Below are positions 1-64,000 of a DNA stretch of 64,000 nucleotides, piece by piece. A program made the translations under genes and the position numbers. The notes under the pieces are model-generated. The model saw only the letters and a program-made list of their open reading frames with translations. It did not search any database and was not told where the DNA came from. Position 1 is the first letter of the stretch, and each line of letters starts with the position of its first letter. The DNA lies in NCBI GenBank assembly GCA_030280995.1, contig JASXTE010000005.1:26464501-26528500 (forward strand). Direction: 5' to 3'. The DNA comes from Hemileia vastatrix (Eukaryota; Basidiomycota; Pucciniomycetes; Pucciniales; Zaghouaniaceae).

Positions 1-2
1 TG

Positions 3-248
3 ACAAAGGAATTAGCCCATACACCAGCTCAAAGAAAATCAGCATTAATAACATATTCACGGTCATCAGAAAGGACAGTTGCACAAAATGGTATATTCAA
101 TGTTCCCAAATACCTCCCCAAGAATTGCTATTCAGCAAAATTTTTGCAAGGATTATCTGTGAATGAACGTGAGTCACTTGGGGTTGGAGCTGATATTGAT
201 CTGGTAAAGATTTGGGAATCAATTAATAGAGAATCAACATCATCATAA
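3..248 (+). CDS. C-terminal end of an unknown transposon gene (partial)
   Basis: An open frame enters from the left edge at base 3 and ends at TAA 246-248, giving 82 residues that end in ...NRESTSS. No domain is recognised. In copy 2 this sits immediately before the palindromic array, which is the position that gene G4 has in copy 1. There G4 is cut off by the array, so this could be the missing C-terminus of G4; that is inference, since the two fragments do not overlap. No intron is visible in this part. Confidence 0.5.
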   Translation, partial: TKELAHTPAQRKSALITYSRSSERTVAQNGIFNVPKYLPKNCYSAKFLQGLSVNERESLGVGADIDLVKIWESINRESTSS

Positions 249-463
249 CTTAGGTATAACGGTGATCTTCTGTGTAATATAGCTATCTTATATTGAATTT
301 TATGTATTCTGTTTTTTTTCAAAGCAGTTTGGTAAATGTTATAAAGTGATATTGAGAGAGAGAAACATTTTATTTAAGAAAAACAAATAATGTATGAGAT
401 ATAAAAATGTATTTTCAACAAATTGATGGTCCATACCTCTTTATGTCACATTTATGTATCCAT
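249..463. other. AT-rich 3' flank, nothing recognised
   Basis: Non-coding AT-rich sequence between the partial gene and the first palindrome. No repeat, RNA or further gene seen. Confidence 0.5.
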
Positions 464-2400
464 ATTAATTTCAATCGAATTTAATGTTGACCAATACATA
501 GTGAATACACGCTATGCCACTTATACTTGCCAGGCATTGCTACCATTAAATATGCCAGTATCAAAAATTAATTTCGATTGAAATTAATGAGCATGATAAT
601 CATGAATTTCTGGAGTCAACTGCTTATTATTATGCATGGTGCCTTGCCAACATTAATTTCAATCGAAATTACTTTTGATACTGGCATATTGCATGTATAT
701 ATGCCTGGAAAGTGTAAGTGGCATAGTGTGTATTCATTATGTATTGGTCAACATTAATTTCAATAGAATTTAATATTGACATTTTCATATTGAACCCAAA
801 CCAGCAAACGACCCAAAAAATTCTTCATAAAACTGCTCATTAATTTCGATCGAAATTAGTGAGCACCATATACATATTGAATGGTAGTTATATCTGGTGT
901 GTGTAAGTTGTAAAGCTTGTGTTCAATGTTTATTGGTCAACATTAATTTTGATTGAAATTAATATTAATGTGTAGATGATATTTACATTCTCAATATGCA
1001 TTGTAATGTGTTTACTTAAGAATAGAGTGCCCTACTTTTCATCTTACATAAAAATGCTTGGTGGCATGTCAAATTCAACTTTTATTAAAATTAATGTTGA
1101 AATGTTACCATGCATAACAGTAAGCAACTGACTGAATAAATTGATGATAATCATGAACCTTAATTTTGATCGAAATTAATGTTTCCAAGTGCAGTATGAA
1201 AAAAAGCTATGCCACTTACACTAGCCAGGCATATTTACTATTTATTATGTATTGGTCAACATTAATTTTTATAGAAATTAATATGGATATGTAAATTTTA
1301 TATTTACCCTCAACATGTATAGTAAATTTCAATACTTAAAAATACTTGCTGTCCTTTACATGTCATGCAAAAAAGCATTATATCATTTCAACATTAATTT
1401 TGATCAAAATTAATGTTGGCATGCCATTATGCATTGAAACAACTAACTGACTGAAAAAGTTCATGATCAAAATGCTCATTAATTTTGATCAAAATTAATG
1501 TTGACCAATACATATTGAATATAAGTAATCTCCGCTTACTCAGACCAGATATAACTACCATTCAATATGTATATGGTCAGCCTTAATTTCAATCGAAATT
1601 AATGGGAAGTTTTATGAAGAATCTTCTGGGTTGTTTTCTGGCTTGGGTTCAATATGCAAATGTCAACATTAAATTCGATCAAAATTAATGTTGACCAGTA
1701 CATAATGAATACACACTATGCCACTTACACTTTCCAGGCATATATACATGCAATATGCCAGTATCAAAAGTAATTTCGATTGAAATTAATGTTGGCAAGG
1801 CACCATGCATAAAAATAAGCAGTTGACTCCAGAAATTCATGATTATCATGCTCATTAATTTCGATCAAAATTAATTTTTGATACCGGCATATTTAATGGT
1901 AGCTATGCCTGGCAAGTGTAAGTGGCATAGCATGTATTCATTATGTATTAGTCAACATTAATTTCGATCGAAATTAATATGGACATGGACTATGCATAAA
2001 ATTCCTATAAGTATAGGTAAGCTAAGCAGTTAGATAAACTGGTTTGATCAAGTACATCATATAAAAATTGATGTTTTAATGCCTTGGTTAATTTCGATCA
2101 AAATTAATTTTAAGCCATGCATGTTAAATTTTATCTATGTCTGTGTAGTCCATGTGAAATGGCTTGTATTCAATATGCAGGGGTCTATATTAATTTCGAT
2201 CGAAATTATGAGGTTCATTGCCTCATAAATTTGATGGTTTCTGTCAGTGTTTCATGCATGGTGCCATATGATACTTGTTGATTCCTATCAAAATTAATTT
2301 CAACACCAATATATTGAATACAAACCATGGCACTTACAGTACTTGGTCATAGCTAAAATTCAATATGCTAGTCTCAAAATTAATTTCGATAGAAATTAAT
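464..2400. repeat. Array of about 19 short palindromes (copy 2)
   Basis: Variants of one perfect palindrome, TTAATTTCGATCGAAATTAA, recur every 85-135 bp. Copies start near 464, 568, 652, 752, 840, 941, 1160, 1259, 1391, 1478, 1583, 1669, 1771, 1854, 1956, 2091, 2189, 2285 and 2373. Nearly all variation falls in the two CpGs (CG to TG or CA). The spacers are also repeats and alternate in orientation: for example the spacer at 487-535 recurs inverted at 695-745, and the block 464-960 returns inverted at about 1490-1980. No coding potential. Its role is unknown; a protein-binding or silencing region is possible. Confidence 0.85.
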
Positions 2401-3433
2401 CAGGATCCATGAAGTTTATCAATAGTGTATGAGTTAAGTTTCAAGTCATATTTTTCATCATTTTCTTGCACCCATTTCTAGGTTATCTCAACAATTTTTT
2501 TCAAGTTTTATTATATTAATCAAAACTGTGGTAAGTTGTGAAAAATTAGCTAATCCAAATCTCAAATTGAATATTAATATTTTAATAATTTTGAATGTTG
2601 CTTAAGGTATTTCATTGGGTGATTCATAATAATATTTTATCAACTTAGTAGTCCTATAACTTTTGAAAAGTAACAATATTGGTATAGTTAGGGACAACAA
2701 TGCAATATCTTGTGCAGACTAAGATATATTGCAAAATAAAACTATTCAATTTTTTTTTCCCTTAGTTTTATCCAAGTTTATCAAAGGTTTGGTCACAGTG
2801 CCCACACCCTAGCCCGACACTCCTCCTGTCACTTAAAAAACAAATTCTTATCTTAAATTCTAATGTTACCAATTTTATATTTATAATTCATTTCTTGTTT
2901 GATGAGGCATATCAGTATATATGTGAATCTCGCATTGTCATCTGAAGGTAAATTTAACAAATATTCATAAAGGATTATCCTTTTTTTTCATATAATATAC
3001 TAATTAAGTGTATCTCCATTGTTTAGGAGTAAATTCTAATATAAAAAATTTTGTATTTACCCGTGGCAATTTGCATATGGGATATACATTTGTTATTATT
3101 TGTTTTTCACACTAAAAGTCCCCAAAGAATTACTAGTATTTTCTGTTAGCTACATCAAATTTTGCTTCAATATAAACAGATTGTGATTTAGCATGTTACT
3201 CAGTTTACCCCACTATGAATAATACATGTTAAAAAAAGCTCAAATAATATAAAATCCCCCTCTTTATGTTTTCTGTTTCTTTCATCCTCACTTTAATTTT
3301 AATCTTATTCAATTTTTTATCCTATTAAATTATCAACTTCAATTTTATAGAATAGAGTTTCTTATAATTATTCATCATATTACATCATAATTTTTTGATA
3401 TCAAATACTTTTTTTTAATATTCATTAATCAAT
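2401..3433. other. Intergenic AT-rich sequence upstream of G1 (copy 2)
   Basis: No open frame or repeat recognised. The same sequence is present inverted at 16880-17900 in copy 1, so it belongs to the element and probably includes the G1 promoter. Confidence 0.5.
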
Positions 3434-3825
3434 ATGTCTAGCATTCAAAATCCTACACCTCCACTTTGTATGTATATCATTCATGTTCCTCTCTCTTAAT
3501 TTATATATTTCACTTATGTTCTATATCTTTTTTTTACAAAAATTTGATTTTCCAGCACCCGAATGTGTTTCATCCCACTCTCTGATTGATACTCGCTTTG
3601 AAGCTTTTGAGCTTGCACCATGTCTGCCACATGGCATGGCACCTAACCCTTCTGTACTTAGCAATGAGAGGCAGGAAATAACAAGAGTTCAGTATTGCAA
3701 CTTACTTGAATTGGCTAGAGATAAAACAGAAGAGCTTTACAAGATCCTTAACAATAATCCTTCTCCTTCATATTTATCTAACCCTTGTAATGACTTACTC
3801 CAATATGTGAAAAGCTGTGAAAAAT
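3434..3825 (+). pseudogene. Gene G1, copy 2, exons 1-2 (5' part, cut by copy 1 insertion)
   Basis: Exon 1 is 3434-3467, followed by an intron with GTATGT donor and TTTTCCAG acceptor, then exon 2 at 3556-3825. The coding phase fits exon 2 exactly (270 nt, as in copy 1). Exon 2 should be followed by GTATGTTC, but copy 1 of the transposon begins at 3826 and that donor is now found at 30046. The encoded part has no recognised domain. The rest of the gene continues at 30128-32085. Function unknown. The long interruption must abolish normal expression. Confidence 0.7.
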
Positions 3826-3865
3826 CATCACAGAAAAATTGGGGGGGTATTGCTAGCAATACCCC
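3826..3865 (+). repeat. Terminal inverted repeat, copy 1, left end
   Basis: Begins CATCACAGAAAA, then seven G, then the palindrome GGGTATTGCTAGCAATACCC extended by one G and one C. The inverted partner is at 30003-30042, differing at only a few bases. Directly inside, TTTGATC-like repeats occur at about 4003-4070. Confidence 0.9.
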
Positions 3866-5760
3866 TTGCTTGAACTCCGTTTAGCCACAAATCTATGCTT
3901 GAATTATGCACACATCATCACCATGTAGGAAATTGTTTGACCTTACATTTAGTCAGAGATTTTTCACAAATTGAGCTCAAGATGAACCTACATTGATCAC
4001 CGTTTGATCTTGTAAAATCCTAATTTGATCATCAGTTTAACTCCCTTTGATCTCACTTTGATCTAACATAAGCTTTTGCATATCCAATATGTCAACTATT
4101 CACTTTCAAAAAGATTCGTAATGAATTTCACATGGAATATTAGAAACAAAACCAGTAATTTTGAGTGAATGGCTCATCAAAATGATTAATCTACAACAAA
4201 ATACCATCAAAATTCAATCTGATTACTGAAAACTTTTGGTAAAATGACTAATAGATATTTAAATTGGAAAATAATATTCCATTTCTCAATTTCAAATTCA
4301 AAATATAAATCCTCGTTTGAAATGTGAATTTTGTAGATTCCTTGCCTTCATATATTATGAGTAATATTTGAGGTATTTTACACCTTTGTAAATATGGTGT
4401 TGTGCTGCTAGAAATTATCTCTGTTTCAATTCAACTTTATTGAAGCTTAATTCAAGAATGATACATATTTTATAACTATTTTGAGAAAAAAGTCACTAGT
4501 AATGAATTTAGCCTTTTATCTGTCCTTTATTAAACCTCACTTAATCCTACTTAAATCCAAATTGACCCACAAAAACCTTATTTGGGATATTTTTTAGCCC
4601 AGGATGATTCAAGATTGGAGCAAAATATTATTTTAAATATCCAATATGCCTATTGATTAAATTTCTTCAAGCTTACTTTAAATTCACTTTAACATTAACT
4701 TTCACAGGAAATATTAAACACAAATCTTGAAAATATAGTATTTAAAATCATAATAAACATAATATAATATGCTTACAACAAAATTTTCTTTCTGGATTAA
4801 TTGAAACAAAAAATTGTTCATTTGTGAAAATAGAAAAAATGCTATCCATCCTGAATTTAGAATTCATTTTTAAAAATTTAATGCCCCCTCACTTTCAAGT
4901 TTATCATGTATTTCAAAAATTATATTTTTAATAATTTTGTGAATAGTACACCTGAGATATAAACTTGGGGATATCAAAAACTAAAACATCAGCAAATTGA
5001 AATGTTTTTTATTGTTATGAATGGAAATAATGATTGAAAAACACCATTGGAGCAAGTTTGATTTTGAATAATAGGCATACTTTCTCATGTAAATTTCAAT
5101 AAAAATAATTTTTATTCTTACATAAGTTGCGGTGGATACATTTGAGCTCAAAAAGAATTAAAATTGACAAAATAAGACTTCTATAATTCATATTCAAAAA
5201 TGAAATCACCCTTCATTATCTACCTGTAAACTATTTTAAATTGAAAAATTTCAAAGTCAGTATATACTGATGTTATTTATTCTTCTAAAAATTTATTATA
5301 TAGATTAATAGTCATAAACAGTTGACATAGATGTTAAATTTATATAAGCAATCTTTAATTCATAAAATGATAAAACTATCTTTTATGTAAAAAGTGATGA
5401 AGGAAAAAAATATTATTAAATACTATCAATAAAATTGAAGATAGAGCATATCAAAAGTTTAAACTTAATTTCAATTTTGATATCATCATTTTATTTTATT
5501 TTACTTGAGTAGAAAACAGATTTTAAATCTCAATATAATTTTAAATCCCATTAATTTGTAGATTTCAACATTTGAAACTATGAAATAAATATTTATGAAA
5601 GAATTTTACAATATTTGCCCTTCTAAAAACTCATAAATCCAACTTCAAATCTTCTAACCTTCACAAGTAACCACAATGCATTCTGAAAATACTCTATATT
5701 TAAATAATAAAAGGTAAATAAAATTATGTTTTTATTCTTTATTTCAATTTTTGATAAATA

Positions 5761-5791
<31 letters not shown>

Positions 5792-7500
5792 ATTTCTTAA
5801 AAAGTCTAAGAGGGAACTTAATAGTGGTTTTGGCATTAGATATATAGATTCAACTTTCAAAAAATTTGTTTGGAATAAATTACAAAGACAAAAAGGATAT
5901 ATTTTGATGTAAGAATACCGATTTAGGTTCTCTTAAAATATTATTAACCATTTTTATGGAATATTAATCCATGGTTATCATTCTTTATGATATTATCATA
6001 GAATTTTTTCCTTTTTTAATATAATGATTTTCTATTGTGTGGTATGTAGGCTAAGATAAGTTTAAAAGATTTATTGAAGATATATATACCAGAAACAGTA
6101 TAATCTGTAGATTTATAACTATAACTTACTTTTCTGATGTTTTACATCATTGATAAGTAGCTCATGCATTACACAAGTAAATAATTATAGTCTCTGGAAA
6201 TAATTCCTTGTGAATTTCAAATTTTTTGTTATTCTTAAAATCATTACTCAAATAAACTAAAAATTTCTTCAAATATTGATTGAAAGAAGGAGTTACAAAA
6301 TTTTATTTTGTAGTTATAAAAGTTTGAGTTATTTTTCATATTATCAAGTATAATGAACATTTGTAAATTTTAACTTGAAAACTAGTGATCATAGCAAAGT
6401 AATACTGGAAGAATCAGATAAAAAGGGTGGAATAAAGTCATAGCACAACAGGAAATGATACAAAATTGTTGATTCTTATCTCACAAAATTCAACATATTT
6501 TTAACATATTTTACCACCTTTAGATAATGTTTAGTGGATTTTAACATTATTATAACAAGCAAACTTAACAATGTTTTGATTTTTTTAACAAAAATAAATA
6601 TTGTTAGATCATTTTTTTAAAAAATATGACTTATTTTTATGCTTTATCTACAATAGTTAGTAGTTTTTTTTGCAGAAATTACTTGTTTTGATATTCTATT
6701 TTTGAATTTTTTAAGAGACTTCATTGAATTAAAGTTTTGTAATAATTTTTCATTAAAGCATCATATTTTAAATCTAGAGATTTGGTTTTGAAATAATATA
6801 TATATTCATGTTAATTGACTCATTATTTTTGGATTGATAAATTATGTTAAAATTGGGATTGCTTATTTCTAGTGAGTGTACATCATAGTTTGTTTTCAAA
6901 TCAAAGATTAATAAATGGTGAAATTTGGTAAAATTCTAAATATCTTTTAAACCTTTTTGATTTAAATAATGTTTAATGTTATGTAATCATTCTATAAGTA
7001 GAACACAGTTAAAATCTGATAATGGTACATTGCTTTCAATTTCTAATACTAAAATTCTATTCTACTTGAAACAATGTAAACTAAAGCTTAGTATCTCATA
7101 AGAAACTCACAATTTTCAAAAATCATATTTCCAACTTTTTAAACATGATACACATTAAAATATATTTTAAGAATAATTTCCTAATTAGTTTCAAATACTA
7201 GAAAATAATGACCTCAATTTATTTTAATACTTAAACCATTCTGATGAGTGAATTTCACAATCCTCTAAGTAACATATGGTTACCATTTATACACATATGC
7301 ATGATTTCTCCTTTTGTTTAATTTTAGCTGAATCTAAAAAGTAAAATCACATGTTGAATATCATCTATAGATAAACTTCTTATACTAGAAGCTAATATTT
7401 CATATAAGAAATTTGTTATTGAGTTTGGGAAACATTAATAAGTGTTGGGTATTATAATTGAGCCATTTATTCAAGTAAATAAAAAAGGATGACCTTCTAA

Positions 7501-7537
<37 letters not shown>

Positions 7538-8303
7538 AAAATTAATTATATAGTAGCATTTAACCATGTTTTTATACTAATGTCATATAAAAAAAGGGAT
7601 TGAACTAAAACTTTCAGTAAAGAAAATAAAAATAAGTTAAGTTAATATTCTTGTTTATATTCTCATATTTTTGAAATGGCTTACTTAAGGGAGAAAATTA
7701 TTTGGTTTTAGAGTACAAGAATTTCTAGATAAAAATCTTCACAATATAGTTTGACCCTCTCAAAAAGAAAATTCCTCAAATTTTACTATCACATTTTATA
7801 TATTTGTTAAGTAATAGAAAATGGAGTTGTGTCTTTGACAATGAAGCTTTAAAAAATGAAGTAAATGATTTAAATTTATAATATAATTTTTGAAACAATA
7901 AATCATGTATTCAAAAAAAATTATATATCTTACAATCAAGATAACAGTATTAATTAAGCAACTCTAACAACTTTGGAAAGAAAACAAGAAAAAAATAATT
8001 AGTAAAATGCATAAGTTATTTTTAGAATTTAAGGAAACTTAATAGCTCTACCTGTAAACTAGCCTTAAAGCAGGTTTGGATTTAACATGTGGAAATTCAT
8101 ACATAGTACCCTTCCATCATTAGAGCAGAATAAAATTTATGTAGTTTTATTTTTTTAATTTATAATAGTATTTTTATTTTTGGCTTTTTCATTAGTATAA
8201 CTATATATTTTTTAACTTTTTTGTTTTTCATAACATAATTTCAAAGATGCACATCACTACTTCAAGATGAAACTCCATATAATGTAATAAATGAATGATA
8301 TAT
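3866..8303. other. AT-rich non-coding end region of copy 1 (outer part)
   Basis: No gene, no long open frame. Four TTTGATC/TTGATC motifs lie close to the TIR (about 4003-4070) and may be subterminal transposase sites. TA microsatellites are at about 5758-5791 and 7507-7535. The whole region recurs inverted at 38000-42392 in copy 2, so it is a fixed part of the element. Confidence 0.6.
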
Positions 8304-8564
8304 CACCACACAATATGGGGGGCGGACTTGCTAGCAAGTCCGCAACCTTGGACCCAAACTCACCATAGATTGAACACACATTGAGCTATTGATAAAGGAA
8401 CCATACAATCAGGGATAAACACCACTCAGCAGAACAGTTTTAGGTGGGTGTTCAAGTAGAGTTCAGTATGGGTTCAGTATGAGTTCAGTCTGACTTCCAT
8501 CTGAGTTCCATCTGAGTTCAGGTTGAGGACTTGCTAGCAAGTCCACCCCCTATATTGCGTAGTG
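8304..8564 (+). mobile_element. 261-bp MITE with TAT target duplication
   Basis: Starts CACCACACAATATGGGGGG and then the palindrome CGGACTTGCTAGCAAGTCCG. Ends with the inverted counterpart ...CCCCCTATATTGCGTAGTG. TAT flanks it on both sides (8301-8303, 8565-8567). The inverted copy of this region near 37930 lacks it and shows the uninterrupted site, so the insertion and its duplication are directly visible. The inside has no coding capacity. A run of GTTCAGT(C/A)TGAGTTC-like repeats lies at 8459-8520 next to the right end, as in the 4.6-kb element at 46241. Confidence 0.92.
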
Positions 8565-8567
8565 TAT

Positions 8568-9955
8568 TATAATGAATTTTACAAGAGACTTTTCAAAAAT
8601 GGTGATTAAGAATACTTATTATAATTTTTTAAATTTTTATTATTATTCTATCTCTTGAAAGGAGATGGCCATATCTCAATTTAATTAGTTTTTCCTCAGA
8701 AAAATTTATTCTTGATCTAAATAAAATTGCATCACTATTAACTAGATGTTATTATACAATTTTATCAATTTTTTTATCTGAACATAGTTGAAAGTATGTA
8801 TAAATTAAAGTGTTTCCACATAGTCTCACTATTATCCCACCATTATTTTCACATTTAGATTTCATTATAACTGTAAAATAAGTTTTTCAATAATTTTAAT
8901 AATACCTTAATATTTAATAATTTAGTTACATAGTAGATTTTTTATCCTTTTTTTATATGAGGCTTATTATATAAACACCACTTTTAGATTTTATCCATTT
9001 TGATGTCTGATAATTTAAATTTTCATTTAACTACCCAAATTATATCAAAAAAAATTCAAAAGTATATTTTTTTAATGTACTCTTTTTGATAAACTTATCA
9101 TTTCTTATAGGTTATTCTTCAACTATTTATTGTAATTAATTACCCACTCATTTATGGTCTATTATTGTTTTTCATTACATACAGACAAAATAAGGATACT
9201 CTCATATTATATTGGAGTTTTAAATTAAAAAGTAAATACTAGTGGCTGGTATTAAATATGAAGTTGTTATAACTAAGTTGAACATTAATTAATTATTAAA
9301 TGGCATTTTATATTACAAATTTTATTGAATGTATATAAAAATAACACTCAAGAAATATATATAAGATATATATATAACCATTGTATATCAAAAATGAAGT
9401 ACTTATCAACATGGTCTTTTTAAATGACTTTCAAATTTACTTAAAGAGACATTAATATTACCAATTCAAATTTTATATCAAATATAACAATATTATTATT
9501 TCATTTTTAATTATTTTACAAAAAATTTGAGTTTCAAAGTAATTTAATTCAGTATTTAAAGAATGTTTTTGAAAAATATTTTTAAAAATAGAAATAACCC
9601 CTCACAAAAAAAAATATAATTTTTTTTACTTACAATTTGCACCATATTTCTACCCTTAAAATATTTGTATTCTTCTAACAAAAATATTTTTTAAATAAAT
9701 TTAAAATTTTTTTCATTATTCAATTACAAAATGTCAAATTTATAATTTATTTTACCTTACTAAAAAATTTAGTTGAAAATTTAATTTTGTATTTCCAAAA
9801 AATAAACTTAAATGTCAAAAATTAAAAAAACAAAATTATAAATATAATTATGAGAAAGAGGTAGATTAAATTTATAATATTCATATAAAAAAAATTCATA
9901 TATTTTATGGTGTTTGAATTTTAAATTTAATGTATTAAAAAATAATTATTAAATA
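8568..9955. other. AT-rich non-coding region of copy 1 (inner part)
   Basis: Very AT-rich with homopolymer runs. No gene or structured element recognised. Present inverted in copy 2 at about 36541-37930. Confidence 0.6.
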
Positions 9956-9956
9956 A

Positions 9957-10700
9957 CCAAGCCAAATGAAATTGGCTTGGATTTTTGGTATCACCAGCAC
10001 TTATTTTTTTTCTTATACTCACATTTTAATTTTTAATTTTTTTTTTTTCTACATTTCTCATTTTTTTTTATGATTTTTAATGTTTTTAAGACCGAAGTTG
10101 CTTTCAGCAACTTTGGTCTAACGTTTCTCTCACTTTCCCACCAGATTGCACCTGGTAGGGAAAGTCGCTTCCATTTTAGAGACCAAAGTCCCTGCAAGGG
10201 ACTTTGGTTTCTCTGTGTGCATTGCACAGCCAGAAAAAAACTGGCTGTGCAATGCACTGCATGCAGCACATGCAAGACGCATTGCTGCTGCAAGTAATGC
10301 GCATTGCATGCAGCAGAAATGTGTGTTGCATGCAGAAGCAATTCAGGCTGCATGCAACGCGCGTTTCTGCTGCATGCAGCGCGCATTACATGTGCTGTGC
10401 ATATCTCATGCAGCTGACTTGATATCAGCTGCATGAGATATGGTAGCGATTGTGCAACGCGCCTTGCACACTGCTTTGGCCACCTCCCAGCCTAGTAAAT
10501 TAGCTGGGAGGGTGGCAAACATTACAGCAAGCAATCGAAGTCGCTTTTAGCGACTTCGATTGCTTGAAAGAGACAATTCCAGCCAGGGGAAACCTGGCTG
10601 GAAGTACTAAATTGCAATGTAAGGGACCCAAGCCAATTTCAAAGTCTTGGGTCATAAATTAAGGTTTCTAAAAAGCAGCCAGTATAAATCTGGCTGCAAT
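9957..10700. repeat. GC-rich cluster of about a dozen hairpins (copy 1)
   Basis: In the middle of AT-rich DNA lies a chain of separate perfect or near-perfect inverted repeats with short loops. Examples: 9957-9980, 10088-10119, 10131-10164, 10180-10212, 10219-10255 (GCATTGCACAGCCAG stem), 10404-10440 (ATCTCATGCAGCTGA stem), 10479-10516, 10529-10565 (AAGCAATCGAAGTCGC stem), 10577-10603, 10625-10653 and 10675-10697. Between 10256 and 10400 the motif GCATGCAGCA and relatives recur. Open frames across it exist on both strands only because of the symmetry and are not credible genes. The cluster is kept in copy 2 at 35841-36540. Could be a structured RNA or a DNA-level signal. Confidence 0.8.
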
Positions 10701-11739
10701 AAAAAGTAAATTTTTTAAATAAAATACATAAAAAAATAAAAATGTGTTCAAATAAAATATACAACACTCTTCAGCCAGTAAGAAACAGCCTTCCATTGTT
10801 ACACATAGAAACAAAATCAAATGTTTCTTTCATCAACATTGGTCATGTTTCAATATTTTGAACCAAGTAAGATCAGGAAAAAGGTCACGGCAAAAAAATT
10901 GCATAATTAAAAGTCTCCCAATTTAATATGGTGCGTAGGTTCATATTTTAGAAATAGGTGGTGCACATTATAGTTCCCTTTAAAAAAATTCAAAAATGAA
11001 TTAATTTTGGTGCAATTTAAATTTAAATGTGATGAGTGTATGTTTTTTAGCTACGTGAAACATGGTAGCTAGAATTATGTGGCGTCAATTTTTTTTAGAT
11101 GTGAAATTCAGTGTTCCACAAATGTGCATCTGTACAACATGCCGCCAAGTAAATTCTAGCTGGAATTAGTATATGCATACGAAAAAATGATCATGCTGTG
11201 TACAGTGCCTTAGCAAATCATTCTTGGAATTTAGATGAGGTTTATCATACGACTTGGAGAGCTGCATTTTTTTGAAAATGTGATCAGTGAAAATTCATGA
11301 TATATACATCTGTTTGCCACCCAATTTATTTTTCCTTTCTCTTTCTCACTTACCTTTTTCAAAAATTATCAATCATATTTTTGCTTATCATTTTGAATTA
11401 TTGGTACTATTTTCTTGACCTTATCTGATTACCGGTAAGCAAATTTTTCTTGCTATTGCATTTCATATCATTTTGGTTTGTTACACTTTTTTACACTTTT
11501 GACAAGTTAATCTAATGATTCTAATTCTGAATTTATTTTTATGGTATCTTTTACTGTACCCTTTCGATTCATTATAAAATAATTCTTTTTCAGTTAATTT
11601 AAAGTTTTTTTATTTGTTTGTAAATTTACTTTTCTTTATTCCTTATCAAAAATGTTCAATTTATTTATCTAACCATTTATTTCTTAAAACAGTGATTATA
11701 AAATAAACTTAATAATTAATTTTGATCAATCAGCTACAA
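10701..11739. other. Intergenic region upstream of the Tet-like gene (copy 1)
   Basis: No gene recognised. Probably contains the promoter of the Tet-like gene, whose proposed start is at 11740. Conserved inverted in copy 2 (34796-35840). Confidence 0.45.
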
Positions 11740-13651
11740 ATGGAAGAAGATTTTATAGACATGTAAGTTCATGTTTTGCTTATCATTTTTCTATATTTCT
11801 TTAATACTTTCTCAACCATTATATTATTAATATGAAAAGTAAAACATAATCTCGTACTTGCTGAAAGCATACAGGATAATGTTTTGCTTTTCATAATAAT
11901 AACTAGATTGTTTGTACTTTAACTTTAATTTATTGATTTTTAAGTTGTTTCAAAGTCTCGTACTTGCTGAAAGCATACAGGACAATGCTACAATTTAAAA
12001 ATTAATAATTTATTGAAGTATAACTTTCTAATTCAATATATTGATCGGAGCAAGATTTTTCATTTTATATATGTGGATATCATAATTCCGTAAATTTTTT
12101 AATATTACTAGTGTATTGGAGTTATACTTTCATTATATTATTAATATTAAGTGTAGAGCCAAATCTCCTACTTGCTGAATGCATACAGGATAAAGCTATA
12201 CTCTTTATATGTATAATTTAATAAAGTATACCTTTGAAACGCTTTCTTAATATTTGAAATTAAGAAAAAGTATATAAATTTACTAATATGTAGATATGCT
12301 AACTTTTGTATTTCTAATATTGAAGATATGATAAAGTTAAAGGTATCATTGCCTGATAATTGAAATTATGTTACTATTTTCTAATTTTTGATTTTTTTCT
12401 ATTTTATATCAAAATTGAATTCTCTTAGGATTGAACCATCAATGAGTAACAATTTGAAAAAAAAAAACGGCCAGGGAAGAACTCTAACAATAGGTGGGCG
12501 AAAGACAATGCTACTGGAATGAAACTTGTAAACGCTCTTGGAATGGATACAAACGGGAAGAAGCCACATTTCTATGCACAATCTTATGCAAATAATATGA
12601 CAGATTGCAATAATTATTACAATTTTTTTCCTGGATGTTGTATTTATAAACCAAAAGGTGTCTTAATACCTAATGTTCTTGTGCAGACTTTTGAAATTCA
12701 TGAGCTCAAAGAACTAGATATGTTGAAAGCTACGTTGCAATGCATTAAGGATCTTTCTTACTGCGAACATGAAATTAAAAATAATGGTTATCATCAAAGA
12801 GCTGGTGGTTTTGGAAAAATGTTTGGTGGTGGCTTTATTTTAGATAGAAAGAAATCTTGACATATTCGTAAGTATCACTTTTTTTAATTTAAATACTGAA
12901 TTTTTGAATGCTTTTCCTTGCAGATGAATACACTGATGATATTGTAAAAACGGATGAATATAAAAAACGAATGAAGAGGATTGCAATGTACTTTGAATAT
13001 TTTTTTAAAAAAATATCATATGTAAAGTACAATGAGGCAACTAATCTTTGCGCAAAACTTGGTATTCCTGGATTTTCAAAAGTTTCTAGTGAAGAAGAGG
13101 GTGTACCGTTTGCTAGTAATTTAACTTGGACATCTGGAGGGAATGGTAATGGGTTCTCTAATGAGGTTCATCTCGATAAGGATGCAAGTGAGTATACTTT
13201 AGGAATATTTTTTCCTAAAGATACAGAAAAAAACACCATTCATATGAAGTATGATAAGACCCAACCACGACAAATAGGTGGAGAACTTATGTTTCCCGAA
13301 ATTCGAAGTAAAATCAACTTTGAAGCAACTAATGGAATAACAGTGACATTATGGCCTGCCAATCAACTAAGGCATTTTACCTCAAGATGTCATGAAATTC
13401 CTGGCTTCACTAGGATAGGTTCTTCTATTCAAATCAGCACTAGACTTTTTCATGCTATAGAAAAGCTTAATGTTTTTGATATTGATATTTCAGAATACTT
13501 AGAAATTAAAAAAGAAAAATTTAGGTTAGAATATTTGATTAGTGCTTTGAGAGTTTTTTTGAAAAGAGATGACTTAATAGAGGAAGAAATAGAATCAGCA
13601 AAGTATTATTTATCTAATGTTAAGACAAATCTAAAAAATATAGATATATAA
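11740..13651 (+). pseudogene. Tet/JBP-like 2OG-Fe(II) dioxygenase gene, copy 1 (one premature stop)
   Basis: Three exons fit by phase: 11740-11762 (short, ATGGAAGAAG...), 12494-12867 and 12924-13651, with donors GTAAGTTC and GTAAGTAT. Exon 3 carries the double-stranded beta-helix signature of this superfamily: H-x-D in EVHLDKD, a glycine-rich GGELMF strand, a distal H in QLRHFTS and an R in GFTRIGSSIQI. Tet/JBP enzymes oxidise 5-methylcytosine or thymine in DNA. The frame is open except for TGA at 12858-12860, where copy 2 has TTA (Leu). Exon 1 and the long first intron are less certain: a nearer acceptor at 12428 would lead out of frame in both copies. The gene points towards G1 (convergent). 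Confidence 0.72.
11824..12230 (+). repeat. Three hairpins with a conserved core inside intron 1 of the Tet-like gene (copy 1)
   Basis: A 26-nt core beginning CTCGTACTTGCTGAAAGCAT and ending ACAGGA recurs at 11851-11876, 11957-11982 and 12165-12190. The third has CTCC and GAATGC variants. Each core is flanked by its own inverted stem, and the three stems differ: ATGAAAAGTAAAACAT/ATGTTTTGCTTTTCAT, TTTTTAAGTTGT/ACAATTTAAAAA, and AGTGTAG/CTATACT. All three are kept in copy 2. Conserved loops on unrelated stems suggest structured RNA or protein-binding sites. No known RNA family recognised. Confidence 0.7.
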
Positions 13652-14450
13652 ATATTAAAAATTTATATTATATATACACAACTTAATGCAAATTTAAACA
13701 TGATAAATACTGGGAGTAGCTGTAACATTTTCAGTTTTGATAATTATAGTATTATCTATTTTTTTTATTTGTGAAATAAAATAATTTTTTTTCATAATAT
13801 TATAAGAAAATTTGATTTACTTTTGAGGAAATATATAAGTTGTGAAATCTTTAAATGTCATTTTTATTAAATTGGTAGCAAAGGTTCTAAAATAAAAAAA
13901 ACTATAATAAAGAATTTGAAATATATTAGCCATAAAAATGTGCTTTTAATGCTACCAAATTAACTGTATAGTATTTTAGGTCAAACAGGCTTATTAATAA
14001 AAAAGTTAATAATAAAGAGTTGAAGAAAGAATTTTGAATCAATAATAGATTAAATTGTATTTTTTTAAGAATGTACTCATTTAATTATTTAAATTGTTCT
14101 ACTTCTGATTAAAAATGTTACAATCAACGAAAATATTTGTAATAATTAATAGATTATATAATATTAAAGGTAAAGTAACAAAACTAGAGCAGTTATCATA
14201 TTTTTATATAAACAATAAAATATTTAAGAATTTAATACAAGTATTTGAAATCATATAAGTAGATTTTAAAATCTTTGTTATTGCTGGACTTACAATAATT
14301 TTTTTTAATAATTAATTTAGAAAATCATGTCAAAGGTTACTTAATAAATTTCAAAGATGGTCACATTTTTGACGTATTTGAAGGAAAATAACTTGAATTA
14401 TACAAGGTATATCATATAGACAGAACTTTATCTATTTACATGTTGGAATA
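13652..14450. other. AT-rich gap between convergent Tet-like gene and G1 (copy 1)
   Basis: Non-coding; should hold both 3' ends. Nothing else recognised. Confidence 0.5.
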
Positions 14451-16879
14451 TTAATTTATTGAAAGGCTATGTTTAGCAAAAAAAGGTGATACTGGCTGAA
14501 TGGAGCTCCAGTGATTAAGAAAATCTGCAGAAATAGCCCTAGCAATTCCCGGAGGACTTGGGGTATCAAAGTTTAAAGGAAATGGATCACACTTGCCTAT
14601 AAAAGGTTTTATTAATGTTAAAATATAGTTATTTAAATTTTTCCAAATTATTTCTTCCATCAAATGATTTTTTTTTTCATGTAAATTAAGAAACTTAACT
14701 TCTGATATTACCTCCAAGCAATCAGCTGCTGAAGCCAATCTATGATCTTGAGAGCTCAGAAATAAACCACGGACACCATCGATTATATAGAATGTGAAAG
14801 ATTGATATCGGTGGTGGGAGTATTCAGAATTTATTTTGTTTAGTGCAGCCTTTTGTTTCTCTCTCATTATAGTCAGTTCAGTATTTTCGTTTTTCTCACT
14901 TGATTGTTGAGCTTCACTAGTCTTGCCACTTGATATTGTTGCAGCACAATATTTTGATTTAAGAATGATAATTGACATAATTATATCAATGATAATATTG
15001 TTGATTTGAAGAAGAGTTGACATTGATATATCACGGGTTTGAAGTGCAGTGGGACCAACTTCTAAGCCATCAGAAATCGGACTCTTCAGATTTGAAAGGT
15101 GAGCTAGAAGCTGAAGACCACGTTCAATTGGACAATCTGAGTTAATGTTTTGATGTGATGGAAGCTGGCTGAATTCATGTGCGGTCAGATAAAGTGAAGA
15201 TGATATAAGAGATACCCATGAAGAACGGCAGTGGTCACTTGGGATCATTAATCTCATGAGCATTCGGATAAGATTGGATTCAGGGTGATCCGTTTTCTTT
15301 GTTGAGGAAAGAATTTCAGTATTTAAACCATCAGGATCACATAAATCTTCCATTTTTTTGAAATCAATATTATCGAGTACCCATAGCTGTGAGCTATCAA
15401 TCTCTAAAAAATATTTGCTACAAAAGGAAAAAAAAATAAGTAAAAGAACAAAAGTCAAGACTAAAAATTATGGTAACTTACATAACTCAGTAAGTTTTGA
15501 AAGCCAATCTTCTCCACAAGATTTTTCCCAATGAAAAGTAAACATTGGAATATTTGACATGGGTTCTTGGGAAGAAGTAGAAGAGCGTAATTCAAGGAGA
15601 GTAACAATTTCCAACCACGACCTGAGGACCTTTGCCATGCTGATTCTACCTTTATAAAAATTATGAATTTTACAGAATTCCTCCTGCAAATCAGATTCTT
15701 TTAGAACTGAGGGTGAATAAGTTAGAGGTTTTTTCGATATCTTGATTGGAGTTGATTTCATTGGTAGAGAAGCTTTCAAAGTGGTCAAAGTAGGTAATTT
15801 AGGAGGTGATGGGTATTGCTTCTTAGAAATGAAGGAATTCGGTGATGAGCTGTTTGAATCATCATCTTTATCAAACATATCAACATGTCTTGAAGAAGAT
15901 TTTAAACTTTGCTTTTTTTGATGAACAAGCATAGCTTCATATTCTGACAGTTGATCATTGCTATTTTCATTGCTCTTTTCATCATCTTCATCAGGGAGAG
16001 GGCATTTATGGATGGAACAATCTACAGCAGGTGAGTTTCTGGTACAAAATATCAAAAGAAAGATAAAAAGTACAATATGTAAGCAATAAAAGAGATATAT
16101 GGTAGAATTTTAAAGATAAAAGAATAACAATAAAAAAAAAGGAAACAAGAATATACTCATTATCAAAACCTTTGCTTTTTTTTTAAGATTTATTATTTGA
16201 TACATCAGAAAATTCATTAGCAGAAGCTGGTTTAATACGTCGAACAAAAGAGGAGCCTTGGGATAATCTCTTTTTCTTGGAGCGGATAACAGGTGTTTCA
16301 AGATTTTCCTTAGAAGTTGAAGCATGAGTTAAATCTGATGGTTCATCTGTCTCATCATCATCCCTAATGACAATGATTTCATCAGGAGGAATCATACCCT
16401 CCTCATAAGCTACAAATATATATGAAGAAAAAAAAATATTAATAATCTTATCTACTAATTTAAAAGGAGACAAAAATGGTGATGAACATACATTTTTCAA
16501 GGCTTTTCACATTTTGGAGTAAGTCATTACAAGGGTTAGTTAAATATGAAGGAGAAGGATTATTTTTAAGGATCTTTACAAGCTCTTCTGTTTTATCTCT
16601 AGCCAATTCAAGTAAGTTGCGATACTGAACTCTCGTTATTTCCTGCCTCTCATTGCTAAGTACAGGAGGGTTAGGTGCCATGCCATGTGGCAGACATGGT
16701 GCAAGCTCAAAAGCTTCAAAGCGAGTATCAATCAGAGAGTGGGATGAAACACATTCGGGTGCTGGAAAATCAAATTTTTGTAATAAAAAGATATAGAACA
16801 TAAGTGAAATATATAAATTAAGAGAGAGGAACATGATATACATACAAAGTGGAGGTGTAGGATTTTGTATACTAGACAT
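14451..16879 (-). pseudogene. Gene G1, copy 1: five-exon transposon gene of unknown function
   Basis: Exons by matching splice sites and phase: 16879-16846, 16761-16492, 16409-16157, 16038-15482, 15417-14451, for a product near 700 residues. Exons 3-4 encode an acidic, serine-rich, low-complexity part with basic KKK/KKR patches (nuclear localisation possible). Exon 5 is more globular, with an isoleucine-rich helix and a C-terminal stretch ending ...FFAKHSLSIN. No domain recognised. Two lesions: a TAA at the end of exon 3 (copy 2 has CAA at this place) and one T missing in a T-run at the start of exon 5, which brings TAG into frame. Both the gene and its place between the palindromic array and the Tet-like gene are shared by the two element copies, so it is a constant part of the transposon. 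Confidence 0.7.
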
Positions 16880-17899
16880 ATTGATTAATGAATATTAAAA
16901 AAAAGTATTTGATATCAAAAAATTATGATTTAATATGATGAATAATTATAAGAAACTCTATTCTATAAAATTGAAGTTGATATTTTAATAGGATAAAAAA
17001 TTGAATAAGATTAAAATTAAAGTGAGGATGAAAGAAACAGAAAACATAAAGAGGGGGATTTTATATTATTTGAGCTTTTTTTAACATGTATTATTCAAAG
17101 TGGGGTAAACTGAGTAACATGCAAAATCACAATCTGTTTATATTGAAGCAAAATTTGATGTAGCTAACAGAAAATACTAGTGATTCTTTGGGGACTTTTA
17201 GTATGAAAAACAAATAATAACAAATGTATATCCCATATGCAAATTGCCACGGGTAAATACAAAATTTTTTATATTAGAATTTACTTCTAAACAATGGAGA
17301 TACACTTAATTAGTATATTATATGAAAAAAAGGATAATCCTTTATGAATATTTGTTAAATTTACTTTCAGATGACAATGCAAGATTCACATATATACTGA
17401 TATGCCTCATCAAACAAGAAATGAATTATAAATATAAAATTGGTAACATTAGAATTTAATATAAGAATTTGTTTTTTAAGTGACAGGAGGAGTGTCAGGC
17501 TAGGGTGTGGGCACTGTGACCAAACCTTTGATAAACTTGGATACAACTAAGGAAAAAAAAAATTGAATAGTTTTATTTTGCAATATATCTTAGTCTGCAC
17601 AAGATATTGCATTGTTGTCCCTAACTATACCAATATTGTTACTTTTCAAAAGTTATAGGACTACTAAGTTGATAAAATATTATTATGAATCACCCAATGA
17701 AATACCTTAAGCAACATTCAAAATTATTAAAATATTAATATTCAATTTGAGATTTGGATTAGCTAATTTTTCACAACTTACCACAGTTTTGATTAATATA
17801 ATAAAACTTGAAAAAAATTGTTGAGATAACCTAGAAATGGGTGCAAGAAAATGATGAAAAATATGACTTGAAACTTAACTCATACACTATTGATAAACT
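16880..17899. other. Upstream region of G1 (copy 1)
   Basis: Inverted counterpart of 2401-3433. AT-rich, no gene seen. Confidence 0.5.
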
Positions 17900-19636
17900 T
17901 CATGGATCCTGATTAATTTCTATCGAAATTAATTTTGAGACTAGCATATTGAATTTTAGCTATGACCAAGTACTGTAAGTGCCATGGTTTGTATTCAATA
18001 TATTGGTGTTGAAATTAATTTTGATAGGATTCAACAAGTATCATATGGCACCATGCATGAAACACTGACAGAAACCATCAAATTTATGAGGCAATGAACC
18101 TCATAATTTCGATCGAAATTAATATAGACCCCTGCATATTGAATACAAGCCATTTCACATGGACTACACAGACATAGATAAAATTCAACATGCATGGCTT
18201 AAAATTAATTTTGATCGAAATTAACCAAGGCATTAGAACATCAATTTTTATATGGTGTACTTGATCAAACCAGTTTATCTAACTGCTTAGCTTACCTATA
18301 CTTATAGGAATTTTATGCATAGTCCATGTTCATATTAATTTCGATCAAAATTAATGTTGAATAATACATAATGAATACATGCTATGCCACTTACACTTGC
18401 CAGGCATAGCTACCATTAAATATGCCGGTATCAAAAATTAATTTCGATCAAAATTAATGAGCATGATAATCATGAATTTCTGGAGTCAACTGCTTATTTT
18501 TATGCATGGTGCCTTGCCAACATTAATTTCGATCGAAATTACTTTTGATACTGGCATATTGCATGTATATATGCCTGGAAAGTGTAAGTGGCATAGTGTG
18601 TATTCATTATGTATTGGTCAACATTAATTTTGATCGAATTTAATGTTGACATTTGCATATTGAACCCAAGCCAGAAAACAACCCAGAAGATTCTTCATAA
18701 AACTTCCCATTAATTTCGATTGAAATTAAGGCTGACCATATACATATTGAATGGTAGTTATATCTGGTCTGAGTAAGCGGAGATTACTTATATTCAATAT
18801 GTATTGGTCAACATTAATTTTGATCAAAATTAATGAGCATTTTGATCATGAACTTTTTCAGTCAGTTAGTTGTTTCAATGCATAATGGCATGCCAACATT
18901 AATTTTGATCAAAATTAATGTTGAAATGATATAATGCTTTTTTGCATGACATGTAAAGGACGGCAAGTATTTTTAAATATTGAAATTTACTATACATGTT
19001 GAGGGTAAATATAAAATTTACACATCCATATTAATTTCTATAAAAATTAATGTTGACCAATACATAATAAATAGTAAATATGCCTGGCTAGTGTAAGTGG
19101 CAAAGCTTTTTTTCATACTGCACTTGGCAACATTAATTTCAATCAAAATTAAGGTTCATGATTATCATCAATTTATTCAGTCAGTTGCTTACTGTTATGC
19201 ATCGTAACATGTCAACATTAATTTTAATAAAAATTGAATTTGACATGCCACCAAGCATTTTTATGTAAGATGAAAAGTAGGGCACTCTATTCTTAAGTAA
19301 ACACATTACAATGCATATTGAGAATGTAAATATCATCTACACATTAATATTAATTTCAATCAAAATTAATGTTGACCAATAAACATTGAACACAAGCTTT
19401 ACAACTTACACACACCAGATATAACTACCATTCAATATGTATATGGTGCTCACTAATTTCGATCGAAATTAATGAGCAGTTTTATGAAGAATTTTTTGGG
19501 TCGTTTGCTGGTTTGGGTTCAATATGCAAATGTCAATATTAAATTCGATCAAAATTAATGTTGACCAATACATAATGAATACACACTATGCCAGTTACAC
19601 TTTCCAGGCATATATACATGCAATATGCCAGTATCA
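17900..19636. repeat. Array of short palindromes (copy 1, truncated at 19636)
   Basis: Inverted counterpart of about 680-2400. It has the same palindrome family (TTAATTTCGATCGAAATTAA and CpG-decayed forms) and the same alternating spacers. The individual palindromes have decayed at different CpGs from those in copy 2. The array ends abruptly at about 19636, where the sequence turns into coding sequence of G4. Copy 2 continues through about 200 more bp of array instead, so one of the two carries a deletion or rearrangement here. Confidence 0.85.
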
Positions 19637-20733
19637 ATTCCTCTTCTTGCCCAAACAACTTTATCATCTCCTTCCCCTTATTAACTACCCATTTCTCAAT
19701 AACACATTGAGTGAACTGAAGCTTTGACTGATCGATTGTATTCAAGGTGGTGAGCCATCTGGTACAGTGGTCGCATACTATGCTTCCCATGACTTGATTC
19801 CAAGTTGATTCTGAAAAATCACGGCAAGTCCAATCAAACGCGAATTTCAGAAAACCTTTTTCTTGCAATTCACGCTCTAAGTTTCTTTTGACAGAAAGTG
19901 GGATCGGTGCTCCTCCTTTTAGTCCTCGAGGCTCAGGTGCTGGAAAAAATTTGGGTAGTCAAATTTTGGATCGCAAGAAGGCTATAGAGTTGGTTATCAG
20001 AAATTGTCGATCAGCTGCAGGATTGGCATGGTTAGAAGATTGGACTTGGGTTAGGACAGTTTGAATGGTTTTTAGTTTGAATTGGCTCCAATCTTTCCAA
20101 TTTTCAATCTCCAAAGGTGTTGGGCTGGCAGGATATTTTGTTATTTGTGTTGGTCCCCCAAGACAATACTTCAGAAAGTGGTAAATATTTCAATTTAGAC
20201 TTTCCAAGCTCCTGGGAACATCATTCCTTCTAACTAAGCCTCTTACAGCCCTTAAACCCCGTTCTCGCTCATGAGACTCTGCTGAATTGAGTCTGTGGTA
20301 ATCACTGATACCCATAATGATTGAGGGATTCACTAACAATTCAAATAAGTTAATTAAATTGGTTATTTTTCAATAAAAGAATACACTACAAATTTGACTT
20401 ACCTGCTCCACTTGTGCTTGCTCCTTGGTTAGGCTGAGCAGATGATGATTGGTCTCCGAAAAATTCCCTCAATACTTCACTAGCCCAATCTCTTCCTAGC
20501 TGATAAGCTTGCTGATCAGCACTTTCAGAAGCAGAAGGATGATTGGGATTAACATTTCTCGGTTCTGAATGAGACTCTTGGCCTGGATTGGGATTAGGTG
20601 GTACAGATTGAGATGCATGTGGAGGTGGATCAGCAGAGGGTGGTGGAGGAGTATTTCCAGTATTAGTATGTTGAGGCGGAAAACAATCAGAATCGGTTGG
20701 GTCAACAGACATCCCTTCAAAATTATCATCCAT
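19637..20733 (-). pseudogene. Gene G4: unknown transposon gene, 3' end missing
   Basis: Exon 1 is 20733-20403. It encodes an acidic start followed by a proline/serine-rich segment with a PPPP run and then EVLREFFGDQ. A GTAAGT donor leads to an acceptor at 20333 and exon 2 from 20332. Exon 2 stays in one frame to the array junction if two TGA codons (near 20200 and 19955) are read as former CGA. Recognisable pieces are GISDYHRLNSAESHE, CLGGPTQITKYPASP and FAFDWTCRDFSEST. No known domain. The frame runs into the palindromic array at 19636, so the C-terminus is lost here. The fragment at 3-248 may be the equivalent end from copy 2. Confidence 0.6.
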
Positions 20734-21150
20734 AATGAACTGTAATAAAATAAAATAAAATAAAAATAATCAGTTGTTAAAATTTATACCTATCAAAGCT
20801 AAAGTAAAAAAAGATACTATTTATATAGTCTTGTAAACGTGTATGTTCTCTTGTCAAAAAATAAAGTGAATAATATATAGCTATCAGCTAAAGTTGGAAG
20901 GTCAAACTATTTATAGTAGATTAATGAGCAAGAAGATCATTCATTAAGTAAAAATTTTATCATATTTCTCATTATCATGATTTTATTTCTTTCATTCTTA
21001 CATTTAAGATAAAAATGACTCATTGAAAGCATGGGTTCTCTCACAATAAAAGCAACCAAAGTAATTGTTCACTGATTTATGATAAGGTAAGTTGGATGCA
21101 TTGCATTTTTTAATCGAGCATTGAATTATTTCTTTCACCATTTACAAATT
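20734..21150. other. Gap between transposase and G4
   Basis: Short AT-rich intergenic region; promoter of G4 expected here. Nothing else seen. Confidence 0.4.
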
Positions 21151-24100
21151 TCACCAATCCTACAAATTTCCCCAATCCCAAATTAACACAAAGATGTTAG
21201 TCAACAGAAAATAAATTTGATTAATTTTTTCACTCACTACTGTCTGCAGTCCAATGGCAGCGACAACCTTGTCTTTGATTCCAAACATTCCTTTTTTGTG
21301 CTCGACAGTAGCTGCATGTCCAATTATTGCATCTTTCTTAATCACAATTTGAGTTGCTTTGGGTACTCTTACTAACCGACAATGCACTTGTGGGAAAAGC
21401 TCATAGGGATCCTTTGATGTTTCTTCTGGACGGAGCTCTTTGAAAGGACTTACTATTAAATATATTTGATCATTCTCTTCCTTTGATCTGAAAAGATCAT
21501 CAATTTGCCCAAACTGGCTATCTTTTCCATAGTAGAATTCAATTGTTGAATTAGCAATGTGTCAATGGTAACTAGTAAACCTCTTTCCATGTATCAATAT
21601 GCTTGCTACATTTTCAACTACCCGATCCCCACTTTTCTCCGATGGTGTCAAAGCCCGTCTTGAAGTTTCTTTTCCCATTCGTGCCCTTACCCATTTAGTA
21701 AATAATGCCATACTTAGATGGATCCATTTGTTTTGTTTATCGAGATCAATATGGATTTTTTCAGTCTCACATTGATCATTATCTTCAGCTTCACCAAGAT
21801 CTAATACCCTAGACTTCCGATACCAATGTTTGAGCATTGTTAGCGGTATCTCTCCTGTGGTAAATATTAATAAATTAGAACAGCTGGGTTTTTAAATCAT
21901 TGCTTACAAACATTACATACGTGGATGGTGATTGTTTGGAATTTCAGATAATATATGATTCACCCGCTCTCCAGACCAAGTAGCTGTACCTGATGGTGGA
22001 CCAAGACGCTTTATCATTTCAGGATAATGTTGAGTGATATGCATATTTGGCTTTGCATTAATATTCTTCCAACCCTCTTCAAGGCACTCACGATACTCTA
22101 ACAGAAATTGATCTAGATCTTTAAACTCATTAGTCTGTATATTTTTTAATGTCAAAAAATTGGTGATCGAGCATAATGTTACAAGTGACTTGAGAAGATA
22201 ATATTCTCTTGGTTTATCAGCTGAGGAAGCTGAAGATTCAGATTCTTTAAATTTTTCAAACCAAAGGGGTATAAGTGACAAAGGGAAGTAGAGAGTATAC
22301 AGAATGTACCATTCTGCTGCCTTGAGGGATCCTGCCTTTTTAGATCCTACTGATTTTGGAACACGTGTTAGCCAGGAAGGTCTTCTTACTTGATCAATCA
22401 TCTTCCATACAACCTGTAGCTCTGCTTCTGTGATTCGTGGATTACTACTACCTTCATTTTCTTTCTCCTTACCTTTCCTTTTATTTTCTTCATCTCTAGC
22501 TGTCTCATTTGATGAGTGAGATCCTTCACTCTGTGATATGCTAATGCTTCTTTGCCTTAAGTTATACAATGAATTCCTACTGTCACTGCTGTGAGACTGT
22601 ATTGAGGCCACATTGCTATATGGAGGAATAAATTTGGAGCTGGATGACCTACTCTGGCTTCTTGATCGATTTGTTTCCAATCCTTCATTATCTAGTCCAT
22701 GATGACTTGATGACTGTCTTGAACTCGTACGTCTTTGCCGCTTGTGCTGTCTCGTGTGTCCTGTATCATCATCATCATTATTCGTGGTGCTTAAGCTACT
22801 TCTAAGTTTTTTCGAATGTTTGTGCAGTGAAGTATCAGAAAAGAAATCATCATCTTCTTCTCTTACATGCCAATTTTTATCCTTTTCCAGCTTTCTTTCT
22901 AGATCTTTTGCTGCATTTTGGATTTGAAAATAGCTTAGACTGTGATCTTTTAGGATGCCAAGCATATGTGAATGCATAACATCAATTGAGAAATATTCAG
23001 TTGGACGCCAATATTCAAGGTTATTCAGCTCACTCCATTTTACCCCATGATTTTGAACAATTGATACACACTCCCAATGTGACTTAGAATTTTTCCACTT
23101 TGTTGCCCAGCACATATGATCCTCATGATTCCGTAATGAAAAATTTCCCACATTCTTTTCACTAATTTCATCTTTAGAGATATTACAGAAAGAGCAGATC
23201 ATTTTTGCAGAGTGACTCAAAAAGCCAGCCAATTTTTGTATTGCAGGAATGTCACCTATCAAAGAGAACAATGCAACTCTTAATTTCCGGCCTCGTGGAT
23301 AAAGATGTGTCTTTTCAATCAATATACCATCCCATAGAGTTTGAAGATCATTAACCAGTGGTTTTAGAAGGTGATTAAGCTGTTCACTTGTGGGTTCTGT
23401 TGGTCCAGGTATAATAGCATACAAAAAAAGATTTTCCATTTTGTATCTATCTTCTTGAGGTAGGTTCATACACACCATCATAATATTGCCTACAGACTTC
23501 TGATGACCTCCAATCCTATTGCCACCAGGCCTAAACCAGCTGACATATAAAGTAAACATTAAGTTGCCTGAAGCTATTGTATATTCATCATCATTGCTAT
23601 CCAGAGCTGGAGTGGCTATGGGAAAGTTTTTCCAAATTGAACCATCACAAACATCCTTCATCAAATCACACTCTACACGTTCTGCCACAGGGTTTTTCTT
23701 CTCAATCAGAAGCTCAAATTTGAACAGTTTGATCTTTTCCTTAAGCCAGTCAATAAAAGAATGGTGATGAAATGTTTTAAGAGATAAGTATTTTACATGT
23801 TCTTGATGTTCCACCATCAAATACAGCCTTTCATCACATTTAACTGCAATTTGTCCTGCTCCAAACATTTTTAAATAGCGCTTTGATGATGAAAGAAACG
23901 GTTGATTGCAACATAGTATAGATGGTTGAGATTCAGAGTTATACTCATAAAGAGAAAAGCATTTAGGACAGCATGTTTTAGTGAAAAATGATTGATTGAG
24001 CTTTAATCGACTAAAAACTGTATCTATTGAGCGTGGGACCAGGCGGACACTGCTATCAGAATCCAGTATTCCACTATCACCTAGAAGTTTGAGCTTCTTA

Positions 24101-24538
24101 ATTTCTTCATCCAAAAATTGAGTACAACCTTCTTTGCTCAAATGATGAATAAGAGAAAGCTTTGCTGCCTGCCACATAATTATTTGGCTTTACCGTTCCC
24201 CAAGATTTGAGTTTCTAGAGACTGTTTAAGATAATTCTGCCCCCAATAGCAACTGCCCCTATGTAATAAATCATTGAAACATCATAAAGACTTTAGTTCT
24301 CACATTGAACTATAGATATACAGCTTACTGTTTCTGTGGAGCAGGAACTTCCAATGTTAAGTGGATTGTTGGAAGAAATAACCATCTGGGCCTTCCTATT
24401 TCTTTCCTCTTGATGTTTTGCATAAGAATTAGAGCTTTTGAAAGCCATACCAACTTCAAAGGACCCAGAAGAAGTTTGATACTTTCTATTGACACATCCA
24501 AGATCTTGACATTGACATACATGAAAAAATGGAGGCAT
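21151..24538 (-). pseudogene. Plavaka/Tnp2-type transposase (CACTA-like), degraded
   Basis: Would cut and join the element ends. Exon 1 (24538 to about 24304) encodes a zinc-finger-like start with HVCQCQDLGC and a later histidine, usual for basidiomycete members. The main exon ends at 21921 and holds an open frame of 754 codons. In it are LYVSWFRPGGNRIGG, the hallmark AIIPGPTEPTSEQLNHLLKP, then GDIPAIQKLAGF and KMICSFC. A serine/arginine-rich insertion with RQHKRQRR lies further on. After a GTATGT intron the next exon starts at 21854 and reads to TDPYELFP-like and GMFGIKDKVVAAIGL motifs near the C-terminus. A TGA in that exon (21562-21564, between SYH and HIANS) looks like former CGA. A last short exon at 21159-21151 is plausible. 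The junction between exon 1 and the main exon does not resolve in frame, so at least one more lesion or intron is present. Confidence 0.85.
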
Positions 24539-25614
24539 TGTAATTGTGATAATTGTAGGAATAAGTTAGCTATTCGAAGTTACCGATTGAAGGTATTCCT
24601 TTTTTTGAAAGGCACTAGCTAATATAAGCTACATTTTTTTATCAAAAGAATATGATGGAATATGTGTTGAAATTATTTAAGTTTAAATGTTTAATTTTTA
24701 ATCAGATAAATTATATATTAATTTAAAGTTATGCAGTCTACTTTATTTGTATTCTGTATACTCTCTGCATTTGTACAACAATGCATGCATGTTTATCAGA
24801 ATATTTTCTATCATAGAAAAAATTCTGTTGTACGCACAAGCATCTTAATTATTTTTCTATCAAATTCCTTCTGAGTTATATCTAAATACCCTATAATTAT
24901 TTGATTTTGATAAAAATTCTTAGTTATGGACTATAAGAAAAGTAATTCATATTTTTAACATAATTATTTAAAAAATTACCCCAAAAATCAAAGTTAAACC
25001 TAAAAATAAGGTTAATATTTTGTAAAAAACAATCACAAACATATTTCTTTTACTTTGAAAATTGGTCTGTACTAGGTAGAATTTTCTATAAATAAAAAAT
25101 CAAAAATACTCAAATAATAGATGCTACAAAAGTGTAAACCTTAAAGAATTACATAAAAGCTGAAACCTTGTATAACTTTTCATACATAAATGTGATGAAT
25201 TGACACTCTAGTCTATTTATTCAGGTTGAACAAAAATTACTCAATAGAATATGTATTACTATCATATTGGAACAAAAATAATTTTTTGGTAATCAAAAAA
25301 TGAACATAGCCTCACATTTAACAAATTATTTTTGTGGAAGAATTTTTTGAAAAGAAAAAAAAATCCGTTTCTTAAATGAGTCTGCTTTTATCACATAATC
25401 ATTCTCTTTATTTTATACCATTCCTTTTGAGTTCAAGTTGCATATAAAAATATAATTTATGCATATTATAATTCCATAAAGTTGAAATATTTCTTATTCT
25501 TAATTTTTGTGATATTTCTCCTTAAATCAACTTTGATCATAAAGTTTTGGAGCTCAACAATTTATCCTTCCTCTTTGTTTAATTTAATTGAACACTTTCT
25601 TAATCTAATTATTT
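24539..25614. other. Divergent intergenic region between transposase and G6
   Basis: About 1.1 kb of AT-rich sequence between two divergently read genes. Both promoters are expected here. No repeats recognised. Confidence 0.45.
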
Positions 25615-26735
25615 ATGAACTTTAGTAGCTCTTACTTTCCTCATGGAAACCTGCCCACAAACACAAGAACACTTAATAGAATTTTTAATGAGACTTTGCC
25701 TCCATTCAATTCTCACTTTTGTAGATCTATACACAATTTTTGTCATTCACTTTTGGATATGTTACCAGAATCAAATGGATGGAAACAAAACCCTACTGAA
25801 GAGCAATTAGACAGATTTTCATCATCCGACATGAATTCTTGCAACATTGCCTTTGAACTACCTCATCCAGAATCAAATTCAGCGGTATCGGAAAAGTTTC
25901 CACCAATTTTCCGTGAATCTTTTATTGAGCACCTTCGCATGTATGCTTTCCCAGGATCAACTTTCGCTTGGAACCTAGATTGGTTTGACAAATGAAACCA
26001 GGTCTTGGCAAATATTCTCATTAAACACTGGGACAATGCCTTAAAAACCAATAATTTGATTGCATATCCAATTGACTCAACTCAAATTAGATTCTCAAAT
26101 TAAATAGGAGTTCTTCACCGTTGGTTTTTAGGTCATGCTGATAGATTAAGACTTGGGAAGGATTCTCATAGCTCTCAAGAAATAATCAAAGTGAGAAAGC
26201 ATAAATATAGAATAAAAAAAAAGTATGAAAATCCCTTTTTTTTCAACCATTTTTATTTATGACCTTTATTTCAAATAACAAAGATTCTTAGAATTCAGTT
26301 AACCGAACTAAACTTCTTAAACAACTTCCACATTGTGAAACTTATCACAACCTTTTCACAAACATCAAGTGTTGTTCAGACACCGAAATTGATAATGATG
26401 GATCGTTAAGATGTATCTTAATGCAATGGAGGTCTGAAGATTTTTCTAAAGTTGCACAATATCTTGACCAACAACACTTTGATATTCGAGATATTTCAAC
26501 CTACTCTGGAAGTGTGCTAAAGGACTTGGCCTTGTACAAAAGAATCAGTTTGGTTTCAACATTATCCCCTAACCTTAATCCTTCTCATGTCCCCCGGGGT
26601 TTGCGGAATGACTGTTATTCTCCCTTATATCTTGCATCTCTAAATCCTCAACAACTCAGACTTTTAAATCCTCAAAATCCCATAAATTTACCTGCTCTCC
26701 TTGAAATTCTTTCTTCCTCTAATGTGAGTGATTGA
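25615..26735 (+). pseudogene. Gene G6: unknown transposon gene, broken
   Basis: Begins at ATG 25615. The frame reads through TGA 25993-25995 and TAA 26101-26103 (both could be C-to-T changes) to about 26222. A GT...TAG intron follows, and a second exon from 26292 ends at TGA 26733-26735. Total near 340 residues. Pieces with protein character are FIEHLRMYAFPGSTFAWNLDWF, cut here to FRESFIEHLRMYAF, and a C-terminal CCSDTEIDNDGSLRCI followed by MQWRSEDFSKVAQYLD. No named domain recognised. The phase across the intron is off by a base, probably from the A-run at its start. Its 3' end overlaps the 3' end of the SNF2 gene by 17 bp on the other strand. Confidence 0.55.
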
Positions 26736-29147
26736 CAAACTCCCTTAATAATAGTTTTGCACACTCATACTCCTCATTTCCACTGTTTGGGACACTTAGC
26801 CTTGAAAACAAAAACATAATTTTAATGATTACTATAATCAATAAAATTTATAAAAATGAAATTTGGCTTACATTTTTAGCTCCATTTTTTTCCTTTGAAT
26901 CTTATACATGCTGAATTCTATACTTCCTTGTACAAAATAATTCAAAACATTTACTTCATTTTGCTGCCCCATTCTATACAGCCGATCAACAGCCTGTTGC
27001 TCAACTGCTGGATTCCAATTTAGCTCCTATTTCAACATTTAACATATAAAAAATTTAATATTTTTGTTCTTAATATGAAATAAAAGACATTGAGCTCACC
27101 ATTATATATACATTTTGAGCACACCTGAGATCTATACCCACTCCTGCAGCCTGAATCGTTCCAACCAAAACTTGGCAATTTTTATTAAAATGGAATTCAT
27201 GCATATTTTTGTCTCGCTTTGTCCTTCTGAGTTCACCCGTAAGCTGGGTATACCTAATATTGTGGTCATCTAAAGCCATTTTTATTCTATTTTGAAATAT
27301 TAGAAAATTGTTTTTAATAAGCCAACACAATTTTGTAAAACAATTCATTATAGAATCACTTACATCTGCAAAAAGTCTGCAAAGTTGGAGAATATAACAG
27401 CTTTTGGAAAATTTATACCCCTTTCACCAGACAAAAAGTTTTTTAGGTGGCCTATAAGATGACAAATCTTTGCGGAATGCTGCCAGGTGAAATCAAAAGT
27501 TGGAGTTTCATCCAGATTTTCGTAGATTGGATGGTTGCAGAATTTTCTTAAAATCATCAGCTCTCTTAGAAACTCAGATGAGTCCCAAGGGAAGTCAATG
27601 CTTCTGGAGGGCCCATATCGCTCAGTGAATCCTTCTTGAAGCACATCAAGTTTAGACCTCCATGGATCTGCTAATTGAACCGATATCCCCCTTTGAATCT
27701 TTTTTGGAAGAGACAAAATTGCATCCTTTGTTCTACGTAGGCTTATGACTTTCATTAAGTGATTGATTGATTTAATAGAATTAGCCTTTCCTTTTTGAAA
27801 ACATGGAAAAAGGAAATTCTTCCATAACCAGTCTTCTTGCCACTTTTCGAATCTAAGAAAAAATATGAGAGTTTGAAGGTCAGTGGGCCTTTTCTGAAGT
27901 GGAGTTCCAGTCAAGCATAGTCGGTGTTGGGATTCCAAGTCAAATATTGTTTGAGCCCTCTGCGATTAAGGATTTTTAATGTAACTAAAAGAATATTTAT
28001 AAAAATTGATTATAAAAATTAAGTTTTAAGTTTTAGATATAGAAATGGGCACTAACTGAGCTTCATCTAAAACAACTCTATACCAAAAGAGCATTTGAGT
28101 CACCGGTATCTTTTTTTGGCTTTGCTTTTTTGACATCGTTGGGCTAGCTATTTCATAGGTTGTTGAAACAATAGCAGTGTCCTGTAGCTCATTGACATTA
28201 GTATTTTGACAATCCTTCCCATAAAGAACCTTGAAAGGAAGCGCATTATCTTCAAAGTGCACACTTATTTCATTGATCCAATTCGATAGTGTTGCCAGTG
28301 GGCATATAATCAGTGTGGCTGAACTCCGATTAATACCTTCTTGATTTTCTGATACCTGGAATTGTCTTGCTTCACCTTGAGTTGCACTTATAAGAGAAAG
28401 AGTTGAAAGTGACTTTCTCAAACCCATATCATCAGCAAGTAATGACCCGTTTCCTTCAGGCGTTAATTGATTGTTAGGAAACTGATCTTTATAGTCATTA
28501 AATCCAGTTCTAAGCCAATGGTTGTCCTGGTGCCTCCACATGATATCCAACTTTTCCTTTAACATTCGTTCATTGTCAATCATAAAATTTATTGCTTGAA
28601 GTTGATGTGTTTTGAGAACTGTTTTGATTCCTCGGATAAGTTGATCAGCTTTCCAATCTTGAGTACTCTGAGATATTTGGAAAGAGTCTTCAAAAATTAC
28701 ATGCGGGATATTAAAAAAGATAGTGGAGTCGTAGTTCAGGATTGGACATAAATTGATTTGTGCAGAAGAAAATGCTTCTTTAGCAAGACTGATTAGTGTA
28801 CTTGAAGAAAAGAGGCATCCCCAAAGTTGATACTGATTACCAAAAACTGGAACCAAGTAAGCATGAAAATAGAAAGGCTTCATAGGATTCAAGGCACTTC
28901 TTTGGTTTAAATGGTGAGATCCAGAGCCAATGTCACCCAATAGTGGTCCAATGTGCTGACTCTGCACTTGTGAAAGATTACCGACAAGGGTTGGTTTTCT
29001 TTCTTCAAATAGTCCAAAAATATGAACATTTGAATGGCCTCGCTGTAAAATCGTGGGGGTCGGTGAGTTTTGAAATCTTGAAATTACATTCATATAAATT
29101 TGATCGATTTTTATTGAGAACTGTCCAACACATCTGAGACTTGACAT
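26719..29147 (-). pseudogene. SNF2-family ATPase (Rad5/HLTF-like) carried by the transposon, degraded
   Basis: Five exons: 29147 to about 28057, about 27959-27364, 27286-27100, 27026-26872 and 26800-26719. Exon 1 has the Rad5-type approach KTHQLQAINFMIDNE, motif I LLADDMGLRKSLSTLSLI, motif Ia LIICPLATLSNW and motif II DEAQ. Exon 2 has LCLTGTPLQKRPTDL and ISLRRTK. Exons 3-4 have QLTGELRR, GTIQAAGVGIDLR and the terminal AVEQQAVDRLYRMGQ. SNF2 enzymes move or strip nucleosomes and other DNA-bound proteins. No RING finger is seen between the lobes. Motif I is damaged: the usual G-K-T reads R-K-S, so ATP binding is probably lost in this copy. The donor after DEAQ also seems to lack one G. Last exon overlaps G6. 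Confidence 0.82.
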
Positions 29148-30002
29148 ATTAAGTAAGAATAGTATCTGAAGATAGTGGTTGTTAAAAGATGAATTGAAGC
29201 AAAAAATGAATAATCAGTTTTGAATAAAACGACAAAATAACTTTTTAGCATATGCTATGCTAAGCTCATGATTCTTTCACATGTATTATTATTATCTTTT
29301 TAATGAATATTGGAAGTAAATCAATGATAACTGAAATGAATAATATGGCTTAAAAATAAATCTTGAGCCTATAGAGTAAATTTTGGTTTGTGGAGGAAGA
29401 AAAATTTTCTCAATAAAAATGTGCTTTATTGTTACATTATAATCACAAAATAGAATAATTTCACTCTTATTACACTTATTTATGTTTCTGTCTAATAGTA
29501 AAATGCTTTAGATGTCAGTTCAAAATCCAAATTGAAACTACTACCTAGAACAATGTCTTGATACTAACATACTTTTTGTAAGTCTTTGGACAGACACTTA
29601 TGGTGATCTCAATAATATTAAAATTGATTTGAATTGTATGTTTTATCGAATATCTATGTAGTCTAGTGTAATAATTGAGATACTACAGTTTAACCTTCTG
29701 TTACCAACTTGGCAAGAAAATATATGTAGATATTGTTAGAACGAATATCAAATTTTGCTTTCCACAAGATGGGAAAGTGAATATTATGATATGTTAAGTG
29801 ATATGTTCAAGCTTTGCTCAATCTGTGCTCAGCTCAAAATCAAAGTAATCACCAAGCTCCAAGAAACCTGTGATTGAGTTTGGTTGAACCTAGGTCTAAC
29901 TGATTACCAAATCTTTGTCCAATTAATTTAAATCTGGTTTCACAATGAACTCCCAACAGCCTTCCAACAGCTTTCCAACCACTTCCCAACATTTTTAAAT
30001 GA
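29148..30002. other. Subterminal region at the SNF2 end of copy 1
   Basis: Non-coding. Close to the TIR (about 29945-29992) the phrases CAACAGCCTTCCAACAGC and TTTCCAACCACTTCCCAAC form a short repeat series of CTTCCAAC-like units, a possible transposase-binding subterminal region. Confidence 0.5.
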
Positions 30003-30042
30003 GGGGTATTGCTAGCAATACCCCCCCAAATTTTCTGTGGTG
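30003..30042 (-). repeat. Terminal inverted repeat, copy 1, right end
   Basis: Read on the minus strand it begins CACCACAGAAAATTTGGGGG and then has the palindrome with core TTGCTAGCAA. It is the inverse of 3826-3865 and is followed by AATGTATG, the duplicated target. Confidence 0.9.
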
Positions 30043-30045
30043 AAT

Positions 30046-32085
30046 GTATGTTCTTCACCTTTTTTGTCTCCTTTTAAATTAGTAGATAAGATTATTAATA
30101 TTTTTTTTACTTCATATATATTTGTAGCTTATGAGGAGGGTATGATTCCTCCTGATGAAATCATTGTCATTAGGGATGATGATGAGACAGATGAACCATC
30201 AGAGTTAACTCATGCTTCAACTTCTAAGGAAAATCTTGAAACACCTGTTATCCGCTCCAAGAAAAAGAGATTATCCCAAGGCTCCTCTTTTGTTCGACGT
30301 ATTAAACTGGCTTCTGCTAATGAATTTTCTGATGTATCAAATAATAAATCTCAAAAAAAAAGCAAAGGTTTTGATAATGAGTATATTCTTGTTTCCTTTT
30401 TTTTATTGTTATTATTTTATCTTTAAAATTCTATCATATATCTCTTTTATTGCTTACATATTGTACTTTTTATCTTTCTTTTGATATTTTGTACCAGAAA
30501 CTCACCTGCTGTAGATTGTTCCATCCATAAACGCCCTCTCCCTGATGATGATGATGAAAAGAGCAATGAAAATAGTGATGATCAACTGTCAGAATATGAA
30601 GCTATGCTTGTTCATCAAAAAAAGCAAAGTTTAAAATCTTCTTCAAGACATGTTGATGTGTTTGATAAAGATGATGATTCAAACAGCTCATCACCGAATT
30701 CCTTCATTTCTAAGAAGCAATACCCATCACCTCCTAAATTACCTACTTTGACCACTTTGAAAGCTTCTCTACCAATGAAATCAACTCCAATCAAGATATC
30801 GAAAAAACCTCTAACTTATTCACCCTCAGTTCTAAAAGAATCTGATTTGCAGGAGGAATTCTGTAAAATTCATAATTTTTATAAAGGTAGAATCAGCATG
30901 GCAAAGGTCCTCAGGTCGTGGTTGGAAATTGTTACTCTCCTTGAATTACGCTCTTCTACTTCTTCCCAAGAACCCATGTCAAATATTCCAATGTTTACTT
31001 TTCATTGGGAAAAATCTTGTGGAGAAGATTGGCTTTCAAAACTTACTGAGTTATGTAAGTTACCATAATTTTTAGTCTTGACTTTTGTTCTTTTACTTAT
31101 TTTTTTTTCCTTTTGTAGCAAATATTTTTTTAGAGATTGATAGCTCACAGCTATGGGTACTCGATAATATTGATTTCAAAAAAATGGAAGATTTATGTGA
31201 TCCTGATGGTTTAAATACTGAAATTCTTTCCTCAACAAAGAAAACGGATCACCCTGAATCCAATCTTATCCAAATGCTCATGAGATTAATGATCCCAAGT
31301 GACCACTGCCGTTCTTCATGGGTATCTCTTATATCATCTTCACTTTATCTGACCGCACATGAATTCAGCCAGCTTCCATCACATCAAAACATTAACTCAG
31401 ATTTTCCAATTGAACGTGGTCTTCAGCTTCTAGCTCACCTTTCAAATCTGAAGAGTCCGATTTCTGATGGCTTAGAAGTTGGTCCCACTGCACTTCAAAC
31501 CCGTGATATATCAATGTCAACTCTTCTTCAAATCAACAATATTATCATTGATATAATTATGTCAATTATCATTCTTAAATCAAAATATTGTGCTGCAACA
31601 ATATCAAGTGGCAAGACTAGTGAAGCTCAACAATCAAGTGAGAAAAACGAAAATACTGAACTGACTATAATGAGAGAGAAACAAAAGGCTGCACTAAACA
31701 AAATAAATTCTGAATACTCCCACCACCGATATCAATCTTTCACATTCTATATAATCGATGGTGTCCGTGGTTTATTTCTGAGCTCTCAAGATCATAGATT
31801 GGCTTCAGCAGCTGATTGCTTGGAGGTAATATCAGAAGTTAAGTTTCTTAATTTACATGAAAAAAAAATCATTTGATGGAAGAAATAATTTGGAAAAATT
31901 TAAATAACTATATTTTAACATTAATAAAACCTTTTATAGGCAAGTGTGATCCATTTCCTTTAAACTTTGATACCCCAAGTCCTCCGGGAATTGCTAGGGC
32001 TATTTCTGCAGATTTTCTTAATCACTGGAGCTCCATTCAGCCAGTATCACCTTTTTTTGCTAAACATAGCCTTTCAATAAATTAA
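30046..32085 (+). pseudogene. Gene G1, copy 2, intron 2 to exon 5 (3' part)
   Basis: Starts with the displaced intron-2 donor GTATGTTC at 30046. Exons 3-5 are 30128-30380, 30498-31054 and 31119-32085, the same lengths as in copy 1. Exon 3 is open here (CAA where copy 1 has TAA) and the T-run at the start of exon 5 has its full length. One A is missing in the A-run at about 31860-31868, which shifts the frame in exon 5. So the two copies of G1 carry different lesions. Product unknown; see the copy 1 entry for composition. Confidence 0.7.
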
Positions 32086-32883
32086 TATTCCAACATGTAA
32101 ATAGATAAAGTTCTGTCTATATGATATATCTTGTATAATTCAAGTTATTTTCCTTCAAATACGTCAAAAATGTGACCATCTTTGAAATTTATTAAGTAAC
32201 CTTTGACATGATTTTCTAAATTAATTATTAAAAAAAATTATTGTAAGTCCAGCAATAACAAAGATTTTAAAATCTACTTATATGATTTCAAATACTTGTA
32301 TTAAATTCTTAAATATTTTATTGTTTATATAAAAATATGATAACTGCTCTAGTTTTGTTACTTTACCTTTAATATTATATAATCTATTAATTATTACAAA
32401 TATTTTCGTTGATTGTAACATTTTTAATTAGAAGTAGAACAATTTAAATAATTAAATGAGTACATTCTTAAAAAAATACAATTTAATCTATTATTGATTC
32501 AAAATTCTTTCTTCAACTCTTTATTATTAACTTTTTTATTAATAAGCCTGTTTGACCTAAAATACTATACAGTTAATTTGGTAGCATTAAAAGCACATTT
32601 TTATGGCTAATATATTTCAAATTCTTTATTATAGTTTTTTTTATTTTAGAACCTTTGCTACCAATTTAATAAAAATGACATTTAAAGATTTCACAACTTA
32701 TATATTTCCTCAAAAGTAAATCAAATTTTCTTATAATATTATGAAAAAAATTATTTTATTTCACAAATAAAAAAAATAGATAATACTATAATTATCAAAA
32801 CTGAAAATGTTACAGCTACTCCCAGTATTTATCATGTTTAAATTTGCATTAAGTTGTGTATATATAATATAAATTTTTAATAT
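32086..32883. other. Gap between convergent G1 and Tet-like gene (copy 2)
   Basis: AT-rich 3' flanks, inverted counterpart of 13652-14450. Nothing else seen. Confidence 0.5.
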
Positions 32884-34795
32884 TTATATATCTAGATTTT
32901 TTAGATTTGTCTTAACATTAGATAAATAATACTTTGCTGATTCTATTTCTTCCTCTATTAAGTCATCTCTTTTCAAAAAAACTCTCAAAGCACTAATCAA
33001 ATATTCTAACCTAAATTTTTCTTTTTTAATTTCTAAGTATTCTGAAATATCAATATCAAAAACATTAAGCTTTTCTATAGCATGAAAAAGTCTAGTGCTG
33101 ATTTGAATAGAAGAACCTATCCTAGTGAAGCCAGGAATTTCATGACATCTTGAGGTAAAATGCCTTAGTTGATTGGCAGGCCATAATGTCACTGTTATTC
33201 CATTAGTTGCTTCAAAGTTGATTTTACTTCGAATTTCGGGAAACATAAGTTCTCCACCTATTTGTCGTGGTTGGGTCTTATCATACTTCATATGAATGGT
33301 GTTTTTTTCTGTATCTTTAGGAAAAAATATTCCTAAAGTATACTCACTTGCATCCTTATCGAGATGAACCTCATTAGAGAACCCATTACCATTCCCTCCA
33401 GATGTCCAAGTTAAATTACTAGCAAACGGTACACCCTCTTCTTCACTAGAAACTTTTGAAAATCCAGGAATACCAAGTTTTGCACAAAGATTAGTTGCCT
33501 CATTGTACTTTACATATGATATTTTTTTAAAAAAATATTCAAAGTACATTGCAATCCTCTTCATTCGTTTTTTATATTCATCCGTTTTTACAATATCATC
33601 AGTGTATTCATCTGCAAAGAAAAGCATTCAAAATTTCAGTATTTAAATTAAAAAAAGTGATACTTACGAATATGTAAAGATTTCTTTCTATCTAAAATAA
33701 AGCCAACACCAAATATTTTTCCAAAACCACCAGCTCTTTGATGATAACCATTATTTTTAATTTCATGTTCGCAGTAAGAAAGATCCTTAATGCATTGCAA
33801 CGTAGCTTCCAACATATCTAGTTCTTTGAGCTCATGAATTTCAAAAGTCTGCACAAGAACATTAGGTATTAAGACACCTTTTGGTTTATAAATACAACAT
33901 CCAGGAAAAAAATTGTAATAATTATTGAAATCTGTCATATTATTTGCATAAGATTGTGCATAGAAATGTGGCTTCTTCCCGTTTGTATCCATTCCAAGAG
34001 CGTTTACAAGTTTCATTCGAGTAGCATTGTCTTTCGCCCACCTATTGTTAGAGTTCTTCCCTGGCTGTTTTTTTTCTTCAAATCGTTACTCATTGATGGT
34101 TCAATCCTAAGAGAATTCAATTTTTATTTAAAATAGAAAAAAATCAAAAATTAGAAAATAGTAGCATAATTTCAATTATCAGTCAATGATACCTTTAACT
34201 TTATCATATCTTCAATATTAGAAATACAAAAGTTAGAATATCTACATATTAGTAAGTTTATATACTTTTTCTTTATTTCAAATATTAAGAAAGCGTTTCA
34301 AAGGTATACTTTATTAAATTATACATATAAAGAGTATAGCTTTATCCTGTATGCATTCAGCAAGTACAAGATTTGGCTCTACACTTAATATTAATAATAT
34401 AATGAAAGTATAACTCCAATACACTAGTAATATTAAAAAATTTACGGAATTATGATATCCACATATATAAAATGAAAAATCTTGCTCTGATCAATATATT
34501 GAATTAGAAAGTTATACTTCAATAAATTATTAATTTTTAAATTGTAGCATTGTCCTGTATGCTTTCAGCAAGTACGAGACTTTGAAACAACTTAAAAATT
34601 AATAAATTAAAGGTAAAGTACAAACAATCTAGTTATTATTATGAAAAGCAAAACATTATCCTGTATGCTTTCAGCAAGTACGAGATGATGTTTTACTTTT
34701 CATATTAATAATATAATGGTTGAGAAAGTATTAAAGAAATATAGAAAAATGATAAGCAAAACATGAACTTACATGTCTATAAAATCTTTTTCCAT
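32884..34795 (-). CDS. Tet/JBP-like 2OG-Fe(II) dioxygenase, copy 2 (open reading throughout)
   Basis: Exons 34795-34773, 34041-33668 and 33611-32884 give 374 residues without interruption. Family knowledge: Tet/JBP enzymes use Fe(II) and 2-oxoglutarate to oxidise a methyl group on a DNA base in the nucleus, and fungal members are often carried by DNA transposons. Seen here: H215-x-D217 in EVHLDKD, GGELMF at about 251, distal H283 in RHFTSR, and R296 in FTRIGSSIQI, which would bind 2-oxoglutarate. The N-terminal 130 residues have no recognised domain. Only a few residues differ from copy 1 (for example G/V in GGG/GVG and M/I in GKMF/GKIF). The first exon and its 731-nt intron are my inference; the main body is firm. 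It is read against G1. Confidence 0.8.
34320..34720 (-). repeat. Three conserved-core hairpins in intron 1 of the Tet-like gene (copy 2)
   Basis: Inverted counterpart of 11824-12230. Cores on the plus strand read TCCTGTATGC(T/A)TTCAGCAAG and lie at about 34346-34371, 34551-34576 and 34661-34686, each between its own inverted stem. Stems are retained. Confidence 0.7.
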
Positions 34796-35840
34796 TTGTA
34801 GCTGATTGATCAAAATTAATTATAAAGTTTATTTTATAATCACTGTTTTAAAAAAAAAATGGTTAGATAAATAAATTGAACATTTTTGATAAGGAATAAA
34901 GAAAAGTAAATTGACAAACAAATAAAAAAACTTTAAGTTAACTGAAAAAAAATTATTTTATAATGAATCGAAAGGGTACAGTGAAAGATACCATAAAAAT
35001 AAACTCAGAATTAGAATCATTAGATTAACTTGTCAAAAGTGTAAAAAAGTGTAACAAACCAAAATGATATGAAATGCAATAGAAAGAAAAATTTACTTAC
35101 CGGTAATCAGATAAGGTCAAGAAAATAGTATTAATAATTCAAAATGATAAAGCAAAAATATGATTGATAATTTTTGAAAAAGGTAAGTGAGAAAGAGAAA
35201 GGAAAAATAAATTGGGTGGCAAACAGATGTATATATCATGAATTTTCACTGATCACATTTTCAAAAAAATGCAGCTCTCCAAGTCATATGATAAACTTCA
35301 TCTAAATTCCAAGAATGATGTTGCCAAAGCACTGTACACAGCATGATCATTTTTTCCTATGCATATACTAATTCCAGCTAGAATTTACTTGGCTGCATGT
35401 TGTACAGATGCACATTTGTGGAACACTGAATTTCACATCTAAAAAAAATTGACGCCACATAATTCTAGCTACCATGTTTCACGTAGCTAAAAAACATACA
35501 CTCATCACATTTAAATTTACATTGCGCCAAAATTAATTCATTTTTGAATTTTTTTAAAGGGAACTATAATGTGAACCACCTATTTCTAAAATATGAACCT
35601 CCGCACCATATTAAATTGGGAGACTTTTAATTATGCAATTTTTTTGCCGTGACCTTTTTCCTGATCTTACTTGGTTCAAAATATTGAAAAATGACCAATG
35701 TTGATGAAAGAAACATTTGATTTTGTTTCTATGTGTAACAATGGAAGGCTGTTTCTTACTGGCTGAAGAGTGTTGTATATTTTATTTGAACACATTTTTA
35801 TTTTTTTATGTATTTTATTTAAAAAATTTACTTTTTATTG
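34796..35840. other. Region upstream of the Tet-like gene (copy 2)
   Basis: Counterpart of 10701-11739; probable promoter region. No gene seen. Confidence 0.45.
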
Positions 35841-36540
35841 CAGCCAGATTTATACTGGCTGCTTTTTAGAAACCTTAATTTATGACCCAAGCCTTTGAAA
35901 TTGGCTTGGGTCCCTTACATTGCAATTTAGTACTTCCAGCCAGGTTTCCCCTGGCTGGAAGTGTCTCTTTCAAGCAATCGAAGTCGCTAAAAGCCACTTC
36001 GATTGCTTGCTGTAATGTTTTTCACCCTCCCAGCTAATTTACTAGGCTGGGAGGTGGCCAAAGCAGTGTGCAACGCGCGTTGCTGCTGCAAGTAACGCGC
36101 GTTGCACAATCGCTACCATATCTCATGCAGCTGATATCAAGTCAGCTGCATGAGATATGCGCAGCACATGCAATGCGCATTTCTGCTGCATGCAATGCGC
36201 ATTACTTGCAGTAGCAATGCGTCTTGCATGTGCTGCATGCATTGCATTGCACAGCCAGTTTTTTTCTGGCTGTGCAATGCACACAGAGAAACCAAAGTCC
36301 CTGCAAGGGACTTTGGTCTCTAAAATGGAAGCAACTTTCCCTACCAGGTGCAATCTGGTGGGAAAGTGAGAGAAACGTTAGACCGAAGTTGTTTGAAAGC
36401 AACTTCGGTCTTAAAAACATTAAAAATCATAAAAAAAATGAGAAATGTAGAAAAAAAAAATTAAAAATTAAAATGTGAGTTTAAGAAAAAAAATAAGTGC
36501 TAGTGATACCAAAAATCCAAGCCAATTTCATTTGGCTTGA
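35841..36540. repeat. GC-rich hairpin cluster (copy 2)
   Basis: Inverted counterpart of 9957-10700 with the same series of hairpins, for example at 35882-35910, 35936-35963, 35974-36010, 36119-36158, 36237-36283 and 36384-36412. Some stems are better paired here than in copy 1 (the GACCCAAGCC stem), others worse (the AAGTCGC stem). The GCATGCAGCA section differs by short rearrangements. Open frames across it are symmetry artefacts. Confidence 0.8.
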
Positions 36541-38694
36541 TTATTTAATAATTATTTTTTAATACATTAAGATTAAAATTCAAACACCATAAAATATATT
36601 AATTTTTTTTATATGAATATTATAAATTTAATCTACCTCTTTCTCATAATTATATTTATAATTTTGTTTTTTTAATTTTTGACATTTAAGTTTATTTTTT
36701 GGAAATACAAAATTAAATTTTCAACTAAATTTTTTAGTAAGGTAAAATAAATTATAAATTTGACATTTTGTAATTGAATAATGAAAAAAATTTTAAATTT
36801 ATTTAAAAAATATTTTTTTTAGAAGAATACAAATATTTTAAGGGTAGAAATATGGTGCAAATTGTAAGTAAAAAAAATTATATTTTTTTTGTGAGGGGTT
36901 ATTTCTATTTTTAAAAATATTTTTCAAAAACATTCATTAAATACTGAATTAAATTACTTTGAAACTCAAATTTTTTGTAAAATAATTAAAAATGAAATAA
37001 TAATATTGTTATATTTGATATAAAATTTGAATTGGTAATATTAATGTCTCTTTAAGTAAATTTGAAAATCATTTAAAAAGACCATGTTGATAAGTACTTC
37101 ATTCTTGATATACAATGGTTATATATATATCTTATATATATTTCTTGAGTGTTATTTTTATATACATTCAATAAAATTTGTAATATAAAATGCCATTTAA
37201 TAATTAATTAATGTTCAACTTAGTTATAACAACTTCATATCTAATACCAGCCACTAGTATTTACTTTTTAATTTAAAACTCCAATATAATATGAGAGTAT
37301 CCTTATTTTGTCTGTATGTAATGAACAACAATAACAGACCATAAATGAGTGGGTAGTTAATTACAATAAATAGTTGAAGAATAACCTATAAGAAATGATA
37401 AGTTTATCAAAAAGAGTACATTAAAAAAATATACCTTTGAATTTGTTTTGATATAATTTGGGTAGTTAAATGAAAATTTAAATTATCAGACATCAAAATG
37501 GATAAAATCTAAAAGTGGTGTTTATATAATAAGCCTCATATAAAAAAAAGGATAAAAAATCTACTATGTAACTAAATTATTAAATATTAAGGTATTATTA
37601 AAATTATTGAAAACTTATTTTACAGTTATAATGAAATCTAAATGTGAAAATAATGGTGGGATAATAGTAAGACTATGTGGAAACACTTTAATTTATACAT
37701 ACTTTCAACTAAGTTCAGATAAAAAAATTTTTAAAATTGTATAATAACATCTAGTTAATAGTGATGCAATTTTATTTAGATCAAGAATAAATTTTTCTGA
37801 GGAAAAACTAATTAAATTGAGATATGGCCATCTCCTTTCAAGAGATAGAATAATAATAAAAAATTAAAAAATTATAATAAGTATTCTTAATCACCATTTT
37901 TGAAAAGTCTCTAGTAAAATTCATTATAATATATCATTCATTTATTACATTATATGGAGTTTCATCTTGAAGTAGTGATGTGCAGCTTTGAACTTATGTT
38001 ATGAAAAACAAAAAAGTTAAAAAATATATAGTTATACTAATGAAAAAGCCAAAAATAAAAATACTATTATAAATTAAAAAAATAAAACTACATAAATTTT
38101 ATTCTGCTCTAATGATGGAAGGGTACTATGTATGAATTTCCACATGTTAAATCCAAACCTGCTTTAAGGCTAGTTTACAGGTAGAGCTATTAAGTTTCCT
38201 TAAATTCTAAAAATAACTTATGCATTTTACTAATTATTTTTTTCTTGTTTTCTTTCCAAAGTTGTTAGAGTTGCTTAATTAATACTGTTATCTTGATTGT
38301 AAGATATATAATTTTTTTTGAATACATGATTTATTGTTTCAAAAATTATATTATAAATTTAAATCATTTACTTCATTTTTTAAAGCTTCATTGTCAAAGA
38401 CACAACTCCATTTTCTATTACTTAACAAATATATAAAATGTGATAGTAAAATTTGAGGAATTTTCTTTTTGAGAGGGTCAAACTATATTGTGAAGATTTT
38501 TATCTAGAAATTCTTGTACTCTAAAACCAAATAATTTTCTCCCTTAAGTAAGCCATTTCAAAAATATGAGAATATAAACAAGAATATTAACTTAACTTAT
38601 TTTTATTTTCTTTACTGAAAGTTTTAGTTCAATCCCTTTTTTTATATGACATTAGTATAAAAACATGGTTAAATGCTACTATATAATTAATTTT

Positions 38695-38747
<53 letters not shown>

Positions 38748-40456
38748 TTAGAAGGTCATCCTTTTTTATTTACTTGAATAAATGGCTCAATTATAATACC
38801 CAACACTTATTAATGTTTCCCAAACTCAATAACAAATTTCTTATATGAAATATTAGCTTCTAATATAAGAAGTTTATCTATAGATGATATTCAACATGTG
38901 ATTTTACTTTTTAGATTCAGCTAAAATTAAACAAAAGGAGAAATCATGCATATGTGTATAAATGGTAACCATATGTTACTTAGAGGATTGTGAAATTCAC
39001 TCATCAGAATGGTTTAAGTATTAAAATAAATTGAGGTCATTATTTTCTAGTATTTGAAACTAATTAGGAAATTATTCTTAAAATATATTTTAATGTGTAT
39101 CATGTTTAAAAAGTTGGAAATATGATTTTTGAAAATTGTGAGTTTCTTATGAGATACTAAGCTTTAGTTTACATTGTTTCAAGTAGAATAGAATTTTAGT
39201 ATTAGAAATTGAAAGCAATGTACCATTATCAGATTTTAACTGTGTTCTACTTATAGAATGATTACATAACATTAAACATTATTTAAATCAAAAAGGTTTA
39301 AAAGATATTTAGAATTTTACCAAATTTCACCATTTATTAATCTTTGATTTGAAAACAAACTATGATGTACACTCACTAGAAATAAGCAATCCCAATTTTA
39401 ACATAATTTATCAATCCAAAAATAATGAGTCAATTAACATGAATATATATATTATTTCAAAACCAAATCTCTAGATTTAAAATATGATGCTTTAATGAAA
39501 AATTATTACAAAACTTTAATTCAATGAAGTCTCTTAAAAAATTCAAAAATAGAATATCAAAACAAGTAATTTCTGCAAAAAAAACTACTAACTATTGTAG
39601 ATAAAGCATAAAAATAAGTCATATTTTTTAAAAAAATGATCTAACAATATTTATTTTTGTTAAAAAAATCAAAACATTGTTAAGTTTGCTTGTTATAATA
39701 ATGTTAAAATCCACTAAACATTATCTAAAGGTGGTAAAATATGTTAAAAATATGTTGAATTTTGTGAGATAAGAATCAACAATTTTGTATCATTTCCTGT
39801 TGTGCTATGACTTTATTCCACCCTTTTTATCTGATTCTTCCAGTATTACTTTGCTATGATCACTAGTTTTCAAGTTAAAATTTACAAATGTTCATTATAC
39901 TTGATAATATGAAAAATAACTCAAACTTTTATAACTACAAAATAAGATTTTGTAACTCCTTCTTTCAATCAATATTTGAAGAAATTTTTAGTTTATTTGA
40001 GTAATGATTTTAAGAATAACAAAAAATTTGAAATTCACAAGGAATTATTTCCAGAGACTATAATTATTTACTTGTGTAATGCATGAGCTACTTATCAATG
40101 ATGTAAAACATCAGAAAAGTAAGTTATAGTTATAAATCTACAGATTATACTGTTTCTGGTATATATATCCTCAATAAATCTTTTAAACTTATCTTAGCCT
40201 ACATACCACACAATAGAAAATCATTATATTAAAAAAGGAAAAAATTCTATGATAATATCATAAAGAATGATAACCATGGATTAATATTCCATACAAATGG
40301 TTAATAATATTTTAAGAGAACCTAAATCGGTATTCTTTCATCAAAATATATCCTTTTTGTCTTTGTAATTTATTCCAAACAAATTTTTTGAAAGTTGAAT
40401 CTATATATCTAATGCCAAAACCACTATTAAGTTCCCTCTTAGACTTTTTAAGAAAT

Positions 40457-40487
<31 letters not shown>

Positions 40488-42392
40488 TATTTATCAAAAA
40501 TTGAAATAAAGAATAAAAACATAATTTTATTTACCTTTTATTATTTAAATATAGAGTATTTTCAGAATGCATTGTGGTTACTTGTGAAGGTTAGAAGATT
40601 TGAAGTTGGATTTATGAGTTTTTAGAAGGGCAAATATTGTAAAATTCTTTCATAAATATTTATTTCATAGTTTAAAATGTTGAAATCTACAAACTAATGG
40701 GATTTAAAATTATATTGAGATTTAAAATCTGTTTTCTACTCAAGTAAAATAAAATAAAATGATGATATCAAAATTGAAATTAAGTTTAAACTTTTGATAT
40801 GCTCTATCTTCAATTTTATTGATAGTGCATCAAAAATTTAATAATATTTTTTTCCTTCATCACTTTTTACATAAAAGATAGTTTTATCATTTTATGAATT
40901 AAAGATTGCTTATATAAATTTAACATCTATGTCAACTGTTTATGAGTATTAATCTATATAATAAATTTTTTAGAAGAAAAAATAACATCAGTATATACTG
41001 ACTTTGAAATTATTCAATTTAAAATAGTTTACAGGTAGATAATGAAGGGTGATTTCATTTTTGAATATGAATTACAGAAGTCTTATTTTGTCAATTTTAA
41101 TTCTTTTTGAGCTCAAATGTATCCACTGCAACTTATGTAAGAATAAAAATTATTTTTATTGAAATTTACATGAGAAAGTATGCCTATTATTCAAAATCAA
41201 ACTTACTCTAATGGTGTTTTTCAATCATTATTTCCATTCATAACAATAAAAAACATTTCAATTTGCTGATATTTTAGTTTTTGATATCCCCAAGTTTATA
41301 TCTCAGGTGTACTATTCACAAAATTATTAAAAATATAATTTTTGATATACATGATAAACTTGAAAGTGAGGGGGCATTAAATTTTTAAAAATGAATTCTA
41401 AATTCAGGATGGATAGCATTTTTTCTATTTTCACAAATGAACAATTTTTTGTTTCAATTAATCCAGAAAGAAAATTTTGTTGTAAGCATATTATATTATG
41501 TTTATTATGATTTTAAATACTATATTTTCAAGATTTGTGTTTAATATTTCCTGTGAAAGTTAATGTTAAAGTGAATTTAAAGTAAGCTTGAAGAAATTTA
41601 ATCAATAGGCATATTGGATATTTAAAATAATATTTTGCTCCAATCTTGAATCATCCTGGGCTAAAAAATATCCCAAATAAGGTTTTTGTGGGTCAATTTG
41701 GATTTAAGTAGGATTAAGTGAGGTTTAATAAAGGACAGATAAAAGGCTAAATTCATTACTAGTGACTTTTTTCTCAAAATAGTTATAAAATATGTATCAT
41801 TCTTGAATCAAGCTTCAATAAAGTTGAATTGAAACAGAGATAATTTCAAGCAGCACAACACCATATTTACAAAGGTGTAAAATACCTCAAATATTACTCA
41901 TAATATAGGAAGGCAAGGAATCTACAAAATTCACATTTCAAACGAGGATTTATATTTTGAATTTGAAATTGAGAAATGGAATATTATTTTCCAATTTAAA
42001 TATCTATTAGTCATTTTACCAAAAGTTTTCAGTAATCAGATCAAATTTTGATGGTATTTTGTTGTAGATTAATCATTTTGATGAGCCATTTACTCAAAAT
42101 TACTGGTTTTGTTTCTAATATTCCATGTGAAATTCATTACGAATCTTTTTGAAAGTGAATAGTTGACATATTGGATATGCAAAAGCTTATGTTAGATCAA
42201 AGTGAGATCAAAGGGAGTTCAACTGATGATCAAATTAGGATTTTACAAGATCAAACGGTGATCAATGTAGGTTCATCTTGAGCTCAATTTGTGACAAATC
42301 TCTGACTAAATGTAAGGCCAAACAATTTCCTACATGGTGATGATGTGTGCATAATTCAAGCATAGATTTGTGGCTCAACGGAGTTCAAGCAA
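36541..42392. other. AT-rich non-coding end region of copy 2
   Basis: Counterpart of 3866-9955 without the MITE. Holds a long TA microsatellite at about 38698-38740, which is much shorter in copy 1. TTGATC/GATCAAA repeats lie near the TIR (about 42190-42260). No gene recognised. Confidence 0.6.
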
Positions 42393-42432
42393 GGGGTATT
42401 GCTAGCAATACCCCCCCATTTTTTCTGTGGTG
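42393..42432 (-). repeat. Terminal inverted repeat, copy 2, right end
   Basis: Palindrome with core TTGCTAGCAA followed by CCCCCCATTTTTTCTGTGGTG. Outside begins TATCTCATT, so TAT is the predicted target duplication; the left end is off the window. Confidence 0.85.
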
Positions 42433-43382
42433 TATCTCATTCCATAGTTTCAATTGAATCACATTTTTCACATGTCACATCATTTTCAAAATTACTAGTT
42501 CCCCTGAATTTTCTACTGGATATATTTCTAGCCACTAAAAACTGATCAGCTACTGGACATGTCAATTAAAATACTTTCTCACCTAGATTCAGAAATAAAA
42601 TTAGTAAAGGGGGTGATAGACATAGTATTAGCTTTTTATGTATTGAAGTGGTGATGAATGAGGTATTTAATGATTAAGATGAAAATAAAGGTGCAGAAAG
42701 TAACTTGAAACAAGGTAGCTCAAGCTGCATGAGTGTTGAAAACAAAAAAGCAGAGGCAAGTGTGGGTTAATTAAATTACTTGCATAAATATTTGTAACCT
42801 TATGGTCCAAGTTAATTTAATACTGAAAAAGGTTGCTACTACACAAGTTTAATGAAATGAGGAATGAATATGGGCTTGATATTAAGAAATTTATTCATAC
42901 CAAAGGATCTTACTCACATAGAGGTTGATCCCTGAATTTCAGTTTTGAAATACATGATTTTTGGGGCTGGTGTATTTTTTAAATCTACACTTACTCAGGT
43001 AGAAAGAATCATGCACTAGAAATCTAGTAAAATTTTATAACCCTGAATGATCCCAGTGAGTAACTTTGTTCAAGACGTTGTTGTAACCCTGCTTCAGACC
43101 TGTTTCTTATTTCTTCATTCATTGGCTTCTCCAATACTCACCCCTTCTTAAATTTCAGAACTTATCCTCTCATGCTCTACTATCTGTATAGAGTATCTCA
43201 TTTTCTTTATTTTACTTATACTGAAATTTCATATTTTTTCCTGCCTTCATTACTTTCACAATCTCATTCTGTTATTCCACTATAGAGTTTTTCCCCCTCT
43301 AATCCATCCTTCCAGTCAATTTATTTTTTCATACTTAATGAGGATATTTTTTACCTTCTGTTTCCCTCTCTCTCTCCCTCTC
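42433..43382. other. Unassigned AT-rich sequence
   Basis: About 950 bp with no open frame, repeat or RNA recognised. Could be host intergenic DNA or the remains of older transposons. Confidence 0.4.
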
Positions 43383-44405
43383 TGTAAGACTAGTTATCCC
43401 CACAACTGAGTAATTCTTATGGTTAAAATAAGATAGCCTTGATTTCATTTAGCTTATAAGTTATATATATGGTTATTATACTTATATATGGACCTATCTG
43501 AGTTTAAGTAGCTTATTTTTAGCCCCATGATACTTATTAAGGTGCTAGTGTTGTCATAATATTCTTATTTTAAGGGATATTATGTAATTAGACACATACA
43601 TAAGCTCATATGCATATATAACCTCCATATTCAGCAAAATATTTGGTTCTACTATGCATATATAGGACTATATGCAGGTTTGACCCTCTAGATAGCTTAT
43701 ATTTATGATTATAATGCTCATTTTAGGTCATATGAAAGTTCTAAATGGATTCACAATGCCTACACATGCATAAATTCCTTTTACACATGCCTATATACAG
43801 TTTGGACAACTTTATCTGTCTCATTCAATGGTTTTTTATGGATTTATGGGTTGTATCATGTTTACTAGGTCAATATGGATGCTTGGGAATGTTACTGGGA
43901 TCTTTGAAACTTATTTTGATTCTTTATATACTTTTGTTTCATATTATTCTCTTTTGATGAGCCATTTTAATTGTTTTCTTCATGGCTCACACTTTTCTCT
44001 GTTTCTACTTTTTATGGTGTAGTTGTATGATATCATTAATTGTGATGGAGGGTCTAAAATGGAGGTCTGGGTGATAAAACTTCTTGAAGTGGATTCCATG
44101 GAGAGGTTATGATCCCTCACCATGATCTAATTTCTGGGGAGAGCAGGGGATTCATTTGGAAGGAAGGTCTGAGCACTCCAGAGGGTTTCAGTATAATTTA
44201 AGGGGAATTTGGCAAGTTACTGGACATAATTCACTTACTACACATCCAATAAAAATTATAAACAATTATTATTATATATAAATATATTTTAAAGCCCTTA
44301 TAAATTAATTTTATCTATATTCTAGCTAAATTTAATTTTATTAGTCTATTTGCTACCAGATTAATTCTAAATTTGATATTATTTAATGAAAAATTTACTG
44401 ATTAT
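43383..44405 (+). repeat. Fragment related to the LTR of the outer retrotransposon
   Basis: Begins TGTAAGACTAGTTATCCCCA and continues through ACTGAGTAATTCTTATGGTT, which aligns well with the start of the 3' LTR at 63828 (ACTGAGTATTTCTTATGCTT). It is shorter than the 1.5-kb LTR, and the remainder is diverged. Likely a truncated older solo LTR of the same family. Open frames in it are not gene-like. Confidence 0.4.
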
Positions 44406-45903
44406 GTCAGCCTGTATATCCCCAGGACTGAGTAAAAAGTACTTATAAGTTATGTTAAACACATGAACTATACATGGGAAAAAAAATTAAGAGTACACAA
44501 ACAGTATACATAAGTAAAATTATAATAATATACAAAATATGCCATTATAACACCTTATATACACGCATATATCCACCTTTTATAAGTCTTATGTACTTAA
44601 TATTAAGTTGGAATATGTTAGGGTAATCTTAAGAACATTAAGTATAACGCTAAATAATTTTTAAGTACACTTAAAGCTGTTATTTTCACTGTTTTATGCA
44701 AAAAACAAGAAATGTGCTTTATTTCACTTAAAAGTTGACTATATACACCATAAATTGAGAATATCAAAAATGCGCTTTGACAGATCAATTTGTCTCATTT
44801 AGGACTATTGATTTGGATATTTAAATGCATAAAAATAACACTTTTCAAATTTGTTGTTTTTTATGCCAGAAATGGCTTCTGTGTACTGGCCACATACTGC
44901 CTGCATTTTTCCTGTGTGAATAGCTTCATTTTTAGCAAATTTAGATTTTTAACCCTGTAATTACCCCAAATTCTACGCCCACTGTGGGGAAACACACTAA
45001 AATTGGCAACAGGCGCTTATTTAGTGTCCTAGCTTAATTAAAAATGCATTGACCCTCTTTATATGCACTAATTTCATTAATAACCTCACTCTTGGAGCCT
45101 TATTTCACTACCACGCTTAAATTCACCTAAATTTAGTCAAGGATTTACCCGTGCAAGCGCCTGCCAAGGACTGCATGTAGTTATCCCACATCTCATGCTC
45201 TTTTTTGGGTTTTTGGGTGGTTTCTCAGTCAATATTGGGTATTTTGAATGGGAATTTCACATAGTATAATGTCAGGATTAGCCCCATTATTTCTACAGTG
45301 AATCTTACTTATTATTAAGCTATTATTAACCTTAAAAATTTCCTCTTTAGTCTTTTATATTATTGTTTAATACGCATATACTCTCTTTTTATCTTATTCT
45401 TTAATTTTGATGGATTTTCCTTATTAATACAGGATTTTGACGGTTTTTACTCTTCTAATTATGCCATAGGTTACTGGGAATGTTGATGCGCATGTCTATT
45501 AGTTTTTTGGAGGCGTAATTAACTGTGTATTGGGTGGTACATCAAGGGAATCATTGGGGAACTCAGTGTGTATAAAAGGAGGAGGTTTTTGGGTCTTGTT
45601 TCTACATTCTTTATCATTACAATTAAACCAATATAACCAAATAAATTACAATACATATCAATTAGTACTTTTATAAGACTTTTGAATGGTATCTGAATTA
45701 TAAAATCTATTTTTCTACCAACTAAAAATATTGTAGGCCATATAAAAAAATAGTGAGAATTATATTACTGAGACCTTTAATTTTTGTTATATTTTACTAA
45801 TTGTTGGATTTAAACTACAGTATTCATATAGGACCATTAAAAACTTCTAGACAACTGACCATTAAAGCTAGTTCACCTCTTTGTACTTGAACTCAGCCTG
45901 ACA
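44406..45903 (+). repeat. 5' LTR of the outer retrotransposon
   Basis: Starts TGTCAGCCTGTATATCC and ends ...CAGCCTGACA, so TGTCAG/CTGACA form the short inverted ends. The start matches TGTCAGCTTAAATATCC of the 3' LTR at 63828. About 1.5 kb. Confidence 0.65.
45571..45577 (+). promoter_or_regulatory. TATA box of the outer LTR
   Basis: TATAAAA followed by GGAGGAGGTTTTTGGGTCTT and then TACATTCTTTA. The same arrangement (TATAAAAGGG, GGTTTTTGGTT, CCATTCTTTA) is seen in the inner chromovirus LTRs. Confidence 0.6.
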
Positions 45904-46240
45904 ATTGGGGGCCTTTCCTCAAGAATTCTGTTATAATCCAGTAAGTAAAAGTTTCAAAGAAGGTACACGTAAATAAAATCCCTATAGAAATATTTGGATA
46001 ATTACAACAGGTTGGGGTCACTTATATAGTGATTTCAGAAAAAGAAGCCCTGTTATAAAATAAAATTGTGATATTGAATCAAAAATTTTACCACTAATTT
46101 AACATATAATTGTTATTAGTGGGTCTGTCAATAGACCAATTAAATTTGTGATCTTTGCAGATAAAATTTTTACCACTAATTTAGCATAAAATTGTTCTTA
46201 GTGGGAGTTTGTCAATAGAACAATTAAATTTGTGATCTTT
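45904..46240 (+). other. Leader of the outer retrotransposon with a tandem hairpin duplication
   Basis: Directly after the LTR, ATTGGGGGCCTTTCCTC is in the primer-binding-site position (tRNA not identified). Further on, a unit of about 80 bp is tandemly duplicated (about 46085-46163 and 46164-46240). Each copy contains a hairpin CCACTAATTT...ATTAGTGG and ends AATTTGTGATCTTT. The DNA transposon sits at the end of the second copy. The leader continues at 50839-51149. Confidence 0.5.
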
Positions 46241-47039
46241 CACCACGCAATATGGGGGGCGGACTTGCTAGCAAGTCCGCAACCTTGAACCCTAATTCAT
46301 ATCTTTTTCAGCACACATTGAGGTGGTGATGAAACAATCATGAAGAAATATTGAATTTACTTTGAAAACACCTTGAAACTGATTTGAACCTTCATTGAAC
46401 CACAGTTGATTAATAGTTCAAAAAATATTCACAGCAGGAAAAAAGTGTGCACTAGATGTCTAGTGCTTTTTTTTGCTTCCTGAATTGATTCCTGGTAGAA
46501 TTACAAGTGGGACTTCCATCTGATGCCTCCCTCCCCTAATTCTCCCTTATCTTCAATCTGACTTCCTATCCTACCCCCTTATCTCATTTCTAAACTTGCC
46601 ATCTACTTACCCATTTTCCCTATTCCTTTCCTTCACAGTGAGAAAACAACTCTCCTCTCCTTCCCCCCCTCTCCCTTCTCTTCTCTTCATTTCTCACACC
46701 TCCCCCAGACCCTCACTCACCTTTCCCAGCCCACTGTCATTATTTAGTTTTATTTTACTTTGTATTTTTTTCATTTTTCATGTTTCTTCCCTACAAAAAT
46801 CTTCCTTTTTCAACGATTGGCCACATTTTTTTAGTAAACACAAGCAACTCAAATTCTGAAATATGTATTTAGTTACATTATTTACCACTTGGAATGGGTT
46901 ATAATTCCTCAAAATTTTATTCCTTGTTATTTCTAATTTATACATATTAATTATTCTCAAGTTTATAAAAAGTTTGCTACTTCTCAAGCCCTTGCATGCC
47001 TCCCCAACACTTTTTCACCTCTTCAATCTCATCGCTCAC

Positions 47040-47620
47040 CTCCCCCAGAAAAATAAAGGAACTGGGGAAGGCTGGGGAAGGTGAGAGAGGGGCTTTACAG
47101 GGCTGGGAGAGGTTATAAAATCCCCTAACCCACTTCGGGAAGGCTGGAAAAGGTGAGCAAGGGTCCTTAAAGGGCTAGGAGAGTTGATAAAAGCCTCTCA
47201 CCTACTACTCACAGCCCTACTTAGTCTTTACAGCACCTCGTTCACATCTCCAGCCAAATTAAGGGACTTGGGAAGCTGGGGGAGGTGAGCGAGGGGCTTT
47301 GAAAGTCTGTGGGAGGTAATGAAAGCCTCTCACTCACTTCTCCCAGCCTTCCTTAGTCTTTACAGCACCTCGCTCACATTTCCAGCCAAAGTAAGGGACT
47401 GGGGGAGGCTGGAAGAGGTGAGTGAAGGGCTGGAAAGATTGGGAAGGTGAGAAAGGGCTAGGGGAGGTAAGCGAGAGCTGGGGGATGTGGACAATAAACT
47501 GGGGAGGTGAGTAATAGTTTTAGAATGTGAGAGAAAGGCTGGTGAGGGCTAATGGAGGTGAGCGAGAGGTTGCAAAAGGGGTGTAGTTGTGTTAAAAGTG
47601 AAAATAGAGTGGAGGGGAGT
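47040..47620. repeat. Purine-rich degenerate tandem repeat
   Basis: Variants of GGGGAGGCTGGAAGAGGTGAG and CTTAGTCTTTACAGCACCTC recur with a unit near 140-150 bp, then break into shorter GAGGTGAGCGAGAGG units. The preceding part (46520-46740) is the pyrimidine-rich complement type (CTCCCTTCTCTTCTCTTC). The strand asymmetry could support triplex or R-loop structures. Not coding. Confidence 0.6.
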
Positions 47621-47829
47621 AGTGAGGAGGGCTTAAACATAGATTTTGAAGCTTAAAGGGTGTAGCAAATGTATCAGGAGGGCAATAAAAGGGTGGTGAG
47701 TGGTAATAGAATTAACAGAAATGAAAAAGCAGAAAAATATGTGTGGAGAGATTGAGAGGTTGTCCATTGAGGTAGTGAAAAATGGAGTGTGAACTTTGTT
47801 CTTCGGGCGAACATCAGAGTCCACCCCCT

Positions 47830-50720
47830 CAATCTACAGCTCTATTCTGCCGATATGGAAAATGATTGATAATTATTTTTTATTGATATTTTTTAACTTA
47901 AACCTATAGTTTATACGTCTTTATTTTATATTTTTGATTTACAATGCACTTTAAGACTAAGAAAGTAATATAGTAAAATAATTGATAATGAAATACTATT
48001 TTGCTTTTTTACACAATAATTCACAGAATTCTTTTGATAACTATACATGATATAAATAAATAATATAATAGGAAAATTGTAGCAAAAAGTTAAAAACTAG
48101 AATAAAACATTTAAAGAAATTTTAAACTATTGAACTTATGTATTTTTTGAGTTTATTGTATTTATTTTTAAATGTAATAGTAAAATATGTTGGTTAGATT
48201 AAAAATAGCTTTGAATTAAATTAAATAATTAGGGTAAAGGTTGAGGAAAAGATTTATCCACATATATAACCATTTAGGCTTATTTCTTGTTTTGTGATTG
48301 CTATATATAACTGGATAATTGACTGTAATAACTGCAAATTTAAAAAACTTCAATAAGTTATCTACCTCAATATATTTATGATAATCTATTCAGTAACAGA
48401 ATAAAATATCTGAGTCCTTTCTTTTACTAATTTTTTTTCATTTCAATGACTATATACATTTTCAAAAAAATTATTTATCATGTTTTTGGTGGAACTTAGA
48501 TTGAACTCTCAATGCAATCTTGTTTCCAAGTGTGGTTCATAATAATTTAAGCCATGAAAAAATTTATACTTTTTTAGAAGTTTTATTAATTACTTTTAAA
48601 TATAAAAATAATTATATTTTTATATCAAAATATTTTTATTAAACACTTTGAAGTTCTAAAAATAAGTACATATTAAGAATTATTTTTAGATAATATTATA
48701 TTAAAAAAAGTTTTAAGTTGATTATATATTATTATGATATGATTTCTTTCCATATTACGTATTACGAAACTACCTAAAAATCAATTTTATACAACTATAT
48801 TACATAAAAAAGATATCAGCTCTTCTGCTTAGATTTAAAGTACTTCAAAAAAACATTATTTTTGCCTTAGGTACACATTATATAGAGTATTCAGAGCATC
48901 ATATTAATTTTTTAGACTTACACATTTAAGTTGAATGGAAGCCTCACAGGATAAAATTGGTCATTTTGTAAAAAAAAAAATAAGTAAATATCTTTTAAAT
49001 CAATATATATTTTTATAAAAAGTCAAATTTTAATATTTATGTTTAGTTTAAAATCTGTTATGAAGATTTGAAATATTGCTATTTAAATTAATTTTTATAA
49101 CAATATAACCATTCCAGTATTGCTTTGTGATAAGGCCAATTTCAAGAAAATTTTTAAATTCTTCTGTTTAAATAAAATATCAAAGGGATTGTTTTTCATA
49201 CACTTAGAAACTGAATAGAAACATCATATAAGATCTACCAATCAGCATAAATATCATAATTCCAATAAATCATTGATAAATCTTGAACCCATATATATAA
49301 TTTTACAATTGCGTGTAAGTGTTCAGTTGTGAATTACTCCTATCAAAACTTTGATTCTAATGACTAAAAAAGCGTACCTGAAATGTTTCATTTAATTTAT
49401 TTTTCAAAACCATAGAATTGAAATATTTTTTCTTTTCATTTAAAACATGGAATAATATTATTTTTAATAAAAAGATGATTGCCTTTACAGCTGCTTTTCT
49501 ACATGGGTATAATCTAAATTACCTATTGTGTCTTTTTTACAAAATGAATATCATATAATAGTTTTTTAATTTGAAACTGATAGAATTATGAAAAATTACC
49601 ACTTTTACCTATTTAATTCAGTTCTTGAACAATAATACAATCAAAATATCTACCTGAAGCACATTTTTTAACATGAGATCACTTTTCAAATTATATGGTG
49701 CTTATTCCCAGGTTGACACTGAAATTATCCCACAATACAGCATTGAAGCAAAATCAAGTACTAAAATTAAAGTTTAAATAAATTTATACTAATTTGTTTT
49801 AATTATCTTTAAATTTTTACATCTAGCTTGAATTTCAGTCTTTCATATGAAAAATTCACTAAGTAGTGATTAATTATTTCAACTCATGAGATTACTCTAC
49901 CAAATAACCATATTTACATTGAATTTTGATGAAATACATCATGAAGAGTTCCAGAAAATCATATGTGTATTACATTGAATAAATTAATATTGTGAAAATT
50001 CTTAGTAGTTGAATATTCGATAGAAAAAAAAAGAGCAAAAAGATATTTCCTTTTAATTTTAATCATCTTCTTGCATACAAAAATGGAAAAAACTGGATTA
50101 AAATTCACTTGTATAAGAATTATACTTCTTTCTAGACATATAATTAAACAATTTATCAATTATTAGTGCTAAGTGTAAAGAAGATATTAGAGAACTTCAT
50201 TGAAACAGAAATTATGAAAACATATTTCTATCTTTTATTTTTCTTAATTATGAGTCTTTTCACAGTATTCTAGAATAGAAACTTGAGAATTTTTATGGTT
50301 CAATATTTTTATTAAATAATTCCATTGAGTTTAAAATAATTATATTGCATAATAAGAAATAATAAAAATACAAAAAAAAAATATCAGGTAATATGGTTTA
50401 AATTAAAAAATAAAAGCTTCAAATTCTTGGTTAAAAGGAGTTATCATTAAAGAGAACCACTGATATTATTTTATACTTTTTCAAAAAAAATAGAATAAAA
50501 TAATTAGAGAGGTTAAAAGTGATGTTTTTGAAATAAATAGTATAATTTTCAGTCTTTTAAGTGATCAGGTGAAATTCAAAATGAAAATGAAAATGAGTTT
50601 TGTGAAAAAAATTCTGTGAATGGATCAGATTATTAATCTTCCCTTGTTATTATTTCTATAAATTATTTATTAAACTTTCACTATTACTCAAGCACAGACT
50701 CATCCATGTTTGGTTAAGAG
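47830..50720. other. AT-rich interior of the 4.6-kb element
   Basis: No gene, RNA or repeat recognised in about 2.9 kb, apart from subterminal GTTCAGTCTGAGTTCAGTCT-type repeats just after it (50744-50795). Confidence 0.5.
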
Positions 50721-51149
50721 CCCAAGATGAGTTCAAAGTAAAGTTCAGTCTGAGTTCAGTCTGAGTTCAGTCTGAATTCCATCTGAATTCAAGTTGAGGA
50801 CTTGCTAGCAAGTCCCCCCCAAATATTGCGTGGTGTTTGAAGATGATAACCAATTAAACTTATTAATTGTTTTCTTTTAACAGGAATCTTAATACCCTTT
50901 TATTGGTTTGTAAAATTCATTTAATATTTAGAAAGAATCTTACTGACAAATTTTCTTTTTTAAATATAAAAACACGGCTACATATTGTAGACCAGTTAAA
51001 TCAAGTGACCACATACAAGCATATTTGAATTTTGGCACTTCTAAATTCACTTTATACCTACATGTAAGCAATAAAATTGTCTTCAGTGGTAGTAATTAGT
51101 ACTGATAAAACTCCTTTTTGAAGTTTTAAAAACCTCAAATTTCAATTCT

Positions 51150-52435
51150 TTGATTAAATTCCACGTAAAAATTTGTGACAACTATGATATTGTGAGTAAT
51201 AAGGCAAAAACTTATAGCTTAAGACCTAGAGCTGAGAAACCTGGTACAGGACATTCAAATGGAGGGCCAGGAGTCCCCCATAAACACCATCACTCCACAA
51301 ATGTCTCTGGAGGAAAGGGAAAAACTTTTAAAACAGGTATCAATAAAGAAAACAAAAAATACCTTAAAAGAGCAAATTCACTCCCTCTCCACTCTACTGA
51401 ACACCTTGACAATAAGGATAAACAATATAGTGGAACAGATAAACAATCTGGAGAAAAGAGCAGCTCAGAGTTTTGTAGAAGTCAATCAAGCTCTAGTAGA
51501 AATAAAGGCTCAAACACCAACAGTGGCACCCAACAGTTCCATAGCAAAACCTCCAGCCAAAGAGGAGGATCAAAAAATTACAGTAAGCAAATGAAAGTGG
51601 GATTGGTATGCCCAAAACTACAACAACCCTCAACAGCAGAGCTCCAGCAGTCACCCTTACAGGGGAAAGCCAAGGAGAGGCAGGGGAAATGGAATAAGAC
51701 CTTGGTAAGTCATCCATATTCTCAGGCTCAATTATATAATCCTAGCAATGAATTACTTATAGGTAATGAAATTGATAGAGAGTTATTCGATATAATTGAT
51801 AAGGATTTAAAAAATTATTAATTTGAAAATAACATGTTAAACTTGTCTTTAAATGAGGACAATGTACATAGTTTTATTGACCACCATGAAAATGCTACTA
51901 ATATAAAAATGGAACCAAATGAATTAAATCTTGAACCTGATGATGAGTCTTCTGAATTGGACACAGAAAAAATTTAATATTTTCTAAAAGAAAATCCAAT
52001 GGAATCAAAAATAATTAGTAAATTGTTATTAAGAATTAAGAAATTGGAAGAATTCTCTAGAGAGTCCAACAATAATACAGAAAGTGTATTATTAAACTTC
52101 ACACAATCATTGAGTAAAACAGGCAATAGGTTAAAAATTATTGATAACTCAAATAATGAATTAATCAACGAAAACAAAAGATTAAACTCTGAGATTAAAA
52201 ATTTAGAAAAAAAATTAGAACATTCTCAGAATATTATGCCTACCATAGAGGGACGTGAAAAATTATCTTTTTCAAATGTAAATGATACCTTAACTCATGT
52301 ACCTGTAATAAAAGATAGGTTACAAAGAGTAGAAATTGATGTAGCTAACATTTTGAAAAATTCTGAAAAAATAAAAGATAATACCTTTTATGTGGAAAGA
52401 GTACCAGATTGTATGAAACACTCTGATGATAAACC
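51150..52435 (+). pseudogene. N-terminal gag region of the outer retrotransposon (degraded)
   Basis: Two overlapping frames (51150-51821 and 51259-51594) cover the first part. The second has a leucine-rich coiled-coil character (MSLEEREKLLKQ, NNIVEQINNLEKRA) and looks more like Gag. The first is Ser/Gln/Lys-rich, and I cannot decide which is translated. From 51999 a 145-codon frame with coiled-coil heptads (LLLRIKKLEEFSRESN, IKNLEKKLEH) runs to the chromovirus insertion at 52435. A TAA near 51976 separates the two parts. Confidence 0.5.
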
Positions 52436-53239
52436 TTTCATGCGCCACGTGACACTCAAGGCAAAAGTAGCTCATTAAATCAATACTAAAGGGTTCAAAT
52501 CCATACTCGAAGCGCAGAAAGCAACTCTCCATAGCAACTGCAACTTTCCTTTGTGTACTCGCTATTCAATTGCACTAGCCTAAAACTCTAAATATAAATT
52601 AGTCAATCTCTCAATAGTGTGTCTTAGTCTTTTTTCCAATAAGCCATGCACAGCGCAATAGTTAATATAATAGTACATTAAAAGGTTCATGAAATGTCTG
52701 GGGGTTATTAAGGGGTAGTGAGCATGGTCAGAATGGTTAGTGAAGGATTAAGGGGGTTGATGGATGTTAGTGAGGAGGGTCCAAGTGTAGCAGATATATT
52801 TTGAATGGTTTGCCGTGTGCGGAATGGCGGATGAGTATGAGGTCAATGCGAGGAGGAGTAAAGGATATAAAAGGGGATGGGTTTTTGGTTCTCCATTCTT
52901 TAGAATTAAATTATAAAACGTATTTATAGTTAATAGTGATAAAACTCTTAGTGAAAATCATTATTATTGTATCTTTCTTTATTTTCTCAATAATCATATC
53001 TAAATCCTAAACCTTTGATTATTGAGTTTCCAACCCTTTGTGAGATCTTAAGAATTTTAATATTACCTTTTAATTATATTAGAATCCTTCTCGAACATAA
53101 CTCGAAGCAGTAGTTCTTCCTTCGAGTCATCTTCAAATCACTTCCTCGAAATATCCCTCTGTGCTTTGAAGAAGTATCTGAACCTTTTATCTCACTTGCA
53201 GGAACATCCTCGACCTTGTGCGTAAGTCGACCGGTGACA
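52436..53239 (+). repeat. 5' LTR of the chromovirus
   Basis: Begins TTTCATGCGCC (TGTCATGCGCC in the 3' LTR) and ends CGGTGACA. TATAAAAGGGG at about 52865 is the likely promoter. Confidence 0.9.
52865..52871 (+). promoter_or_regulatory. TATA box in chromovirus 5' LTR
   Basis: TATAAAA in the context GGATATAAAAGGGG. Repeated in the 3' LTR near 61165. Confidence 0.6.
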
Positions 53240-53316
53240 GTATAATTTAGTTCTCCGTAGTTCTCATTCTTTGCACTACTACATCCCTTTTCAGGTGTTT
53301 TCTCTAAATTCTTAAA

Positions 53317-54504
53317 ATGGCACCTGTTCAACGCACTACTCCTACAGGTGCTACTACTAGAGCTCGTGCCAGAGGCAGGCTAATAGCCACTAGGCCTGTT
53401 TCCCGCACTCAATCCTTGGAGCCACTTGACCTTAGGGAACGGCAAAATTCAGTCCAATCGGTAGAAGACATCCCACAAGATTTCGATGATTCTAGTGATG
53501 ATGAAGAAGGAGAGGATACAATGCACAAGGCACCATCTGCCCCTGCTAACCACCCTTCTGGTCAACACTCAGAACCTGGACCATCCAATTCTCTGGAAGA
53601 TTTCATGAGACTTTTCATGAAGACCCTTTCAAATTCAATGTCTTCAGAGGGATCTAAATTCAAAACTCCTTCTATGAAATCTCCTGATAAATTCGATGGA
53701 GAACATCCAGACAGATTGCGACCCTTCTTGCAAACCTGCAAGCTCCTGTTCCATAATGACCCTCGAACCTTCAATAACGACCGATCAAAAGTTGTTTATG
53801 CTTCTTCATTCCTGGCCGGAAAAGCAGCAAGATGGTTTGAACCTTATCTTCTCATGCTCTCTTCAACCGAAACCCACTTACTTATTAATAACTGGGAAAA
53901 TTTCGAAGACCAGCTCTTCACGTTGTTTGGTGACCCTAATGAAACTGACAATGCAGAAATTGAACTTGATTTTCTTCGCATGAGTGATAATGGGAAAGCC
54001 TCTGAATATATCTCAAACTTCAGAGCACTTCAAACTCGAGTAGGTTGGAATGATGCTGCCCTTAAGTATCATTTCAAAAAAGGACTTCCTTCGAGGATTC
54101 TGGATCAGTTAAATCTTCACGGTCAGAAGATGACTACTTTAACAGATTTAATGGATCAAACCCTCGAACTTGACGGCGTTTACCAAGGAAGACTTCAACA
54201 TCGTCAATACACCAACAAATCTCAAGGCTTAAATTTCAAATTGGGACCTTCTTCCCACCCATGAACAACTCAATCCTCCTCGACTCAATGCAAACCTATA
54301 AAGGGAAAGGACAAACCTTGACCGAAAAGCTTGACCCCAGGCAATATCAGTAAAGTACTGGATCCTATAGGGGAACTTAAAGAAGCTGAGAGGAAGAGGC
54401 AAACAGATAATGGGTTATGTATGTATTGTGGGGGTAAGCACAAGCTGGAAGATTGTGTAAAGTTGATGGAAAGAGAAGGTACTAGTTCGAAGCCAAAAAA
54501 CTAG
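53317..54504 (+). pseudogene. Chromovirus gag
   Basis: Forms the particle core. The first ATG after the LTR opens 315 codons to TGA 54262-54264. The frame continues through a second TGA (54319-54321) to TAG at 54502; both TGAs fit former CGA (Arg). A basic, low-complexity N-terminus and an acidic DDSSDDEEGED segment precede the retrotransposon gag domain (PDKFDGEHPDRLRPFL, AARWFEPYL). A zinc knuckle CMYCGGKHKLEDC (C-x2-C-x3-H-x4-C) follows at about 54418. A frame change is needed near 54485 to reach the protease. Confidence 0.85.
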
Positions 54505-54518
54505 TAGATAGTTTACTT

Positions 54519-54836
54519 GTGTGCAAAGAAAACTATCTTATATCTCCCAGTGCACAGAACCTCCATGTCTTAAGGACTGGAGTTGCATTAAACCGCTTGA
54601 GATTCATTCTTTTTAAGGAGGATATCCCCTTCAGTTGTCTTATAGACTCTGGAGCTTCAATTTCTTTTGTCAGTTTATCTTTTGCCAAAAAGTTACAGCT
54701 GACATTTACAGATATCGATCGAACTCCAATTTATTTAGTCAAATCAGAGGAACCCAAATATTGGGTCAGTAAGAAAGTTTTATGGGTTTTCAACTTTCCA
54801 AATTTTCCCCCCTTCAAGTGGGAATTATCAGTCTAG
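54519..54836 (+). pseudogene. Chromovirus aspartic protease
   Basis: Contains the catalytic CLIDSGASISFV motif (D-S-G) and the following FAKKLQL. The frame ends at TAG 54834-54836. The next bases still encode the protease end MDNIILGHDFLTH, followed by a TAA. Processes the polyprotein. Broken. Confidence 0.75.
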
Positions 54837-54917
54837 GACGCCCCAAGGATGGACAATATCATTCTTGGCCATGACTTTTTAACACATTAAAATCCTGAAA
54901 TTGACTGGACACGGGGA

Positions 54918-56192
54918 TTGATCACCCCACAGACTAAGTATATTTCTAATTCTTCAATGCATGTCAATAGGGAGTTAAACAACCCGCCTGAAAATGTCCT
55001 GCTAGAGGACAAACCTCTGCCAGATGACTTGCAAGCATCTGATCTTTCTTTAAATGAGCAATTGGCTAACCCATCTAGCTCAATGACTTCACTCAAAGAG
55101 GATTTAAATTGCCTCGAAGTAATCGAATTATGCTCTCTCAACTCTGGTCTTCCCTCAACAGATTCTCTCGAAGATGATAAGGACAACCAAATCGACGTTG
55201 AAGCCATTAAATCGACTCTACCAGGAATTTATCATGATTTCCTCAATATTTTTTCAACCCACAAGGCCAATAAGTTACCACCTCATCGACACTATGACCA
55301 TCAGATAGAGTTAATAGGCCCAGCACCTCCGGCAGGTCCTGTCTATTCTTTGTTGAAGGACGAATCTCAAGTTCTTCGATACTACATTGCAGAGAATGTA
55401 GCCAAAGGTTTCATAAAAGCCAGTAAATCTCCAACCGGCTCCCCTGTCCTCTTTGTAAAAAAGAAGGATGGTAGTCTTAGGTTGTGTGTTGACTATAGAA
55501 ATCTCAACACAGTCACTAAGAAGAATGAATATCCTGTTCCTACAATGTCATTGCTTCTTACCCTTTTTAATGGTGCTGATTTCTTTTCTAAAATTGATCT
55601 TAGAGGTGCTTACAATCTTATTCACATTACGGAAGGTCATGAACCACTGACTGCAATGCGCACTAGATTTGGTAGTTTTGAATATTTAGTTATGCATTTT
55701 GGATTGTGTAACGCACCATCTACTTTTCAAACTTTTTTCAATGACATCTTTCAAGATGTTGTTGAACAATTTGTTGTCTTCTATTTAGATGATATTTTAA
55801 TTTTCTCGAAGACACTGGAGGAACATATTCATCATGTTTCACAGGTTTTAAATCGGCTTCGAGATCATGGACTCTACGCCAAGTATAATAAATGCAAATT
55901 CCATCTTAAATCTATTGATTTTTTGGGTTTTAAATTATCCACTGATGGTTTAGTCATGGACAACAAAAAAGTTCAAAAGGTCCTGGAATGGCCTGAGCCC
56001 AAATCCGTTAAATCCCTCCAAGGATTTTTGGGTTTTGCAAATTTCTATAGAAGATTTATTAAAGATTACTCTAAAACTATTTCCAATCTTACTTCTCTTC
56101 TTAGAAAAGATATTCCTTTTGTTTTTACTTCTACAGTGCAAAAGGAATTCGAAGCATTGAAGACGGCGTTCACCACAGCTCCAATACTTTGA
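54918..56192 (+). pseudogene. Chromovirus reverse transcriptase
   Basis: Copies RNA into DNA. The frame of 424 codons holds a linker and then the full RT: GSPVLFVKKKDGSLRLCVDYR, FSKIDLRGAYNLI, HFGLCNAPSTFQ, and catalytic FYLDDILIFS with YLDD intact, then FLGF and the thumb region. It ends at TGA 56190-56192 (L-stop-HFDP), where relatives have Arg, so a former CGA. It is the best-kept domain of the element. Confidence 0.92.
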
Positions 56193-56690
56193 CACTTCGA
56201 TCCTACTGCTTCGACAATAGTCAAGACAGATGCGAGTGATTATGCTATCGCAGGGGTCATTTCTCAATTGAATCAGGAAACAAAACTGTTTCATCCTGTT
56301 GCTTTTGAGTCACGCAAACTCATTGCAGCAGAGTTAAATTATGAAATTCATGACAAAGAGCTTTTAGCTATTATTCACTGTCTTAAAAAATGGCGCTCTT
56401 TTCTTCTCAGACTAGATAGTCCTTTTCAAATTTTAACAGACCATAATGCTTTAAAATACTTTATGTCTTCCAAAGTGTTAAACAGGCGTCAAGCCAGGTG
56501 GGCTGAATTTATGTCTTAATTTCCTTTTTCTATTTCCTATTGCTCAGGTAAGAACTGCATTGTCCCAGATATCTTGTCACGTTGGGACGACGTTTACCCA
56601 CAGCGGGGGGGACGCATTTGCTGACAAAACCCAGAAAATGTTAAATCAATCTTCAACGAATCAATTTTAACAACTCATCAACTTAATTCG
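56193..56690 (+). pseudogene. Chromovirus RNase H
   Basis: [14 protein letters not shown] (first catalytic D), [14 protein letters not shown] (E) and [10 protein letters not shown] (D) are present. A TAA at 56517-56519 between EFMS and FPFSI fits former CAA (Gln). After DILSRWDDVYPQ a G-run is followed by a frame change near 56610-56630. Confidence 0.85.
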
Positions 56691-58151
56691 ATGACAATTC
56701 AATCGTTTCAAAATCCACTATCCAACATCCTCGAAGCTCAGTCAAAGGACAATTATTGTTTAGGGTTAAAAGACAAAATACTCTCGAAGCAAGGGGCCAA
56801 AAGATTTAGTATTGAATCAGGTCTATTAGTCTTCAAAGGTATAGTAGGCATACCCAACAACAATGAGATAAAATTATGGATTTTCAATAGTTGACATGAT
56901 TCTCCATTAGCTGGTCATTTTGGTGTTGATAAAACCTACCAGTTAATAGCAAGGGATTTCTTCTGGCCAGGTATGACCAGGGAAATCAAGGCCTATATAA
57001 AAGCTTGTTACGAATGTAATAGGAATAAGGCTCCCCGTCACCGGAAGTATGTGTTGCTTCAACCACTTCCTATTCCCTTTAAACCTTGGGAATCTTTATC
57101 AATGGATTTTATTTCTCAACTTCCTCTTTCTAATAATTTTGATGCTATATTAGTAATAGTAGATAGATTCTCAAAAATGTCTATTTTCATTAAAACCACT
57201 ACTACTGCTACTGCAGAAGATCTGTCAAAATTGTTTCTAGAATATGTATTTTCCAAACACGGCTTACCTAATGATATTATTTCAGATAGAGGCTCATTGT
57301 TTGTATCCACATTCTGGACTCAACTGTGTCAACAACTCAATATCACGAGGAACCTCTCCACAGCCTATCATCACGAAACCAATGGGCAAACAGAAAGGGT
57401 CAACCAAATCCTCGAACAATACCTTCGAATGTATGTCAGTTACCAATAAGACAATTTGACCACATGGGTACCATTGGCCGAATTTGCTTATAATAACTCG
57501 ACTCATTCTTCGACACAACAATCTCCTTTTGAAACTGTTTATGGAAGACATCCTCGATTCAATTCAATCCATGTAGGAACTAATCATCCTGCGGAACATT
57601 ATATTCGAACCATATCACGACTCCAAGAGGAACTTAAATCAAATCTGGAATTAGCGGTTCAAAGTTACAAGGAACAGGCTGACAAACATCAACAAACTGC
57701 TCCTCCTTTTAAACCAGGTGACAAAGTATGGCTCAACGCACGGAACATTCGAACGACTCGGCCATCAAAGAAACTGGCTGAAAAACGCTTGGGGCCATTG
57801 GAAATCGACTCTGAAGTCTCTAAAACTGCATTTCGACTCAAGCTACCTCCTAAATGGCGGGCTATTCACCCTGTTTTTCACGTATCTCTCCTGGAACTGG
57901 CTCAAAAAACATACCCGGGAAAGAATCAACCTCCTCCGGAACCGGTCGAAGTAGAAGACCATCTAGAGTGGGAAGTAAGCCGTATCCTTGATTCAGGAAT
58001 GTGCAAGGGGAAACTTCAATACCTCGTGGAATGGGAAGGCTTCCTCGATGACTCAGACAAAACATCCTGGGAACCAGCCATCAATGTTTCTAACGCCCCT
58101 GAACTCCTAAAATCTTTTCATCTTAAATACCCTTTAAAACCAAAACCTTAA
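56691..58151 (+). pseudogene. Chromovirus integrase with chromodomain
   Basis: Inserts the DNA copy. Zinc-binding HHCC: H and H in HDSPLAGHFGVDK, C and C in KACYECNRNK. Catalytic D in SMDFIS, D in ISDRGSLF and E in NGQTERVNQ are kept. The GPY/F-like module is in RLGPLEID. The chromodomain lies in WEVSRILDSGMCKGK followed by YLVEWEGF and TSWEPA, at about 57970-58080. Stops: TGA 56892-56894 (former CGA before HDSPL) and TAA 57447-57449 (former CAA after SYQ). Otherwise open to TAA at 58149. Confidence 0.92.
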
Positions 58152-58906
58152 AACTCTCTTTTTTTTCTTTTCTCTGATTTTTTTTAAAATCTAAAACATT
58201 TTTATTTCTAAAAAACTCTTTTGTTTTCTTCTTTATTCTTTCTCTTTTCAAAAATGTTTCAATCTTCTTTTTTAAAAAAAAATAAAATAAAATTAATTAA
58301 AATAAAAATAAAATAAAAATAAAAATAAAACAAATAAAAATATAAAAAAAAGATTTTTTCTAAATATTCTATATACATTTTTTCTTTAAAATTTTATTTT
58401 CCTCGAACTATCAAAATTCTTCACAAACATTACACGACCATCTTTCTCGAACTTCATTTTAACTTCTAAATCACCTTTTTAAATTCTTCGAAACAAATTA
58501 CTTCTTTCTTCAAAATCCTCTTAAAATTTTATTTTGTCTCTTCTTTTCTTTCTTTTCTTTTTTCAAATAACTAAAATTCCTCAAATCCTTAATTAACAAA
58601 CTTAAATAACACTTTTTTTCACTAAATTATCTCAATCAATTATTTCTTTCTTATTTCTTTCTTCTTACTTAATTCTTTTCTTTTTGAACTTTAAAACTAA
58701 AAACTCCTTTAATCAACTATTCTTTCTTTTTCCTTCATTTAAACTTCTTCTTTCAAAATCTTAAAACAAAATCTATTTAAATCTTTTTTTTGTCTTTTCC
58801 TTCTTTCTCTCAAAATCTTATATAAAAAATAATAAAATAAAATAAAAAAATAAAAATAAAATTCTAAATAAAATAACAAAGTAAAATAATTAAATACAAA
58901 TTGTTT
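58152..58906. other. Low-complexity spacer after integrase
   Basis: Pyrimidine-rich (TTTCTTTCTT, CTTTTCTTTC) and AAAATAAAATAAAA stretches. No gene. Lies between the convergent pol and antisense gene. Confidence 0.6.
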
Positions 58907-60629
58907 TTACATTCTTTTTCTTCTTTTCTCTTTTATCTTCTCCCAAACCAATCCCTTCATCTTCTCCAAAATTTCCCTTATCTCCTTTCTACATTTCTCA
59001 AAGTTCTCCCCCTCTCCTACTGGAATCAATTCCGCAAGTTCAAGTAACTCCTTGGCTACGTCGAAGGAAGCGGCATCGACAATGTTATCAATCTTGCTGC
59101 TCAATTCTTCAATATATCTTTCTCGTCAAACCTGACGAGGTTTCTTCGACCATACTTGATCGAGGGTTTCTTTGTTTTCCTCCCTCGCGGTAACAGTTGG
59201 TAATCTATGCTCCACTGCCACTTCCACCGCAATGGGCCCCACAAGGGTTGCTTCCACATTTGAAGCTTCTGTCGTAGGGGCCTCGATGATGACGTCTGAA
59301 ATCTAAAAACAGAATCATTAGTAATTAAATTTATAAAATATAAAAGGGTGAACTTACTTTGAAGATTGGGTCAGGCTCCAAAAATAATGTAGGAGTGACC
59401 TTCTCTGCCACCTCCCTTTCCTCTTCGTCATCTTTGATGACCACCCGTCATTTCTTTGGGGTTTTCCTCGAGATGGGAATTTCTTCCTCCTCTTCAACCA
59501 ATTCTTCAACTTCCTCTTCGACGACCCCCCTCTTGTTCTCATCATCTTCAACTTCTTCCTCATTTTCCCCCACTGATTGATCATCCCCAATGGACACATC
59601 CCAGATGTCCTCGACTACTTCTTTTGTTTTAGGGATCACCCAATACTTTGTCTTAGTAAACCGACTTTCAATATCGGCATTCTTCGCTAAGGTGTCACAT
59701 GCCACTCTTCTCCATCGGCAAAACTCGCACTTCTGGCAAGGCCCTCGTGTCGCCGTGCTCTCCACGCAGAAATACTCCATCGACTTTCAAGCCGTGCAAG
59801 TCTTTGAAAATTGCCATGTGAAAACACCCCCATCCACTTTAGGGTGTGGAGGTGTGGGAGATATCTTTCTCGTCAAACCTGACGAGGTTTCTTCGACCAT
59901 ACTTGATCGAGGGTTTCTTTGTTTTCCTCCCTCGCGGTAACAGTTGGTAATCTATGCTCCACTGCCACTTCCACCGCAATGGGCCCCAAAAGGGTTGCTT
60001 CCACATTTGAAGCTTCTGTCGTAGGGGCCTCGATGATGACGTCTGAAATCTAAAAACAGAATCATTAGTAATTAAATTTATAAAATATAAAAGGGTGAAC
60101 TTACTTTGAAGATTGGGTCAGGCTCCAAAAATAATGTAGGAGTGACCTTCTCTGCCACCTCCCTTTCCTCTTCGTCATCTTTGATGACCACCCGTCATTT
60201 CTTTGGGGTTTTCCTCGAGATGGGAATTTCTTCCTCCTCTTCAACCAATTCTTCAACTTCCTCTTTGACGACCCCCCTCTTGTTCTCATCATCTTCAACT
60301 TCTTCCTCATTTTCCCCCACTGATTGATCATCCCCAATGGACACATCCCAGATGTCCTCGACTACTTCTTTTATTTTAGGGATCACCCAATACTTTGTCT
60401 TAGTAAACCGACTTTCAATATCGGCATTCTTCGCTAAGGTGTCACATGCCACTCTTCTCCATCGGCAAAACTCGCACTTCTGGCAAGGCCCTCGTGTCGC
60501 CGTGCTCTCCACGCAGAAATACTCCATCGACTTTCAAGCCGTGCAAGTCTTTGAAAATTGCCAGGTGACAACACCCCCATCTGCTTTAGGGTGTGGAGGC
60601 GTGGGAGTTGGTGTAGGGAAATCCGTCAT
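58907..60629 (-). pseudogene. Antisense, spliced gene in the chromovirus, with internal 747-bp duplication
   Basis: Opposite to gag-pol. Starts at ATG 60629-60627 (MTDFPTPTPTPPHP). Then come a Cys-rich segment GPCQKCEFCRWRRVACD, an acidic run (EEEVEDDENKRG, VEELVEEEEEIP) and, after an intron, an exon ending with ELLELAELIPVGE and a basic KEKRRKRM tail. The intron is clear in both repeats (59303-59357 and 60050-60104): GTAAGT donor, TTACTAATG branch site, TTTTTAG acceptor. TGA stops before KSMEYF and after KPRQV, and a TGA after KTPKK, fit former CGA. The Cys cluster suggests zinc and nucleic-acid binding; function unknown. Confidence 0.7.
59113..60606. repeat. Tandem duplication of 747 bp
   Basis: Units 59113-59859 and 59860-60606 are nearly identical (for example TCTTCGACGACCC versus TCTTTGACGACCC). 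The first unit starts ATATCTTTCTCGTCAAACC. It lies wholly inside the antisense gene and duplicates its Cys-rich, acidic and intron parts. Confidence 0.92.
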
Positions 60630-60734
60630 AATGAATTAAGGTAATAAAATAATAATTAAGTAAATAGGAAGAGAAATTAGTGTGGGAAATATGTTTTACG
60701 CTCAACGGAGCTCGCGTTCTTATACACGGGCATC

Positions 60735-61538
60735 TGTCATGCGCCACGTGACACTCGAGGCAAAAGTAGCTCATTAAATCAATACTAAAGGGTTCAAATC
60801 CATACTCGAAGCGCAGAAAGCAACTCTCCATAGCAACTGCGACTTTCCTTTGTGTACTCGCTGTTCAATTGCGCTAGCCTAAAACTCTAAATCTAAATTA
60901 GTCAATCTCTCAATAGTGTGTCTTAGTCTTTTTTCCAATAAGCGACGCACAGCGCAATAGTTAATATAATAGTACATTAAAAGGTTCATGAAATGTCTGT
61001 GGGTTATTAAGGGGTAGTGAGCATGTATGGAATGGTTAGTGAAGGATTAAGGGGGTTGACAAATTTTAGTGAGGAAGGTCCAAGTGTAAGAGATATATTT
61101 TAAATGGTTTGTGGTGTGCAGAATGGCGGATGAGTATGAGGTCAATGCGAGGAGGAGTAAAGGATATAAAAGGGGCTCGGTTTTTGGTTTGCCATTCTTT
61201 AGAATTAAATTATAAAACATATTTATAGTTAATAGTGATAAAACTCTTAGTGAAAATCATTATTATTGTATCTTTCTTTATTTTCTCAATAATCATATCT
61301 AAATCCTAAACCTTTGATTATTGAGTTTCCAACCCTTCGTGAGATCTTAAGAATTTTAATATTACCATTCAATTATATTAGAATCCTTCTCGAACCTAAC
61401 TCGAAGCAGTAGTTCTTCCTTTGATTCATCTTTGAATCTCCTCCTCGAACTATCCCTCTGTGCTTCGAAGAAGTATCTGAACCTTTTATCTCACTTGCAG
61501 GAACATCCTCGACCTTGTGCGTAGGTCGTCCGGTGACA
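60735..61538 (+). repeat. 3' LTR of the chromovirus
   Basis: Begins TGTCATGCGCCACGTGACAC and ends CCGGTGACA; flanked by AAACC. Same length as the 5' LTR. Confidence 0.92.
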
Positions 61539-61543
61539 AAACC

Positions 61544-62639
61544 AATGATTGAACATGAACATAGTGTCATGGGCTCTGAGAATATAAAATCAGTAAAAGA
61601 GGAAATAAATGATCATCTTTCTAAATTAAGTGAATTAGTCAATATTCCTCAGATTAGAGAAGCAAAAACTAGCCAAAAGAACTGGCCTAGGTTAGATCAG
61701 TACCCTTCTTTTGACAGGGATTCAAAATCTGATTGGCAACAATTCATTCAAAGAATTTATAACTTAAAATTTTCATACAAATTACCTGATGAAGAAATTA
61801 CATCAAAATTAATATCTTTATTTACAGATGTGGCCTTATTATGGTTTGAATCTGTATTGAGTGAGGGAATTAAATACTCCTGGAATGAATGGAAGGCACT
61901 AATTGAAAGACAATTTGGTGGCACAAAATTCAGAATCACTCAACAAAGATTGTATGAAAGAGCCAAATATAATCTAAATGCTGGAGATAAACCCATGGTC
62001 TTTTTAATGAATTTAATAAAAATCATGAAAGCTATGGATCCAAAAATGGATTATGATGAGTGGAAAGAGAAAATAATATACAAGTTGCCTATATCAGTTA
62101 GAGACATTATTTTAGCTAGAACTGAAACCATCAGAGATACCTTTGGGCTCATTAATATATGCATTGAAATGTTATTAAACCACAAATATGAAACCAAGTA
62201 TAATAATTACAAACAAAGTGTTGACGTAGTAAAACCTACTACAAGTAAATTGCCAGTGGAGAAGAAAAAACATTCAGCTCCCCTTGTCACTAAAAGACAA
62301 GAAAATAACTCTTGTTATAAATGTAATAAACCTTGGTTTAAGGGTCACACGTGTAAGAAAAGAATAAATGTTATTGAAACCTCACAGAATTCTGAACCAA
62401 GTAATCATGAAGATGAGAATGTTGAATATAGTGAGGATTGCAAAAGTAACATATCTTTCAGTGATGATGAACATGAGATATTTGTATTAGAACAGGATAT
62501 TATGTTCCTGAATGATGCTATACATCATACAGACACATCTTTAACTTCCATTGAGGAAGCTGAAATAATTAAAGATGTAACTCATGATACTTACAAAATA
62601 ACACCTATCAGAGCAACTTTTATTATATGTGGAAAATAA
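61544..62639 (+). pseudogene. Outer retrotransposon gag, second part
   Basis: Continues the frame cut at 52435. Retrotransposon gag domain: DSKSDWQQFIQRIYNL, ALLWFESVLSE, ALIERQFGGTKFR. Zinc knuckle CYKCNKPWFKGHTC (C-x2-C-x7-H-x-C, the Gypsy form with W and GH) at about 62314. An acidic tail follows. TAA at 62637-62639 separates it from the protease; it could be a former CAA or the natural gag end. The frame is open upstream into the LTR tail only by chance. Confidence 0.8.
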
Positions 62640-63575
62640 ATGAATGCCATTCTTGACACTGGGGCTGCAGGTAGGGTAGTTTCAATTAAGATATTAATGA
62701 AACTTGATAGTAAGTACCAGGCAAAACTAGAACCTGTTCAAACAATGAACTGGAGAGGTTTTAGTTCAGTATTAAATCCAATTGGCAAATACAAAACTGC
62801 TGTATTCTTTAAATATAATAATGGATATGTTAGAGCAGTATGTGAATTTGTAGTAATGGATAATAAATATTGTAGTGATTGGTTTATTATTGGCAATGAT
62901 TTATTGAAAAAATTTGGCATTAAACTAGATCCTGCAAACAGTTGCTTCACTATAGGCGTGAATGGTAAGAGAAAATTTAAAATATGTTCTGAAAACTCAG
63001 TATCTGCCATTTCTCCTAGAGAAGAACAACTGAAAGGTGGAAGAACCACCACTGAAATGGTTGAATTGAATAATGAGATCAAAAAGGGCTCTTTCAGTCC
63101 TCAACTCTCAAAACTTGAAGAGGAAAATATTTTGAGATTGATTAAATCATATCCTATTGCATTTGCTCATGGTTCAAATGAACTAGGATTGGTAAAAAAC
63201 TATGAGATGAAAATCTCTTTAAGTTGTGATTTATATAATATTCCTGGCAGCTTGAAAAAGCTACCTTACCCAGCTTCTCCTGAAAAAAGGAAAGATATTG
63301 AAGACAAAATAAAAATGTTGTTAGAAATGGGTATTGTTGAAAAAGTAGACACAACACCTAAGTATTGTGTCATTTCACCAGTATTAATCTCTTATGAAAA
63401 GAATAAGGCAAGATTATGCGGTGATTATAGAGCTCTGAATACATACACTGTATATGATATTTACCCTCTACCAAGGATAGCTTCTATCCATGCTACCTTA
63501 AAAGGAGCAAAAGATATTTCCTGTCTGGATGGAAAGAATGGTTACCACCAGATTTTAAATCATTTAAACAAATAA
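62640..63575 (+). pseudogene. Outer retrotransposon protease and N-terminal RT fragment
   Basis: Aspartic protease motif AILDTGAAGRVVS near the start and WFIIGNDLLKKFGI towards its end. A linker follows, then RT entry VKNYEMKISL, MLLEMGIVEKVDT and ARLCGDYRALNTY, up to SCLDGKNGYHQI. The RT breaks off here: the motif A region is followed by TAA 63573-63575, and the next coding sequence belongs to the integrase tail. An internal deletion has removed the rest of RT, RNase H and the integrase core. Confidence 0.82.
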
Positions 63576-63599
63576 ACAAGGTTAGATATACACCCTGGT

Positions 63600-63848
63600 A
63601 CTAAATCCTTTATTCATATTCAACAAATGTGTAGAAAGCAGGCAGAAGAATGCATCCAAAAAGCATTTGAATATGAGAAGAAAAGGTGGGATAAATCTCA
63701 TAAAGAATTTGAATTCAAAAAGGGAGATGAAGTCCTAATATCAACACTACATTTTAACTTACAAGGTAATATTAAATTAAAGGATCACTTTGTAGGACCT
63801 TTTGTAGTATGCAAAATGGTTGGTAATTGTCAGCTTAAATATCCTTAG
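63600..63848 (+). pseudogene. Outer retrotransposon integrase C-terminal fragment
   Basis: RKQAEECIQKAFEYEKKRWD, FEFKKGDEVLIST and DHFVGPFVVCKMVG are the usual end of a Gypsy integrase with the GPF module. Ends at TAG 63846-63848, inside the 3' LTR. No chromodomain follows. Confidence 0.7.
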
Positions 63849-64000
63849 GACTGAGTATTTCTTATGCTTAAAATAAGATAACCTTAAGTAGATTAAGCTT
63901 ATATCTTAAAAATAAGGTTAAAATATTAATATATATTATTTTATTATATATATATATAATTATTATTCTATTATATAATTTATAATAGTTTAAATAGCTT
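63828..64000 (+). repeat. 3' LTR of the outer retrotransposon (start only)
   Basis: TGTCAGCTTAAATATCCTTA and then GGACTGAGTA, matching the 5' LTR start at 44406 and, further in, the fragment at 43383. Continues beyond the window. Confidence 0.65.

What the first reader, a model, noticed from the sequence alone, without database searches (positions are those of the whole stretch)
3826..30042. A 26-kb CACTA/Plavaka-type transposon that carries DNA-demethylation-type and chromatin-remodelling genes
One bounded element (40-bp TIRs, AAT duplication) holds a Tnp2/Plavaka transposase, an SNF2/Rad5-like ATPase, a Tet/JBP-like dioxygenase and at least three unknown genes (G1, G4, G6). Fungal Tet/JBP genes are known to ride on DNA transposons, described mainly for the KDZ group. 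A CACTA-like transposase together with Tet/JBP and SNF2 inside one delimited element looks like a set for counteracting silencing. That role is inference.
Basis: partly seen in the sequence, partly recalled or inferred. Interest (0 to 1): 0.88.

Follow-up and report, generated by a model that had tools for sequence, protein, structure and literature searches.

The report
Giant rust transposon with anti-silencing-type genes
A 27-kb jumping DNA element, present in very many copies in a rust fungus, carries its own DNA-demethylase-like enzyme and a chromatin-remodelling motor; the enzyme is a known cargo of rust transposons, the remodelling motor is not one I could find described.

Summary
3826-30042 is one DNA transposon: 40-bp TIRs, AAT duplication, tnp2 transposase, TET/JBP-like dioxygenase, SNF2 ATPase. 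It lies inside an inverted copy of itself, so its empty site is in the window. The genome has 1,324 left ends and 1,241 dioxygenase marks. Of 32 TIR pairs of 24-31 kb on one contig, 32 hold the dioxygenase and 32 SNF2; 26 of 26 examined hold the transposase; 15 of 15 copies tested have 3-bp duplications. Eight copies differ by 0.16-1.85%. Against an older subfamily dN/dS is 0.45-0.49 (dioxygenase) and 0.32-0.34 (SNF2). Copies show a strong excess of CpG, above all TCG, transitions.

It is EnSpm/CACTA-type, not Plavaka. TET+ EnSpm elements of rusts with CAC..GTG ends and 3-bp duplications were published in 2025 (Kojima), so the kind is known. The SNF2 gene, nearest to a group of rust proteins apart from Rad5, is an addition I found no report of. 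The window copy is damaged in all six genes; "G1" is not supported. An anti-silencing role is likeliest but inferred.

The parts
3826..30042 (.). Copy 1: whole element, 26,217 bp
   Evidence: TIRs + AAT duplication; empty site in copy 2; 6 full copies align end to end apart from local insertions and deletions
3826..3865 (+). Left TIR with palindrome GGGGTATTGCTAGCAATACCCC
30003..30042 (-). Right TIR
3823..3825 (.). Target duplication AAT, left
   Evidence: both copy-2 alignments share copy-1 positions 16492-16494
30043..30045 (.). Target duplication AAT, right
8304..8564 (.). 261-bp non-autonomous insertion, TAT duplication, of a related CACCAC..GTAGTG family; not at this site in copy 2 or in the six other copies, but relatives sit elsewhere in copies a (one) and f (two)
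12519..13651 (+). TET/JBP-like dioxygenase, exons 12519-12867 and 12924-13651; in-frame stop at 12858-12860 in this copy
   Evidence: PF20515; HxD and H..R patterns present
14451..16879 (-). G4, unknown protein, 715-aa model of 5 exons
   Evidence: no Pfam family above cut-off
17906..19637 (.). Array of at least 14 copies of a 32-nt palindromic unit (ATTAATTTCGATCGAAATTAAT core)
19638..20733 (-). G5, unknown protein, 3' part lost in this copy by a ~990-bp deletion at 19637/19638
21160..24538 (-). tnp2-type (EnSpm/CACTA) transposase, 1,080-aa model of 3 exons; this copy has stops and a non-acidic residue at the first catalytic position
   Evidence: PF02992; motifs; stops
25615..26735 (+). G6, unknown protein, 350-aa model; C-terminus weakly like that of G5
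26868..29147 (-). SNF2-family ATPase, 685-aa model of 4 exons (a further 3' exon is possible); altered P-loop in this copy
   Evidence: PF00176 and PF00271; the 21 best database matches are Puccinia; tree
30046..42432 (-). Copy 2 (inverted), part before the insertion, with its own left TIR near 42393-42432 and an open dioxygenase gene
1..3825 (-). Copy 2 continued: aligned with copy 1 over 675-3825; 1-674 matches the stretch that copy 1 lost (array, end of G5); runs off the window

Best explanation
Shown: a ~27-kb, high-copy EnSpm/CACTA-type DNA transposon of a rust fungus whose standard gene set is a DDE transposase, a TET/JBP-like dioxygenase, an SNF2 ATPase and three unknown genes (G4, G5, G6); near-identical copies point to recent activity. 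The window copy is a decayed member inserted into an inverted sister copy. Inferred mechanism: the transposase moves the element by its TIRs, leaving 3-bp duplications; the dioxygenase oxidises 5-methylcytosine on element DNA and the SNF2 motor opens or slides nucleosomes so that transposase genes and ends stay accessible. Together they slow methylation-based silencing and its mutational aftermath, in trans for all copies.
For: Gene set constant: dioxygenase and SNF2 each in 32 of 32 TIR pairs of 24-31 kb on C2, transposase in 26 of 26 examined. 3-bp duplications in 15 of 15 copies tested. Recent activity: copies b and d differ by 43 of 27,084 bases. Constraint: dN/dS against an older subfamily 0.49 and 0.45 for the dioxygenase (p 0.005, 0.002), 0.32 and 0.34 for SNF2 exon 1 (p 0.010, 0.025). 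The thing to be countered seems to exist: CpG transitions 18 times and TCG 29 times the rate at other C/G sites. SNF2 helicase motifs I, II, III, V and VI are in place in copy b, and like short SNF2 proteins recur in Puccinia. Kojima 2025 gives the same reading for other TET+ elements.
Against: No activity, expression or methylation data. Copies show CpG-type mutation, so any protection is incomplete. The two older-subfamily elements are related to each other, so the dN/dS tests are not independent; a piece of G5 is not significant (p 0.08), and transposase, G4 and G6 were not tested that way. Within the main subfamily pN/pS over the gene ORFs runs from 0.36 to 3.85 with no clear constraint. 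No structure support: the single-sequence fold failed (pLDDT 36.5), and no solved structure matched the dioxygenase exon by sequence. SNF2 motors can also promote methylation (DDM1/HELLS, abstract) or serve repair.
Confidence: 0.6

Rival explanations
1. The dioxygenase counters methylation, but the SNF2 protein works in DNA transactions of transposition (repair of excision gaps, replication-coupled copying) and not on chromatin.
For: Best PDB sequence match is the Rad5 repair helicase, E 5.3e-47; non-rust database matches include many RAD5B-named helicases.
Against: No RING or HIRAN domain found by Pfam; the rust proteins and the element's split from 13 other SNF2 proteins with 100/100 support; chromatin remodelers match over the whole motor too.
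Confidence: 0.3
2. The dioxygenase and SNF2 genes are captured passengers without a role for the element.
For: TET/JBP genes pass between transposon lineages in rusts (Kojima 2025); no clear constraint within the main subfamily.
Against: Present in 32 of 32 TIR pairs of 24-31 kb; dN/dS 0.32-0.49 against the older subfamily; similar short SNF2 proteins in three Puccinia species.
Confidence: 0.08
3. The dioxygenase makes a lasting modified base (5hmC-like or other) that marks or shields element DNA, rather than leading to demethylation.
For: PU-type dioxygenases are far from characterised TETs and the source paper leaves this open. JBP2, which couples a dioxygenase to an SNF2 domain, makes base J.
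Against: No glycosyltransferase or other second modifying enzyme recognised in the element by Pfam; three genes are unknown, so this is weak.
Confidence: 0.2
4. The composite is an artefact of nesting: the dioxygenase belongs to a different element inserted into the 26-kb one.
For: The dioxygenase region also occurs outside the 26-kb interval, at 32-34 kb.
Against: That second copy is the same element in inverse orientation; six other full elements on C2 have the gene in the same place.
Confidence: 0.01

Closest known systems
TET+ EnSpm families of rusts (Kojima 2025, PMC12730594)
   Same: Rust host, TET/JBP gene inside the TIRs, CAC..GTG termini, 3-bp duplications, transposase weakly like Plavaka but classed EnSpm
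   Different: The paper's main text does not hold the word SNF2 (0 occurrences); its supplement with sequences could not be read, so a member with SNF2 may already lie there unremarked
PlavakaB (Kojima 2025)
   Same: 2-3-bp duplications, C2C and H3-4H transposase motifs, TET+ members in Agaricales
   Different: Termini CATCA..TGATG; here CACCA..TGGTG in copies a-f; Pfam Plavaka below cut-off
JBP2 of kinetoplastids
   Same: A TET/JBP-type dioxygenase coupled to a SWI2/SNF2 domain (passages of PMC11065753)
   Different: One fused cellular protein acting in base J synthesis; here two genes on a transposon
Arabidopsis VANDAL elements with VANC
   Same: Transposon encoding its own sequence-specific anti-silencing protein (abstracts)
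   Different: VANC is neither a dioxygenase nor an SNF2 motor (recalled)
Rad5-type SNF2 helicases
   Same: SNF2 motor with the helicase motifs
   Different: No RING or HIRAN domain; separate group in the tree

Membership tests
EnSpm/CACTA (rust TET+ type) | 5'-CAC..GTG-3' termini | tested here: met
   Copies a-f begin CACCACAG and end CTGTGGTG; 11 of 11 pairs with flanks held begin CACCACAG and end GTG, one with a changed base further in. The window copy's left end reads CAT.
EnSpm/CACTA (rust TET+ type) | 3-bp target duplication | tested here: met
   15 of 15 copies: window copy, c, d, e and 11 pairs of which three are a, b, f
EnSpm/CACTA (rust TET+ type) | tnp2-type transposase domain | tested here: met
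   PF02992 56.3 bits, cut-off 28.6
EnSpm/CACTA (rust TET+ type) | D, D, C2C, H3-4H, E motifs | tested here: met
   All placed by eye in the copy-b model; first D present in 5 of 7 copies, missing in the window copy and copy a; motif definition from Kojima 2025
Plavaka (PlavakaB) | CATCA..TGATG termini | tested here: not met
   CACCA..TGGTG in copies a-f
Plavaka (PlavakaB) | Pfam Plavaka PF18759 above cut-off | tested here: not met
   19.2 bits against 26.3; not listed for the full model
KDZ | 7-8-bp target duplication (Kojima 2025) | tested here: not met
   3 bp in 15 of 15
TET/JBP-like dioxygenase | PF20515 match | tested here: met
   83.9 bits, cut-off 27
TET/JBP-like dioxygenase | HxD..H iron-binding triad | tested here: met
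   HxD pattern in 8 of 8 copies; H..R pattern in 7 of 8; assignment of residues by eye, no structure
TET/JBP-like dioxygenase | Oxidation of 5mC | not testable with these tools
   none
SNF2 ATPase | SNF2 N-terminal and Helicase_C domains with helicase motifs | tested here: met
   PF00176 191.9 bits, PF00271 63.6 bits; motifs I, II, III, V, VI by eye in copy b
Rad5 orthologue | RING and HIRAN domains | tested here: not met
   No such Pfam match up to E 1

The most novel reading that the evidence does not exclude
The element carries a split JBP2: a TET/JBP dioxygenase and an SNF2 motor that act as one transposon-borne machine, the motor exposing nucleosomal element DNA to the dioxygenase. With G4-G6 and the palindromic array supplying targeting, it would be a self-contained, sequence-aimed demethylation system that let one 27-kb family reach over a thousand copies in a methylating, hypermutating rust genome.
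Probability: 0.3. Interest if true: 0.85.

Novelty: new variant of a known kind. Interest (0 to 1): 0.62.

Why it matters
Rust fungi have some of the largest fungal genomes (abstract of PMC12210899), and in at least one rust CpG methylation is thought to silence transposons (passages of PMC12774611). A very large, recent, high-copy DNA transposon that carries a TET-like enzyme together with an SNF2 motor in every complete copy I checked gives a natural test of whether transposons actively resist silencing, and a candidate two-part demethylation machine in which a motor helps the enzyme reach chromatin. Many near-identical copies, bearing a mutational trace like that of methylation, make the question directly measurable.

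Tried and rejected
Rejected: that the dioxygenase is a separate nested element (it is in the same place in six other full copies). Rejected: Plavaka and KDZ membership (see tests). Rejected: gene G1; the ORFs at 10.0-10.5 kb lie in a stretch of 45% GC (element 30%) with an inverted repeat, and 6 of the 7 other sequences have gaps there against copy b. Led nowhere: protein search with the transposase (3 hits, two unnamed and one plant) and with the dioxygenase (none); structure prediction of the dioxygenase exon (pLDDT 36.5), so no fold search was made; PDB sequence search for it; PHROGs for three pieces; NCBIfam gave only general helicase matches far below cut-off. Within-subfamily pN/pS was uninformative. 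Species not identified: I call the host a rust because the SNF2 protein's 21 best database matches are all Puccinia, but at 35-49% identity; Puccinia proteins also occur lower in that list, mixed with others.

Limits of the counts: the C2 sample uses the first 100 exact TIR-core places listed, which form 39 pairs under 60 kb and leave 22 ends unpaired; of the 39, 32 are 24-31 kb and 7 longer; the exact dioxygenase mark lies in 27 of the 32 and 4 of the 7. The 5 of 32 without it were read directly and have the gene, three at 98.8% and two at about 92%. SNF2 was read in 26 pairs and is in all 26, plus the six full copies. Transposase was read in 20 of those 26 pairs. The 7 longer pairs were not read further. 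Gene models come from copy b, so its freedom from stops is by construction. The SNF2 tree holds 24 database proteins that I picked from the 120 listed of 7,555 matches.

Full report
Observation. The interval 3826-30042 is a single DNA transposon. Its ends are inverted repeats (I18, 42 nt, 95% complementary) with the core GGGGTATTGCTAGCAATACCCC, and AAT is duplicated at 3823-3825 and 30043-30045. The core, with up to 3 mismatches, has 6 matches in the window (three ends, each read on both strands) against 0.00 in shuffles.

Self-comparison shows 3826-8303 matching 42432-37929, 8565-16494 matching 37931-30043 and 16492-19637 matching 3825-675, all inverted. So 1-3825 and 30043-42432 are parts of a second, inverted copy, and the 26-kb copy was inserted into it; the two parts abut in copy 1's own sequence at 16492-16494, where AAT stands once. 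Over 15,483 aligned bases the two differ at 195 (1.26%). By the copy-b model the insertion point is at the edge of an exon of G4 of copy 2. The far end of copy 2 lies outside the window.

The TIR core (up to 2 mismatches) gives 2,772 forward and 2,783 reverse matches; because the core is nearly its own reverse complement these are about 2,775 ends read twice. The left end with its inner bases gives 635 + 689 = 1,324, and a 30-base dioxygenase mark gives 610 + 631 = 1,241. A protein search with exon 2 of the dioxygenase had 8,543 first-look candidates, of which 150 were scored; those listed are 99-100% identical, and two of the 150 have a stop inside.

Six complete elements from contig C2 were read. 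Their lengths are 26,975-28,595 bp; all six have perfect 3-bp duplications and align with copy 1 from end to end, apart from local insertions and deletions (copy e lacks 8121-10550 and part of G5 and has a 3.6-kb insertion). Pairwise differences among the eight sequences (these six, copy 1, the visible part of copy 2) over shared bases are 0.16-1.85%; copies b and d differ by only 43 of 27,084, so the family moved recently. Copy 1 lacks a stretch at 19637/19638 that measures 989-991 bp in five of the others and 1,823 bp in f, where a small element sits in it; this removes the end of G5. The 261-bp insertion of copy 1 (8304-8564, TAT duplication) has relatives elsewhere in copies a (one) and f (two), and none was found in b, c, d, e or the visible part of copy 2.

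Co-occurrence on a larger sample. The first 100 exact TIR-core places, on C2, form 39 facing pairs under 60 kb; 32 are 24-31 kb long (median 27,095). The dioxygenase is in 32 of 32: 27 by exact 30-base mark, 5 by direct reading (three at 98.8%, two at about 92% identity). SNF2 exon 1 is in 32 of 32: 6 full copies and 26 by direct reading. The transposase is in 26 of 26 examined: 6 full copies and 20 by direct reading. Of the 7 longer pairs, 4 have the exact dioxygenase mark; they were not read further. Target duplications match in 11 of 11 pairs whose flanks were held, and with c, d, e and the window copy that makes 15 of 15.

Genes. Spliced models were made on copy b, so its lack of stops is by construction. 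Dioxygenase: 358 aa, two exons, PF20515 83.9 bits (cut-off 27), with the HxD and H..R patterns. Transposase: 1,080 aa, PF02992 56.3 bits (cut-off 28.6), with D, D, C2C, H3H and E placed by eye as Kojima describes for the EnSpm-like clade. SNF2: 685 aa, PF00176 191.9 and PF00271 63.6 bits, motifs I, II, III, V and VI read by eye. G4, G5 and G6 match no Pfam family above its cut-off. G5 (its end as seen in copy 2) and G6 share a weak C-terminal likeness (27% over 48 residues, E 3e-4). No convincing gene was found in the left 8.5 kb. Measured against copy b's models, all six genes of the window copy are damaged: stops in all six, indels in G4 and G6, deletions in G5; in addition the first catalytic position of its transposase is not acidic (it is Asp in 5 of the 7 copies) and its SNF2 P-loop is altered. 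In the other copies the dioxygenase frame is clean in b, d, f and copy 2 (4 of 8) and the SNF2 frame in a, b and e (3 of 7). No copy other than b, on which the models were made, is clean in all genes.

SNF2 family. A database search with residues 150-685 scored 7,995 candidates, 7,555 of them significant and 120 listed; the 21 best, 417-706 aa and 35-49% identical, are all from Puccinia triticina, P. graminis or P. striiformis; the best other is a Zymoseptoria SNF2 protein (E 6e-70), after which Puccinia, plant RAD5B-named and other proteins mix. In a tree of 25 proteins, 24 of them picked from that list, the element's SNF2 groups with 7 of the 11 Puccinia proteins (support 100/99), and all 11 plus the element form one side of a branch (100/100) against the 13 others. 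The tool warns that a long branch (a plant RAD5B) meets this group and that the element's letter make-up is unusual. There is no RING or HIRAN match. So this looks like a short, multi-copy SNF2 family known so far from rusts, not a recent capture of the host's Rad5. Whether the Puccinia proteins also lie in transposons was not tested.

Selection and host defence. Two of the 32 pairs (C2:12633255, C2:17220030) belong to an older subfamily. Against copy b, dN/dS is 0.49 (17220030) and 0.45 (12633255) for the dioxygenase (Fisher p 0.005, 0.002), 0.34 and 0.32 for SNF2 exon 1 (p 0.025, 0.010) and 0.44 for a piece of G5 (p 0.08). Both dioxygenase genes carry stops (1 and 3), so the values include their own decay, which raises dN; and the two elements are related, so the tests are not independent. 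Transposase, G4 and G6 could not be tested this way. Within the main subfamily, pN/pS over the gene ORFs runs from 0.36 to 3.85, with no clear constraint. Single-copy changes among seven sequences (w1, copy 2, a, b, c, e, f; d left out as a near-twin of b) show transitions at CpG of 0.045 per site and copy against 0.0025 at other C/G sites, and within CpG 0.071 at TCG against 0.028 elsewhere (p 6e-93 and 2.5e-7). TCG hypermutation of repeats is what Kojima 2025 cites for Pucciniomycotina. The element is thus under the kind of marking that its dioxygenase could oppose, and it does not escape it wholly. Methylation itself was not seen.

How it most likely works. Shown: mobility (nesting, duplications, near-identical copies), gene set, CpG-type mutation, some constraint. 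Inferred from family knowledge: the transposase cuts and joins at the TIRs; the dioxygenase oxidises methylcytosine; the SNF2 motor opens nucleosomes for it and for the transposase. JBP2 of kinetoplastids joins the same two activities in one protein (passages in PMC11065753), and VANDAL elements of Arabidopsis carry their own anti-silencing protein (abstracts). The palindromic array at 17.9-19.6 kb could be a binding site for an element protein; this was not tested.

Comparison. Kojima 2025 (PMC12730594; outline, parts 1-5 of 7 of the text and the figure legends read; supplement not readable) describes rust TET+ EnSpm families with 3-bp duplications and CAC..GTG ends whose transposase resembles Plavaka. 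Our element fits on the points tested (termini, duplication, tnp2 domain, motifs, dioxygenase inside). The text has no occurrence of SNF2. Full-text searches for SNF2 with transposon-encoded, transposase and dioxygenase gave 0 papers, Pucciniales + EnSpm + dioxygenase gave that one paper, JBP2 + SNF2 + transposon + fung gave one review (passages), and rust + transposon + SNF2 + TET gave four, of which I saw the listing, and passages of one; none of what I saw describes such an element. These searches cover open-licence papers only. Iyer et al. 2014, which first described TET/JBP on fungal transposons, is not held and is known to me only by recall and through Kojima.

Verdict.

Noticed in passing
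46241-50835: A second TIR element of about 4.6 kb, CACCACGCAATATGGGGGGCGGACTTGCTAGCAAGTCCGC.. with a TTT duplication; its core TTGCTAGCAA is shared with the big element's TIR, and no ORF of 150 aa or more was listed in it. The 261-bp insertion at 8304-8564 matches both its ends (80% and 88%) and looks like a deletion derivative.
   Followed up: partly
8304-8564; elements a and f (L031, L046, L047): Small relatives of that family have inserted repeatedly into the big element: once in copy 1, once in a, twice (about 830 bp each) in f.
   Followed up: partly
17906-19637 and 459-2406: Array of at least 14 palindromic 32-nt units, with a like array in copy 2, beside the end of G5; may be a binding array or a satellite seed.
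   Followed up: partly
51000-63600: Gypsy-like gag/pol ORFs (by eye) in two groups, with an 805-bp direct repeat (52435-53239 and 60734-61538, 94.7%) and a 747-bp tandem duplication (59114-60607, 98.9%).
   Followed up: no
whole element family: TCG-biased CpG transitions among copies only 1-2% apart; usable as a clock and as a sign of methylation.
   Followed up: yes
L073-L076, L080-L083 (C2:12633255 and C2:17220030): An older subfamily: dioxygenase about 92% like the main one, left end 97%, SNF2 95-97%; the uneven divergence may mean exchange between subfamilies.
   Followed up: partly
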